NCBI GenBank assembly: GCA_964036045.1
Contig: OZ038383.1
Coordinates: 33,189,394-33,253,393, forward strand
Direction: 5' to 3'
DNA length: 64,000 nt
Source: Eutreptiella sp. 'Long Island Sound 2002'
Taxonomy: Eukaryota; Euglenozoa; Euglenophyceae; Eutreptiales; Eutreptiaceae
Below are positions 1-64,000 of the stretch, one piece after another (the first letter of the stretch is position 1; each line of letters starts with the position of its first letter). Made by a program: the position numbers and the translations under genes. The notes under the pieces are model-generated. The model did not search any database, was not told where the DNA came from, and was given only the letters and a program-made list of their open reading frames with translations.

Positions 1-364
1 GAGTGACTTTAGAAAAAAGAAGATCCTGGATGTAATCCACAGGCGGGGCTGCCTTCAGATCGTTGTAGCGGTGTTGCACGCGATCATCCGAAATCCTACG
101 GACCTGCCCAAATTTTCGGTCGTGGTCGATAATAATCTGATCCCACCGAACCTTTATTTTCGTCGTTGACGTAACCCAGTAGGATAACTTGATGGAGGAT
201 GATGAATTTTTCTTTGGTGCGGCCTTAGGCTTCTTTTGAAGTCCCTCTGTGCTCGCCTGGTCCTCTTGAGACTGGGATTGCACTTGAGATTGCCCATTGT
301 CTGCTGCAGGCTCACCATCTGGCGAAACAGCCATGTCCTATGATACCCCTCCAGGCTCAGTCAT
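1..364 (-). CDS. Family C orf2, 5' part, cut by the window edge
   Basis: The minus-strand ATG at 364 opens a protein starting MTEPGG, followed by a Q/S-rich stretch and a lysine-rich patch, then a charged region. It matches the start of orf2 in C2 (11904) and C3 (23708) closely. An in-frame ATG lies upstream, but MTEPGG was chosen because it is the start shared by the three copies nearest the predicted protein. No known domain was recognised. The function is unknown; in intact copies it sits between orf1 and orf3 of the transposon. Confidence 0.6.
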
Positions 365-485
365 AAAATAAAGGGCTACGGGGCAACATTTCATGAAGGG
401 GAGAGTTCCCAGATAGCAAATAACAAGCACAGATCAACCAAAACAGGACCAAAACGGACTGCCTGGCAGGAAAATCGGATAACGT

Positions 486-640
486 GGCCGAAATTTCGGC
501 CAGTGTTGCTCTGCATGTCAAACCATTGTGTACAAATACCATTCTGAGAGGCTGGCCGAAATTTCGGCCAGAACCTGATGTCATTTGTGTTCTGGGGGTA
601 GCCATATGACAAAACAACAAGTCTGGCCGAAATTTCGGCC
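486..640. repeat. Three copies of the family C palindrome between orf1 and orf2
   Basis: The 16-bp core GGCCGAAATTTCGGCC lies at 486-501, 554-569 and 625-640; the last two extend to the full 20-bp palindrome CTGGCCGAAATTTCGGCCAG. All fall in the spacer between orf2 (starts 364) and orf1 (ends 779). Confidence 0.95.
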
Positions 641-778
641 AGAAAAACATGAAACAGCAAATAGACACACCAAAATCACTGGCAATGCGTGGCAGAACCC
701 ATACCACAGTGATAAACACAGCTGCAAACAAAAATCAGTCCCAGTCCTGGGTATCCACACCGATGTGTTCCGCCTCAT

Positions 779-2956
779 CTAGGGCTTCAAAGGAGGCAAC
801 GCTGTCTGCATCACAATCAATATCCCGGTCACTATCATAAGAGTCGACGGCAATGGAATCATCAAGGGCGGGGGGGGGGTACTGGGCGAGGGGGGGGGGG
901 CGGGGGGGGGGGGGGGTACTGGGGGGCCTCTCGCTCGGGGCTTCGGGGGTGGCTTTGGGGGCAAGGCAATTCCACCAGGCGCAGCAGCAGCAGCAGCAGG
1001 CGGTGCACGGTTGGCAGCGCGGATAGAAGCATGTGCAGTACGCAACACCCCTTGCTTGGCAGCAGTGCGGACAGGTGCATTTGTCTGTAAAAAATCCTCA
1101 ACACCCTCAGGAACCCTGGTACGCGCAACCAGATTTTGCATTGCATGCAACAGAACAACTTTTAAACGGTCTGTGGTGATTCGTGTCCTAGACATGGTAC
1201 CGGGGAACGTCAAATCCTCAACTGCATCCAGTCTTCTCACCTCAACTTTATAGTCCGGAACGGGAACACAAATGGGCAGGCTCTGTGTATGGGCTGTCAA
1301 GATGAATTGTTTAAGATTGGCAGAGAACATTGCCACGGATCTCTCAGTCAGCACACCACGCAAAACTTTCTCTCCCGGTTGGACAGGGGGAAGTGTCAGA
1401 AATAAATCAGACGACTGTTGGACACTAGTACAGGCAGTGTTGCGGGGACAGTGGGCTGAGAACCGACTCAGAAGTGCCTCACCCAGCTCCTCAGAGTGGA
1501 TACACCCTAGGGAGGCGGAATGCCACTGACTCCAAAACAAAAGAGCAACAGCGGTGGTTTTCACATACTCCGTGGTTAACTGTTCCTCGGGCTTTAGGAT
1601 GTTCAGCATGAGCAGTAGGGACATCTCAAGTGCCTGCTTAGCTACAATACCGGAACCTGCCCCCCGTCCCTCCCAGTTGCACTCACGAACCAAAGGTCCA
1701 ATGCTGAAAGCAGCTGGACAGTATGTGTACAGCAAAGCCCTAAGGGCTAATAACATACGCAAACCCTTGCGCTGAATGGGTGTCAAGTCCCGCTGGCTAT
1801 TGAGCAGGGAAGTGACGCGCTCATCTAGTGTGCCTCTATTGGACGATGTGGCTAGCATGAGTCCAAGCAACGTCTTCTCCATATGGATGACCTTGACCTT
1901 GCGAGGGAGGATAGACCCAACCTGAAGGCTGTTCCCCTGCTCCAAAAACTTAATGAACGGCAGGAACGCCCTGTAGATCAATTCAACGCAATACTTATAG
2001 CTATGCCATACTCCGTACACCAAAGGAAAACCCAACAGTAATTGTGGTACATTCTAGGGAACATAAGCAGCACCATAACACAGCTTAAGTAGGGCAAAGT
2101 GTATTTTCATGTCCACAAGCAGCGGAACACAGTGTCTGGTGCGGTGTTCCACACATGACAAATCAACCACGAGTTGCAAAAGCTCTTTGTGTGTGCCGGA
2201 GCGGAGCTCAGACAGGAAAAAGGGTCTCCAGTTGAGGGAACGAACATTTTTTCTGGCAATATCCAAAGGAGCACGAACCCAAACTCTCTGAATACCTTGG
2301 TTGGCAACATCAATACGATCAAACAATGCTCTATGTGAGCGAAAGATGTCATCAACAACCTTTGGTACCCTGGCCTCAATTTCGGCCAGCTCCGGCAGAC
2401 CCCGGTATGCAGCTACGGCAGTAGTGTGCAAAACAGCAACAACTGTACAGTTTAGGGTTAAGTCGGGTGAATGGGGATCACCTCCCGACCTGTAACGCCT
2501 CAGGTTATCAAACCATATACAAACTTGCCTACGGTGCATGGTGTTCCACAAGTTGTGTGCTGCTAGTCCAGCACGATGGTGAATGGACTCCTGCTTAGTG
2601 TTACACCGACCAAGGACTCCTACCTTACGGCGTTGGCGGCAGGACATAATACCCCAGTTGTAACCAGACCCACAATTAGAGTATGGGAGGGCCATACGGC
2701 GCAGCAGGCAGTATAGGGCATGGAACTGTGACAAAAATGTCATGTACCATCGTGGGGGCTTCTTCTCAGTGGCGGCAGCCTTCAACTGTGTCAGGGAGTG
2801 CCGGCTCCTGCGATTCTTCCGCTACAAGAGGCAGAATTGCAAAAGCTTTTGCAGAGTCCCACCACGTAATGCATTTCGCACCAGCCCTTTGGCTGTAGTA
2901 GCAAAAGCACCAGCAACTGTAGCATGTACAATATTGACAGTAATAGCAGAAAACAT
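779..2956 (-). pseudogene. Family C orf1 (candidate transposase), nonsense-mutated copy
   Basis: Homologous along its length to the open 739-residue orf1 of C2. The ATG is at 2956. Two stop codons break it: TAG at 2822-2824 (leucine codon in C2 and C3) and TAG at 2054-2056 (tryptophan in C2 and C3). A long G tract near 870-920 also shifts the frame, so the acidic C-terminal tail seen in C2 is lost. Visible motifs include WFDNLRR and a conserved block LLVDMKIHFALLK followed by a VWHSYKY motif. No named family was recognised; because it is the longest element protein, a transposase role is a guess. Confidence 0.75.
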
Positions 2957-3029
2957 TAATGCTGAGACAAGAAAACAGCTATGTAGGAGTGTATGGTGTA
3001 CTACTCATGAACAACGACAATTGCAAGCT

Positions 3030-3326
3030 GGCCGAAATTTCGGCCAGGTGTGTTCAAAGGGGAAATAATTGCTTAAATGTTCAAAAATAGGAAAAGCTGG
3101 CCGAAATTTCGGCCAGACCGCCCAAAAACCAGAATATAAGTGCTTGAATAGTGAACAGACCAAAAAGCTGGCCGAAATTTCGGCCAGCCCTAAGAAAAAT
3201 GAAAATAGCTATGCCTATTCACCAGGAAACCAAAAAGCTGGGCGAAATTTCGGCCAGAAGGGTCAAAAGCTGCATATACACATAGTTGTTTGCAATGTTA
3301 CCCCAAACCTGGCCGAAATTTCGGCC
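3030..3326. repeat. Five family C palindromes upstream of orf1
   Basis: Cores at 3030-3045, 3099-3114, 3170-3185, 3240-3255 (one mismatch) and 3311-3326, spaced about 70 bp. They occupy the region between the orf1 start and the transposon terminus, where a promoter would be expected. The remaining 207 bases to 3533 are subterminal DNA with no gene seen. Confidence 0.95.
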
Positions 3327-3533
3327 AGTTTCAGAAAAACGTCAAATACAACGCACTAGAAGACGGGGATACACAAGGCTAACACATCAACACGTATTTC
3401 AACGGGTGTCACACAGCTCTGCCAACAACTTTGGTCACATACGTCAAATAACATACTCAAAGTAGAAATGTAGAATATTGTCAAATCGCGCGTATACGGG
3501 GTCCTAGAGGGTGGGCAACTTGTGACGCCTAAG

Positions 3534-3584
3534 CCTTTGGGTGGACCACATGTGGGGGATTGCGAGGGAATGGGGTACCTTGTT
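3534..3584 (+). pseudogene. Z1 transposase fragment upstream of D1
   Basis: One frame reads WVDHMWGIAREWGTL, which aligns with LWMDHMYYFAKKWRIL of the G1 transposase and LWIDHLLGWARRWGHI of the D1 transposase. The reading resumes at 38915 with SAFSAFKGEGRH after D1. Removing D1 with one 2-bp duplication gives W-G-x4-F-x-A-F-K-G-E-G-R-H, the same spacing as in D1. This short piece is therefore plus-strand host ORF stranded between C1 and D1. Confidence 0.72.
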
Positions 3585-3823
3585 TGTAACTACGAAGCCA
3601 AGAGAAATTCGCCAACTTGCTTTGGAATGCAGCCAAATCATGGCAGGTGTCTGTTATGCTGCTACACTGGCTACCTAGGGATTTTTTTCCTCCTTTTTGG
3701 TGTAAATGGAAACTTTTTACCCTGAAAACCCCGGGTTTCATGCCCCTCTCGTGCTGAAAACACTCCGACACGGTAAAAAAGTCTCAAAGTTGGCTTCCCG
3801 GACCTAGGCTCGCGCAAATTCAC

Positions 3824-3901
3824 AAGTTGGCGCGCCAAGTCGCAAGTTGGCGCGCGCCAACTCCCGAGTTGGCGCGCCAAGTCCGGACTTGGCGCGCGCC
3901 A
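3824..3901. repeat. Family D palindrome array, beyond the transposase 3' end
   Basis: Several alternating copies of TTGGCGCGCCAA and TTGGCGCGCGCCAA (self-complementary) separated by 6 to 9 bases. It lies between the transposase stop and the left TIR of D1. Confidence 0.93.
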
Positions 3902-4139
3902 AATGTCCACCCCCCGATCCAACCATCGAGTTGCACACTATTGTTGTCACTGGAAATTCCGTCCCTCACCTGCCCTTGCACACTTGGCACGAAGAAAGCA
4001 TTGTTCCATCTTTTTTTGAGGAATGTGCAAAAGAATGTGTAAAACAATGTGCAAGAGATGTGCTTCCCGATGTAGTATACATTGTGGAGCCGTAGCTCAA
4101 AACTGGGGGCCATGGAGGCATATCAATCATATATAGAGG

Positions 4140-5965
4140 TCAGATGCCTTGGGACCCCTGTTCAGCCTGGACGAAGACCCCCTTATTCTCTATGTACCCC
4201 CTTTGCTTCGTCCACGGCGACTCCCAAACATAAAATTTTTTATTATACAACCCCCAGTCCAGATTATCTGAGCGGGTCACTTCCCCCCACCCCTTCCGCG
4301 TGCGATCCCCCTTGCCCCCCTTCACCCGCACTTTGGCCCCCCGCAGTCTGGACACCCGGCCGCCTTTACTTCCACCTCGAAAGCTGCGCTTGGAAATTTC
4401 ACATTTAAGGGCTTTGTGCCGCCCCTCTCCTTTGAAGGCGGCAAAAATGGCAATGTGCCCCCACCTGCGGGCCCATCCCAACAGGTGGTCAATCCACAGA
4501 TGGGCCCACAGGGTGACGTTCATTTCACACGCCTTATGGGCCTCCCCCATTTTTTCAATTCTGTTCGCAGAACTTTCATGTCGGGCCACCGCAACGGTCC
4601 ACATTTCCAGACGACATCGCTTGTTGCCAACAGGGATTTTCCCCATTGCCGGAAGGCGTGTGTCCAGGACACCTGGACCCCCCCCATGTCAACGACATGC
4701 TGCAAGAGGCCCTCCCCCTCCAGATCGTCACACATGGTGTCCCATCCCTCACTCTTCACCCACTCTGCAGCCGTCTGCTCGATTTTCAGGGGCACCTTCT
4801 TCTTATCCTTCCTCTCGTCTTCCAACGACACACCGGCGGCGGTCCGTGCCTGGATCCGAATGGGATCCAAGAACCATTGCACCCACCTGACGCCTTTCCC
4901 CTCTTCCACCGATGCACCGTGTGGAGGCTGTTCACGAGGGCTGAAAGCCCATTGTGCACTTGCCGGTGCACGCCATGCAGCCCATAATCGGGGGGCCGCT
5001 AGGGGGGGCGCACGATGGGGCATATCATCCCTGCCCACAGCCACTCCTCGACAATCACCCCCATCCCGCAACCAAATTCGCGCAGAATGGTTGCCCGATT
5101 TTTCCCACACCGCCAACAAACAGTGGCTGCGGGGTTTTTGGCTGTGAACGAGGAGCAACCCCCCAAAATGACCTGTGCCTTGGTGTCTGCTATAAAAAAA
5201 GAAATCACCTTACGCAGGTAGCCCCCTTTATCGGGTATTTGCTGCTGCGCCACCTCGATGAGGTCCGCGTTTAGGTCATAGACCTCGGCCAATTGGGTAA
5301 TGATGGCCTTCTTCTCGGATCCGCGCAGCAAGATCCAAGAGCCCAAGGGCATATGACTCCCCAGGTCTCCAACGGCAAAATGCACGAAGGAGGCCTGCCA
5401 GAGCTTGATCCCGTCGAAGGAGATGCCCACCCACACGTTGTCCGTCAGGAACGTGGGGCCGTCACGGTGCCACATCACCTGTGCCAGAAAACAGGCCGTG
5501 TGTAACGGGTCACCGTGAACGGTCGCCGGGAAACGCTTTGGTGCAGAGTGAAAATACCTGCAATTTCTGCCACAGATTGCATGCGGCCACAAAAATGTCA
5601 TTGTCCTCTTCATCGTCCTTCTGAAAATGGACCTCCGTGACACGGGGGGCGGACAATGCCTTTCGCACCTGCATCAGGGTTCCCCATGGGCACTTCCATT
5701 GGCTGTGGGCCCGGCTGTACTGCAGTTTGCAGAAGCTGTCGCCATTTTTGCGGCTCTCCCACAGAATGGCCGCGGCCAACAGCTCCAAATCGGGGATGGG
5801 GGGGTTGCCCTCCCCGCAAACGAGGTGGATGTGGCGGCGGGCGGGTTTGACGTGTACTTGCCAATGTGGCCCCGAAATCTCCCCCACGACTTCGCGAAGG
5901 CGCGCCAGCCGCGCGCGCCTGTCGCGGTAGTTTGAGGGCGCCAGCTGCTCAAAGGCCCGCTGCAT
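4140..5965 (-). pseudogene. Family D DDE-type transposase, frameshifted
   Basis: The protein is spread over three minus-strand frames. The N-terminal part starts at ATG 5965 (MQRAFEQLAP) and matches the G1 transposase N-terminus. The frame then changes near 5550. The middle contains ISFDG (first acidic residue, codon 5413-5415), FFIADTKAQVILGG (second, about 5185-5187) and CWRCGKN, a CxxC that follows the second D as in RNase H-fold transposases with zinc-binding inserts. The last part contains FKGEGRHKALK with the candidate catalytic E at 4425-4427. Pairwise similarity to the G1 transposase supports every segment. At least two or three frameshifts mean this copy is dead. The superfamily was not identified. 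Confidence 0.72.
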
Positions 5966-6019
5966 GGTGCACAAACAAAGACCTGCGGCACGTGAGGACG
6001 TGGCAGGCGGTTGACGCAC

Positions 6020-6241
6020 GTTGGCACACAGTTGGCACACAGTTGGCGCGCAGTTGGCGCGCGCCAACTCAGGACTTGGTGCGCGCCAACTCGTCAGTTG
6101 GCGGGCACCAAGTCCTGAGTTGGCGCGCGCCAAGTCGTGAGTTGGCGCGCCAACTTCTCATTTGGCGCGCGCCAACTCCCCTGTTGGCGCGCGCCAAATC
6201 AGAAGTTGGCGCGCCAACTTACCACTTGGCGCGCGCCAAGT
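6020..6241. repeat. Family D palindrome array between coiled-coil gene and transposase
   Basis: About ten copies of TTGGCGCGCGCCAA or TTGGCGCGCCAA and decayed versions (TTGGCACACA). They fill the spacer from the transposase start to the stop of the upstream gene at 6247. Confidence 0.93.
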
Positions 6242-6246
6242 GCTGC

Positions 6247-7480
6247 TCATTTCCGCGACCGCTTGCTGCCCTGACTCCCCTCGCCCTCTTCCGCCCGCCT
6301 GCGCTTGGGGTCAAGCAGGTGCGCAACCGGGTGCTTGTCCAGCAGGCCCTTGAGGTCCGTGAGGGTGGCCTCTTTGACCCCCATGTTGATGGCCACATGG
6401 CGTTGCGCGCTGAGTGCAGAGTGCAACTCAACCGCCGCAGCCTGCACGTACATCACATGGTCGGGGTCGGTGCCACCCTCTGCCCCCCCCCCAACTGCAC
6501 GCACCTGCGCCGTGGCGGTCAGCTGCTGCTGCAACTCCACCCTCTGCTTTTCCCACCCCTTCTCCCGCCGCTCGCATGCGGCGCGCTCGCCGGTGAGCGC
6601 CTTCTGCGCCGTCTTGCGGGCGGCCTCCGCCGCCTTCAGCTGCTCGCGCAGCAGCTTGTTCTCCGCCTCCAGGCGGAGAATCTCCGCCTCCAAGCGGAGA
6701 ATCCCCGCCTTCTCCCATGCCCCCCCCCCGTCTCCCGCTGCCTTCGCAGCCTGTGCTGCCTCCTGGGGGGTGGTCATGGGGCGAGGGCGCCTGGAGCCCC
6801 TGGCCTGCTGCTCCGTGCGGCCCTTGCTCTGCAGGGAGGGGTCCCAAGACGCGTCGGATCCGGCCCTACCCCCCCTTCTTCCCCTTCGGCCCTCTCCCCA
6901 CGAGCTGCTTCTGGAAGCGGAGGAGAAACGCCTGCGCTGCCTCCTTCAAGTGGGGGGCAGGGGCAATGGCCCGCACGTCGCTCCACTCGCACTGCTTCCA
7001 CCTGTGCAGCTGTACCAGAGCGTCAATGCTGTAGAGGAGGAGCCGGTTGTGCGTGGAGGGGGGGCGCACCTGCACAAATGGCACAACTGTGACAACCCGT
7101 GGTTGCACCCCTGCCTTCCCCTGCACCACTGCCCCGAACGGGTACTCCACCACCCTATTCGGTCCGGACCCGCGCCGAATTAACTGCGCCTGGAACAGGC
7201 GGCCGATCCTCGTCCCCCCTCAATCGATGACGTCCACCGCCGTCGCCTCGGCGGACGTCACCTTCAAAAACTTATCGGGGTTGTGCAAGTCGTCCCCGAA
7301 GTCTGCCGGTTCCGGGACCTCCGGAACTTCCCAATCCACCTCCACGTCCACATCCACGTCCAACTCCTGCTGCGCCTGCCGCTGCTCGTGCGGCTGCCCC
7401 TCCAGCTGCTCCGCTGCGGCCGACACGGGCACTGGACGCGGGTCCACTTCCAATTGAAAAATGGCGTAGTGGATTGGGAC
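6247..7480 (-). pseudogene. D1 long gene, 3' exon with basic C-terminal coiled coil
   Basis: The exon begins at 7480 right after a minus-strand TTTGCAG acceptor and reads VPIHYAIFQLEVD, matching the VPFFAWSPDI exon start of the G family. A D/V/E-rich linker follows, then an in-frame TGA (7220-7222), then a domain (RIGRLFQAQLI...) and a C-terminal part with LRLEAEILRLEAENKLL and other heptads, ending in a K/R-rich tail at 6247. The coiled coil and basic tail suggest oligomerisation and nucleic-acid contact. It is the downstream part of the dioxygenase gene that starts at 38493. The TGA and further frame changes make it a pseudogene. Confidence 0.62.
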
Positions 7481-7859
7481 CTGCAAATACGCAAGATCAC
7501 ATTGAACAAGCATTGAACAATGCACACAACGACACCAATGCGACAACCAAGACAACACAAAAACCAGCCACACAATTTCCGATAAAACCCAACCAATTAA
7601 ATTGAAGCGCCAAAACTGGACTTGGAACGCGCCAACTAGTTACTTGGCGCGCCAAAACTGGACTTGGCGCGCGCCAACTGGTCACTTGGCGCGCCAACTT
7701 GTCACTCCGCGCGCGCCAACCGATGAGTTGGCGCGCGCCAAGATGGAAATTGGCGCGCGCCAACTGCGAAGTTGGCGCGCCAATCTGGTATTTGGCGCGC
7801 ACCCAATGCGTGAGAAGGGTGACAAAATCGCGTGCATGCAAGGCACGGCGCGGGCACAC
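7481..7859 (-). other. D1 intron with family D array (7607-7803)
   Basis: On the minus strand the upstream exon ends CSCGEK, followed by the donor GTGTGCCC; the acceptor is TTTGCAG before VPIHYAIF. The intron position is the same as in the G family (CPCECK, donor GTGTGC, then VPF). Within it 7607-7803 is an array of TTGGCGCGCCAA/TTGGCGCGCGCCAA. Confidence 0.68.
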
Positions 7860-8030
7860 CTTCTCGCCGCAGGAGCAGATGGTGCGGCGTGCCTTGTCCA
7901 CGCGGACGAGGCCCAACATCTCGGCGTCCTGGGAGCTCAGGGGCGGCGTGAAGTGGGCCATTGCCATCCAGGCCATGCGGGCGGCCCCTGGCTCCCGCAC
8001 GAACGCGGCGCCCAGCGCAACGAACGAGTA
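7860..8030 (-). pseudogene. D1 long gene, exon segment ending in C-x-C, split by G1
   Basis: Minus-strand reading SFVALGAAFVREPG... ends CSCGEK at 7860. It continues the ORF that stops at 34959 on the far side of G1 (...CRVRCTAGTVV). This short domain, ending in C-x-C plus a splice donor, is shared with G (CPCECK), Z (CPCHQ) and F (CACQQ). No named domain was recognised. Confidence 0.6.
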
Positions 8031-8482
8031 TGAACCCTTCGTGAACGGCCGTTAAGTGGCCGTTTGAATAATTGCGTGAATTTCACGTGAATCTACCCAA
8101 ATTTTGAGGTTTTTGGGGAAAAATGCCGTATTCTTGGTTCATTCCGAGGGCTTTGAGGGACCAAAATTCCTCCCCTAGCTTTGTTACGCATCATCCAATG
8201 AAATTCCCGCCCCAAAAACATCCATCATGTCCGAACCGTGCCCAAAACGAGAGGTGCCGGAACCCGGCAAGCCTGTAGCCAATTCACAGCCGTGAATTCA
8301 CGTGAATTCGTACGAAATTCGCACCAATTTCGCACGAATTTCGTACGAATTTCACGTGAATTCACGTGATTTTACACAAATGTTACCGGTGTGCACCCCC
8401 TGATTTGTCCTCACACCCCTAGTAGGCCCCCCAGCATGCACCCCGGTCACAGGCAACAATGGTCTGGGTTCGTAACATGATC
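8031..8482 (-). other. G1 left terminus with array, transposase 3' flank
   Basis: About 430 bp matches 52710-53149 of G3 in reverse, marking this as one of the two distinct family G termini. Bases 8293-8370 hold TTCGTACGAA, AATTCACGTGAATT and related palindromes. No gene is present. Confidence 0.8.
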
Positions 8483-8530
8483 TCATGTCCGTCTCTTGCG
8501 GCACCGGAACCGCCGCTGTAGAGTCTGAAG
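8483..8530 (-). pseudogene. G1 transposase, last codons cut off by C2
   Basis: If C2 and one TGAAG copy are removed, the minus-strand ORF continues from ...DMQHLQ into TLQRRFRCRKRRT and stops with TGA at 8483-8485. The arginine-rich tail is a normal-looking protein end, so the join supports the C2 boundaries to the base. Confidence 0.75.
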
Positions 8531-8956
8531 CTTAGGCGTCACAAGTTGCCCACCCCCCACCTGGCGCTAGGGCCACGGAAGTCCATGTTGTAATGAGGGG
8601 AAAAGTACGTGAAAAGGGGTGTTATTTTTTGGGTATCCAAACCCCCCTGGTGGCAACATGCAAAAACAAGGTGTGTATTTCAAATATATGCCATTATTTG
8701 CATTTCTGGAAACACACAGATTTTCAAAATAAAGACATTCAATCACCAAAATATAGTGTTGTTTTACATTTAGACCACTGATTTCCAGTGTGTGTGGGGG
8801 GGGGGGGGCTGCCTATTTTTCTCTCCCCTTTGTTCGAGGTTGATCACAGAACCCCCCTATACACCACAGATGAGGGAACCCCAAACATACCTTTCATTGA
8901 AGCACACAGAAAACTATCCCAAAGCATGTACTTGTATTTCCTATTTTAACCAACCT

Positions 8957-9276
8957 GGCCGAAATGTCGGCCAGCTCTTCGAAAAATGTCCAAACACATG
9001 GTCCTATTTGATAGACAGGCCTAAGCTGGCCGAAATTTCGGCCAAGTCCATCGAAACTCCGAATATGATCACTCAAATGGGTACCTAAGACAGTAGACAT
9101 GAGCAAGGAACACGGGAGCAGTGACATTTGAACAGGGTGTGCAACATAATATACTCAATTACAAGCAAATACTTGCCACCTGACGAATCAAAGCAGACTT
9201 TTGCAGTGCCTATGGGGAAACACAATACTAAAAGGCTGAAGAGGCTGAGGACTGCATGCTGGCCGAAATTTCGGCC
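8957..9276. repeat. Three family C palindromes downstream of orf3 in C2
   Basis: Cores at 8957-8972 (one mismatch), 9028-9043 and 9261-9276, between the orf3 stop and the left TIR. Confidence 0.93.
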
Positions 9277-9317
9277 AGACTTCATACTGACAGGCAATAT
9301 AAGCAGCAGGACAGGCA

Positions 9318-11163
9318 TTAGCGCTTGCGCAGACCAGATGCACGGGGCTTCTTAGCACCTGTGTTAGCAGAAGGCTTGGCAGGGGCTGCAGCACCAGGCT
9401 TGGCAGTGGCAGAGTTCTGTGCCTGTGTGTTTCCACCCTGGGATGGTGAAAAATGATGCACAAAAGTATTCATACCTTTGCCAGTAGGGGCAACAGTGCC
9501 TGAGGAGGAAGCTGGGGTGGCCTGGGCGCACTGCGTGCCACTGGGTGAGGGGGCAAGGGCAGTTTTGGGTTTCTTCTTTGGAGTCTGTGTCTCTGGTTGC
9601 GACTCTGCCTCCCCATCTTGCTCCTCAGGATCCTCATCTACATACCTAACCCCAGAACAATCCACAGGAAAACCTGCCCCCAATAATGGTACACATCCTC
9701 CCATGACTTGGGGGGGCACGTGCCGGCGTTGGTGATACCTGCTGTGATGAGCTGAACAAAGTCATTGGGCACAACAGTCTCCTCACCCAAAAGGGCACAC
9801 ACAACATTACAGTCCTTGGAAAACCTGGTAGACATCATGCTTGCAAAATACACAGACAGAGTCCCCAGCAAAAACCAGTTGCCTACCCGTTCTGGGACCG
9901 GAACCAGGCTCAAAAGAAATGAGAATATTTCAACGGGCATCACAGACGACATGGGTCCTTCAGTAAAAGCCACGTAACGGGGCAGTCTGTTATCAAAGGC
10001 AGTGGCAGAACAAATGGAAACCAGATGGGACGTAGAAGTGTACAGCGGGGTCTTGCTTGACAAATTGTAAAGTGCAACATCACATTGATACATATCCTCA
10101 GCCACAGTGGCCTTCAAAGCAGCAACAGTGGCTTTCACATCAGCAGACTCACCCGCAATGAACACAGGCACACCGGACAAAAGCAGCTGCGCAACCAGGT
10201 TATGCAAACCAGCTGTATAGAGGCGGGGCACCTCAATGACACAAGCAGCTAAGGGCAGTGAACTAATGATACTGGGAACAGGGACTCCACAACGCATTGC
10301 CATCAGTTCCACACGGCCTGACTCTGCAATAAGTTTGCCTGTGCTTGACTCAACGAGGGACTCCCTAGCACACTGGATACTGACCAGACCAGTGTCAGAT
10401 TTTTCACAAACAGGCTTAGCAACAGGCTTCTGCAACGATCCCCGCAACCCCTCATATTTGGGTTCCTTCCAAAGAGGGGCCTCAATTACTGCTGACCACG
10501 GGGGCCAGGGGTTTTCTTCAGTCCAGGTCCAATTGCCATAGGCTGCCTTCAGGTGTGATGCAATAGCGCACTGCCTTTTGGCCATCTCGATAGTACCAAG
10601 TGTAGCTGCAGACAGGTGGTGTCACAGGGTGGGCTCCTATTGTGCATTAATTGAACGACACACAAGCTGGCCGAAATTTCGGCCAGGTCGGTCGATTTAT
10701 TCGAATACAAACCCCTGTTTGACCAAAACATACCTCTGGTGTTGTTCACAAGCCCATTGGTAACCGCCTCGGGATGAAGAATGTGCCAGGACCACATCTG
10801 GGCCTTTTTAACATCTTTTATAATTTTTTTGAGACCAGGTAGGGTACTTTTTGTCCCATCCATGTAACCTACGATGTCGCGAAGTCGGTCAGGCGTGATG
10901 CCTTCCACTTCCTTGAACGCAGCCAGTGCGGGATGTAGTCCACGCTTTTCCATGGCTGCCATGGCGTCTACTGAAGGAAGACCCACAAATTTCACCAAAC
11001 GCCCAACGCCACCCCACCGTTTGGCAACAGCACTCTGCACAGGAGAACATGTGGAACACAGAAGCTGGCCGAAATTTCGGCCGGGTCGATCGACAAAACC
11101 GAATTAATAAACGAAACACACCACAGTGCCTTCCTCGGCAGTAACACCACACTCTTCAAGCAT
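9318..11163 (-). pseudogene. Family C orf3 in C2, three exons, frameshifted
   Basis: Proposed exons are 11163-11122 (MLEECGVTAEEGTV), 11034-10734 (SAVAKRWGG... to ...VNNTR) and 10605-9318. Donors GTGTGT and GTATGT and acceptors GTGCAG and CTGCAG keep the frame across both joins. Each intron contains one 20-bp palindrome (11067-11082 and 10669-10684). The large exon encodes about 420 residues with a hydrophobic centre and an acidic then K/P/A-rich tail ending SGLRKR. A 1-nt loss near 9683, compared with C3, shifts the frame before the tail. No domain was recognised. Start choice rests on splice phase and the in-frame ATG. Confidence 0.65.
10669..11082. repeat. Two family C palindromes inside the orf3 introns
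   Basis: Cores at 10669-10684 and 11067-11082, each in the predicted intron and not in exon sequence. Confidence 0.9.
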
Positions 11164-11178
11164 AACAGTAATGTGATG

Positions 11179-11904
11179 CTACAGGGTGTACTCATTGGCA
11201 TCCTCATCCTCAAGCCTGTCCAGGAGTAGGGACATTCGCTCCGATGTGGTGGATGCCGAGCCAGCAGTGGTCTGGATTTGATGTAAGCCTGCAAGCCGGC
11301 GCCTAGTCCGCAGGGGGCAGTCCTGTTTGACTTCATAACCACCAAATACCAGGGTCCAATCCGGAGTCTCCATATTTTTCATCTCAAATTCAGTCTTGTG
11401 TTTTTGGGCAGCAGTGTAAACATGCTGACCCCCCAACAGAACCCAGCGAGTGGCTGTGCAACAGGAAAATTCGCAACAGCAGGGTCGAAAATTCAGACGG
11501 GAAAACGGTGCTATCGAGAAGAATACCACAACACACATACGAGTGACTTTATAAAAAAGAAGATCCTGGATGTAATCCACAGGCGGGGCTGCCTTCAGAT
11601 CGTTGTAGCGGCGTTGCACGCGATCATCCGAAATCCTATGGACCTGCCCAAATTTTCGTTCGTGGTCAATAATAATCTGATCCCACCGAACCTTTATTTT
11701 CGTCGTTGACGTAACCCAGTCGGATAACTTGACGGAGGATGATGAATTTTTCTTTGGTGCGGCCTTAGGCTTCTTTTGAAGTCCCTCTGTGCTCGCCTGG
11801 TCCTCTTGAGACTGGGATTGCACTTGAGATTGCCCATTGTCAGCTGCAGGCTCACCATCTGGCGAAACAACCATGTCCTGCGATACCCCTCCAGGCTCAG
11901 TCAT
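11179..11904 (-). CDS. Family C orf2 in C2, possibly spliced
   Basis: Open from ATG 11904 (MTEPGG) to TAG 11181-11179, 241 residues if unspliced. The N-terminal third is Q/S-rich with a PKKNSSSS patch; the end is acidic (LEDEDANEYTL). A stretch about 11440-11545 is cysteine-rich and poorly protein-like. In C3 a run of C near 23236 is one base longer, which would break the frame unless that part is intron, so a minus-strand intron ending GGGGTCAG is likely; exact splice sites are ambiguous. The function is unknown. It lies between orf1 and orf3, and its stop is only 16 bases before the orf3 ATG. Confidence 0.6.
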   Translation of the reverse strand: MTEPGGVSQDMVVSPDGEPAADNGQSQVQSQSQEDQASTEGLQKKPKAAPKKNSSSSVKLSDWVTSTTKIKVRWDQIIIDHERKFGQVHRISDDRVQRRYNDLKAAPPVDYIQDLLFYKVTRMCVVVFFSIAPFSRLNFRPCCCEFSCCTATRWVLLGGQHVYTAAQKHKTEFEMKNMETPDWTLVFGGYEVKQDCPLRTRRRLAGLHQIQTTAGSASTTSERMSLLLDRLEDEDANEYTL

Positions 11905-12025
11905 AAAATAAAGGGCTACACGGCAACATTTCATGAGGGGGAGAGTTCCCAGATAGCAAATAACAAGCACAGATCAACCAAAAAAGGACCAAAACCGACT
12001 GCCTGACAGGAAATTCGGATAACGT

Positions 12026-12180
12026 GGCCGAAATTTCGGCCAGCACTGCTCTGCATGTCAAACCACTGTGTACAAATACCATTCTGAGAGGCTGGCCGAA
12101 ATTTCGGCCAGAACCTTAAGTCATTTGTGTTCTGGGGGTAGCCATATGACAAAACAACAAGTCTGGCCGAAATTTCGGCC
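12026..12180. repeat. Three family C palindromes between orf2 and orf1 in C2
   Basis: Cores at 12026-12041, 12094-12109 and 12165-12180, the same relative positions as 486-640 in C1. Confidence 0.95.
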
Positions 12181-12191
12181 AGAAAAACATG

Positions 12192-13090
12192 AAACAGCAA
12201 ATGGACACACCAAAATCACTGGCAATGTGTGGCAGAACCCATACCACAGTGACAAACACAGCTGCAAACAGAAATCAGTCCCAGTCCTGGGTATCCACAC
12301 CGATGTGTTCCGCCTCATCTAGGGCTTCAAAGGAGGCAACGCTGTCTGTGGAGTGTCCCACAGTAAGGGGGTCAGATACCAGCTTGATCCTACTAGTTTT
12401 GCCCGACTTTTGCCCCCCTTTTGGTTTAGATACAATGTGATGTGGGTCAAAATGCATTCGTCACACCCAAATTGAGGGGGTATAGGGAGTGAGACACCAT
12501 CGCCCACAAAAAGTGCTCCATAGTAAGGGGGGCTCACATAAGGATACCTTACTATGCACCCCCTTACTGTGGGACACCCCATGCATCACAATCAATATCC
12601 TGGTCACTATCACAAGAGTCGACAGCAATGGAATCATCAGGGGCGGGGGGGGGGTACTGGGCGGGGGGGGCCGGGGGGGGTACTGGGGGGCCTCTGGCTC
12701 GGGGCTTCGGGGGTGGCTTTGGGGGCAAGGCAATTCCACCAGGAGCAGCAGCAGCAAATAGACCCACCAAAATCATTGGCAATGCGTGGCAAAACCCATA
12801 CCACAATGACAAACACAGCTGCAAACAGATTTCAGTTCCAGTCCTGGGTATCCACACCGATGTGTTCCGCCTCATCTAGGGCTTCAAAGGAGGCAACGCT
12901 GTCTGCATCACAATCAATATCCCGGTCACTATCACAAGAGTCGACAGCAATGGAATCATCAAGGGCGGGGGGGGGGGGTACTGGGCGAGGGGGGGGGGGC
13001 GGGGGGGGGGGTACTGGGGGGGCTCTCGCTCGGGGCTTCGGGGGTGGCTTTGGGGGCAAGGCAATTCCACCAGGTGCAGCGGCAGCAGCA
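12192..13090. repeat. Partial tandem duplication at the orf1 3' end of C2
   Basis: A block 12192-12348 recurs at 12755-12903 and a block 12582-12754 recurs at 12904-13080. The first pair carries the MITE and resembles C3; the second lacks it and resembles C1. This looks like a join between a C3-like and a C1-like element. Confidence 0.8.
12349..12581 (+). mobile_element. Family M MITE, 233 bp
   Basis: Ends are TGGAGTGTCCCACAGTAAGG and, in reverse, TGGGGTGTCCCACAGTAAGG. The flanks are TG (12347-12348 and 12582-12583); the uninserted site in C1 near 806 has a single TG. There is no coding capacity. Confidence 0.92.
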
Positions 13091-15051
13091 GCAGGCGGTG
13101 CACGGTTGGCAGCGCGAATAGAAGCATGTGCAGTACGCAACACCCCTTGCTCGGCAGCAGTGCGGGCAGGTGCATTTGTTTGTAAAAAATCCTCAACACC
13201 CTCAGGAACCCTGGTACGCGCAACCAGATTTTGCATTGCATGCAACAGAACCACTTTTAAACGGTCTGTGGTGATTCGTGTGCTAGACATGGTACCGGGG
13301 AACGTCAAATCCTCAACTGCATCCAGTCTTCTCACCTCAACTTTGTAGTCCGGAACGGGAACACAAATGGGCAGGCTCTGTGTATGGGCTGTCAAGATGA
13401 ATTGTTTAAGATTGGCACAGAACATTGCCACGGATCTCTCAGTCAGCACACCACGCAAAACTTTCTCTCCCGGTTGGACAGGGGGAAGTGTCAGAAATAA
13501 ATCAGACGACTGTTGGACACTAGTAAAGGCAGTGTTGCGGCGACAGTGGGCTGAGAACCGACTCAGAAGTGCCTGACCCAGCTCCTCAGAGTGGATACAC
13601 CCTAGGGAGGCGGAATGCCACTGACTCCAAAACAAAAGAGCAACAGCGGTGGTTTTCACATACTCCGTGGTTAACTGTTCCTCGGGCTTTAGGATGTTCA
13701 GCATGAGCAGTAGGGACATCTCAAGTGCCTGCTTAGCTACAATACCGGAACCTGCCCCCCGTCCCTCCCAGTTGCACTCACGAACCAAAGTCCCAATGCT
13801 GAAAGCAGCTGGACAGTATGTGTACAGCAAAGCCTTAAGGGCTAATAACATACGCAAACCCTTGCGCCGAATGGGTGTCAAGTCCCGCTGGCTATTGAGC
13901 AGGGAAGTGACGCGGTCATCTAGTTTGCCTCTATAGGACGATGTGGCTAGCATGAGTCCAAGCAACGTCTTCTCCATATGGATGACCTTGACCTTGCGAG
14001 GGAGGATAGACCCAACCTGAAGGCTGTTCCCCTGCTCCAAAAACTTAATGAACGGGAGGAACGCCCTGTAGATCAATTCAACGCAATACTTATAGCTATG
14101 CCATACTCCGTACACCAAAGGAAAACCCAACAGTAATTGTGGTACATTCCAGGGAACATAAGCAGCACCATAACACAGCTTAAGTAGGGCAAAGTGTATT
14201 TTCATGTCCACAAGCAGCGGAACACAGTGTCTGGTGCGGTGTTCCACACATGACAAATCAACCACGGGTTGCAAAAGCTCTTTGGGTGTGCCGGAGCGGA
14301 GCTCAGACGGGAAAAAGGGTCTCCAGTTGAGGGAACGAACATTTTTTCTGGCAATATCCAAAGGAGCACGAACCCAAACTCTCTGAATACCTTGGTTGGC
14401 AACATCAATACGATCAAACCATGCTCTATGTGAGCGAAAGATGTCATCAGCAACCTTTGGTACCGTGGCCTCAATTTCGGCCAGCTCCGGCAGACCCCGG
14501 TATGCAGGTACGGCAGTAGTGTGCAAAACAGCAACAGCTGTACAGTTTAGGGTTAAGTCGGGTGAATGGGGATCAGCTCCCGACCTGTAACGCCTCAGGT
14601 TATCAAACCATATACAAACTTGCCTACGGTGCATGGTGTTCCACAAGTTGTGTGCTGCTAGTCCAGCACGATGGTGAATGGACTCCTGCTTAGTGTTACA
14701 CCGACCAAGGACTCCTACCTTACGGCGTTGGCGGCAGGACATAATACCCCAGTTGTAACCAGACCCACAATTAGAGTATGGGAGGGCCATACGGCGCAGC
14801 AGGCAGTATAGGGCATGGAACTGTGACAAAAATGTCATGTACCATCGTGAGGGCTTCTTCTCAGTGGCGGCAGCCTTCAACTGTGTCAGGGAGTGCCGGC
14901 TCCTGCGATTCTGCCGCAACAGGAGGCAGAATTGCAAAAGCTTTTGCAGAGTCCCACCACGTAATGCATTTCGCAACAGCCCTTTGGCTGTAGTAGCAAA
15001 AGAACCAGTAACTGCAGCATGTACAACATTGACAGTAATAGCAGAAGACAT
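12832..15051 (-). CDS. Family C orf1, open 739-residue protein, candidate transposase
   Basis: The ATG at 15051 opens an uninterrupted ORF to a stop at 12832. An N-terminal hydrophobic/basic part is followed by a region with NTKQESIHHRAG, then WFDNLRRYRSG, which may hold an acidic catalytic residue, then LLVDMKIHFALLK and a VWHSYKY block, then a helical region, a proline/glycine tract encoded by long C/G homopolymers, and an acidic tail (DSCDSDRDIDCD). No family could be named from the sequence. Reasons to suspect a transposase are its size, conservation in three copies, and the lack of any other candidate in an element with TIRs and target duplications. The G tract near 12966 is prone to slippage and differs between copies. 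Confidence 0.7.
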   Translation of the reverse strand: MSSAITVNVVHAAVTGSFATTAKGLLRNALRGGTLQKLLQFCLLLRQNRRSRHSLTQLKAAATEKKPSRWYMTFLSQFHALYCLLRRMALPYSNCGSGYNWGIMSCRQRRKVGVLGRCNTKQESIHHRAGLAAHNLWNTMHRRQVCIWFDNLRRYRSGADPHSPDLTLNCTAVAVLHTTAVPAYRGLPELAEIEATVPKVADDIFRSHRAWFDRIDVANQGIQRVWVRAPLDIARKNVRSLNWRPFFPSELRSGTPKELLQPVVDLSCVEHRTRHCVPLLVDMKIHFALLKLCYGAAYVPWNVPQLLLGFPLVYGVWHSYKYCVELIYRAFLPFIKFLEQGNSLQVGSILPRKVKVIHMEKTLLGLMLATSSYRGKLDDRVTSLLNSQRDLTPIRRKGLRMLLALKALLYTYCPAAFSIGTLVRECNWEGRGAGSGIVAKQALEMSLLLMLNILKPEEQLTTEYVKTTAVALLFWSQWHSASLGCIHSEELGQALLSRFSAHCRRNTAFTSVQQSSDLFLTLPPVQPGEKVLRGVLTERSVAMFCANLKQFILTAHTQSLPICVPVPDYKVEVRRLDAVEDLTFPGTMSSTRITTDRLKVVLLHAMQNLVARTRVPEGVEDFLQTNAPARTAAEQGVLRTAHASIRAANRAPPAAAAAAPGGIALPPKPPPKPRARAPPVPPPPPPPPRPVPPPPALDDSIAVDSCDSDRDIDCDADSVASFEALDEAEHIGVDTQDWN

Positions 15052-15124
15052 TAATGCTGAGACAAGAAAACAGTTATGTAGGAGTGTATGGTGTAATACT
15101 CATGAACAACGACAATTGCAAGCT

Positions 15125-15422
15125 GGCCGAAATTTCGGCCAGGTGTGTTCAAAGGGGAAATAATTGCTTAAATGTTCAAAAATAGGAAAAGCTGGCCGAA
15201 ATTTCGGCCAGCCCGCCCGAAAACCAGAATATAAGTGCTTGAATAGTGAACAGACCAAAAAGCTGGCCGAAATTTCGGCCAGCCCTAAGAAAAATGAAAA
15301 TAACTATGCCTATTCACCAGGAAACCAAAAAGCTGGGCGAAATTTCGGCCAGAAGGGTCAAAAGCTGCATATACACATAGTTGTTTGCAATGTTACCCAA
15401 AACCTGGCCGAAATTTCGGCGA
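15125..15422. repeat. Five family C palindromes upstream of orf1 in C2
   Basis: Cores at 15125-15140, 15194-15209, 15265-15280, 15335-15350 (one mismatch) and 15407-15422 (one mismatch). Spacing near 70 bp is the same as in C1 and C3. Bases 15423-15628 are subterminal DNA without a gene. Confidence 0.95.
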
Positions 15423-15628
15423 GCTTCAGAAAAACGTCAAATACAACACACTAGGAGACGGGGATACACAAGGCTAACACATCAACACGTATTTCAACGG
15501 GTGTCACACAGCTCTGCCAACAACTTTGGTCACATACGTCAAATAACATACTCAAAGTAGAAATGTAGAATATTGTCAAATCGCGCGTATACGGGGTCCT
15601 AGAGGGTGGGCAACTTGTGACGCCTAAG

Positions 15629-17354
15629 TGAAGGTGCTGCATGTCGGGTAGAAGCTGTCTTCTTGTGCGGCTTGCATACCTTTGTACACTTATGGGCCCT
15701 TGCCCATGTTGAGCCCTTTTGGTCGCATCCCACCCATGCAACCAAAGGCTATCGTCAATGGTGTGGTTGTCCACAACCACTTGCACCCGTAGTCTCCCCC
15801 GGAGGAGGCTTAGGCCCCCGCTGTTCTGCAACATGCGCTTCAGCCTCCGGTGACTTCCCTCCATGGCAAAGCAGGAGAACTTTGACAAGATTCTCCACTT
15901 CTTTGCAAAATAATACATGTGGTCCATCCAAAGATGCCTCCACACAAGTTTGCCCCACTGGAGATCATTATGGGCAGCGCCCATGGCTATGCTATGGTTC
16001 CGGAGCCGCCCCAAGTCGGTGCCGGAGAACCATGCGGAACGCCACGCGTATACACACATGCTTGCAAAATTCTCCCGCCACGTTTTGCACACCGACTCCC
16101 AACTTTTTCCCCCTACTTGATGCTGCCTCACACTAGGCTGCTCTAGGCAAGCATCTTTTATCTTCTCCCAACCCCTATTCCGCATGAAATGGATGGCAGC
16201 AGCACACTCCATCCTCACCTTCCCCTTGCTGTTTGCCTTGTCATTATTTAATGAGGCACGTGTGCAAGTTCGTGCAGCAAGCCGTGCCTCATCTAGAACC
16301 GGTTGCAGCATGGTGCGTGCCACATTGGCCGGTGCCTTCCCTGTCAATTGTACAACTAGGTCCCGTGTCCCGTTGATTGCACACAACAGGACACGAAGGA
16401 CCCCATGGAGGCCATAATCAGGCACTCGCTTATCACTCGTAATGGTCCTATATATGGCATTTATGGCAACGGCCATTTCCCAGGTGCCGTCTATCGCACT
16501 TGGTGTGCCAAAGGTAGCAAGGCACAGAGCACGGTTACGCATGCAGACCCAACACACAGTGGCACCAGGGGATTCTGCCTTCCAGTTTTGGCAGCCCGCC
16601 ATGAGCACCTGTACTTTACCATCTGCACACAGAAAAAAAAGGGACTGCCTATCGTTCCCTCCCGTATCCTTAAAACTTACGGTTGCGGCCTTGCGCAACT
16701 CATCATCAAAATCAATTTCTTGGGAGGCCGCGTAGAGGGTCTCCCACTTTTCACTGCCCCCTAGTAGCCACCAACTAGATAGTTGGTTGGGGCTGGCGGT
16801 GCCACCAAGCGTGCAATGGACGTACAAGGCCTCATGCCTCGATAACCGTCCACCGCAATAGGCAACCAATGCAGCCGTCGGTCCCCGGGTTGCATGATGT
16901 CCGAGGGTGGGGGTGGTCGACACTTGAATAGGTGGCCAATGCGGTCAGGTAGGTAGCAGGCCGCACCATTGATGGCCGTGTCGTCCCCCGTATAGGCGGT
17001 GAACGCCCGGGACTCCGGCAACGCTAGCTGCCGAAGCGTGCCGTACACCTGGTCCCATACCACACCGTACGTCATGCTCCCCACTAGGTACCGGGACTCC
17101 GTCCTAGAGAGGTGCAAGAACCGGATCCTCCAGACGGCCATAATCAACCTCTCCGAATCCTCCTTGGTGGGCTCACGCTGGACGGTGGCTACAACTCTTC
17201 TTTCGGGGGTAAGCACTATTTGCCCCGTGTCGGGCAGGTATTTGACGGTGTAGGGTGCTGCAATCTCTTTGGTAACAACCTCCTGGAGCTCTTGTAGGCG
17301 CCGCCGTCGTGTACGATCCGCTAGCAGATGGAACGGGTCCTTGGGCCGCGGCAT
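15629..17354 (-). pseudogene. Family G DDE-type transposase, frameshifted and split by C2
   Basis: The ATG at 17354 (MPRPKDPFHLL) opens the N-terminal 175 residues. The first acidic residue is in IAVDG (16848-16850). Immediately after it the frame breaks: G2 has GGTACATCGAGG where this copy has GGTTATCGAGG. The next frame carries FFLCADGKVQVL (second D, 16621-16623), CWVC, a DYGLHGVLRVL helix, and FAMEGSHRRLK with candidate E at 15859-15861. The CxxC following the second D and an E in a G-S-H-R-R-L-K context are what RNase H-fold cut-and-paste transposases with an insert domain tend to show. The C-terminus continues at 8530 across C2. The superfamily was not identified. Confidence 0.75.
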
Positions 17355-17471
17355 GGTGTGGCAAGACCTGTTGAATGGGGGAGGCAGTCATCGCAAGGTT
17401 TCTACCATCACCCTCCCGCAGACAACTCTCTCTACTGTGATTCGCATGCAATTTGAAGAAATTCACATACA

Positions 17472-17636
17472 TTCGCACGAAATTCGTACGAAATTCGTGC
17501 TAATTTCGTGCAAATTTGGTGCGAATTCCACGTGAATAGATTTGTGTGAATATTCTGAAAATGTGAAATTCGCACGAAATTGGCACCAAATTCGTACGAA
17601 TTTCGTACGAATTTCGTACAAATTTCGTGCGGATTT
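17472..17636. repeat. Family G array between transposase and coiled-coil gene
   Basis: A dense run of TTCGTACGAA, TTCGTGCGAA and TTCGCACGAA units about 10 bp apart, upstream of the transposase ATG. Confidence 0.92.
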
Positions 17637-18017
17637 CACATGACTGTCACAGAAATTCTGCCGAAGCCTCATCCTTTTGCCCTCGTTGACCCTCACAAAG
17701 CAAGCACAGGATGGTGTTCATGGGTTATCACACACCCAGTCCAGTGGTTGTCATTCCGGCTGACACTCAGCCAGCACTGTAACACGTCCGAGGGCATAGC
17801 ATACCCCAAATAAAATACAAACAGTGCCGCATAAAATATCGCAAACAGGTCAGGGGGCATACCATACCCCGAATACTGTACAAACAGTGCTGCAGAAATT
17901 TCGCAAAGTGGGGGGGGAGTGCCCCACATGTCGGTCAAACTGCCCATGCTTGGGGGGTGGGGGCGCAGGATAACATTTGTGGTGGTTAGAAGGGACAGGT
18001 GGTCCGGAGGGTAAAGG
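17637..18017 (-). other. G1 intergenic spacer, reverse copy of 63113-63460
   Basis: It contains two copies of a 58-bp unit with GGCATAGCATACCCC-like imperfect palindromes (near 17790 and 17850), also present twice in G2. No ORF was supported. It may hold the 3' end signal of the coiled-coil gene. Confidence 0.6.
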
Positions 18018-18871
18018 GTGAGCTACGCACCCCCCCCCCCCCCTGGAGCAGAGCTCCGGCTAGCGGAGCCGTGGGAGCTTTGCTCCCCCACCGCCTCCAC
18101 AAAAAACGGGTCCATGGCTGCCGACGTGAGGCGGTGGGGGGGGTACTGCCGGCGCACTTCCTCCATTGCGGCAGTCACCTTGGGGGCGTCGGGAGCCACG
18201 CTGTCCACATCGACCTGCTTGCCACAGGCCATGATGGCCATCCGCAGGCCGGTGGACACTGTAGTGTGTCCCACAGTAAGGGGGTCAGATACCAGCTTGA
18301 TCCTACTAGTTTTGCCCGACTTTTGCCCACTTTTTGGTTTAGATACAATGTGATGTCGGTCAAAATGCATTCGTCACACCCAAATTGAGGGGGTATAGGG
18401 AGTGAGTCACCATCTCCCACAAAAAGTGCTCCATAGTAAGGGGGGCTCACATAAGGATACCTTACTATGCACCCCCTTACTGTGGGACACCCCATGCCGA
18501 CATCTGGCCGGCGCACGCCTCGGCCTGGGCATGCCACGCCTGTGCGCCGGCCAGGAGGTACCGGAGATTGGCGGCACTGCCCCCCCCCTTGTCACCCGGG
18601 GGGGCCTCGGCACCCTCAGGCCTCTCCATTGCCTCTACTGGCTGTGCCGCTGGCTTTGCCTTGCGCAACGTCGCCAGGTCGCGCTGAAGAGTTTTCACCT
18701 TGGTGGCCAGCCGGTCACGCTCCTTGGTGACGTCCGCCAACCGCGACTCGGAGTCCCGCCTGTCCTCGTTGGCCCTGGACAGACGGGCCTCGAGGTCGCG
18801 GTTGGCAACCCCCGCGCTGAACGCGCGTGCCTCCCACGCCCCCGCCCGCTGCTAGTCCACCCACTCCTGCA
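18018..18871 (-). pseudogene. G1 long gene, C-terminal coiled coil, split by a MITE
   Basis: The minus strand reads ADVTKERDRLATKVKTLQ and further heptads, the MITE, then STGLRMAIMACGKQVDVDS and a proline/serine end, collinear with 62461-63112 of G2. It is the 3' end of the dioxygenase gene. Its 5' neighbour here (18872 on) is in the opposite orientation because of the internal inversion, so the coiled coil cannot be made as part of the original protein. Confidence 0.7.
18262..18494 (+). mobile_element. Family M MITE, 233 bp, in the coiled-coil exon
   Basis: Starts TAGTGTGTCCCACAG and ends CTGTGGGACACCCCA, flanked by TG (18260-18261 and 18495-18496). It is absent at the matching site near 62850 in G2. 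Confidence 0.9.
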
Positions 18872-19437
18872 CATCGAGGTCGGCGAGCAGTGCATGCTGT
18901 TCTTCGTGGGCAGCGTGCACCAGCTGGAGGTCTGCAAGGGGGACAATGTCGATGCGGAGTCGGAGATCCACTTCGCCATGACCGGCATTGCCCCCCCAGA
19001 GCGGCCGACCACGCTGTGGCACCTGGTGAACACGGTCCCAGCGTGGCGGTCGCCCAAGTGCGCGAAGACCGGGGCATGCAGCATCACCTGCCCATGCGAG
19101 TGCAAGGTGTGCTTGCTTGTGTGTTTGCTTTGTTTATTGGCAAATTGGACGAAATTCACGTGAAATTCGTACGAAATTCGTGCGAAATTCGTACGAATTT
19201 CGCACTAATTTCACGTGAATAAATTTGTGTGAATATTCTGGAAATGTGAAATTCGTACGAAATTCGTACGAATTTCGTACGAATTTCTGTGAATTTCGTC
19301 TAATTTGCTCCTTTTGTTCTTGCATTGCCTCGTGTGCACTCCCCCTTCTCAATTTGTGCCTTGCACACCTCCACACATCTGCAGGTCCCGTTCACCGCTT
19401 GGTCGCCGGATATTCGGCACCACACGAAGCGCAAGTA
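18872..19437 (+). pseudogene. G1 long gene, inverted segment, first part (C-x-C exon, intron, exon start)
   Basis: The plus strand reads IEVGEQCMLFFVGSVHQLEV to CPCECK, then a donor GTGTGC at 19107, an intron holding a TTCGTACGAA array (19150-19302), an acceptor CTGCAG, and VPFTAWSPDIRHHTKRKY at 19385. It matches 61050-61600 of G2. In G1 it faces away from both its original 5' and 3' parts. The F1 insertion at 19438 interrupts the downstream exon. Confidence 0.72.
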
Positions 19438-19635
19438 TGGGGTGCGCCGCTGGAAGCGCTCCGCTGGAACCCCTCCCTTCTAGCAGAAATTTGATCACAT
19501 CTTGGTTTCCCACACAAAACCTGTTGACTTGACCTAATGCACCCCCAAATGTCTTACACTATGACCCCCTTGCTAGTACAAATCTTGGCCGTTCCCGGTC
19601 ACCGCGCCTTTGTGGAGCACTGGGGGGCACAAAAA

Positions 19636-19806
19636 ACGCTGGAACCCCTGCTAGAACCCCCTTCTAGCGGGCTTCCAACGACTTTTTAGGCCCCCTTCTA
19701 GCGTTGGAACCCCCGCTGGAACCCCCTTCCAGCGCCCCCTTCCAGCGCTGGGTGGGGGTTCCAACGGGGGTTCCAGCGGGGGTCCCAACGCCGGAACCCC
19801 CCCTTC
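19636..19806. repeat. Family F array near the left end of F1
   Basis: Tandem CCCCTTCCAGCGCTGGAACC-type units; the TTCCAGCGCTGGAA core is self-complementary. It lies beyond the 3' end of the transposase-like ORF, as in families D and G. Confidence 0.9.
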
Positions 19807-19896
19807 CGGCACATACCCCAACTTCACAACAACACGGATTGGGGGCACAAACACATTCAATGTGGATTGACTTGTTCACCACAACATCCTTGCCGA

Positions 19897-20404
19897 TCAA
19901 TAGCGTTGTCGTTTCAAAAATGCATGACCCTTGCGTGCCACATAGTGACGCAAGCCAATTTGCATGGTCTCCATGTTGAGGACATGGCGCAAGCCCCGTT
20001 TTGACACACGGGGCTTTTGTAGCGAACATCCACGCATGGAGTTTTTCACCTGTACCTTAAATCGGCGGTGCCGGTGTTCGGCCGGCACACTTGAAAACAA
20101 ATGTAACGTGCGATATTTCGCAAGGAAGTAGTGGGAATGGGCCACAGTCCAATGGACCCATGGTGTGGGCTTCCAACCCAACGCTTGCCAACATGTGCCA
20201 ATGCTTTGGCACAAAGTTTTGGCAGACGCCACCTCAACATCTGTTAGGGGTTCTTTCTTACGCCATAGCTTTTGAAGTGCACAAAAATCGCGCAAAAAAA
20301 CAGCAACTAGAACATACATACATACACCGTTGCAAACAATAGTTGGAAAGTGGGTTTGGAGGGCGAAGATAAGCCGTTGTTGAAGCCGTGGTCGGTCCCA
20401 AAAA
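19897..20404 (-). pseudogene. F1 transposase-like 3' ORF, interrupted by C3
   Basis: The minus strand reads WDRPRLQQRLIFALQTHFPT into VCMYVLVAVFLRDFCALQ and on to WTVAHSHYFLAKYRTLHLFSS, then VPAEHRHRRFK with a candidate E at 20077-20079. The last motif matches FAMEGSHRRLK of G1 and FKGEGRHKALK of D1. Joining to 27025 across C3 (less one AAAAA) keeps the frame. The two D-containing motifs were not found, so this is a deleted transposase. Confidence 0.55.
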
Positions 20405-20830
20405 CTTAGGCGTCACAAGTTGCCCACCCCCCACCTGGCGCTATGGCCCACGGAAGTCCATGTTGTAATGAGGGGGAAAGTATGTGAAAAGGGGTGTTAT
20501 TTTTTGGGTACCCAAACCCCCCGAGTGGCAACATGCAAAAACAAGGTGTGTATTTCAAATATATGCCATTATTTGCATTTCTGGAAACACACAGATTTTC
20601 AAAATAAAGACATTCAATCACCAAAATATAGTGTTGTTTTACATTTAGACCACTGCATTCCAGTGTGTGTGGGGGGGGGGGGCTGCCTATTTTTCTCTCC
20701 CCTTTGTTCGAGGTTGATCACAGAACCCCCCTATACACCACAGATGAGGGAACCCCAAACATACCTTTCATTGAAGCACACAGAAAACTATCCCAAAGCA
20801 TGTACTTGTATTTCCTATTTTAACCAACCT

Positions 20831-21150
20831 GGCCGAAATTTCGGCCAGCTCTTCGAAAAATGTCCAAACACATGGTCCTATTTGACAGACAGGCCTAAGC
20901 TGGCCGAAATTTCGGCCAGGTCCATCGAAACTCCGAATATGATCACTCAAATGGGTACCTAAGACAGTAGACATGAGCAAGGAACACAGGAGCCGTGACA
21001 TTTGAACAGGGTGTGCAACATAATATACTCAATTACAAGCAAATACTTGCCACCTGACGAATCAAAGCAGACTTTTGCAGTGCCTATGGGGAAACACAAT
21101 ACTAAAAGGCTGAAGAGGCTGAGGACTGCATGCTGGCCGAAATTTCGGCT
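20831..21150. repeat. Three family C palindromes downstream of orf3 in C3
   Basis: Cores at 20831-20846, 20902-20917 and 21135-21150 (one mismatch). Confidence 0.92.
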
Positions 21151-21191
21151 AGACTTCATGCTGACAGGCAATATAAGCAGCAGGACAGGCA

Positions 21192-22966
21192 TTAGCGCTT
21201 GCGCAGACCAGATGCACGGGGCTTCTTAGCACCTGTGTTAGCAGGAGGCTTGGCAGGGGCTGCAGCACCAGACTTGGCAGTGGCAGAGTTCTGTGACTGT
21301 GTGTTTCCACCCTGGGATGGTGAAAAATGATTCACAAAAGTATTCATACCTTTGCCAGTAGGGGCAACAGTGCCTGAGGAGGAAGCTGGGGTGGCCTGAG
21401 CGCACTGCGTGCCACTGGGTGAGGGGGCAGGGGCAGTTTTGGGTTTCTTCTTTGGAGTCTGTGTCTCTGGTTGCGACTCTGCCTCCCCATCTTGCTCCTC
21501 GGGATCCTCATCTACATACCTAACCCCAGAGCAATCCACAGGAAAACCTGCCCCCAAGTCGTGGTACACATCCTCCCATGACTTGGGCGGGCACGTGTCG
21601 GGGTTGGTGATACCTGCTGTGATGAGCTGAACAAAGTCATTGGGCACAACATTCTCCTCACCCAAAAGGGCACACACAACATTACAGTCCTTGGAAAACC
21701 TGGTAGACATCATGCTTGCAAAATACACAGACAGAGTCCCCAGCAAAAACCAGTTGCCTGCCCGTTCTGGGACCGGAACCAGGCTCAAAAGAAATGAGAA
21801 TATTTCAACGGGCATCACAGACGACATGGGTCCTTCAGTAAAAGCCACGTAACGGGGCAGCCTGTTATCAAAGGCAGTGGCAGAACAAATGGAAACCAGA
21901 TGGGACGTAGAAGTGTACAGCGGGGTCTTGCTTGACAAATTGTAAAGTGCAACATCACATTGATACATATCCTCGGCCACAGTGGCCTTCAAAGCAGCAA
22001 CAGTGGCTTTCACATCAGCAGACTCACCCGCAATGAACACAGGCACACCGGACAAAAGCAGCTGCGCAACCAGGTTATGCAAACCAGCTGTATAGAGGCG
22101 GGGCACCTCAATGACACAAGCAGCAAAGGGCAGTGAACTAATGATACTGGGAACAGGGACTCCACAACGCATTGCCATCAGTTCCACACGGCCTGACTCT
22201 GCAATGAGTTTGCCTATGCTTGACTCAACGAGGGACTCCCTAGCACACTGGATACTGACCAGACCAGTGTCAGATTTTTCACAAACAGGCTTAGCAACAG
22301 GCTTCTGCAACGATCCCCGCAACCCCTCATATTTGGGTTCCTTCCAAAGAGGGGCCTCAATTACTGCTGACCACGGGGGCCAGGGGTTTTCTTCAGTCCA
22401 GGTCCAACTGCCATAGGCTACCTTCAGGTGTGATGCAATAGCGCACTGCCTTTTGGCCATCTCGATAGTACCAAGTGTAGCTGCAGACAGGTGGTAGCAC
22501 AGGGTGGGCTCCTATTGTGCATTAATTGAACGACACACAAGGTGGCCGAAATTTCGGCCAGGTCGGTCGATTTATTCGAATACAAACCCCTGTTTGACCA
22601 AAACATACCTCTGGTGTTGTTCACAAGCCCATTGGTAACCGCCTCGGGATGAAGAATGTGCCACGACCACATCTGGGCCTTTTTAACATCTTTTATAATT
22701 TTTTTGAGACCAGGTAGGGTACTTTTTGTCCCATCCATGTAACCTACGATGTCGCGAAGTCGGTCAGGCGTGATGCCTTCCACTTCCTTGAACGTACCCA
22801 GTGCGGGATGTAGTCCACGCTTTTCCATGGCTGCCATGGCGTCTACTGAAGGAAGACCCACAAATTTCACCAAACGCCCAACGCCAGGTCGATCGACAAA
22901 ACCGAATTAATAAACGAAACACACCACAGTGCCTTCCTCGGCAGTAACACCACACTCTTCAAGCAT
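21192..22966 (-). pseudogene. Family C orf3 in C3, large exon intact, splice region deleted
   Basis: Exon 1 would be 22966-22925. Exon 2 ends at 22609 with a GTATGT donor, but its 5' part, the acceptor and the intronic palindrome are missing: sequence jumps from ACGCCA to GGTCGATCGAC near 22886. Exon 3 (22480-21192) is open and shows the complete tail, acidic (DEDPEEQDGEAE) then lysine/proline/alanine-rich and ending SGLRKR. A palindrome at 22544-22559 remains in the second intron. The protein has hydrophobic stretches but no recognised domain. Confidence 0.62.
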
Positions 22967-22981
22967 AACAGTAATGTGATG

Positions 22982-23708
22982 CTACAGGGTGTACTCATTG
23001 GCATCCTCATCCTCAAGCCTATCCAGGAGTAGGGACATTCGCTCCGATGTGGTGGATGCTGAGCCAGCAGTGGTCTGGATTTGATGTAAGCCTGCAAGCC
23101 GGCGCCTAGTCCGCAGGGGGCAGTCCTGTTTGACTTCATAACCACCAAATACCAGGGTCCAATCCGGAGTCTCCATATTTTTCATCTCAAATTCAGTCTT
23201 GTGTTTTTGGGCAGCAGTGTAAACATGCTGACCCCCCCAACACAACCCAGCGAGTGGCTGTGCAACGGGAAAATTCGCAACAGCAGGGTCGAAAATTCAG
23301 ACGGGAAAACGGTGCTATCGAGAAGAATACCACAACACACATACGAGTGACTTTAGAAAAAAGAAGATACTGGATGTAATCCACAGGCGGGGCTGCCTTC
23401 AGATCGTTGTAGCGGCGTTGCACGCGATCATCCGAAATCCTACGGACCTGCCCAAATTTTCGGTCGTGGTCGATAATAATCTGATCCCACCGAACCTTTA
23501 TTTTCGTCGTTGACGTAACCCAGTCGGATAACTTGATGGAGGATGATGAATTTTTCTTTGGTGCGGCCTTAGGCTTCTTTTGAAGTCCCTCTGTGCTCGC
23601 CTGGTCCTCTTGAGACTGGGATTGCACTTGAGATTGCCCATTGTCTGCTGCAGGCTCACCATCTGGCGAAACAACCATGTCCTGCGATACCCCTCCAGGC
23701 TCAGTCAT
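22982..23708 (-). CDS. Family C orf2 in C3, requires splicing
   Basis: ATG 23708 opens MTEPGG; the C-terminal acidic end is read from a different frame (22982 stop). The break falls at a run of seven C near 23236, inside the region predicted as intron from C2. If that intron is real the gene is intact; if not, it is frameshifted. No domain was recognised. Confidence 0.5.
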
Positions 23709-23829
23709 AAAATAAAGGGCTACAGGGCAACATTTCATGAAGGGGAGAGTTCCCAGATAGCAAATAACAAGCACAGATCAACCAAAAAAGGACCAAAACC
23801 GACTGCCTGACAGGAAATTCGGATAACGT

Positions 23830-23984
23830 GGCCGAAATTTCGGCCAGTACTGCTCTGCATGTCAAACCACTGTGTACAAATACCATTCTGAGAGGCTGGC
23901 CGAAATTTCGGCCAGAACCTTAAGTCATTTGTGTTCTGGGGGTAGCCATATGACAAAACAACAAGTCTAGCCGAAATTTCGGCC
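23830..23984. repeat. Three family C palindromes between orf2 and orf1 in C3
   Basis: Cores at 23830-23845, 23898-23913 and 23969-23984 (one mismatch). Confidence 0.93.
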
Positions 23985-24152
23985 AGAAAAACATGAAACA
24001 GCAAATAGACACACCAAAATCACTGGCAATGCGTGGCAGAACCCATACCACAGTGACAAACACAGCTGCAAACAGAAATCAGTCCCAGTCCTGGGTATCC
24101 ACACCGATGTGTTCCGCCTCATCTAGGGCTTCAAAGGAGGCAACGATGTCTG

Positions 24153-24311
24153 TGGAGTGTCCCACAGTAAGGGGGTCAGATATGCATTCGTCACACCCAA
24201 ATTGAGGGGGTATAGGGAGTGAGACACCATCGCCCACAAAAAGTGCTCCATAGTAAGGGGGGCTCACATAAGGATACCTTACTATGCACCCCCTTACTGT
24301 GGGACACCCCA
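24153..24311 (+). mobile_element. Family M MITE, internally deleted (159 bp)
   Basis: It has the same insertion site and ends as the MITE in C2 but lacks about 74 internal bases. It sits in the 3' end of orf1. Confidence 0.9.
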
Positions 24312-26447
24312 TGCATCACAATCAATATCCTGGTCACTATCACAAGAGTCGACAGCAATGGAATCATCAAGGGCGGGGGGGGGTACTGGGCGGGGGGGGG
24401 CCGGGGGGGGTACTGGGGGGCCATTGGCTCGGGGCTTCGGGAGTGGCTTTGGGGGCAAGGCAATTCCACCAGGAGCAGCAGCAGCAGCAACAGGCGGTGC
24501 ACGGTTGGCAGCGCGAATAGAAGCATGTGCAGTACGCAACACCCCTTGCACGGCAGCAGTGCGGGCAAGTGCATTTGTTTGTAAAAAATCCTCAACACCC
24601 TCAGGAACCCTGGTACGCGCAACCAGATTTTGCATTGCATGCAACAGAACCACTGGTAAACGGTCTGTGGTGATTCGTGTCCTAGACATGGTACCGGGGA
24701 ACGTCAAATCCTCAACTGCATCCAGTCTTCTCACCTCAACTTTATAGTCCGGAACGGGAACACAAATGGGCAGGCTCTGTGTATGGGCTGTCAAAATGAA
24801 TGGTTTAAGATTGGCAGAGAACGTTGCCACGGATCTCTCAGTCAGCACACCACGCAAAACTTTCTCTCCCGGTTGGACAGGGGGAAGTGTCAGAAATAAA
24901 TCAGACGACTGTTGGACACTAGTACAGGCAGTGTTGCGGCGACAGTGGGCTGAGAACCGACTCAGAAGTGCCTCACCCAGCTCCTCAGAGTGGATACACC
25001 CTAGGGAGGCGGAATGCCACTGACTCCAAAACAAAAGAGCAACAGCGGTGGTTTTCACATACTCCGTGGTTAACTGTTCCTCGGGCTTTAGGATGTTGAG
25101 CATGAGCAGTAGTGACATCTCAAGTGCCTGCTTAGCTACAATACCGGAACCTGCCCCCCGTCCCTCCCAGATGCACTCACGAACCAAAGTCCCAATGCTG
25201 AAAGCAGCTGGACAGTATGTGTACAGCAAAGCCTTAAGGGCTAATAACATACGCAAACCCTTGCGCTGAATGGGTGTCAAGTCCCGCTGGCTATTGAGCA
25301 GGGAAGTGACGCGCTCATCTAGTCTGCCTCTATTGGACGATGTGGCTAGCATGAGTCCAAGCAACGTCTTCTCCATATGGATGACCTTGACCTTACGAGG
25401 GAGGATAGACCCAACCTGAAGGCTGTTCCCCTGCTCCAAAAACTTAATGAACGGGAGGAACGCCCTGTAGATCAATTCAACGCAATACTTATAGCTATGC
25501 CATACTCCGTACACCAAAGGAAAACCCAACAGTAATTGTGGTACATTCCAGGGAACATAAGCAGCACCATAACACAGCTTAAGTAGGGCAAAGTGTATTT
25601 TCATGTCCACAAGCAGCGGAACACAGTGTCTGGTGTGGTGTTCCACACATGACAAATCAACCACGAGTTGCAAAAGCTCTTTGTGTGTGCCGGAGCGGAG
25701 CTCAGACAGGAAAAAGGGTCTCCAGTTGAGGGAACGAACATTTTTTCTGGCAATATCCAAAGGAGCACGAACCCAAACTCTCTGAATACCTTGGTTGGCA
25801 ACATCAATACGATCAAACAATGCTCTATGTGAGCGAAAGATGTCATCAGCAACCTTTGGTACCCTGGCCTCAATTTCGCGCTCCGGCAGACCCCGGTATG
25901 CAGGTAGGGCAGCAGTGTGCAAAACAGCAACAGCTGTACAGTTTAGGGTTAAGTCGGGTGAATGGGGATCAGCTCCCGACCTGTAACGCCTCAGGTTATC
26001 AAACCATATACAAACTTGCCTACGGTGCATGGTGTTCCACAAGTTGTGTGCTGCTAGTCCAGCACGATGGTGAATGGACTCCTGCTTAGTGTTACACTGA
26101 CCAACGACTCCTACCTTACGGCGTTGGCGGCAGGACATAATACCCCAGTTGTAACCAGACCCACAGTTAGAGTATGGGAGGGCCATACGGCGCAGCAGGC
26201 AGTATAGGGCATGGAACTGTGACAAAAATGTCATGTACCATCGTGGGGGCTTCTTCTCAGTGGCGGCAGCCTTCAACTGTGTCAGGGAGTGCCGGCTCCT
26301 GCGATTCTTCCGCAACAGGAGGCAGAATTGCAAAAGCTTTTGCAGAGTCCCACCACGTAATGCATTTCGCAACAGCCCTTTGGCTGTAGTAGCAAAAGCA
26401 CCAGTAACTGCAGCATGTACAACATTGACAGTAATAGCAGAAGACAT
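24294..26447 (-). CDS. Family C orf1 in C3, 717 residues, stop codon supplied by the MITE
   Basis: ATG 26447 opens an ORF homologous to the 739-residue protein of C2 throughout. The acidic tail is cut after DCDA and the last residues WGVPQ plus the stop come from the MITE at 24153-24311. A six-base deletion removes the half palindrome in the exon (LPEREIEAR instead of LPELAEIEAR). Function and family as for C2 orf1: unknown, candidate transposase. Confidence 0.7.
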   Translation of the reverse strand: MSSAITVNVVHAAVTGAFATTAKGLLRNALRGGTLQKLLQFCLLLRKNRRSRHSLTQLKAAATEKKPPRWYMTFLSQFHALYCLLRRMALPYSNCGSGYNWGIMSCRQRRKVGVVGQCNTKQESIHHRAGLAAHNLWNTMHRRQVCIWFDNLRRYRSGADPHSPDLTLNCTAVAVLHTAALPAYRGLPEREIEARVPKVADDIFRSHRALFDRIDVANQGIQRVWVRAPLDIARKNVRSLNWRPFFLSELRSGTHKELLQLVVDLSCVEHHTRHCVPLLVDMKIHFALLKLCYGAAYVPWNVPQLLLGFPLVYGVWHSYKYCVELIYRAFLPFIKFLEQGNSLQVGSILPRKVKVIHMEKTLLGLMLATSSNRGRLDERVTSLLNSQRDLTPIQRKGLRMLLALKALLYTYCPAAFSIGTLVRECIWEGRGAGSGIVAKQALEMSLLLMLNILKPEEQLTTEYVKTTAVALLFWSQWHSASLGCIHSEELGEALLSRFSAHCRRNTACTSVQQSSDLFLTLPPVQPGEKVLRGVLTERSVATFSANLKPFILTAHTQSLPICVPVPDYKVEVRRLDAVEDLTFPGTMSRTRITTDRLPVVLLHAMQNLVARTRVPEGVEDFLQTNALARTAAVQGVLRTAHASIRAANRAPPVAAAAAPGGIALPPKPLPKPRANGPPVPPPAPPRPVPPPALDDSIAVDSCDSDQDIDCDAWGVPQ

Positions 26448-26520
26448 TAATGCTGAGACAAGAAAACAGTTATGTAGGAGTGTATGGTGTAATACTCATG
26501 AACAACGACAATTGCAAGCT

Positions 26521-26817
26521 GGCCGAAATTTCGGCCAGGTGTGTTCAAAGGGGAAATAATTGCTTAAATGTTCAAAAATAGGAAAAGCTGGCCGAAATTA
26601 CGGCCAGCCCGCCCGAAAACCAGAATATAAGTGCTTGAATAGTGAACAGACCAAAAAGCTGGCCGAAATTTCGGCCAGCCCTAAGAAAAATGAAAATAAC
26701 TATGCCTATTCACCAGGAAATCAAACAGCTGGCCGAAATTTCGGCCAGAAGGGTCAAAAACTGCATGTACACATAGTTGTTTGCAATGTTACCCAAAACC
26801 TGGCCGAAATTTCGGCG
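26521..26817. repeat. Five family C palindromes upstream of orf1 in C3
   Basis: Cores at 26521-26536, 26590-26605 (one mismatch), 26661-26676, 26731-26746 and 26802-26817 (one mismatch). The fourth is exact here but mutated in C1 and C2. Bases 26818-27024 are subterminal. Confidence 0.93.
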
Positions 26818-27024
26818 AGCTTCAGAAAAACGTCAAATACAACACACTAGGAGACGGGGATACACAAGGCTAACACATCAACACGTATTTCAACGGGTGT
26901 CACACAGCTCTGCCAACAACTTTGGTCACATACGTCAATTAACATACTCAAAGTAGAAATGTAGAATATTGTCAAATCGCGCGTATACGGGGTCCTAGAG
27001 GGTGGGCAACTTGTGACGCCTAAG

Positions 27025-27536
27025 AAAAAAGTCGAGCAGTGCTGATGTCAAACGTTCCCTCGTTTGCCTTTCGAGGGAGAAGCTCCTTGCGCTCCGCGGC
27101 AGGAATAGAGCGGGCCTCATCCCACTCATTCGCCTCAGCATCCCACAATTGATAGGTGTATGACCTGTGTTTCGTTGCAGTGGCAGCAGACACAAAAATA
27201 ACTCGCGCCGTGATGGATGACGCAGGTCTGTGATGCGCAAAGGCAAATGCAAAATCAGCACATGTGTAGGCTGCGTTTTAACCCGCAAACTTAGGCACCG
27301 GTACCAATTAGTCTGCCCCTTCAAAAACAAGGTCTCCGACCAATCCTCCGGACTCAAAGAGGCTGTTGGTGGCCACGTAATTGGCTGCGTATCCACTTGC
27401 CCACCGATCTCGCTGGACACCGCCTTGGGCTTCGCGACCACACCCGTTGATGAAACCGGAGCCTTGCTGTCTCATCGGCCTCCTCAGGGGCACTGCCCTC
27501 CGTATAAGTCACCGATGGCCAGATGTCCAGTGTGGC
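27025..27536 (-). pseudogene. F1 long gene, exon downstream of the array intron
   Basis: The exon begins after a minus-strand GCCTCAG acceptor with ATLDIWPSVTYTEG, comparable to ATILHLLRLF in Z2. A frame change gives ITWPPTASLSPEDWSETLFL and a further frame gives KHRSYTYQLWDAEANEWDEAR, which runs through the C3 site. It is probably a fused remnant of the downstream domain and transposase region. At least two frameshifts. Confidence 0.45.
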
Positions 27537-27869
27537 CTGAGGCACAAGGGGAGGATGGTCAATTGACTGGGGGGATGGAATGCACCGCTGGAACCCCTGT
27601 ACCCAACTGCTAGAACCCCCTTCCAGTGCTGGAACCCCTGCTGGAACCCCCGCTGGAACCCCCTTCCAGCGCTGGAACCCCCCCCCTTCCAGTGCTGGAA
27701 CCCCCCCTTCCAGCGCTGGAACCCCCCCCTTCCAGCGCTGGAACCCCCCCTTCCAGCGCTGGAACCCCCTTCCAGCACCCCTTCCAGCAGCGAACGTGGG
27801 ACAAATTTCATTCTCCAAACGACACCAAACAGGCAAACGTAGTAATAAACGACAGTAGTGGTCGGCTAC
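27537..27869 (-). other. F1 intron with family F array (27588-27792)
   Basis: Upstream exon ends CACQQ, then donor GTAGCC; the position matches the G and D introns. Bases 27588-27792 are a run of TTCCAGCGCTGGAA units with long C tracts. Confidence 0.65.
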
Positions 27870-28706
27870 CTGCTGGCATGCGCACCAGTACTCGCCTGCC
27901 TCCTTGGGATTCTCCACCACTAGGCCTGCCTGCACTAGGATCATGGGGTCAACGACGTTTGGGGTCTCCAGTGGTACTTGATCCCATCGCACCACGCGGA
28001 GTTCATCACCATCTGGGTCCCCACAATAGGCCGTACCGCCAAATCTTCCCGAGCGGATGACGAGGATGGTGCCGGGGTTTGTTCTGAGCAGTGGGTAGCA
28101 GGCACTAGGTTGTGGAAGGCGCTCCTCCTCGTGGGTATGTGGACCAAAAGGGCACTTCTCCGGGAGGCATGGTGTTGCTTCTACGTCAACGGGTTGTTGC
28201 GAGGTGATGGGCTCCGAAGGCTGTGGTAGGTGTTGTGTCAAGAGGACAGTGTTTCCGAGCGGCATGAGGCAAGTGGCGGCGAAGCTGCACACAGAAACGT
28301 CTCCAACAGATGCTGCAGAGCCTGCAGAGCCTTGTGATAGTCCACGAAGGGGTGAATCCGGAGGAGGTGCTTCAAAGAGTTGGGGCGTGGGGGCAGTAAG
28401 TGTGGCGTCGCACACTGAACAAGTACCGCTTGCATGGTTGGGGCACAGTGGGACCTTCTGACACATGAAGCATACGGACGGGGGCTGTGCGACCTTCTTG
28501 CGGCAACCGGAATGCCCACATTTCACCGAGTCTTGCACCTCCGATTCGGCATAGGCCAACGGTGGGGGGGAAATGGGGACGGTGTTGTTGTAGTGCACGT
28601 TGTAATTTGCCAGCGTAATGAAGGCAATTATGCGAGGAGTGCCTGCAGGCAGCCCAACGGGAACAGCTCCTCCAGCGTGGATCAACTCCGACGTGAAGAC
28701 GGTCAT
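27870..28706 (-). pseudogene. F1 dioxygenase gene, C-terminal half
   Basis: The minus strand starts MTVFTSELIHAGG, with the distal iron-ligand histidine, and continues to TPRIIAFITL with the arginine expected to bind the 2-oxoglutarate carboxylate (H-x11-R). A cysteine cluster (CGHSGCRKK, VCFMCQK, CSVCDA) looks like a zinc-binding module. After a proline-rich linker the domain PGTILVIRSGRFGG... ends CACQQ. The first half of the fold is at 30371-31588; H1 separates them within one strand of the fold. Removing H1 joins ...MDMEVV to MTVFTSEL in frame. Confidence 0.7.
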
Positions 28707-30370
28707 ATTCCTTTGTCTACGACGTGAATGACGAAATGGGCGCTTCTAGGGGTCGGGAAAAACACCCTTGCTTTTACGACGCTTCCGGGGGTTTTTGAGG
28801 TGGCCCGACGCACTCGCGCACGAGTTTTCATGCGGTTCATCCGTTTTCAAGGAGAGAAGCACTTTGCATGTTGCCTCTGCCTATGCTTCCATCGTTCTGA
28901 GCGTTGTACAGGTGCCGCGCGTTGGCCGCGTTTTCCGTGTTCCGCTTCGGTGCTTCCGCCCGTGCTTCTGGAGGTACGTTTGCTGCGTTCGCCGCGTTCT
29001 CTTCGTCTTCCCCGTTGCCCCAGAGGCCCTCTTCTCACAAAATGACCACCCCGCTGTACCCCAACACTTGTAAGCAGTGGCTGAAGGCTGATGGAGCGTT
29101 GGAGAAGTGGAAGCCGAAGGAGGCGGGCCAGATGAGCTTCGTTGTTTTCCAGCTGAAAGCACAAACATGTATGTGCCCGCAACATGCAACCTTCGTTGTC
29201 CTCGTTCGTTTTGTCCGTCACATGCTTACTCGACATTGCCCCTTGAATTGATTTAATTGATTTGGTTCCCCATGCTTCTGCTCTCTTGATTGCATTCTTT
29301 TCTGCACAGCGGGGTACTGGTGCGGGTGGGTCGAGCAGAGGGCCAAGAAGCAGAAGAAGCTGCCGGATAGTTGGGAAGACGGCAAGGCCTTCTACTTGAC
29401 CACGGTGCAGCTGTACCACGTCAAGGTGCCGAAGGCCGCAAAGAAGGGAGCCCTGCCCCAGGTCTGCGACTGTCGCAGCAAGCAAGATCAGTGGTTCAAG
29501 TACAAGAGGGTATGTCAATGCGTTGCACGTGTGCCTCTAGTTTCAGGGGGGCCTAGGCTGTGTTTTCTGCGTTCATGACGTGCTGCATCATTGCCTCCGA
29601 ACGCGCTTCTGGGAGCGTTCCGCGCGTTATCCGCGTTCTGCGCGTTCCGGTTTCTTGCCTCCACCCCTGCTTCTGGATGCACGTCTTGCGTTATCCGTGT
29701 TCTGTACGTTCCTTTCAGCTGCAGAAGGACCGGTTTCGGGCCTTCGCGGAGGACACGCCGCAAGAAGAAGAGGAGGAGGAGGAGGAGGAAGACGACTCCT
29801 CCAGCAGCAGCAGCAGCAGCACCAGCAGTGCCAGCGCCAGCGGCGCCAGTGGAAGTCAGCGGGCGCCCACTCCGGAGAAGAAGGCCGCAAGGAGTACCGT
29901 TTTGGAGAAAGAGAAGGAGAAGCACAAGGAGAAGGAGAAGGACAAGGAGAAGGAGCCAGAGGCAGAAGGAAAGGCCATTGGGCAGCAGAAGCATAAGCTG
30001 GCAGCGGCGGCGCAGGACGTTGTGGTGGTGGAGGGGGCAAAGGGGAAGGAAGGGAAGGCCAAGGAGGGGGCCGAAGGGCAAAGAGAAGGGCAAAGAGAAG
30101 GGGAAAGAGAAGGGGAAAGAGAAGGCGGGCGGAGTGGGCAGCGTGGGCTTCAAGATTGAAGGAGCGGTGGGTCCCCAGAAGTCCATCCCGGCGAAGACGA
30201 CGCGCTTCGAGCACTACAAAGACAGCGCGCAATACGCAAACGACATGCAGGTGTTCTTCACGTCCCATGCGTTGTGTTTTGCGTGCCTCCGACCATGCTT
30301 CTAGAGGCGTCCGCCGCGTTATGCGCGTGATCCGCGTGCCGGTTCTCTGCTTCCGGACATGCTTCTGGAG
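28707..30370 (+). mobile_element. H1, family H element carrying an intron-containing gene
   Basis: The left end TATTCCTTTGTCTACGACGT and the following 150 bp match H2 (36444). The matching right end (GTAGACAAAGGAATA in H2) is absent, so H1 is truncated at about 30370, where the host dioxygenase ORF resumes. Bases 28730-29041 show no gene and include GC-rich TTCCG/CTTCTGGA motifs. Confidence 0.7.
29042..30250 (+). pseudogene. H1 gene, three or four exons, unknown protein, broken
   Basis: Exon 1 is 29042-29168 (MTTPLYPNTCKQWLKADG). A GTATGT donor, then an acceptor TGCACAG, leads to exon 2 near 29310-29511 (SGYWCGWVEQRAKKQKK to DQWFKYKR), with conserved-looking C and W residues. A second GTATGT donor and TTTCAG acceptor lead to exon 3 near 29720, with poly-E, poly-S and KEKEK-rich low-complexity sequence. 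The last part (VGFKIEGAVGPQKSIPAK to NDMQ, donor at 30251) is in another frame, so either a frameshift or a missed intron is present. The gene is cut at the H1 end. It could be a DNA-binding protein judging by basic content; no domain was recognised. Confidence 0.5.
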
Positions 30371-31588
30371 GACAACCTCCATATCCATCGGGCACTCGAA
30401 CCAGGGCTTAGGCACCCCCTCATGGGACAATGGCACGTATCTACCACAAGAGGCGTCGGCCGGGATGTCCACATTGCACGGCACAAATACTGAAAGGGCT
30501 CGGGCCTTAATTTTGTGTGTCAAGGGGCGATCGCGGTGCCAGTGTTGCCGCTTGTTGTTTGTTGCCCGAACATAGCCGGCCCGAACAACCACAACATCCT
30601 CGAAGTCCTTCACCTTTTGAATCTCCCACTGCACCTCCTTGGCAAGGGCCTCCAAAGCAGGCAGGTCGTACCCCTCTCCATCTGGTAGTGGCAATCCCAA
30701 ACGACTGTAGCAGGCACTTCTACCGGGGCTGTCTTGTGCACGGCCTGGAGCCGGCGCATTGTCGTTGAAAATTGATCCCCACTTCTGGGCCGGAATGGTG
30801 AGGCACTCGTCCTTGGCGGCACTGTGGACCGGGGAGTCGACGAAAATACCACGGTAGCGGCAAAGCCCAAAGTCCGAGATGGCATTGGGGTTCTCGTTCG
30901 TGGCGGTACCAGTTGTAGGGCCAGGAACAACCTTCTCGTTACTGCCAATCAATGGAAGGGGGTGACACATAGGAAAGGGTAGGAAGGGCTCCGCATTGGT
31001 AGTGGACATCATGGTGGGAGTGGTAAGGCCAAAGCGGTCGTCAGGTTTCCATTGCAATTGCTTGGACGTGGGCAAAGAGTAGATTGGGATCTGCCTGTGT
31101 GCGTCTTTGAGGGAGAGGAAGCGGAGCGTGTGGGTGGTCGGTTGGGGGAGTAAATAATTGTCCTTGCCCGGTTTCTTGCTCGTGGGGCGCCTCCTAGCAA
31201 AGAGGACGTCAACGGACTGGTCGTCCCCCACATGGAGCTTCACAGTGCCGTTGGAGTCGGTGGGGAGCCTGCAGGTGATGCTGAGGTCCAAATCCTCTTG
31301 GTCCTTGGGGGAAAGGGTGAACTGGAAGATGGGGACGTGGGGGTTCTTGCCCATGACCTCGGCGATGTAATCGCTCACCACGCGCGGCTGCCGGTCATGC
31401 ATGATGGACCCCTTGACGTGAACACGACCAACGGTGGTGGTGGGCTTGAAAATAACGGCGGCACCTGTGGGTGCGGCTGTGAGGGATTCTAGTTCACGAC
31501 CAACAGGGGCTGCATATCCATGCGTCCCCACGAAGCCCTTGGCCTTGTCAAGCCATGATGCAAGGACCGGAAAGTCCGACCACTTCAT
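30371..31588 (-). pseudogene. F1 dioxygenase gene, N-terminal half
   Basis: ATG 31588 (MKWSDFPVLASWL) was chosen as the first ATG of the open frame. The ORF runs about 400 residues to the H1 junction. Near the end is QHWHRDRPLTH; H-R-D (30530-30538) is the HxD iron-binding pair of 2-oxoglutarate/Fe(II) dioxygenases. SVFVPCNVDIP and GRYVPLSHEG follow as expected for the double-stranded beta helix. Homologues in this window are in Z2 (HLHRDAPP), D1 (IPHRDFAP) and, more distant, G2 (LPHTDVG). The substrate is unknown. Confidence 0.72.
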
Positions 31589-31685
31589 GATGAAGCTATG
31601 CTGACACAACAATGTGAGAAATGTGGTGCACGCATGAGGGCAGTGGATGTACTGCGCCTAGGGGATGTAGTGTGCCTAGAATCGG

Positions 31686-31852
31686 TGCTGGAACCCCCGC
31701 TGGAACCCCCGCTGGACCCCCTTCCAGCGCTGGAACCCCCCCCCTTCCAGCGCTGAAACCCCCCCTTCCCGCGCTGGAACCCCCCCCTTCTAGCGCTGGA
31801 ACCCCCCTTCCAACGGAGTGCTGGAAGGGGTTCCAGCGGGGGTTCCAGCGGT
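31686..31852. repeat. Family F array upstream of the dioxygenase gene
   Basis: TTCCAGCGCTGGAA units, tandem, between the gene start and the right TIR of F1. Confidence 0.9.
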
Positions 31853-32027
31853 TTTGAACCTACCTTAAATTAAGCACCCGGGCAACGGCACACCTTGTTT
31901 CCACCACAAACGAACACCATACACAACATATTTGCACCCCGAGTGAATGTCTAATGGTAACCTCCACCCACCATGTGTGCCAAAATGGGGGGGGGTTCCG
32001 GCGGAGCGCTTCCAGCGGCGCACCCCA

Positions 32028-32868
32028 TACAAGCCCCGGCCCCGATTGCCCGAGGAGCACGCTGAGCCCCCGAAGGCCCCGGTGGCGACCAGCCCGCAGG
32101 CACCGGTGGTGGACGGCCGCCGAGTGAGGCCGGCAGTGTGCGCAATGAGGGGTCCCGGCGCTCTGGACGTTCGGGAGGCAGCGAGGCTAGCACCGCCACG
32201 GGGCATCTGGCGCGCGAGGTGGTGGTGCCCATGCCGTCCCGCGACGAGTTGGGCGACGCCCACACCGACCCCCCCCTGGACCGGGTCACCCTGGCCGCCA
32301 GGCAGCCGGATCCGGCCGGGACCCAGCAGGTGCCGCCCGGGCCCGATGGGCGGCAGCGGCACCTCAGTACCGCGTGGGACATGGTCTTGGAGTCCCGGGG
32401 GGTGCAGGGCACCTTCCGCATCTCCTTCCCCTGCCCCATTGTGGTCAGGAGGGGGGCCAACCTGATTGCGGGGCAGGAGCCGGTGGGCATGTTTGCCTAC
32501 CGGCTTGCGAGTGGGCACTGGCGGGTGCAGACCGGGGTGTCGCGGATTGGGGAGGAGGGGACGGTGACCACGGCTGGGGTCTTTGGTCTGAATGTGCTCA
32601 CGGGTTGGGACCAGCGGAGGCCGGAGTGGGCGGACGTGGCATGGCTTGCCATGCGCGTCCATGTGGGGAGGCAGCGGAAGATGGGGGTGGCTGACGTCAT
32701 TGACGTCGAGGAGGACGAACCCCCCACCAGCAAGCGGAAAGGGCGCCCCCAAGGGGACACGGAGCCTCCCCCCCCCCCTAAGCCCCGCGTACGGCCACCG
32801 CGGGGGAGCGGGCGGTGCGGGCGGAGCAGGCGGAGCCGGTGGCGGGGCGGGGGCAGAGGGGGGTGGTA
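32028..32868 (+). pseudogene. G1 long gene, inverted segment, second part
   Basis: The plus strand continues the exon cut at 19437: YKPRPRLPEEH, a proline/glycine-rich linker, then GTFRISFPCPIVV and VLTGWDQRRPEWADVAWLAM, then SKRKGRPQGD, a basic nuclear-signal-like patch. It matches 61604-62460 of G2. Where G2 has TAG (62420-62422) this copy has CAG. At 32868 the sequence switches to reverse-oriented dioxygenase DNA. Confidence 0.72.
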
Positions 32869-34573
32869 CGGCGAGGTCGGAGGCCGGGGCCGACCGGGAG
32901 ATGAAGGTGGGGTGGAAGGGGCAGGTGGGGGGCCCTGCCGGGACCGACTCGGGGGGTCGGCCAAGAGGGCCTGGGCAGCATCCCCCTCCCACAACCCCAC
33001 CCTCCCAACCGCCTCCTTCCCCACCCACAACACTTGGTCCACGCTGGGGAACTCCCAGCTGGACAAATCCCCAGCAACGTCCAGGGCCTCCTTGGGGGGG
33101 GTGGCGTCCAAGTGTGTGGTGTTGGCCTGGTGGTGTTTCTGTCGGGGGTCGGGGGTCCAAAAGTTAAAAAGAGCCCCCTGCAGCCCATCCTTGGAGTCGG
33201 GGAGGGCAGGCAATCCATGGTGGCGGCTGGTGGCCACCATCAGCAGCATGTCCCCCCGATGCAGCTCAACGGTGTCCCAGTGCGCCTCCCCCGCCTCCCC
33301 CAAGGCCGTCCCCGCCTGCACCGCCACCTGGTAGTCCTCTGACAAGCAGAGGAAGCTACTCAGGTGGCACCCCGAGACCTCCCTGTTGTGGGGGGGGAGC
33401 ACCTCGGGGTGGGTGGCGACGTCGGCCGCGTGTGGGGGAGCTGCGGCCCACTCCCCACACTCGCCACGATGACGCTGCCCGGCGTCATTGGGTGGAGGTC
33501 CCCAACCCCAGGGACACTTTCGGTGAGGTGGGGGTGTAACTTCTTGAAGAGAGGCCCCCCCTCCCCCGACCCCAAGTTGCTCTTGCTTTGCCAACGCCGG
33601 GGGAGCCCAGGATCCTTGGCCTGCTCCTCACTCCGCGCGGCGTTGAAAAGGAGCTCAAAATTTTTTGCGACGACTTTTTCGTCGCCGCTGCCCCACGCCT
33701 TCATCACCTTGTTCCACCCCACCTCACAATCCCGTGCCTCCACAAGCCCCCGAAGCACAATGTAGCCGTTCCCATCAACAAAGTTGAGGGGCGGCTGAGA
33801 GGGGCCAACCCTGTCGGGGGCGGGGTCAGGGCTGCCCATCACCCCAAAAGGGGGGTCGGGAAGGGGTTCGGTGCGGAGGGGGGTTGCACTTGGAATTAAA
33901 GGGGGGGGCGCATGAGGCACCACGGTACCATTGCAAAGAAGTTGTGCTATAGAAGGTGGGGTGGGTGACGTCGGGGACGTGCACCTGGGGGGGGATGGTG
34001 GGATGGAAAGGGGCGATGCCCAAATCATCCCACCACTGGGGGTTGGCAAGGTGCCAAGAAAAGGGGAAAAAAGAATGGTCTGCCGGTGCACCTGCAGCAA
34101 GATCCTGCAGGCACACCATATCGCAGTGGGGGGGGGGGGGTATGGACGAGGTTAGTGGTGGGGTACACCTGGACGTGGGTGTCCTTAGGCTTCCCCACAG
34201 GGTTAGTCCTCATGGAGTTGAGGAGCTGGTCAACACTCGAGGGGAGAGGGATTAGATGGAGAAATTTAAGGGAGGGGAGTTGGCGGCGCAGTTCCCTCCA
34301 CAAGGTTGTGGCCCATCCCCTCCCCCCGAGGTAGGAGTTGCGGGTGGGGCTGCGCATGTCGATGTGGATGACCTCGGGGGAGGGGTCGAGGGATGCTGCC
34401 CAACCCACGACGTCATCCACCCCCATGGATGCATGCAGTGCCCCCGACCCGTACGTCGCCTCCTCCAATTGATGGTGGGCGACGGGAAGGGCTTGGTAGT
34501 GGGCGAGGGTGTCGGCTGCGGGGTCGGGGCGCGAGGCCAGGCTGGCGAGCTGGGACATAGTCTGCTGGGACAT
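32869..34573 (-). pseudogene. G1 dioxygenase gene, 5' part, HxD site frameshifted
   Basis: ATG 34573 opens MSQQTMSQLASLASRPDP. Following frames give SLKFLHLIPLPSS, then NFVDGNGYIVLRGLVEARD, the usual entry strand of a phytanoyl-CoA-dioxygenase-like fold, and VAKNFELLFNAARSE. The upstream frame reads PQLPHT and then changes at the HxD motif (HTD in G2), after which GCHLSSFLCLSEDYQ and RGDMLLMVATSRHHGLPAL continue in a second frame. Other frame changes precede it. The gene is a pseudogene and its 3' continuation is inverted. Confidence 0.68.
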
Positions 34574-34637
34574 GATTCAAAGAGAAGAATGCGAAGGCTT
34601 TGAGAGCTGTGACAGACCGAAAGAGTGGAAAGGAGGG

Positions 34638-34958
34638 GAAATTCGTGCGAAATTCGTACCAAATTCGTACGAAATTCGTGCGAATTTCACAGTCTTGGGA
34701 ATTTGTGAACCTAGCGTGAATTTATGCGTGAATTTGGGTGCGTGAATTTCACATTCACGCAAATCTCACCAAATGTGTTGAACCATGCGGGGACTTTGAA
34801 CCTCTAAATTGCACATATTTGTTGGATCTTACTTTGGGCGAAGGTAGCACGACAAAAGCACACGATAGCACCAAGTTACGAGCAAAACACAGCAAAATTG
34901 GGTGAAATTCACGGTACCGTGAATCTCGGATTCAAACGGCCGGTTCACGAAGGGTACA
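34638..34958 (-). other. G1 right terminus with array
   Basis: An array of TTCGTACGAA and TTCGTGCGAA (34638-34698) lies upstream of the dioxygenase ATG, then 260 bp of conserved subterminal DNA up to the TIR. This terminus type recurs at 35934-36279, 47715-48052 and 58986-59330. Confidence 0.85.
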
Positions 34959-35630
34959 TACACCACCGTGCCGGCCGTGCAGCGCACGCGGCACCGGTTG
35001 GTCGCCTCGGGGGGGGGAAGCCACCACCGGTGGATGTGCGGAGTGAGGCGGACATCCGCTCTGGCCGCCTTGGTGGTGGGCCCCGCGTGCGCGTGGTCGG
35101 TGGGGGTCAGAAACAGCCCCGCAGACATCCCCTCTTGCAGGAGGAGGATGTCCCCCACGTACGGCACCGGGGGGTCCAACGGCTGCTCAGCCTGCGACAC
35201 AAAGCAGACTGGCCGGGGGATCGCGTCGGGAGTGAGGACGTCCTCCTCTGCTGCACAGTTGTGGGTGGGCGGGGGGGGGCATCCGCATCCGCCGGCGCGG
35301 CTGGCCTCTCCTCCGCATCCGCCGGCGCCTCCGGCATGTCCTCCTCTTGGGGATCAGGCACGGGGTCGGCCTCCTCTGCCGCACTCTGTGGGGGGGGGGG
35401 CGGCATCCACATCAGCCGGCGCGGCCGGCCTGTCCTCCGCATCCGCCAGCGCCTCCGGCATGCCCTCCTCTTGGGGGGCAGGCACGGGGTCGGTCGCGGG
35501 GACTGCCTCAGCCTCCTCAGACCCCTGGTCGAGGGGGCTGAAGTTCAAACTGGCCTCTGTGACCAGAGGAGACTCGACTGCAGCCCCCTCGGCCAGAAGC
35601 CCAGAGGGCATCACGGGAAGACGTTGTTGA
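34959..35630 (-). pseudogene. D1 long gene, middle part with acidic tandem repeats
   Basis: The minus strand begins near 35614 (PSGLLAEGAAVES), contains two copies of a 35-residue acidic repeat (DPVPAPQEEGMPEALADAED and DPVPDPQEEDMPEAPADAEE), then AEQPLDPPVPYVGDILLLQEGMSAGLFL to CRVRCTAGTVV at the G1 site. The second repeat copy and the next segment are in different frames. It joins 36280 upstream and 8030 downstream. Confidence 0.58.
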
Positions 35631-36279
35631 TTACGCTCCTATGGTTTGACCCAATGGACCCCCCAACCCACCCTCATGCATCTACTAGCAACTATCACCT
35701 TTGCCCTTCCCAACAACTGTGTGAGCAAGTCAACAATGGTTCGACCCCAATGGACCCCCCACCACTGCATCCACTATCACCTATAACCAATGCCCCTCCC
35801 AACAAATTTGTGAGCAACGCAACAAAGATTAAGAAATGTAATGTGCAATGTTTTGATTTGATCTACAAAACAAATTGTTCAATATCCAATGTGTGCAACA
35901 AATAGCAGTGACAAGACAAAATTGGGGCCGATTCGTACGAATTCGCACGAAATTCGCACGAAATTCGTACGAAATTCGTACGAATTCGTACGAAATTCGT
36001 GCGAATTTCACATTCTCGTGAATCTGTGAATCTAGCGTGAATTTATGCGTGAATTTGGGTGCGTGAATTTCACATTCACGCCAATCTCACCAAATGTGTT
36101 GAACCATGCGGCTACTTCAAAACTGTAAATTGCACACATTTGTTGGATCTTACTTTGGGCGAAGATAGCACGACAAAAGCACACAATAGCACCAAGTTAC
36201 GAGCAAAACACAGCAAAATTGGGTGAAATTCACGGTACCGTGAATCTCGGATTCAAACGGCCGGTTCACGAAGGGTACA
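35631..36279 (-). mobile_element. Short family G derivative
   Basis: One G terminus (TIR ending at 36279, array 35934-36006) followed by 300 bp that matches 48053-48510 of G3 in reverse, except for a 145-bp insertion there. The other end has no TIR and lies near 35631. No coding sequence. Confidence 0.7.
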
Positions 36280-36443
36280 ACTGTTCATCAGCTCCGTTAC
36301 ACTCTCCGGCTCCACGGTCATTATGCGCGACCGGTAGCCGACGGGTGCAAACGGGATGAACAGTGCCCGGCCAGGCCCGCCCGCACCGCGATGGATCACC
36401 GTCCCGCGGAGGAGCATCACGCTGCGAAAGGGTTGGATAACAA
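36280..36443 (-). pseudogene. D1 dioxygenase, strand with distal histidine
   Basis: The minus strand reads VIQPFRSVMLLRGTVIHRGAGG then GRALFIPFAP: the distal iron-ligand H and the R of a 2-oxoglutarate dioxygenase. It continues the gene from 36999 across H2. Confidence 0.65.
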
Positions 36444-36998
36444 TATTCCTTTGTCTACGACGTAGATGACGAAATGGGCGCTTCTAGGGGTCGGGAAAAA
36501 CACCCTTGTTTTTACAGCGCTTCTGGGGGTTTTTGAGGTAGCCCGACGCACTCGCGCATGAGTTTTTATGCGGTTCAGCCACTTTCAAGGAGAAAAGCAC
36601 TTTGCATGTTGCCTCTAGCTTTGCTTCCACCGTTCTTAGCGTCGTATAGGGGTCGTTTGTTGGCCGCGTTTTCTACGTTCCGCTTTTGTGCTTCCGGTGG
36701 TGCTTCTGGAAGCGAGTCCCTCGTTTTCCGCGTTATCCGCGTTATCCGCGTTCTGGTTTTCTGCTTCTGGTTGTGCTTCTGGAAGCGTTTTCCGTGTTAT
36801 CCGCGTCATCCGCTTTCCGGTTTTTTGCTTCTGGTCGTGCTTCTGGAAGCGTTTTGTGCGTTTTCCGCGTTATCCGCGTTCCGGAGCGTTACGGAGTGTT
36901 ATTGTCGTTGTGCGCGTTCTCCTAGCTTACAGGGATAACGTACGGAGCGGAGGCGGGAGCGGAGGCCCAAAAATGGCGCTTCTGTAGACAAAGGAATA
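36444..36998 (+). mobile_element. H2, short non-autonomous family H element
   Basis: The ends TATTCCTTTGTCTAC and GTAGACAAAGGAATA are inverted repeats; boundaries are uncertain by about 3 bp and a TA duplication is possible. The interior is made of TTATCCGCGTT/CTTCTGGAAGCG repeats like those in the H1 intron. No gene. Confidence 0.75.
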
Positions 36999-37088
36999 TC
37001 CCATCGATTCGCAGCGTGATAGCCCCCCTGTGTGCCCGGGCACACTTGGAGGGACTTGGACGGGGGGGGAGGTGGTGAGGGGGATGAA
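36999..37088 (-). pseudogene. D1 dioxygenase, short segment between H2 and the MITE
   Basis: Removing the MITE and one AA joins ...CMVV to FIPLTTSPPVQVPP in frame, as expected for the strand after the HxD motif. Confidence 0.5.
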
Positions 37089-37321
37089 TGGGGTGTCCCA
37101 CAGTAAGGGGGTGCATAGTAAGGTATCCTTATGTGAGCCCCCCTTACTATGGAGCACTTTTTGTGGGAGATGGTGTCTCACTCCCTATACCCCCTCAATT
37201 TGGGTGTGACGAATACATTTTGACCCACATCACATTGTATCTAAACCAAAAAGGGGGCAAAAGTCGGGCAAAACTAGTAGGATCAAGCTGGTATCTGACC
37301 CCCTTACTGTGGGACACTCCA
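37089..37321 (-). mobile_element. Family M MITE, 233 bp, reverse orientation
   Basis: Starts TGGGGTGTCCCACAGTAAGG and ends in the complement of TGGAGTGTCCC. AA flanks both sides (37087-37088, 37322-37323). Confidence 0.92.
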
Positions 37322-38493
37322 AACACGACCATGCAGTGCAGTGACTGTTTCATTAACGGTGCAAAATCGCGGTGGGGGATCTGGAAGCCCTTCCAGGGTT
37401 CTGCCTCCCACCGCTCGATGATCTTGGGGCACAAGGCCTCAAGTCCCTCCAGCGGTGGGAGGGAGAACCCCAGCAGGGCCAGAACTGCCTGCTAGAGGTC
37501 GTCCGGGAGCCAGTGGGGGACGCTGGAGACCGTCGTCTGATAGCGCCCCCCACCTTCCCCGGGGGCTTGGAGGTCCACCTCCTCGAGCATCGACGGGTTG
37601 AGTTCCACCGTGGCGAGCTCCACCAGTCTGGCCCACAGATCCTCAGGGATGATGCGGTCATACTGGCGGTAGCCCGCCGCGGCAAAACCCTCCTCCGTGA
37701 CGATGGGGGGGTTGGGGATGTCGTGGGTGGCGACGGGGTAGGAGTTGTGGAAGGAGGGGTGGGGGCAACCCATGCCAAGCATGGTGAAGGGGGCGTTGGT
37801 GCTGTAGAGCGTGGGGTGATGTCGGGGATGTGCATGGGTGCGCAGGCGACGGTTGGTGGAGAACTCCGTGGGAGCTACTGCATCCCACGCCTGCACCTTC
37901 ACCGTCTGGTACCGCACGACGGCGTCAGTGGCCGTGCGGTGCGTCCAGCCACTTTTTTTGACTGGATCCGCCCACAGCCACTGCTCCTCGGGGTCGAGAC
38001 CCTTAGACGGCTTCTCCTGCAGCTCGAGAACGTTGACGAACTCTTTTGACGCTGCAGCAGTGCACAGCTTCAGGGTCTTGTTGAGGCCCTCAAGGGTGAC
38101 TTGAGAAAGCTTCAACTCGACCGCGAGCATCGTGGGGTACCGCCCCATCACGGCACAGCAAAACCTGCTAAGAACCCCCCTGGTCAGGGCGAAGTTGACG
38201 CGGGTGGCGTCAATTCGCCAAACCAAGTAGGGATTGCCCGGCTGGTCCCACTTGCCGAAGAGGGCGGCCTCCAGGGGTTCGCGGAGGGGGGGGAGCCTGG
38301 GGAAGGATTCGGCGTCCGGGGGGGTGAGGGTGTAGGGGATGGGAAAATAGCCCGCGGGGAAGTGCTCGGAGCCGACGTTGGCGATGTGGGTGTCGAGCAC
38401 CGCCTGCACCTCGGGGTTGGCGGGGGCAGACGTGGGGTAAGTGACGACTGTCACCTTCTTCCCCTTGCCCTTCTTGGGTTGCTTTGCAGGCAT
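37322..38493 (-). pseudogene. D1 dioxygenase gene, N-terminal part with HxD
   Basis: ATG 38493 opens MPAKQPKKGKGKKV, a basic start like MPGKKSKAK of Z2. About 330 residues follow; the block LGMGCPHPSFHNSYPVATHDIPNP aligns with LGMGCPSPDIAVKYPVSRHPVPDP of Z2. An in-frame TAG (37492-37494) interrupts the frame, after which FQIPHRDFAPLMK shows the HxD iron site (H-R-D, 37366-37374). The enzyme is probably nuclear given the basic N-terminus. Substrate unknown; the TAG and later insertions inactivate this copy. Confidence 0.72.
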
Positions 38494-38583
38494 AATAAAG
38501 TGATGAGATGCCTAGAAGGCAAAGGGAATGCATGAAGGGTGTAAATGGAACACGGGGTGCAAACGAACAGGAAGAATGGGGCA

Positions 38584-38690
38584 GTTGGCGCGCGCCAAAA
38601 CCCGACTTGGCGCGCGCCAACTCAAGAGTTGGCGCGCGCCAACTTTGCAGTTGGCGCGCGCCACGTGCCAAGTTGGCGCGCCAACTTTGA
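38584..38690. repeat. Family D array upstream of the dioxygenase gene
   Basis: Five or six TTGGCGCGCGCCAA/TTGGCGCGCCAA units 90 bp upstream of the ATG. The 220 bp from here to the TIR at 38914 contain no gene. Confidence 0.93.
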
Positions 38691-38914
38691 CTTGGCTTCC
38701 AAAAAGTTGGCTTCGACCCAAAAAACCCACATATTGCAACATATCAACAAAGCAACGCAACCATAAGCTGTAAAATATAGATAGTTCCTCACGTTTCATG
38801 CACAAGGCGTAGCAACAACACAGTGCACAAGTACAAGCAAGTTGAATGCTCTCGACATGGAGTTGACCAGGAGTTGGCGAATGTACAGTATCTGGGGTTG
38901 GCTTCGTAGTTACA

Positions 38915-39196
38915 TCCGCATTCAGTGCTTTCAAGGGTGAGGGGAGGCATCAGTCGTTGAAAAGTGAGATTAGGAAGAGGAGCTTCAAGGGGGGAAGTAA
39001 GAAACGGAGGTCTCGCCTACAGGGGGCACGCCGAGCACTGAGGAAGGGGTGGGCCGAAGTGCTTCGGAACGACAACCTGGACTGGGGGTTGTATGCCAGG
39101 GCATTCAACGTCTGGCAACCTTCTTGGACCCGCCAAGAGGCATATGGGAATGCCAAGCAGTATTGGGAAAGCGTGATGCGTAAGGGGAAGTTGTAG
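38915..39196 (+). pseudogene. Z1 transposase C-terminus
   Basis: The plus strand reads SAFSAFKGEGRHQSLKSEIRK with the candidate catalytic E at 38939-38941, then VLRNDNLDWGLYARAFNVW and a stop at 39196. It is the closest match in the window to the D1 transposase end (SDNLDWGLYNKKFYVW). D1 separates it from its upstream part at 3534-3584. Confidence 0.75.
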
Positions 39197-39781
39197 GGTT
39201 TCTCGCATGTTTGTCGTACAATGTTACAATTCTATTGTGCATACTCTGGAGGTTTGGTGGTGGAATACCACTTGGGCATGTGTGACGGAATGATTGGAAC
39301 AATGCAAAGAAAGATCCCAGCAATTGCCTCCATGGTTGCTTGCACGCATGGCATGCATTGGACCCGGGATGTGGGTTTGTGTTTGCGTATAAGGGGTGGG
39401 GGGGGGTCAAAAGCAGGCATTTACCCTCATTTTGCGTAGGTAAAAGGGGTGTTTTGAGTTCCGAGTGGAAAATACCTGGTAAGTAAAAAGGGCAATTTAC
39501 GCACGCAAAATGGCCTTTTTACGCACGCAAAAACCAAGTAAAATCCCTGAAGCATACTACCAGGCCTCAAAGGTACAAGAGAACACTGCGGGTAGGGGTA
39601 GGGGACCACTGTGCGTGTTTCCAACATATAACATTGGGGCATGGGGGTATTCTTAGCATGCCGGATTTGAATTTCATACTCATTTTTGACCAAAATGATG
39701 TTTTTGACCACTTCCTCATTTTTACCCCATTTTTGCTTCTTATTTTTGCTATTTACTGAGAAACATTACTTCGTAGTTACA
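39197..39781 (+). other. Z1 right terminus with family Z palindromes
   Basis: The end at 39781 is the complement of TGTAACTACGAAGTAA, the same TIR that starts Z2 at 47540. Bases 39428-39540 contain TTTTGCGTAGG and TTTACGCACGCAAAA units. Bases 39299-39580 match 56752-57030. No gene. Confidence 0.72.
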
Positions 39782-39859
39782 ATCGAGCCGCCGGCAGCCC
39801 AGCACAGGCCCCAAATCAGGATAGAAATCGGGGTCGTAACAAATTCTGAATCAGCAGCT

Positions 39860-42830
39860 GTGAAGCTGGCCCTGACCCCCCCCCCCCCTCATGAAGCTAC
39901 AGCTTCAGCATTTGAAAAAAAGATGGGTCCTAAGAAAAATGGTGGTCCAAGCCAGTTCACACAATGGAGACCCGAAGCCGGTTCACCGGATTGAAATTGC
40001 GCAACCAGTTCAAACAATGGAGGTCCGAAGCTGCTTCAAACAACGGTGCTCTCAGGCGGTTCACACCACGGAGATCCGCAGCTGGTTCACACAATAAGGA
40101 CCTCAAGCGGGTTCGTATCAATGGCAGACAATGATGATCCAAGCTAGTTCACGCAATGGAGACCCCAAGCTCGTTCACGCAATGGTGATCCGCAACAGGT
40201 GCACGATATGGAGATCCAACCCGGTTCACACGATGGAGATCCGAAGATGGTTCGCACAATGGGGATCCATGGCGGGTGCACAAAAGGGGGGTGCGCAACG
40301 AGGTCACACCATGGAGATCCGAAGCCAACTAAAAAAAATGGTGATGCAAGCCGGTGCACACAATTGTGATCCAAGCCACTTCAAACTAGAAATCCGAAGC
40401 TAGTTGATACAACGGAGGTGCCCAGCCGGTTTACACAAACGAGATCCCAGGCCAAGTAAAACAATGGTGATCCAAGCGGTTTCACACAATGAGGATCCAA
40501 GCTAGTTCACAAAATGGACATCCGCGGCCGGTTCAGATAATCGAGATCCACAACCAATTAACACAATGGTGCTCCAAGGCGTCTCACACAATGGAGATCT
40601 GAAGCCAGTTCATACGATGGAGTTCCTAAGCCGTTCACACAATGATGATCCAAGGTAGTTCACACAATGGAGATCCCATTCTAGCTCACGCCATTGGTGA
40701 TCCGCAACTAGTTCACAATACGGAGATCTAAGCCTGTTAACACAATGGAGATCCGCAAATGGTTCACACAATGGAGACCCGAAGCCGGTTCACACGATGA
40801 ACATGCGCAGCCAATATACACAATGGATCGAAGGCAATTCACGCGATGGAGATCCAAGCCGGTTAAAAAAATGGAGAACCGCGGCCGCTTCACAAAATGG
40901 CGATCAGAGCCGGTTCACACAATGCATATCCGAAGCCGCTTCACAATATGGGGATCCAAGCCGCATCGCACAAGGGAGATCCAAAGCTGGATCCGACGAT
41001 GGAGACCCTAAGCTGGCTCACAGAATGAAGATCGGAACCCAATTGACACAATGGTGCTCCAAGGCTTCACACAATGGAGATCCGAAGCCGGTTCACAGAA
41101 TGCACATCCGCAGCCGGTTCAAACAATGGTGATCCGAAGCCGGTCCACACAATGGTGCTCCAAGGCGTTTCACACAATGGAGATCCAAAGCCAGGTCACG
41201 CAATAAGGATGTGAAGCCGGTTCATACAATGGAGATCCTAAGCCGTTCACACAATGATGATCCAAGCTGTCAACAAGAGACGGCGGCAAAAACAGGCAAA
41301 GAGAAAGCTGATCACACGGCCATTAACTGCATAAGGTGCAAACAAGTGGGTATGAGACCATTCTGCTTCTTCCTATCCAGTTCGTTTTCGCTTTATCTTA
41401 CCATCTCTACATGTAGTGACTCACTCTAGCAACCAATTTAGGGCAAAAACTTATGTAGTATACTCGTGCAAAGAAAAGCAAACCAAAAAATAGCAAGGCG
41501 GACCCTAGGCTAGTTCACGCATTGGTGATCCGCAGCCGGTTCATAATATTTAGATTGAAGCCGGTTCACACAATGGAGATCCAAGACTAGTTCACACAAT
41601 GGGGATACCAAGCTAGTTTATACAAAAGAGGTGCAAAGCCAATTCCAACCATGGACATCTGAAGGCGATAAGAAAAATGGTGATCCAAGGCGGTTCACAC
41701 AATGGAGATCCGAAGCTGCTTCACAGAATGGAGATGCAAATCTGGGAAGCCGCTTCAAACAACGGTGCTCCAAGGCGGTTCACACCATGGAGATCCGAAG
41801 CCTGTTCACACAAGAAGGATCTCAAGCCGGTTCATACAAATGGCACACAATGATGATCCAAGCTAGTTCACGCAATGGAGACCCCAAGCTTGATCACGCA
41901 ATAGTGATCTACAACATGTTCACAACATGGAGATCCAAGCCGGTTCACAAAATGGAGATCCGAAGTTGGTTCACACAATGGGGATCCATGGTCGGTTCAC
42001 ACAAGGGAGGTGCGCAACGAGGTCACACCATGGACATGCGAAGCCGATTAAAAAAATGGTCATGCAAGCCGGCTTACACATTCGTGATCCTGGCAGCTTC
42101 GGACTATATATCCGAAGCTAGTTGATACAATGGAGGTGCGCAGACGGTTTACACAAAGGAGATCCCAGGCCCAGTAAACAACAACAACAGCAACAACAAC
42201 AACAACAACGACAAGTAAAACAACGGTGATCCAAGCGGTGTCTCACAATGGGGATCCAAGCTAGTTCACACAATAGAGATCCGCGGCCGGTTCAAAATAT
42301 GGAGATCCAAGCCGGTTCACAAAATGAAGATCCGAAGGCGGTTCACACGAGGGAGGTACACAGCCACTTCACACCATGGAGATCAAAAACAAGTTTACAA
42401 AATGGACATCCGCGGCCGGTTTAGATAATCAAGATCCGCAGCCAGTTAACACAATGGTGCTCCAAGGCGTCTCACACAATGGAGATTTGAAGCCAGTTCA
42501 TACGATGGAGTTCCTAAGCCGTTCACATGATCCAAGGTAGTTCACACAATGGAGATCCCAAGTTGGCTCACGCAATGGTGATCCGCAACCAGTTCACAAT
42601 ATGGAGATCTAAGCCTGTTAACACAATGGAGATCCGCAAGTGGTTCACAGAATGGAGACCCGAAGCCGGTTCACACAATGAACATGCGGAGCCGTTATAG
42701 ACAATGGACATCCAAGGGGGTTTAGAATAATGGTGATCGAAGGCAGTTCACGCGATGGAGATCCAAGCCGGTTCACAAAATGGAGAACCGCAGCCGCTTC
42801 ACAAAATGAAGATAGAGTGCAGCTTGTGCA
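39860..42830. repeat. Degenerate minisatellite, about 28-31 bp unit
   Basis: About 90 imperfect copies of a unit like AAGCCGGTTCACACAATGGA followed by GATCCG. Non-repeat DNA interrupts it at about 41270-41510, and a (CAA)n tract lies at 42178-42212. ORFs across it are repeat translations only. Confidence 0.93.
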
Positions 42831-43415
42831 AGGTCGCGCGTGTAGGCTAGCAGTCCGGCGCTGGGATTTGGGGCCAACGGAGAAATTATCTTTTTATTCC
42901 TGAACGGTATAGATGCGTTTTTAATATCAATCTGATCATAATGTCTGCACTTTTCATCGTGGCATATTCAATTTCCGCCTTCTGCTTGCTCTCTGGATGC
43001 ACGGTGAAGTTGGATGCTGGTACAAGCACACCCGGTTCCTCGCAGAAAGAAACCTCGCATCATTAGGTGCAGTCTTGGGCGTTTTTCCGCTTTTTGGACC
43101 ACGGCGGGTCGGTGGGGTATGGTATCATAATGCAATCGCAACTCAGGCTTTGAAGTTTGATACCGAAGCTGAGCTGCTGGGTTGGTTAAAGGATGATCTA
43201 CATGTTTTTGTGTGGGAACTCCTCTTCGGTTATTCCTAGTACTTTGAGAGGCCTTTTCTTCCCGATAGCCACAAGTTGGGAGTGTCGCGTGCAATAGAGT
43301 ACAAAAATTTTGTGATGATGTGGGCAGATTTTGTGGAAGACCGGTGGCAAAACCCGGACGAGTAGCTAAAAAGAGCCACGACAAGGTAGCCACGACAAGG
43401 GCCCAAAACAGCCCT
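42831..43415. other. Unassigned DNA
   Basis: No supported gene. A plus-strand 80-residue ORF at 42997-43239 has no recognisable features. An 11-bp GCCACGACAAG repeat occurs twice at about 43373-43397. Confidence 0.5.
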
Positions 43416-43910
43416 TTAAGCACAATGGCGCAAAATTTGGGTCCTAAGGATCAGGTAGCAACTTTCAGGGGGCTGTTTTGAGCTGTTAAGCCAAAGAAAG
43501 ATAGGGGGGGGGTCATTTGAGTCCACGAAAAGCAGTGTTTCCAGCCTGCCCAGCGCCATCCTGCACAAGCTATCATCGAGTACCTCGACAGCCCTGGATT
43601 GAGTGGATTGAAATTTGCGGCGCTTGTTGTTTTCAAGCCAAATGAAGGCCTCTTTCAAAGTTTTACCATCATCTTGGTCTTCTCCTTCAGTCACCATAGG
43701 ATCACTTGTGCCCTCGTCCAAAATCTGGGCACGAATCAACCATAGAGGCTTCCTCTTCATAATCAAATGCTCGATTCCGGTCAGGATCTCCTTGATTTCT
43801 GCAAAACACGGTTCAAGAATGAGGTCCAGGGAAGTGCACATGTCCACAAAAGGGGCAAGCACTCCATCATCCCTGGACCTGCGTTCCACTGGATTAACCA
43901 GACCCTCCAA
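43416..43910 (-). CDS. Hypothetical protein, 164 residues, low confidence
   Basis: An open minus-strand frame (MEGLVNPVERRSRDDGV) with an even amino-acid composition, including LDLILEPCFAEIKEILTGIEHL, which reads like an amphipathic helix. No domain was recognised and there is no homologue in the window. It could be an exon of a host gene or chance. Confidence 0.3.
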   Translation of the reverse strand: MEGLVNPVERRSRDDGVLAPFVDMCTSLDLILEPCFAEIKEILTGIEHLIMKRKPLWLIRAQILDEGTSDPMVTEGEDQDDGKTLKEAFIWLENNKRRKFQSTQSRAVEVLDDSLCRMALGRLETLLFVDSNDPPPIFLWLNSSKQPPESCYLILRTQILRHCA

Positions 43911-44552
43911 GAGGGGCGGTGCACCGGGAGCAGTAGGTCCCTCGCCGTCCGAGCACCAAGCATCAAGCGCTCCAAACTCTGGTCAGATGAGTCCACTGAC
44001 GGAGCGGAGGGTCTTGCAGAGGGTCCTAAAAAACCACTGCTACCATGTAACGGGCTCTATGGGACCTGATCTTGTAACCGAGTAGGCCTACTCATTGATG
44101 AGCAAGCGGACTCTACCAGGAAACCTCCGGGTATCTTGATGTCCGGTACTGCCTCCCTCATTGCTTGCATATGGTCAAAATCCGGCATGCCGGAGGCCTC
44201 GGAAATGTGTTCTCACATGTTGCGGGTCCGACCTAGAGAAATGGACGGTAGGTGGAATTGAAATGGCCATCATAATATCGCTATCATGACATGTGAAACA
44301 AGAAAGAAATTTGGTAAAAATCCGATTGTGAAATTGGGTCGGCCGATTGGGCGACGTGTGGGCGATCAAAGGCGAAACTCAGTCCACGTCACAAAGAAGA
44401 AAAAAGCCCGCGAACAAATGATCAGATTGGAACATTGATGGGTAATATATTAAGGGAAGGTCCTTTTGGTCTAGCTGTCAGCCGTTTCACACTATCATCG
44501 ATGATGGGCGGGTTCCGGTCAGTGGGGGGGGGGGGGGGGGCTCTTGCCGCCC
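43911..44552. other. Unassigned DNA
   Basis: No gene supported. It ends in a G tract at 44523-44540. Confidence 0.5.
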
Positions 44553-44660
44553 AGCCACCCAGCCACCCAGCCACCCAGCCGCCCAGCCACCCAGCCGCCC
44601 AGCCACCCAGCCACCCAGCCACCCAGCCACCTTGTCACCTAGCCACCCAACCGTCTAGCC
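44553..44660. repeat. CCAGCCAC/CCAGCCGC minisatellite
   Basis: About thirteen tandem 8-bp units CCCAGCCA with small changes. Its translation gives meaningless APPPPP- and GWLGGW-type ORFs. Confidence 0.95.
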
Positions 44661-45365
44661 ACCATATTGTGTTGGGCCTGGCACTTTTGCATTTTGCCTC
44701 TTTGCCTTTGCTCTCAAGATTACATGATGATGATGTGTCTCTGCAGCAGGTATTGGTACAATTTCCATGCACCTACGTTTGTCATGTTTGTGTAATTAGG
44801 TAATTAGGTAATTAGGTAATTAGGTAATTAGTTGCATTATGCATCGGGATGTGGTTATGGGATGTTTGGTCCAGTTGCACAATCACCAACACAACTGCCG
44901 TTGCAGTGTGTTGTAGCGTCCCCGTGTCCAACTAAGGTCGGCGAGCATGCATGGAGCTGCCCCAATGCATGTGTTTTTTGGATAGGAAAAAATGTGTGAA
45001 CTTGTTGGCATCTTTGCACAACAAATTCACATGCGTCGTCAGGACCGGGGATGTAGAATGGCCGAGCCCCATGGCGCGTTGGGGTTTAAAGACGGGACGC
45101 GCCACCACTCGCAAACCAGCCTTACTGGCACTGTATGTACGGTATGGTATAGAGAGGCCAAAACATTTTTCCACGGTTGGTGCATAATTAGGCGTCTGTT
45201 TCAATTAGGCGTTCGGTTTAATGAGTAGTGCATGCTGCATGCTAACAAGGTCTATTCCGTGCAATGTCGATTTTTGTGCCGTGTTATCCACCTTTTTCTT
45301 AATTTTTTCCCTACGTGCCTTACACCGCTGCGTAGACAATTTAAATATCTTCTATTAATGATGCG
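44661..45365. other. Unassigned DNA with an AATTAGGT microsatellite
   Basis: Five GTAATTAG units lie at 44794-44830. A 78-residue plus-strand ORF at 44951-45187 is unremarkable. Confidence 0.5.
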
Positions 45366-46106
45366 GTGTGCTCCGCCGCCAAAAACGCTATATCGGAGTG
45401 CCCCGTCGGCTTTGAAGCACGTTGCAAAATTTTGGAGGTTGTCTTGCAGCATCGAGGGTCCCACAAACATTGGGCCTCCGATGCTGCGTGGGCGTTGCTG
45501 CGCGACGCCGAATTCAAGGCGTCGTTGCCGGACGGGGTGGGCCACACGGAGTTGCAGGTTGGTGGTACCACATGACATAAGCGGTACAAGCGGCGCCAAC
45601 CGGCCGGGGACGTAGTGGATGTTGACGCACCGCAGGCCGCCGACAACATTGCGGATGAGCCGCAGGAGCCGCAGGATTTGGGGGCACCTTCTGCGGATTT
45701 GGGGGCAACTTCGGGGGATGAGGGGGCAATCATGAAAGCATGTCCCACGTGCAATACAATGGTTGCCGCGTGCGGTTGGGCTAACCATGTGGAAAATTGC
45801 CAACCGGTTCGTGCTGACCCACTACCCCCACCGCCCGTGAATGACAAGTGGCCATGTCGGCGGTGTGGGGTCATTAGGAAAACGGAGCATGCACGTCTTC
45901 AACACGAGAAGTTTTGTGAGGGGCCGCGTGTGGCAAATATCCTTCCGCCCGTTCCTTGCCCATTTAATTGTGGGGAAATCATTGGGAATATTTATGGGGT
46001 TGAGGCACATAAGGCAAAATGTCCACTTAACCCTGCATCCCCTAAACCCAAGCCTGTGTGCATAGGTGCCAATACCAAGCAGGACATCCTAACCCTCCTA
46101 AGGTAA
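45366..46106 (+). pseudogene. Zinc-finger protein with three C2HC-like fingers, one stop
   Basis: The frame is open from before 45366 except for TGA at 45573-45575, and ends at 46106. After an acidic linker (NIADEPQEPQDLGAPSAD) come three evenly spaced fingers: CPTCNTMVAACGWANHVENC, then CRRC with H and C further on (about residues 75-97 of this part), then CPFNCGEIIGNIYGVEAHKAKC. Each has C-x2-3-C-x12-H-x3-4-C. Such fingers usually bind nucleic acid. No ATG precedes the acidic linker, so an upstream exon or the stop-containing frame supplies the start. It could be a host gene or a transposon gene; the neighbouring relics favour the latter. Confidence 0.55.
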
Positions 46107-46624
46107 TTCTTTGATGTATTGCAGAAGCACACGCGACTCAAGCTGAAAAACTACGAGTTCATCCAAGAGACCATGCATATACCTAGTCTTGCAGCCTCTA
46201 AACTTAAACCCTTGATGGATGCCCAAGTACGACATGAAGACCTCAAGAAAGGACCTCATGATGTTCGCAGCTTTATTGGGGCATGCAGCTTCTACCGATG
46301 CCACGTCAAGAACTTCACCTTCACCAGCGCCATCTTGACGGATGTAGTCAAGAAGACCACTACCTGGCCCCTAGGCCCTCAGGAGCAACAAGCGTTTGCG
46401 GAACCCAAGGACAAGGTGGCTACTCATCGATGAGTAACGCTAAGTGCTTGGGCGTGCTGAAGGCACAAGGTCAAATTATAATGGTGAACGATGCTTGCAA
46501 TGTGGGAGGCCGTCGAACATTGTTCCAGTGGAAAGCACTAGAGATCAAGGAGTTCAACTCGGCCATATTACCATTATCCACCCGTATTCTCCCCCTAAAA
46601 CGAGGCCGCTGCGCACGTGCATAG
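46107..46624 (+). pseudogene. Ty3/gypsy reverse transcriptase/RNase H relic
   Basis: The plus strand reads QKHTRLKLKNYEFIQETMH, then VRSFIGACSFYRCHVKNFTF, TDVVKKTTTWPLGPQEQQAF: the connection between reverse transcriptase thumb and RNase H of Ty3/gypsy elements, where the family pattern is SFLGxxNYYRRFIxNF...W...AF. A frameshift near 46430 leads to GQIIMVNDACNVGGRRTLFQW, the DAS-type first RNase H motif. The piece is about 170 codons and decayed. Confidence 0.72.
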
Positions 46625-47048
46625 GTTGATTTGTGTGCACCTATGGGTGCAAATAGAGGTCCCATTTTGTCATACTGGCACCTTTGCGCTTCAAACCCTT
46701 TCCACGGTTGCAATGCATGCACAATGAGTCAAATCCAGCCCATGTAGACACTTTGATGCTGAGTTATGTACTTGTGGCAGAAGGAACAACTACAGGTGTG
46801 CACAAAGCACGATGCAATAATAATTATGCAGTCCCTTGCTATGCATACATTGCACAAAACCAAGATACGCGCATGTCTCAATTGCACGAAGCTTGTGCGC
46901 CATGCAATTTTTTGAGCAACCTAAACGTTGTGTTGTGCGCGATTCAATCTATACTGCAAGTTGTGCGCATGATTTGCAACTCAAGCACAACATACTATAC
47001 AAAGCCTCAGGGGAAAGGCCGCCTTGGAATATCACTGCATAATGTGGT
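46625..47048. other. Unassigned DNA
   Basis: AT-richer sequence without a supportable ORF or repeat. Confidence 0.5.
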
Positions 47049-47378
47049 TCATCCATTCTTCCGTTTTGTGATCACGTTCTGCAGCCTCGGATGCATCTGT
47101 GAGCAGTTTTCTTTGTGTTGTGCACGCCTGCTGTCTTTACCAGCCTGATGTATCCACGGCCTGTAGGCATCCCACAAGCGTTCGTTGTTCTTGCGCACTT
47201 TGTATCGACGTCCCTTAAGTCGCACTTGCAGTTTGCGCACCCACCTTGCAACATTGTATGACAACACTGCTTCAAGTCCACACACTGCCCCTTTCCACTG
47301 CCCATGTGTTGACAATTTTATATCAGTTATGAGCTGGCGCCAAAGGCCCTCAAACCCATGGCACAAAAATGGAAACAA
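47049..47378 (-). pseudogene. Possible transposase C-terminal relic
   Basis: The minus strand reads HGFEGLWRQLITDIKLS and later NNERLWDAYRPW, resembling FKGEGRHKALK and SDNLDWGLYNK of the D1 transposase in order and spacing. Similarity is weak. Confidence 0.3.
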
Positions 47379-48123
47379 TGTGCCAAATTCCTACAGGTAC
47401 TGAGGGACATGACATGTCCACACGTGACCCCACGGGGTGACAGGTGCATCAAACAAATGGAGCAAATCCGTTTACTTTTGTGCTGCGGTCACCACACTAT
47501 TAATCTAGACGGCATTTGGTTTTTGGGTGTATACCACGTTGTAACTACGAAGTAAGGGCCCAAAGTGTTTCTCAGGTAAAACCAGATGAAAACCAGGTAA
47601 AATGGGTAAAAATGCAATCACTTGGTTTGTGCGTGTTTGCTCGCCTTGCCCTCTCTTAGCATGTGTAACGGACACATTTGCATGCAAATAGGCTGTAATA
47701 TGGGTGAAAACGGATGTATCCTTCGTGAACCGGCCGTTTGAATCCGAGATTCACGGTACCGTGAATTTCACCTATTTTTGCTGTTTTTTGCTGGTAACTT
47801 GGTGCCATTGTGTGCTTTTGTCGTGCTATCTTCGCCCAAAGTAAGATCCAACAAATGTGTGCAATTTAGAGGTTTGAAGTAGTCGCATGGTTCAACACAT
47901 TTGGTGAGATTCGCGTGAATGTGAAATTCACGCACCCAAATTCACGCATAAATTCACGCTAGATTCACAGATTCAAGAGAATGCGAAATTCGTACAAAAT
48001 TCGTACGAATTCGTACGAATTTCGTGCGAATTTCGTGCGAATTCGTACGAATCGGCCCCAATTTTGTCTTGTCACTGCTATTTGTTGCACACATTGGATA
48101 TTGAACAATTTGTTTTGTAGATC

Positions 48124-48268
48124 CCTAGATACACGCTAGCACGCACAATTTCGTTCTAGCCTAAAACGACATCGCGAGGGCATTCTACCCCACAACATCT
48201 AGCTAGAACGTAGACTAGAACAGGAATCATTCTAGCCTAGATGTATTCTACACTAGAACACAAATAAC
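48124..48268. other. 145-bp CTAGAAC-rich insertion
   Basis: Absent from the otherwise collinear short G derivative at 35870. It is rich in TTCTAG and CTAGAA words, hinting at a small hairpin element, but clear TIRs were not seen. Confidence 0.45.
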
Positions 48269-48711
48269 AAATCAAAACAATACACATTACATTTCTTAAT
48301 CTTTGTTGCATTGCTCACAAATTTGTTGGGAAGGGCATAGGTTATAGGTGATAGTGGATGCAATGGTGGGGGGGTCCGTTGGGGTCAAACCATTGTTGCA
48401 TTGCTCACGCAGTTGTTGGGAAGGGCAAAGGTTATAGTTGCTAGTAGATGCATGAGGGTGGGGTGGGGGGGTCCATTGGGTCAAACCATAGGAGCGTAAT
48501 CAACCACGTCTAGGGTTGGGAGGGGGGGGAGGGGGGGCAACGAGACCCCCCACTTACACCCCCTGAGTGTATGGGTGTGGGGTTATGAGGGTGTCTTGCT
48601 TGTTGCAGTGCGGTTAAGGTTAGGGAGGGTATCCTTTTTCTCTTCACAGGTTTTGTGTATCCCCATGGCTCTCATGTGCTAGTTGCTCATGCTTTGGCAG
48701 CAAATAATCAA

Positions 48712-48877
48712 GTCAGCGCCGACTTTACAGTATGCTCCCGTGTCTACTCGGAACTGTGTACTACGCAGGGGAATCTGACTGTTTAATTGAAACACAGCTT
48801 TGCGATGGGACCTGCTGGCTGGTTCCGCGAGGTGACTTCTGCCCAGTGCTCTGATTGTCAATGCAAAGAGATTTAGC

Positions 48878-48937
<60 letters not shown>

Positions 48938-49262
48938 GACTGATTATTGACGCGCATGAATGGATCAACGAGATTCCTGCTGTCCCTAGATGCTGGCTGG
49001 TGAACCAACCGCCAAGGGAACGGGCTTGGGTGTTCCAGCGGGGAAAGAAGACCCTGTTGAGTTTGACCCTAGTCTGACAGAGTGCAGCAGCATGGAGGGT
49101 GTAGCACAGGTGGGAAGTGCGCGCCAACTCATGGCATTGATCATGGCCTTCGCGGCCATCTCGACTGTCGGCTCTTCCTTCTGGATGAGGCTCCGCGCTG
49201 CTACGGGCAAGCTTGCAATGAAATACCACTACCTCCACAGCCGCTTTACTAATCGGATGATT
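48712..49262 (+). rRNA. Partial, diverged LSU (28S) rRNA fragment
   Basis: Universally conserved LSU strings appear in order: GGGGAATCTGACTGTTTAAT, TTCTGCCCAGTGCTCTGA, AAACGGCGGGAGTAACTATG, ACTCTCTTAAGGTAGCCAAA, GACGCGCATGAATGGAT, CAAGGGAACGGGCTTGG, GGGGAAAGAAGACCCTGTTG and GAAATACCACTACC. This is domain IV-V. Between them are many substitutions in usually conserved stretches. It starts abruptly and ends before a TG tract, so it is a pseudogene fragment and not a functional gene. Confidence 0.9.
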
Positions 49263-49271
49263 CGGGTACGG

Positions 49272-49279
49272 GTGTGTAT

Positions 49280-49316
<37 letters not shown>

Positions 49317-49383
49317 TGTGTGTGTGTGTGCCGGGGGGCAGGTGTAGGGAAATGTGTGTGCTTGGTTCTTTGGTCACCTCACG

Positions 49384-49448
<65 letters not shown>

Positions 49449-49540
49449 TGCGTGTGTGTGTGTGTGTGTGTGTGTCTGTGCGGTGTGTGTGTGTGTGTAT
49501 GTGTGTGTGTGTGCCGGGGGGGCAGGTATAGGGAAATGTG
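49272..49540. repeat. (TG)n microsatellites
   Basis: Two long TG tracts separated by a spacer that itself recurs (GTGCCGGGGGGCAGGT at about 49330 and 49514). Confidence 0.95.
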
Positions 49541-49615
49541 TGTGGGTGTGGGGACTTCGGTACATGCATAGGTGGTGTTGGTGTGGCTCTTCGTGCAGTG
49601 TCCTGCAAAAATGGT

Positions 49616-49756
49616 ACGAAATTCGTGCGAAATTCGTACGAAATTCGTGCGAAAAGTGCCTCACAGATAGGTACTGTGAATGTGGTTGTTACGAAATTCG
49701 TACGAATTTCGTACGAAATTCGTACGAACTTCGTACGAATTTCGCACGAGGTTCGA
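49616..49756. repeat. Family G array within G3
   Basis: TTCGTACGAA/TTCGTGCGAA units on both sides of a short AT-poor spacer. Confidence 0.9.
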
Positions 49757-49902
49757 ACAATTTGCATGAACTTGTGTCATTTTTGTGTGTGTGTGGGTGT
49801 GCCTGGTCAGAGGGGTTGTTGTTTGTGTGGGCTTGGGTGCATGGTGTGTGCGTGCCTGGGTAATATGTGCATGCATTGGTGGTTCTTGGGTTCTTGGGTG
49901 GT

Positions 49903-51050
49903 TTTGTTGAATCATGTGGGACGATACTTTTGTGCTGTTTGTAGTTGGTGACTGTCTGTCGTTTGTGTTTGTTGCTGCTGATTGTCATGATGTGTGTGTA
50001 ATGCCTGCTTTTCGGCTGTGTTGGTATCGCTGTTTTGCTTGCTGCTTGTTGTGCTTCGTGTGTCTGCTGCTTCTCACTGGTGACTGTTGCTGATGACCTG
50101 ACTGTGTTGTTCTTCTGTGTTGTTGTTGTGTTGCTGTGCTGTGTGCTATGGGTGGGTGTGGATGGTTGGATGGGTGGCTGCCTGTTGTTGAATCATGTGG
50201 GACAATACTTTTGTGCTGTTTGTAGTTTGTGACTGTCTGTCGTTTGTGTTCGTTGCTGCTGATTGTCATGATGTGTGTGTAATGCCTGCTTTTCGGCTGT
50301 GTTGGTATCGCTGTTTTGCTTGCTGCTTGTTGTGCTTCGTGTGTCTGCTGCTTCTCACTGGTGACTGTTGCTGATGACCTGACTGTGTTGTTCTTCTGTG
50401 TTGTTGTTGTGTTGCTGTGCTGTGTGCTATGGGTGGGTGTGGATGGTTGGATGGGTGGCTGCCTGTTGTTGAATCATGTGGGACAATACTTTTGTGCTGT
50501 TTGTAGTTTGTGACTGTCTGTCGTTTGTGTTTGTTGCTGCTGATTGTCATGATGTGTGTGTAATGCCTGCTTTTCGGCTGTGTTGGTATCGCTGTTTTGC
50601 TTGCTGCTTGTTGTGCTTCGTGTGTCTGCTGCTTCTCACTGGTGACTGTTGCTGATGACCTGACTGTGTTGTTCTTCTGTGTTGTTGTTGTGTTGCTGTG
50701 CTGTGTGCTATGGGTGGGTGTGGATGGTCGGATGGGTGGCTGCCTGTTGTTGAATCATGTGGGACAATACTTTTGTGCTGTTTGTGGTTTGTGACTGTCT
50801 GTCGTTTGTGTTTGTTGCTGCTGATTGTCATGATGTGTGTGTAATGCCTGCTTTTCGGCTGTGTTGGTATCGCTGTTTTGCTTGCTGCTTGTTGTGCTTT
50901 GTGTGTCTGCTGCTCCTCATTGGTGACTGTTGCTGATGACCTGACTGTGTTGTTGTTGTGTTGCTGTGCTGTGTGCTATGGGCTGAATGTGTTGTTCTTC
51001 TGTGTTGTTGTGGTGTTGCTGTGCTGTGTGCTATGGGCTGAGTGTGTTTG
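49903..51050. repeat. 281-bp tandem repeat, about four copies
   Basis: Units begin GTTGAATCATGTGGGA near 49906, 50187, 50468 and 50749 and are more than 95% alike by eye; the last is truncated and degenerate. The identical small ORFs in each unit are not considered genes. Confidence 0.95.
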
Positions 51051-51084
51051 TTCTGGAGAAAAATGATACAAATTCATGCAAATT

Positions 51085-51284
51085 GTTCGAAATTCGTACG
51101 AAATTCGTACGAAGTTCGTACGAATTTCGTACGAAATTCGTAACAACCACATTCACGGTACGTATTCACGGTACTTTGGCGGCGAATTTCGTACGAAATT
51201 CGTACGAAATTCGCACGAATTTCGTACGAATTTCGCACGAATTTCGTACAAATTTCGTGCGAACTTCGTACGAATTTCGTACCA
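51085..51284. repeat. Family G array within G3
   Basis: The longest array of the family: about seventeen TTCGTACGAA-like units. Confidence 0.92.
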
Positions 51285-51299
51285 TTTTTGCAGGACACT

Positions 51300-51404
51300 G
51301 CACGAAGAGCCACACCAACACCACCTATGCATGCAACGAAGTCCCCACACCCACACACATTTCCCTGTACCTGCCCCCCCGGCACACACACACCCACAAA
51401 CACA

Positions 51405-51439
<35 letters not shown>

Positions 51440-52720
51440 ATGCACAAAACACACACATACCCTCGATGAAAGCAAACAGCCCCCCACTCGACCCACACCC
51501 ACACACTGCCCGCCCACACACCCTCATACGTACCTGGACAGTGGATGTGTCACGGTTAGATGTTTGGGGGGGGGGGGTTTGTGTGTGTGTGTGTGTGTGT
51601 CTGCCTGTGTGTGTGGATGGGTTTCTGTGGATGGATATGTGTGTGTTTTTCTGTGGGTGGGTCAGTGTGTCCATGTGTAGTTGGGTGTGTGTTTGTGTGT
51701 ACGCGCGTGTTGCTGTGAGGTGCGGGAAGGGTGTGTCTGTATGTGTGCGTGCGTGTGTGTGTGTGTATGGCTTGTGCGTGTATGTGGTTTGGTGCTCCTC
51801 ACATCCTCCCCCCCCCCACACACAGGCGCACGCCCACACGCAGAACCAAACAGACAGTCATGCACCCCCCCCCCACCCACATACCCATCAATGAAACGTA
51901 CCTAGACAGTGGATGTGTCACGGTTAAATGTTTAGGGGAGGGGGGTTCTGTGTGTGTGTATGTGTGTCTGCCTGTGTGTGTGGATGGGTTTGTGCGGATG
52001 CGTGTATGTGGGTCGGTGTGTCCATGTGTAGTTGGGTGTGTGGTTGTGTGTGTTTGTGTGTGCGCGTGTGTTGATGTGAGGTGCGGGAAGGGTGTGTGTG
52101 TATGCGTGTGTATGGCTTGTGCGTATATGTGCATGGTTTGGTGTTCCTCACATCCTCACCCCCCCCCCCCACACACAGGCGCACGCCCACACCCAGAAAC
52201 AAACAGACAATCGTACATGTACCCCCCCCCCCACACACACACACCCACATGCCATTAGTGGAATGAAGCCGCCCTGCCACCCCACCCACACCCACACCCA
52301 CAAACTACCCAGCCACACATACACACACACACCTGCATAGTGGATGTGTCGTGGTTAGGTATGTGGGGCGGGATCATTGTGGGTGTGTCTATGTGTGTGT
52401 GTGTGTGTGTGTGTGTGGATTGGTTTGTGCGCGTGGGTGCGTGTTTGTGTGTGGGTGTGTATCCATGGGTCCGTGGTTGTGTGTGTGGGTGTGTGGGTGT
52501 TGGTGTGGGGTTTGGGACGGGTTTGTGTGCGTATGTGGTCGGGTGGCCCCCACATCCCCACACACACCAACACACAGACGCATGCCCGCACGTAGACACA
52601 AACAGGAAGTCATGCATCCACCCACATGCAAACCCAACCATACACCCATACACGAACCCACACAAATCCACACACCCCACACAAAGGCACACCCACACAC
52701 ATGTGCACATGTTGCATGTA
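51300..52720. repeat. CA/TG-rich low-complexity DNA with three long imperfect repeats
   Basis: A unit containing GTGGATGTGTCACGGTTA recurs near 51540, 51908 and (as GTGGATGTGTCGTGGTTA) 52338, spaced 370-430 bp, between CA and TG tracts. No gene. Confidence 0.88.
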
Positions 52721-53149
52721 GCCAAGGTGCCTGCAGGGGTGCATTGGGGGGGGGGTACCCCGGGTGTTAGGACAAATGAGGGGGTGCACAAGGGTGAAAT
52801 TTGTATGAATTCACGTGAATTCACGTGAAATTCGTACGAAATTCGTACGAAATTCGTGCGAATTTCGTACGAATTCACGTGAATTCACGCCTGTGAATCG
52901 GCTACAGGCTTGCCGGGTTTCGGCACCTCTCGTTTTGGGCACGGTTCGGACATGATGGATGCTTTTGGGGCGGGACTTTCATTGGATGATGCGTAATGAA
53001 GCCGGGGGAAGAATTTAGGCCCCTCAAATCCCTCGGAAGGATCCAAAAATATGGCATTTTCCCCCAAAAACCTCAAAATTTGGGTAAATTCACGTGAAAT
53101 TCACGCAATTATTCAAACGGCCACTGAACCCCCGTTCACGAAGGGTACA

Positions 53150-53418
53150 GAGGTGTTTTGCCACTTTTACGTGTCCCGCACCACACCACTCCCATGTACA
53201 TGCAATTATTGTCCTTTACTGCCTTTTTGCGCTTGTAAAAGGGTGTATTCGCCGAGTTACTATAAGTTTAGCTCGGACGCAAAAAGGGTCATTTACACAC
53301 TTAAAAGGGTGTATTTACTCGTCACGTGAATTCCGTTGCGGGCGCAAATTAGGCCTTTTGCGTACGCAAAATCCATGTAATTGCCTCTCTGCTCGTGGTG
53401 GCTTCTCTTTCATGGGGC
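53150..53418 (+). other. Z2 upstream region with family Z palindrome
   Basis: It contains TTTTGCGTACGCAAAA at about 53357 and TTTACG/GTAAAAGG words ahead of the dioxygenase start. Confidence 0.65.
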
Positions 53419-53892
53419 ATGCCTGGCAAGAAGTCCAAAGCCAAGGCCGCTGTCCAAGCCCCCGGGAACCCGCATCCGCCGCCCAAGCCCACCCCTCTCG
53501 CCCACACTACCCACATGCCCACCAAGGAGGTTGTTGATGAGTATGTGAAGGTGGTCGGTGTGGAAAATGTGGCGGGAACTGTTATCCGGGTGTTGGATTG
53601 TGCACTCTCGGTGAACGAGATTAAGGGGTTGCCGGCTATCCCCGAGGATGTTTGCTCGGTGAGAGAGCGGCTGCAAAAATTGCAGCAGGAAAACGGTGAA
53701 CCCTTGCGATATTTGTTGAGGGTCAACCTGCAGGCCGGTCCAGTTGCTTTGACTAAGGGAATTTTGAGCAATTTTGCTTTAGGTCTAAACCACTGCTTGA
53801 GCCCTGCCCCAATGGGGATATTCCTGCAACTTAGGGCAGAGACGTTAACGGCATTGTTTGCCATGATGCAACGTACCCAAGGCCCCCAACGG
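53419..53892 (+). pseudogene. Z2 dioxygenase gene, N-terminal part
   Basis: ATG 53419 opens MPGKKSKAKAAVQAPG, then about 150 residues including ALTKGILSNFALGLN, which aligns with ALTRGVLSRFCCAVMG of D1. The ORF is cut at 53893 by a direct-repeat element and resumes at 56267. Confidence 0.68.
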
Positions 53893-54187
53893 CATTTTTT
53901 CCGACCTGACCTGTTTTGTCTGTGCCTTGTCTGACAGTGTACCACAGGTGCCTGCATGTTCTCAGGTGATACCTGCAGTGCACAGCGTACATGATTGTTG
54001 GTGAATAAATGTTTAAAAGCGTGGTGGACACGAAAGGTGAGGGCCGAGAAGGGGAGTGGGGTGCAAGGGCAACCAGAAAACTGAGTGAGAGTCATGGGCG
54101 TCTGGACATTGGCCTGCACCTTTTCCCGTCTCAGCCTATGGTCCAGTGAGCAGTGTTTGCCTTTGTCTCGCTTTTTGCTTGCTCATA
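53893..54187 (+). repeat. Left terminal direct repeat
   Basis: Shared from TTTTTTCCGACCTGACC to TTTGCTTGCTCATA with the right copy; contains GAATAAATG, a possible polyadenylation region. Confidence 0.88.
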
Positions 54188-54279
54188 CGCCGAACTGGTC
54201 GTGTACGAAAAACGACCAGGACTACGCCCTAGATCACTGGAGGAAGTTACCATCAGAAGTCTTAGATACAACGTTCAAG

Positions 54280-54906
54280 ATGTCGGACGTGGATACCTAG
54301 CTCATTGAAGGGATGAAGCAACTGTTTGAAAAATGGTCCCAAGCAAAGACTTCGGGGAGCACCGCGGATACGAAGAAACCGAAGAAGAACACGAAGTACC
54401 GCGGCAAGAAAAACGAGAGCTCGTTGATTATTGCCCCGCAGTCTAGAGAGGCGTCAGTGAACGCAATGCAGACGGTTCCGTCGGGAGAGGACGCTTCGCT
54501 GACAAGGTGGCGTTTGAACAACCCATGTTACTGGTGCCTCCGTCTCGGCTGCATGGTGAGGATGCACAAATTCATGGGTAAATGGCCACCCCACCTCGCC
54601 GAGAGATATGATCGAAACCAGTCGCTGTGGACAGCGATACGTGGTCTGGCCAATGTTGGCAAACCGCTGGTTGCCATAGCCAACTCCCTTGAGGTGGACG
54701 TGTCCGGCTGGGAGGCAATGGAGAGGGAGCGGTTCCTGATCAAAGTGTTGGCAGCGGCCTCAGGACTACCTCCATGGAGTGACACACTGTTGACGACTCC
54801 GCCAATGTTCCAGCCGGTGGCGATTGAAGACAAGAAGGAGAAAGTTGCTCCACTGAGCGTTGCTCATGGGTATAACCCAGAAAATGCCAGCAAAGAAAGG
54901 TGGTAA
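54280..54906 (+). CDS. Direct-repeat element ORF1
   Basis: A frame from ATG 54280 (MSDVDT) hits TAG at 54298-54300 and continues LIEGMKQLFEKWSQ; without that stop the protein would be 208 residues, otherwise it starts at ATG 54313. It has a lysine-rich N-terminal part (KKPKKNTKYRGKK), then PCYWCLRLGCMVRMHKFMGKW with three cysteines, which may be a degenerate metal site, and a helical C-terminal half. It might be a gag-like nucleocapsid protein; there is no firm family match. Its end overlaps ORF2 by 41 bp. Confidence 0.55.
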
Positions 54907-55861
54907 GAAGAAAGTCCTGCGGCTGACGATGGCGACCGAAAAAACAGGGTCGCCGACCCAAATGGATGACGCTGATGTGAACATGGCTACTGACAGCAAG
55001 ACGGATGAAGTCCGAAGCCGCGGCAAACCTGAACTGGCTGAGAAGACAGCAACAAAGAAACCTCCTGGGTTCAACTTCAATCCTGCTGAGGGCGCGGATA
55101 AAGAGACGTTGACCCCTCCTCGAAAAAGCAAGAAGTGGAGAACTCCAAAAGTAACGGAGCTGGACCCACTGAGTATCGATAAGCGGGTGCGTGCGCTTGA
55201 GGGTGACGTGAAAGGAATACGGCAGGACATTCATCACATCAATGAAACGAAAAATTCCACACAATCACTGCTCATGCTGCTGCTGGAGGGACAAGGCTTG
55301 TCCAAAGACAAAATAGAAGAGCATGTCAGAAGCTATCTGCCACCTTCACAACAGAAGGAACAAGATATCCTGCTAGCTGCTGGTGGGGACGACGCTATGA
55401 TGGAAGATTTGACTACAGGTGGCACAGGGTTGCCAGGAACACCTGGCACGAAACCAGCGGTAACAGGGGGCATAACCCCTGATAGTACCCCGTCTGTTTC
55501 CCCCAGAGCTGACACTAGTGGATCACGCAGGAGAAGAGTGAGCGACACGTCTGAAAGCAAAGGGGTCTGCCGCTCGATGGTTGAGCTGTGCGACCCCCCA
55601 CTGTCTGTTGAGTGGACCAGATGGGTCCACCCGTCCTCCCCTAACTCTAGGCTTATATGGCAATCCTTCCTACCGGCGGCCATGGCGAAGTGTGTGTGGT
55701 TCGCATGGGATAGGGAGGATGTGAGGGTTAATTTCCGCTCTTTAGTTTGGGGCCTAACAGTGTGCCAGATTCCAGGGGTATGGTGGAAGGCGCGGCTCAG
55801 GAGGTTCTGGGATTTCTGGTCGCTGGGCCGTTTCTTTGGAATTAATGAGGTTTTCGCCTAG
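54866..55861 (+). CDS. Direct-repeat element ORF2
   Basis: ATG 54866 (MGITQKMPAKKGGKKK) overlaps the ORF1 end in another frame. The 331-residue product is basic, then acidic, then has a heptad-like stretch (VRALEGDVKGIRQDIHHI), a glycine/proline/threonine linker, SGSRRRRVSD and a tryptophan-rich end (WKARLRRFWDFWSLGRFFG). No enzyme motif is visible. The overlap could allow frameshift or reinitiation coupling as in retroelements; this is inference. Confidence 0.58.
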   Translation: MGITQKMPAKKGGKKKVLRLTMATEKTGSPTQMDDADVNMATDSKTDEVRSRGKPELAEKTATKKPPGFNFNPAEGADKETLTPPRKSKKWRTPKVTELDPLSIDKRVRALEGDVKGIRQDIHHINETKNSTQSLLMLLLEGQGLSKDKIEEHVRSYLPPSQQKEQDILLAAGGDDAMMEDLTTGGTGLPGTPGTKPAVTGGITPDSTPSVSPRADTSGSRRRRVSDTSESKGVCRSMVELCDPPLSVEWTRWVHPSSPNSRLIWQSFLPAAMAKCVWFAWDREDVRVNFRSLVWGLTVCQIPGVWWKARLRRFWDFWSLGRFFGINEVFA

Positions 55862-55972
55862 CAAGCTCAGGCGAGACAAGCCAGAGGCGAAACAAACAGT
55901 GACTCCGAGGAGGCTCCATGAATGGTTGTCGTGGTCGGCGAAGATGTGCGAAGGGTAGGGTGGGGCAGGGGA

Positions 55973-56266
55973 CATTTTTTCCGACCTGACCTTTTTGTCT
56001 GTGCCTTGTCTGACAGTGTACCACAGGTGCCTGCATGTTCTCAAGTGATACCTGCAGTGCACAGCGTACATGATTGTTGGTGAATAAATGTTTAAAAGCG
56101 TGGTGGACACGAAAGGTGAGGGCCGAGAAGGGGAGTGGGGTGCAAGGGCAACCAGAAAACTGAGTGAGAGTCATGGGCGTCTGGACATTGGCCTGCACCT
56201 TTTCCTGTCTCAGCCTATGGTCCAGTGAGCAGTGTTTGCCTTTGTCTCGCTTTTTGCTTGCTCATA
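55973..56266 (+). repeat. Right terminal direct repeat
   Basis: Near-identical to 53893-54187, with ACCTTTTTGTC for ACCTGTTTTGTC as the main difference. Confidence 0.88.
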
Positions 56267-58338
56267 TGTGTGGGTGCACCATGTGCCGGATGCGGACCGG
56301 GAAAAGGAGGCCGGTAACCGACGGATGTGGCCAGACCCCGTCAAGGGGAAACATTGGGAAGAGCGCATCAATACGGACACGCACATTTTTTCCGGGAGTC
56401 CAAATTTCAGGGCTGGTCGGCCTACGGAGCGATTCACTCCGTGGGTCGGCGCGAGACCTTAAAAGGACTGGCCATCCCTGATTTGACCCAGCCCACAATT
56501 TTTGTATTAATAACACAGGACGCATTTTTTGCGCTTGGCATGGGTTGTCCGTCGCCAGACATCGCAGTGAAATACCCTGTGTCTCGGCATCCGGTGCCGG
56601 ATCCGCGCTCTAGGACCCTCGAGGAGTATGAGGCCACAGGCTACCGTTTGTTGGAGGACGTCCTGCCACCGGACCCGTTGCATCAGTTGTGTGCCATGCA
56701 GTTTGAGGGAGAGGAGAATTGGGAAGACATTCTCCTTCAGGGCCGCAACAACAATGCAAAGAAAGATCCCTGCAATTGCCTGCGTGTTTGCTTGCACGCA
56801 TGGCTTGCATTGGACCGGGGATGTGGGTTTGTGTTTGGGTGTAAAGGGGGTGGTGGTGGTAAAAGCAAGCATTTACCTGGATTTTGCGTAGGTAAAAGGG
56901 GTATTTTGTGTCCCCAGTGAAAAAATACCTGGTAAGTAAAAAGGGCAATTTACGCACGCAAAAGGGCCCTTTTGCGCACGCAAAAATGAAGTAAGATACC
57001 TGAAGCATAGTACCAGGCCACAATTTTTTGAGTGAGGTGCAGCTCAAGAGTCTTTTGGATGAACTTGAGAGGGTGCCTCTCTCAGAGAAGGTAGCCATTT
57101 TCAATGAGAACCCCCCCATTGTGGGCAGGCCCCAAGATTCAGAGACCCGCCGCACAGTCTACGGCAACTATGGGGGCCGCAACCTCCACAAGCACAACCC
57201 CCACAAGCTCCACGATCTGCTGGTCCTCAAAAGGGTCGCAAAGCATGTGCTTGAGACTGCGAAGAAGAGTGTGGTGGGGGGGTGGGGTTGGGTGGAGCTG
57301 CACCATTCTTGACATGGCAGACTTTTCGTGCTATGACCACACCCCACAGCACCTCCATCGCGATGCCCCCCCCTACACTATGCCTGAAGGCACATTGATT
57401 GTGAATTGCCTCATTATGCTCACCCATAATCATGAGGCCGACGATGGGTCGCATTCTCTTTTTTTGCCCTCCAGCAGTTTGGGGTTCCCTGACCCTTGGG
57501 TGGACAGGGCTGTGCCATTCAAGAGGGGCACCGCCTTTTTTTTTTTTAATGCCCTTGATGTTCACCGGGGGTCGGGCATTCTGAAGGCCTCGCCCACTAG
57601 TGTGTCCCATCCTCGCCTCATGGCATTTTTTTCAATTGAGCTAACCCAAGGGCCTAACCTACGATTCCCAAACCTGCATGTCACCCAGTCCATCAAGCGG
57701 CCCCAGCTGGAGGCACCTGGTGGCCGGGTGGCCAAGACTGTCCCCTGCGAGGGGGCGGTTAAGTGTAGGGGGAAGGTTGTGGCCAAGTCCTACGGCTGCA
57801 AGCGGGCGGCTTTGCGCGCCGCACACAAAGATCTTTGTCTACCATGCCAGGAGGGGGAGGAGCAAGAGGGGGGGGAGGAGGAGGCGTTGTTGGAGGACCC
57901 CACTGGGGTTAGCATTGAGCAATGTGCTCAGTGCTTGCTCCCGGTGGGAACAACCACCAGGCATTTTTTGTTGTAGGCATGGGGGGATGGGAGGGAGGTG
58001 GTTGCCCCCCTCACTACTGAGGAGGTGGGGGGATCGCAGGCCACCCCGATGAGTGCCCCTTGGCCAAGGTGTGCCATGGGGAGGCACTGCCGTGGCCCAC
58101 CTTGCAAGGGTATGTTGGGATTAAGGTGCCGGCAGGCACCATTTTGGTGGTGAGGAAGGGAATGTATGGAGGAGTGGCAAGGGTCCCCCTTGAGCTCGAG
58201 GGGGTGGCCCAGGTGGTGGAGTGGAGGCAAGGTCAGGAGTATGCGGTCGTCACCGACTTCGTCTGGCTGCCGAGGATGAACCTGGTGCTAGGCGACCTGA
58301 AGAAGGAGGCGGGCAAAGGCATGTGCCCATGTCACCAG
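56267..58338 (+). pseudogene. Z2 dioxygenase gene, catalytic part to the C-x-C exon end
   Basis: The frame resumes with VHHVPDADREKEAGN, shifts near 56395, and gives FFALGMGCPSPDIAVKYP. A family Z repeat (56752-57030) interrupts or forms an intron. QLKSLLDELERVPL follows; after another shift QHLHRDAPPYTM gives the HxD iron site (57356-57364), GSHSLFLPSSS, then ALDVHRGSG and SHPRLMAFF with the distal H and the R (H-x13-R). A cysteine-rich region (VPCEGAVKCRGK, CLPCQEG, CAQCLLP) follows, then AGTILVVRKGMYGGVARV ending CPCHQ. It is the clearest full set of dioxygenase motifs in the window, but at least three frame changes make it inactive. Confidence 0.72.
56752..57030 (+). repeat. Family Z interspersed repeat with palindromes
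   Basis: It matches 39299-39580 of Z1 along about 275 bp and contains TTTACGCACGCAAAA and TTTTGCGCACGCAAAA at 56950-56990. Confidence 0.85.
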
Positions 58339-58577
58339 GTGTGAAAAGTGCGCACTACACCCGGCTCTAACCTCTGCTCTAACTAGTTATCTCGGCACTT
58401 ATCGCGCTCTAACTTGGTGCTCTAACTCGCTATCGCGCTGGTTATCGCGTTCTAACTAGTTATCGCAGGGGGTTATCGCGGGGGTTCTCGCGTAGGTTAT
58501 CCGCTCTAACTAGGTTATCGCGCGAGTTATCACGGTAGTTATCGCGGCTTTTTTTTTATTTCTTTTGTCTTTCTCAG
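58339..58577 (+). other. Z2 intron with a TTATCGCG/CTCTAACT array
   Basis: The donor GTGTGA follows CPCHQ and the acceptor is TTTCTCAG. The interior is tandem CTCTAACTAGTTATCGCG-type units (about 58360-58550). This is the same intron position as in G, D and F. Confidence 0.75.
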
Positions 58578-58892
58578 GCCACAATCCTCCACTTGCTGCG
58601 CCTGTTCGTCAAGGAGTCGGCCGAGGCAGCAACAGTGGGAGCAGCAGAAGCTGCAAGAGCACGGGCCGTCAAGCCGGTGGCGGCCCGTGCGGAGCTTGAG
58701 GGAGAGGGGATCAAGAGGCCGGCGGAGTGGGGAGCATGGCGGTGGCGGGAGCCGGCGGGCGAGGCCCGCCGGCAGGAGGGGACCGGATGGTACCAGCAGA
58801 TCACCATCACAGAGAAGGAGGGGGGGCTGGAGAGGAAGACAAACCTCACCCTCCCCTCCTATGTGTGGGTTGGGGGGGGAACGGCCAAATAG
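58578..58892 (+). CDS. Z2 long gene, 3' exon
   Basis: The frame joins in phase: ATILHLLRLFVKESAEAATV, an alanine/arginine-rich stretch, then WYQQITITEKEGGLER and the stop at 58890-58892. It is shorter than the G and D ends and lacks a long coiled coil. Bases 58893-58985 show no gene. Confidence 0.55.
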   Translation, partial: ATILHLLRLFVKESAEAATVGAAEAARARAVKPVAARAELEGEGIKRPAEWGAWRWREPAGEARRQEGTGWYQQITITEKEGGLERKTNLTLPSYVWVGGGTAK

Positions 58893-58985
58893 CCGAATGC
58901 TGCTTAGGGGGAAACCGTTGCGGCTTTTTTGTGTTTGTTTGGGATGAGTGACCCCCCCGAAGGAAAAACTATTTTTCGCTGAGGG

Positions 58986-59388
58986 TGTACCCTTCGTGAA
59001 CCGGCCGTTTGAATCCGAGATTCACGGTACCGTGAATTTCACCTATTTTTGCTGTTTTTTTGCTCGTAACTTGGTGCCATTGTGTGCTTTTGTCGTGCTA
59101 TCTTCGCCCAAAGTAAGATCCAACAAATGTGTGCAATTTAGAGGTTTGAAGTAGTCGCATGGTTCAAAACATTTGGTGAGATTCGCGTGAATGTGAAATT
59201 CACGCACCCAAATTCACGCATAAATTCACGCTAGATTCACACATTCAAGAGAATGCGAAATTCGTAGGAATTTCGTACGAATTCATACGAATTTCGTACG
59301 AATTCGTATCAATTTCGTACGAATTTCCCCTCATTTCCACTGTTTCGCTTTCCCACAGCTCTCAAAGCCTTCGCATTCTCTTTAGGTC
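58986..59388 (+). other. G2 terminus with array
   Basis: Right-type G terminus, then AATTCGTACGAATT-like units at 59257-59330 ending about 60 bp before the ATG. A TTTAG at 59385 could be a 3' splice site. Confidence 0.82.
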
Positions 59389-61284
59389 ATGTCTCAGCAG
59401 ACTATGTCCCAGCTCGCCAGCCTGGCCTCGCGCCCCGACCCCGCAGCCGACACCCTCGCCCACTACCAAGCCCTCCCCGTCGCCCACCATCAACTGGAGG
59501 AGGCGGCGTACCTGTCAGGGGCATTGGGGGTGGATGATGTTGTGGCCTGGGCAGCATCCCTGGACCCCTCCCCCGAGGTCATCCACATCGACATGCGCAA
59601 CCCCACCCGCAACTCCTACCTCGGGGGGAGGGGCCACAACCTTGTGGAGGGAACTGCACCGCCAACTCCCCTCCCTTAAATTTCTGCATCTAACCCCTCT
59701 CCCTTCCAGTGTTGACCACCTCCTCAATTCCATGCGCACTAACCCTGTGGGGAAGCCTAAGGACGCCCACGTCCAGGTGTACCCCACCACTAACCTCGTC
59801 CATACCCCCCCCCACTGCGACATGGTGTGCCTGCAGGATCTTGCCGCAGATGCACCAGCAGACCATTCTTTTTCCCCTTCTCTTGGCACCTTGCCAACCC
59901 CCGGTGGTGGGATGATTTGGGCATCGCCGCTTTCCATTCCACCATCCCCCCTCAGGTGCACATCCCCGACATCACCCACCCCACCTTCTACAACACAACT
60001 TCTTTGCAATGGTACCGTGGTGCCTCAATGGCCCCCCCCTTCATTTGGAGTGAACCCGCACCGAACCCCTTCCCGACCCCCCTCATGGGGTGATGGGCAA
60101 CCCCGACCCCGCCCCCGACAGGGTTGGTCCCTCCCAGCTGCCCCTCAACTTTGTTGATGGGAACGGCTACATTGTGCTTCGGGGGCTTGTGGAAGCACGG
60201 GATTGTGAGGTGGGGTGGAACAAGGTGATGAAGGCGTGGGGCAGCGGCGACGAAAAAGTCGTTGCAAAAAACTTTGAGCTCCTTTTCAACGCCGCGCGGA
60301 GTGAAGATGAGGCCAAGGATCCTGAGCTCCCCCTGCGTACGTACTTGGGGTCGGGGGTTCGGGGGCCTCTCTTCAAGAAGTTCCACCCCCACCTCACCGA
60401 AAGTGTCCCTGGGGTTGGGGACCTCCACCCAATGACGCCGGGCAGCGTCATCGTGGCGAATGTGGGGAGTGGGCCGCAGCTCCCCCACACCGATGTCGGC
60501 ACCGACCCCGAGGTGCTCCCCCCCAAAAGCAGGGACATCTCGGGGTGCCACCTGAGTAGCTTCCTCTGCTTGTCAGAGGACTACCAGGTGGCGGTGCAGG
60601 CGGGGACGGCCCTGGGGGAAGCGGGGGGGGCGCGCTGGGACACCGTTGAGCTGCAGCGGGGGGACATGCTGCTGATGGTGGCCACCAGCCGCCACCATGG
60701 GTTGCCTGCCCTCCCCGAATCCAAGGATGGGCTGCAGGGGGCTCTCTTTCACTTGTGGACCCCCGATCGCGCACACAAACACCACCAGCCCAACACCACA
60801 CACCTGGACCCCCCCCCCCCCAAGGAGGCCCTGGAGGTTGCTAGGGATTTGTCCAGCTGGGACTTCCCCTCCAATGGACCAGGTGTTGTGGGTGGGGAAG
60901 GGGGCGGTTGGGAGGGTCGGGTTGTGGGAGGGGGATGCTGTCTAGGCCCTCTTCGCCGACCCCCCCGAGTCGGTCCCGGCAGGCCCCCCCACCTGCCCCT
61001 TCCACCCCACCTTCCTCTCCCAGTCGGCCCCGGCCTCCGACCTCGCCGTCATCGAGGTCGGCGAGCAGTGCATGCTGTTCTTCGTGGGTAGCGTGCACCA
61101 GCTAGAGGTGTGCAAGTGGGACAATGCCGATGCGGAGTCGGAGATCCACTTCGCCATGACCGGCATTGCCCCCCCGGAGCGGCCAATCACACTGTGGCAT
61201 CTGGCGAACACGGCCCCAGCGTGGCGGTCACCCAAGTGCGCGGAGACCGGGGCATGGTCCATCACATGCCCATGTGAGTGCAAG
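59389..61284 (+). pseudogene. G2 dioxygenase gene, 5' exons to CPCECK
   Basis: ATG 59389 opens MSQQTMSQLASLASRP. A 5-bp deletion near 59634 relative to G1 shifts the frame; other shifts occur near 59870 and 60090. FFPFSWHLANPRWWDDLG and FVDGNGYIVLRGLVEARD lead into the fold; QLPHTDVG holds HxD (60486-60494), and RGDMLLMVATSRHHGLPAL holds the distal H with GALFHLW after it. The usual R is not obvious. IEVGEQCMLFFVGSVHQLEV ends CPCECK at 61284. N-terminal acidic residues and lack of a signal peptide suggest a nucleocytoplasmic protein. Confidence 0.7.
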
Positions 61285-61552
61285 GTGTGCTTGCTTGTGT
61301 GTTTGCTTTGTTTATTGGCAAATTGGACGAAATTCACGTGAAATTCGTACGAAATTCGTACGACTTTCGTACCAATTTCACGTGAATAAATTTGTGTGAA
61401 TATTCTGGAAATTTGAAACTCGCACAAAATTCGTATGTATTTCGTACGAATTTCTGTGAATTTCGTCCAATTTGTTCCCTTTGTTGTTGCATTGCCTCAT
61501 GTCAACTCCCCGTTTCTCAATTTGTGCCTTGCACACTTCCCCACATCTGCAG
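61285..61552 (+). other. G2 intron with family G array (61330-61470)
   Basis: Donor GTGTGC at 61285, acceptor CTGCAG ending 61552. The interior has TTCGTACGAA units and AATTCACGTGAAATT. It keeps phase: K then VPFFAW. Confidence 0.85.
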
Positions 61553-63112
61553 GTCCCGTTCTTCGCGTGGTCGCCGGATATTCGGCACCACACCAAGCGC
61601 AAGTACAAGCCCCGGCCCCGATTGCCCGAGGAGCACGGCGAGCCGCCCGGAGGCACCGGTGGCGACCGGCCCGTAGGCACCGGTGGTGGACGGCCCCCGA
61701 GCGATGCCAGCAGTGTGCACAGTGAGGGCTCGCGGCGCTCTGGACGTTCGGCAGGCACCGGCAGCGAGGCCAGCACCGCCGCGGCGCATGTGGCGCGCGA
61801 GGTGGTGGTGCCCATGCCGTCCCGCAACGACTTGGGCGAATCCCACACCGACCCCCCCCCCTTGGACCGGGTCACCCTGGCCGCCAGGCAGCCCGATCCG
61901 GGCTGGACCCAGCAGGTGCCGCCCGGGCCCGATGGGCGGCACGGGCATCCCTCTGCCGTGTGGGACATGTTCCTGGAGTCCCGGGGGGTGCAGGGCACCT
62001 TCCGCATCTCTTTCCCCTGCCCCATTGTGGTCAGGGGGGGGCCCAAATTGCCCGCGGGGCATGAGCTGGTGGGCCTGTTTGCCTACAGGCTTGTGAGTGG
62101 GCACTGGCGGGTGCAGACCGGGGTGTCACTGATTGGGGAGGAGGGGACGGTGACCACGGCTGGGGTCTTTGGTCTGAATGTGGTCACGGGTTGGGACCAG
62201 CGGAGGCCGGAGTGGGCGGACGTGGCATGGCTTGCCATGCACGTCCATGTGGGGAGGCAGCGGAAGATGGGGGTGGCTGACGTCATTGACGCCGAGGAGC
62301 AGGACGAACCCCCCACCCGCAAGCGGAAAGGCCGCCCCCAAGGGGACACGGAGCCCCCCCCCCCCCCCCCCAAAGCCCCGCGTACGGCCACCCCGGCGGA
62401 GCAGGCGGTGCGGGCGGAGTAGGCGGAGCCGGTGGCAGGGCGGGGGCAAAGGGGGGTGGTGCACGAGTGGGTGGAGCAGCAGCGGGCGGGGGCGTGGGAG
62501 GCGCGCGCGACGAGCGCGGAGGCCGCCAACCGCGACCTCGAGGCCCGTCTGTCCAGGGCCAACGAGGACAGGCGGGACGCCAAGTCGCGGTTGGCGGACG
62601 TCACCAAGGAGCGTGACCGGCTGGCCGCCAAGGTGAAAACTTTGGAGCGCGACCTGGCGACGACGCGCAAGGCAAAGCGAGCGGCACAGGCAGCACAGAC
62701 AGTGGAGAGGCGTGAGGGTGCCGAGGCCCCCCCGGGTGACAGGGGGGGGGGGGGCAGTGCCGCCGGTGTCGGGTACCTCCTGGCCGGCGCACAGGCGTGG
62801 CATGCCCAGGCCGAGGCGTGTGCCGGCCAGATGTTGGCGATGTCCACCGGCCTGCGGATGGCCATGATGGCCAGTGGCCAGCAGGCCGATGTGGACAGCG
62901 TGGCCCCCGACGCCCCCAAGGTGAGTGCCGCACTGGAGGAAGTGCGCCGGCAGTACCCCCCCCACCGCCTCACGTCGGCGGCCATTGACCCCTCCTTTGT
63001 GGAGGCAGTGGGGGAGCAGAGCTCCCAGGGCTCCACTAGCCGGAGCTCTGCTCCAGGTGGGGGGGGGGTGCGTAGCTCACCCTTTAACCTCGGGACCACC
63101 TGTCCCTTCTAA
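61553..63112 (+). pseudogene. G2 long gene, 3' exon with coiled coil, one stop
   Basis: Reads VPFFAWSPDIRHHTKRKYKP, a low-complexity linker, GTFRISFPCPIVVRGG, TGWDQRRPEWADVAWLAM, then TRKRKGRPQGD, a likely nuclear signal. TAG at 62420-62422 (CAG in G1) interrupts it just before the coiled coil VHEWVEQQRAGAWEAR to RLADVTKERDRLAAKV. The end is serine/glycine-rich at 63112. A TAG next to the coiled coil would remove a presumed dimerisation segment. Confidence 0.72.
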
Positions 63113-63460
63113 CCTCCAGGAATGTTATCCTGCCCCCCCCCCCCCCCCAGGGCATGGGCAGTTTGACCGACGTGTGGGGCACTCCCCCCCCACTTTGCGA
63201 AATTTTCTGCAGCACTGTTTTTATTTTATTCGGGGTATGCTATGCCCCCTGACCTATTTGCGAATTTTTCTGCAGCACTGTTTGTATTTTTTTCGGGGTA
63301 TGCTATGCCCCTTGACCTGTTACAGTGCTGGCCGAGTGTCAGCCGGAATGACAACCACTGGACTGGGTGTGTGATAACCCATGAACACCATCCTGTGCTT
63401 GCTTTGTGAGGGTCAACGAGGGCAAAAGGATGAGGCTTCGGCAGAAATTCTGTGACGGTC
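63113..63460 (+). other. G2 spacer with two 58-bp tandem repeats
   Basis: Units with GCAGCACTGTTT and GGGGTATGCTATGCCCC occur at about 63209-63267 and 63268-63325, matched in G1. No gene. The short array 63461-63493 (TTCGTACGAA) follows. Confidence 0.75.
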
Positions 63461-63493
63461 ACGTGAAATTCCCACGAAATTCGTACGAAATTC

Positions 63494-64000
63494 GAAGCCA
63501 CCGTCCAACCTGAGCCCACCATGGAGGAGAGGTTGATTATGGCCGTCTAGCGGATCCGGTCATTGCACCTCTCTAGGCCGGAGTCGCGGTACCTAGTGGG
63601 GAGCATGACGTACGGTGTGGTATGATACCAGGTGTACGGCATGCTTCGGCAGCTAGCGTTACCCGTCTCCCGGGCGTTCACTGCCTATACGGGGGACGAC
63701 ACGGCCATCAATGGTGCGGCCTGCTACCTACCTGACCGCATCGGCCACCTGTTCAAGTGTCGACCACCCCCACCCTCGGACATCATGCAGCCCGGGGACC
63801 GACAGCTGCATTGGTTGCCTATTGCGGTGGACGGTACATCGAGGCATGAGGCCTTGTACGTCCATTGCACGCTTGGTGGCACCGTCAGCCCCAACCAACT
63901 ATCTAGTTGGTGGCTACTAGGGGGCAGTGAAAAGTGGGAGACCCTCTACGCGGCCTCCCAAGAGATTGATTTTGATGATGAGTTGCGCAAGGCCGCAACC
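63494..64000 (+). pseudogene. G2 transposase, N-terminally deleted, nonsense-mutated
   Basis: Homology to the G1 transposase begins mid-protein (ATVQPEPTMEERLIMAV), directly abutting the array, so about 80 N-terminal residues are missing. Two tryptophan codons are stops: TAG in MAV*RIR and TGA in GVV*YQ. The first acidic motif IAVDG is followed by TSRHEALYVHCTLGG in one frame, showing what the frameshifted G1 copy should read. The window ends before the second D. Confidence 0.78.

Follow-up and report, generated by a model that had tools for sequence, protein, structure and literature searches.

Nested transposon families in Eutreptiella with a candidate CMCT-clade transposase and an oxygenase-like gene

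Iyer et al. reportedly found TET/JBP dioxygenases on KDZ transposons in 2014. PMC12730594 treats such fungal KDZ elements as DNA transposons with a 2-oxoglutarate (2OG) dioxygenase gene, a likeness to the elements described here, and it also contains the closest system, which shares with them a RAG1-like CMCT transposase (C(2)C, H(3-4)H), a 2-bp target-site duplication (TSD) and an element-encoded 2OG dioxygenase. The combination recently reported from rust fungi is resembled here, with differences in the enzyme and the element ends. In the same paper, CMCT elements end in 5'-CA..TG-3' "in most cases"; PlavakaA is an exception (5'-TGT..ACA-3') that shares its termini, its 2-bp TSDs and the CMCT motifs with our Z family but differs in that the Z transposase has no Pfam match above cut-off, and the TET-positive Plavaka is PlavakaB, with different termini. 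Transib and RAG1-RAG2 elements, as described in PMC4411706, have zinc-binding C2/H2 residues and a glutamate 20 residues past the last histidine, as found here. They also encode a second protein, which is RAG2 and not an oxygenase, and a RAG-like transposon copy has a 5-bp TSD compared with 2 bp here. Giant EnSpm/CACTA elements of algae are alike in pairing a CMCT transposase with accessory genes outside fungi; a word search of the text of PMC12477816 found no dioxygenase named. Titles and opening lines of abstracts among the literature matches listed, with few subscription journals covered, yielded no such element outside fungi.

We analyzed a 64,000-nucleotide window of contig OZ038383.1 from Eutreptiella sp. 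'Long Island Sound 2002'. The explanation we prefer, to which we give an even chance, is that it holds related cut-and-paste DNA transposon families encoding a CMCT DDE transposase and a 2OG-Fe(II) oxygenase-like protein with a C-x-C domain, joined by a putative coil in the families D, Z and G.

Bounded elements and their nesting

Bounded elements, nesting, 2-bp target duplications (Z and F) and conserved gene order are all demonstrated (Table 1). The F element lies inside Z copy A, which lies inside D. Z copy A is inserted in a D gene, the empty site being reconstructed from the flanks and from D relatives, and Z copy B retains an uninterrupted counterpart of the F insertion site at 61604-61605 (CGCAAGTACAAGCCC). 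The D element is flanked on each side by half of a transposase gene from another element (LWVDHMWGIAREWGTL / AFSAFKGEGRH), and a matching TSD was not found at its ends (TT vs TC). The CA..TG termini usual for the CMCT clade are absent: D, Z and F start with TG and end with CA. The TSD is 2 bp in F and in six of seven Z copies, within the 2-5 bp of that clade; it is TA for F and for Z in the window, and Z duplications of CA, TC and TG also occur, which sets the family apart from ESTA with its TA duplication. The view, reached from the sequence alone, that the genes are element-encoded is upheld, and for Z the gene order is maintained in 26 further genome copies. Z amplified recently.

The sequence-only reading had also drawn up a G family. 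Its transposase at 38936 does form one family with the piece at 56396-56698, whereas its HRD gene at 57004-57973 is F-like, so that G as first described was a composite. Most of one G copy, which includes dioxygenase, putative coil and transposase, precedes the window (C6:33178136-33186301); its continuation is the two transposase pieces on either side of D.

Table 1. Positions, strands and attributes of the features in the window.
Feature	Position	Strand	Details
D element	3585..38914	-	Broken up by nested elements; inverted repeats TGTAACTACGAAGCCAA at 3585-3601 and 38898-38914
Z copy A	8031..34958	-	Inverted repeats TGTACCCTTCGTGAAC / TGAACCCTTCGTGAAC; TSD TA (8029-8030, 34959-34960)
F element	19438..32027	-	Inverted repeats TGGGGTGCGCCGCTGGAAGCGCTCCGC; TSD TA; host element Z
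Z copy B	58986..64000	+	Truncated by window end; transposase matched from 63485 on
D transposase	4143..5967	-	D1 5401-5421; D2 5173-5193; CWRC; H(4)H..20..E 4416-4502; first Met 5965; 38.6% to P0122 161-335, E 1.6e-24
Z copy A transposase	15629..17354	-	D1 16845-16856; D2 16615-16632; H(4)H..20..E 15850-15936; 91-93% to P0122; C-terminus resumes at 8486-8527, past element E
F transposase, C-terminal part	19900..20412	-	H(4)H..20..E 20068-20154; 32.9% to P0122 455-535, E 9.6e-7; frame interrupted by element E at 20404
G-family transposase piece, second H of H(4)H	3534..3584	+	Element D stands between it and its E
G-family transposase piece with E (KGEGRHQSLK)	38915..39193	+	Upstream parts C6:33185433-33186301
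D dioxygenase N-terminal domain and HRD exon	37294..38493	-	88.7% to P0204 (cluster, 85 member sequences); HRD 37366-37374; exon end cut by short repeat (37083-37321)
D dioxygenase piece, distal H and R	36280..36447	-	85.7% to P0251 183-238; IHRGAGGPGR 36364-36402
D C-x-C (ICSCGEKVC), small domain end	7854..7880	-	
D putative coiled coil, by eye	6604..6678	-	ORF 6250-6945
Z copy A dioxygenase gene, frameshifted	32868..34573	-	tblastn P0081, P0005
Z copy B dioxygenase	from 59389 to C-x-C 61267-61290	+	HTD 60486-60494
Z putative coils, by eye	62525..62626 (copy B); 18705..18806		
F dioxygenase N-terminal domain and HRD exon	30303..31654	-	HRD 30530-30538; with next exon joined, PhyH E 0.0023
F frame with distal H and R, cysteine cluster, C-x-C	27870..28745	-	IHAGG..TPR 28632-28685; C-x-C 27870-27893
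F-like dioxygenase gene	57004..57973	+	HRD 57356-57364; VHRGSG..HPR 57557-57616; C-x-C in this region 58318-58341; PhyH E 0.027; 2OG-FeII_Oxy_3 E 0.057; 29% to F
G-family dioxygenase fragment (GMGCP region)	56318..56698	+	83% and 71% to G copy C6:33178797-33179094
D palindrome TTGGCGCGCGCCAA, 5' site	38585..38642	.	Others 7664-7763, 6054-6239, 3847-3902
Z palindrome word AATTCGTACGAA, 5' site	59272..59325	.	Others 61342-61452, 63478-63489, 8305-8351
F palindrome CCAGCGCTGG, 4 copies	27664..27764	.	Others 31722-31735, 19740-19751

Signature residues of the transposase

Signature residues suggest that the DDE transposase of these families belongs to the CMCT clade (CACTA, Transib, RAG1), an assignment that forms part of the preferred explanation and carries the same even weight. 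Z-family members and relatives with 43% identity share the catalytic Asp, Asp and Glu, which are also present in D and in the G copy (read in pieces). The EGxHxxLK context of the glutamate, noticed earlier, occurs three times in the six-frame translation of the window, at 4404 (D), 15838 (Z) and 38936 (G family). The Z transposase contains the zinc-site residues CWVC and HLWIDH, and 27 of the 29 members having EGxHR show H(4)H with a glutamate 20 residues later. D has both C(2)C and H(4)H, F has H(4)H, and the G copy has CWLC. In the F piece the glutamate sits within PAEHRH, not EGxH; a search there for the D1/D2 part found none, the glutamate alone being seen.

Pfam scans with E cut-offs of 1 and 5 matched no transposase family, and none of the scanned proteins had a Pfam match above cut-off. 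PDB chains searched by sequence gave only chance-like matches or none for the transposase and the dioxygenases, and hhalign of 15 transposases against RAG1 returned a probability of 0.04 with a score under the mean of 40 shuffles. A Foldseek search with the transposase model (pLDDT 58.7) produced nothing at E<=1e-3; structural alignment of the predicted protein with RAG1 and HzTransib points to a possible likeness. Viral contigs, among which records near this genome may be absent, contained no transposase relative, and six proteins had no match in PHROGs.

The sequence-only reading had suggested TET/JBP dioxygenases on KDZ transposons, and the overall layout of HxD, H and R on a DNA transposon is indeed the same. 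We consider this origin highly improbable. A KDZ transposase was rejected: Pfam scans gave no KDZ match, the TSD is 2 bp compared with 8 bp in Zisupton, and the CMCT/RAG1 signature is present instead, so that both transposase class and TSD length differ from the fungal KDZ elements. A KDZ search of the genome itself gave 0 matches, as did its positive control. Pfam contained no TET/JBP match at E<=10 for F, the F-like gene, D or Z, with the proviso that HMMER filters can lose weak matches and that profiles can miss distant TET/JBP members (the PE type is recognized by HHpred); the reading had itself stated that similarity does not show TET/JBP identity.

The oxygenase-like genes

By motif, the proteins of D, F and the F-like gene resemble 2OG-Fe(II) oxygenases; those of F and the F-like gene also do so through profile matches below threshold. 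The four HxD motifs occur at the positions first described, C-x-C is present in D, F, Z and the region of the F-like gene, and the HxD..H iron triad is present in D, F, the F-like gene and Z. The distal histidine with arginine, claimed for D, F and Z, holds for D and F; in Z a glutamine takes the place of the arginine. At the place of the basic 2OG residue, D, F and the F-like gene have Arg and Z has Gln. In Z, glutamine was seen in 50 of 59 relatives whose site a search pattern located and in all 16 readable copies among 24 sampled from the genome. Such a substitution would suit a catalytically dead domain, at least in Z, working within the transposition complex as a DNA-binding subunit or a scaffold in a RAG2-like role, as would the arrangement of D and Z, both of which place C-x-C domain and putative coil, identically ordered, after the enzyme domain. 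We judge this unlikely, because HxD is intact in 75 of the 80 Z relatives whose motif was located by a search pattern, and H and R are retained by D, F and the F-like gene. The coil claimed at the end of D was recognized by eye as a putative coiled coil; a clear coil was not seen in F.

The profile search proposed in the sequence-only reading found 2OG families only below the curated cut-offs, in F (PhyH, 18.7 vs 22 bits) and in the F-like gene (PhyH, 15.2 vs 22 bits; 2OG-FeII_Oxy_3, 14.8 vs 27), and D and Z had no Pfam 2OG match. Repair had been named earlier as a function, and AlkB belongs to the same superfamily as the 2OG oxygenases; an AlkB-like enzyme mending alkylation damage or transposition intermediates would nevertheless be very surprising, since no AlkB family is among the Pfam matches listed. 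Comparing the D and Z profiles recovered the linker motif alone (probability 49) and comparing that of the F-like gene with D or Z found nothing, so a single family uniting the F-like gene with D, G and Z is not supported. The sole dioxygenase model (pLDDT 31) was discarded as unusable.

The Z gene is under purifying selection; dN/dS of the dioxygenase is less than 1 by only a moderate margin, and of the two tests on it one is not significant (p 0.077). Seven of 24 sampled full-length transposase copies had no dioxygenase in the stretch read, so the enzyme may be dispensable in trans.

Family palindromes and a possible anti-silencing role

Each of the three bounded families carries its own palindrome. 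The D word TTGGCGCGCGCCAA has 13 exact copies vs 0 expected; AATTCGTACGAA has 44 exact matches on both window strands vs 0 expected, some outside the Z copies; and CCAGCGCTGGAA in F has 11 matches on both strands vs 0.04 expected, with six palindromes.

In the mechanism we propose, the transposase would cut at the TG-starting inverted repeats, and the oxygenase protein would dimerize through its putative coil. The dimer would then bind its own family's palindromes, which contain CpG and lie at the element's 5' and 3' ends, in the spacer behind the C-x-C and ahead of the transposase; there the oxygenase would strip or alter a silencing mark, allowing its own family to be expressed and mobilized. 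That mark could sit on DNA, as a methylated base, or on a protein; we lean to DNA. Many PhyH-like and other 2OG enzymes act on proteins or small molecules, and the closest profiles here are PhyH and 2OG-FeII_Oxy_3, not TET/JBP. A genuine oxygenase that acts on a protein, be it a histone, a transcription factor or the element's own transposase, or on a small molecule is conceivable, if doubtful, as element residence, the putative coil and the family palindromes hint indirectly at a DNA-bound role.

Returning to the element-based mechanism, the enzyme, if iron-dependent, oxygenase-like and equipped with a coil, may help the element escape silencing. More tentatively, a RAG1-clade group outside the described lineages might have independently gained a non-TET, PhyH-like oxygenase with C-x-C and coil, using it for self-addressed anti-silencing at a palindrome new in each family. 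If true, the link between 2OG oxygenases and transposons would extend beyond fungal TET/JBP to another enzyme family and another host, and the RAG1 clade would gain a lineage of high copy number, many of whose copies are uninterrupted. Family palindromes at matching sites make self-restriction of an anti-silencing enzyme directly testable. Against the proposed mechanism, CpG decay is weak, the C-to-T rate at CpG being 1.2-1.7 times the rate elsewhere.

Nested organization of the D, Z and F elements

Self-comparison combined with end analysis resolves the scattered pieces in the window into a nest, with an element of family F lying within Z copy A, which itself lies within an element of family D; the coordinates were checked afterwards. 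A search for a target site duplication (TSD) at the ends of D found none matching. In Z copy B, which runs off the end of the window, the F insertion site is uninterrupted (61604-61605). The G-family transposase, encoded on the plus strand, is split by the D element into two halves. Part of Z copy A, with F inside, is inverted relative to copy B, and the breakpoints lie within Z sequence.

Element E, unrelated to the others, is inserted in both Z and F with 5-bp TSDs. It carries inverted repeats CTTAGGCGTCACAAGTTGCCCACC, its copies are about 97-98% identical, and no Pfam family scored above cut-off for any of the four ORFs scanned. A short inverted-repeat element with ends GTGTCCCACAGTAAGGGGGT is present in three copies, 97-98% identical, one of which lies at the end of the D exon that encodes HRD.

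Coordinates of elements, genes and repeats (bare numbers are window positions; C6 coordinates are from the same genome, outside the window numbering)
Feature	Coordinates	Strand	Ends, TSD or remark
D element	3585-38914	minus	ends TGTAACTACGAAGCCAA; contains Z copy A
Z copy A	8031-34958	minus	within D; ends TGTACCCTTCGTGAAC and TGAACCCTTCGTGAAC; TSD TA
Inverted segment of Z copy A	18873-32867
F element	19438-32027		within Z copy A; ends begin TGGGGTGCGCCGCTGG; TSD TA
Element E in Z	8531-15628		7.1 kb; TSD TGAAG
Element E in F	20405-27024		6.6 kb; TSD AAAAA
Element E, further location	L002 6386 to window 3533
Short inverted-repeat element	12346-12584; 18259-18497; 37083-37321		last copy at the end of the D HRD exon
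G transposase halves	3534-3584; 38915-39193	plus	split by D
G copy, dioxygenase	within C6:33178136-33179725	plus	upstream of window
G copy, coil	frame C6:33180914-33182455	plus	by eye
G copy, transposase	C6:33185433-33186301	plus	upstream of window
G-family fragment	56396-56698
F-like HRD gene (57-kb gene)	57004-57973
Neighbouring F-like copy	C6:33175870-33174458
Repeat pair	39298-39570; 56750-57023		88% identical
Diverged repeats	39900-42900
Ty3-type retroelement-like piece	45576-46430		by eye
Large-subunit rRNA fragment	48477-49029		Rfam 238 bits
281-bp tandem repeat	49904-51046		4 copies

Gene layout and relationships of the encoded enzymes

The sequence-only reading had proposed that families D, F, G and Z share a dioxygenase-coiled-coil gene and a transposase in the same order. 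All four HxD motifs are present where it placed them, and the small domain ends in C-x-C in each of the four genes (D, F, the 57-kb gene and Z). The distal His and the Arg expected of a 2OG-Fe(II) oxygenase, which had been read in D, F and Z, were both found in D, F and the 57-kb gene. In Z the His is present, but Gln occupies the expected Arg site. The order dioxygenase, coil, transposase on one strand holds for D, Z and G. In F the dioxygenase, the C-x-C domain and the transposase C-terminus follow one another in this order; no clear coil was seen there, and no part bearing the catalytic acidic residues D1/D2 was found. The transposase motif EGxHxxLK occurs three times, at 4404 (minus), 15838 (minus) and 38936 (plus).

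The family originally described as G proved to be a composite, in which one dioxygenase piece is indeed a G-family fragment but the HRD gene is F-like. This gene shares 29% identity with F over the enzyme domain in an alignment of joined pieces, and in a neighbouring copy an F-like N-terminus is joined to a region that has 50% identity with this gene. The remainder of the G copy that D interrupts, with the dioxygenase, coil and further transposase sequence, lies upstream of the window; its small-domain-like stretch reads SPCNEKV in place of the CSCGEKV of D, so the C-x-C is not intact there. One member of a repeat pair lies behind the G transposase piece and the other between the two G-region dioxygenase pieces.

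The PhyH profile matched F with 13.3 bits (E 0.1) before its two exons were joined and with 18.7 bits (E 0.0023) afterwards, the match then covering HxD and the distal His and Arg. The F-like gene matches PhyH (E 0.027) and 2OG-FeII_Oxy_3 (E 0.057), and all of these scores are below the curated cut-offs. F also matches two uncharacterised families at E-values comparable to that of PhyH (0.0025 and 0.0049), and the profile evidence for an oxygenase is therefore modest. None of the D and Z proteins was matched in the same scan. Sequence comparison indicates that D and G are clearly related, with 45% identity in the distal part (E 1.3e-14) and 24% in the N-terminal region (E 5.9e-19), and D and Z have a linker motif in common and homologous transposases. 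The layout suggests that the F-like enzymes share a common ancestry with those of D, G and Z.

Selection, palindromes and classification

When intact genome copies of Z were compared with the window copies, dN/dS was 0.57-0.62 in the dioxygenase as a whole, 0.27-0.37 in its N-domain and 0.23-0.46 in the transposase. Between window copies A and B, the corresponding values were 0.64 (dioxygenase), 0.35 (N-domain) and 0.33 (transposase pieces). Of the Fisher tests on five pairs, the two on the dioxygenase returned 0.014 and 0.077, the two on the N-domain 5e-5 and 2e-5, and the one on the transposase 0.002. Pairs among near-identical genome copies hold too few changes for usable dN/dS, and one such pair exceeded 1.

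Each of the three nested families carries its own palindrome: TTGGCGCGCGCCAA in D (13 copies), AATTCGTACGAA in Z (44 matches on both strands, some within deletion derivatives and other repeats) and CCAGCGCTGG in F (6 copies). Those of D and Z occupy four matching places, namely the 5' end, the spacer after C-x-C, the stretch before the transposase (behind the coil) and the 3' end; three of these places are seen in F. All three words contain CpG. The palindromes are putative binding sites.

By motif, the elements are assigned to the CMCT clade as a transposon group of that clade (CACTA, Transib and RAG1) that carries an oxygenase-coil protein; filing them with ESTA, KDZ or TET/JBP was not adopted. 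The closest likeness is to ESTA, in transposase type, accessory enzyme class and a 2-bp TSD, but the present elements differ from it in TSD sequence, in their extra modules and, so far as can be judged from profiles, in the family of the enzyme. The most likely single account, drawn from position and analogy, is that the oxygenase-coil protein would serve a self-addressed anti-silencing mechanism, although CpG decay is weak and lends it little help.

Other repeats in the window

The fragment of eukaryotic large-subunit rRNA is entered by a repeat common to L001. The piece resembling a Ty3-type retroelement has zinc-finger-like cysteines. The diverged repeats are densely arrayed, with many spacings at multiples of about 26 bp, and copies 1-3 of the tandem repeat are 99% identical.
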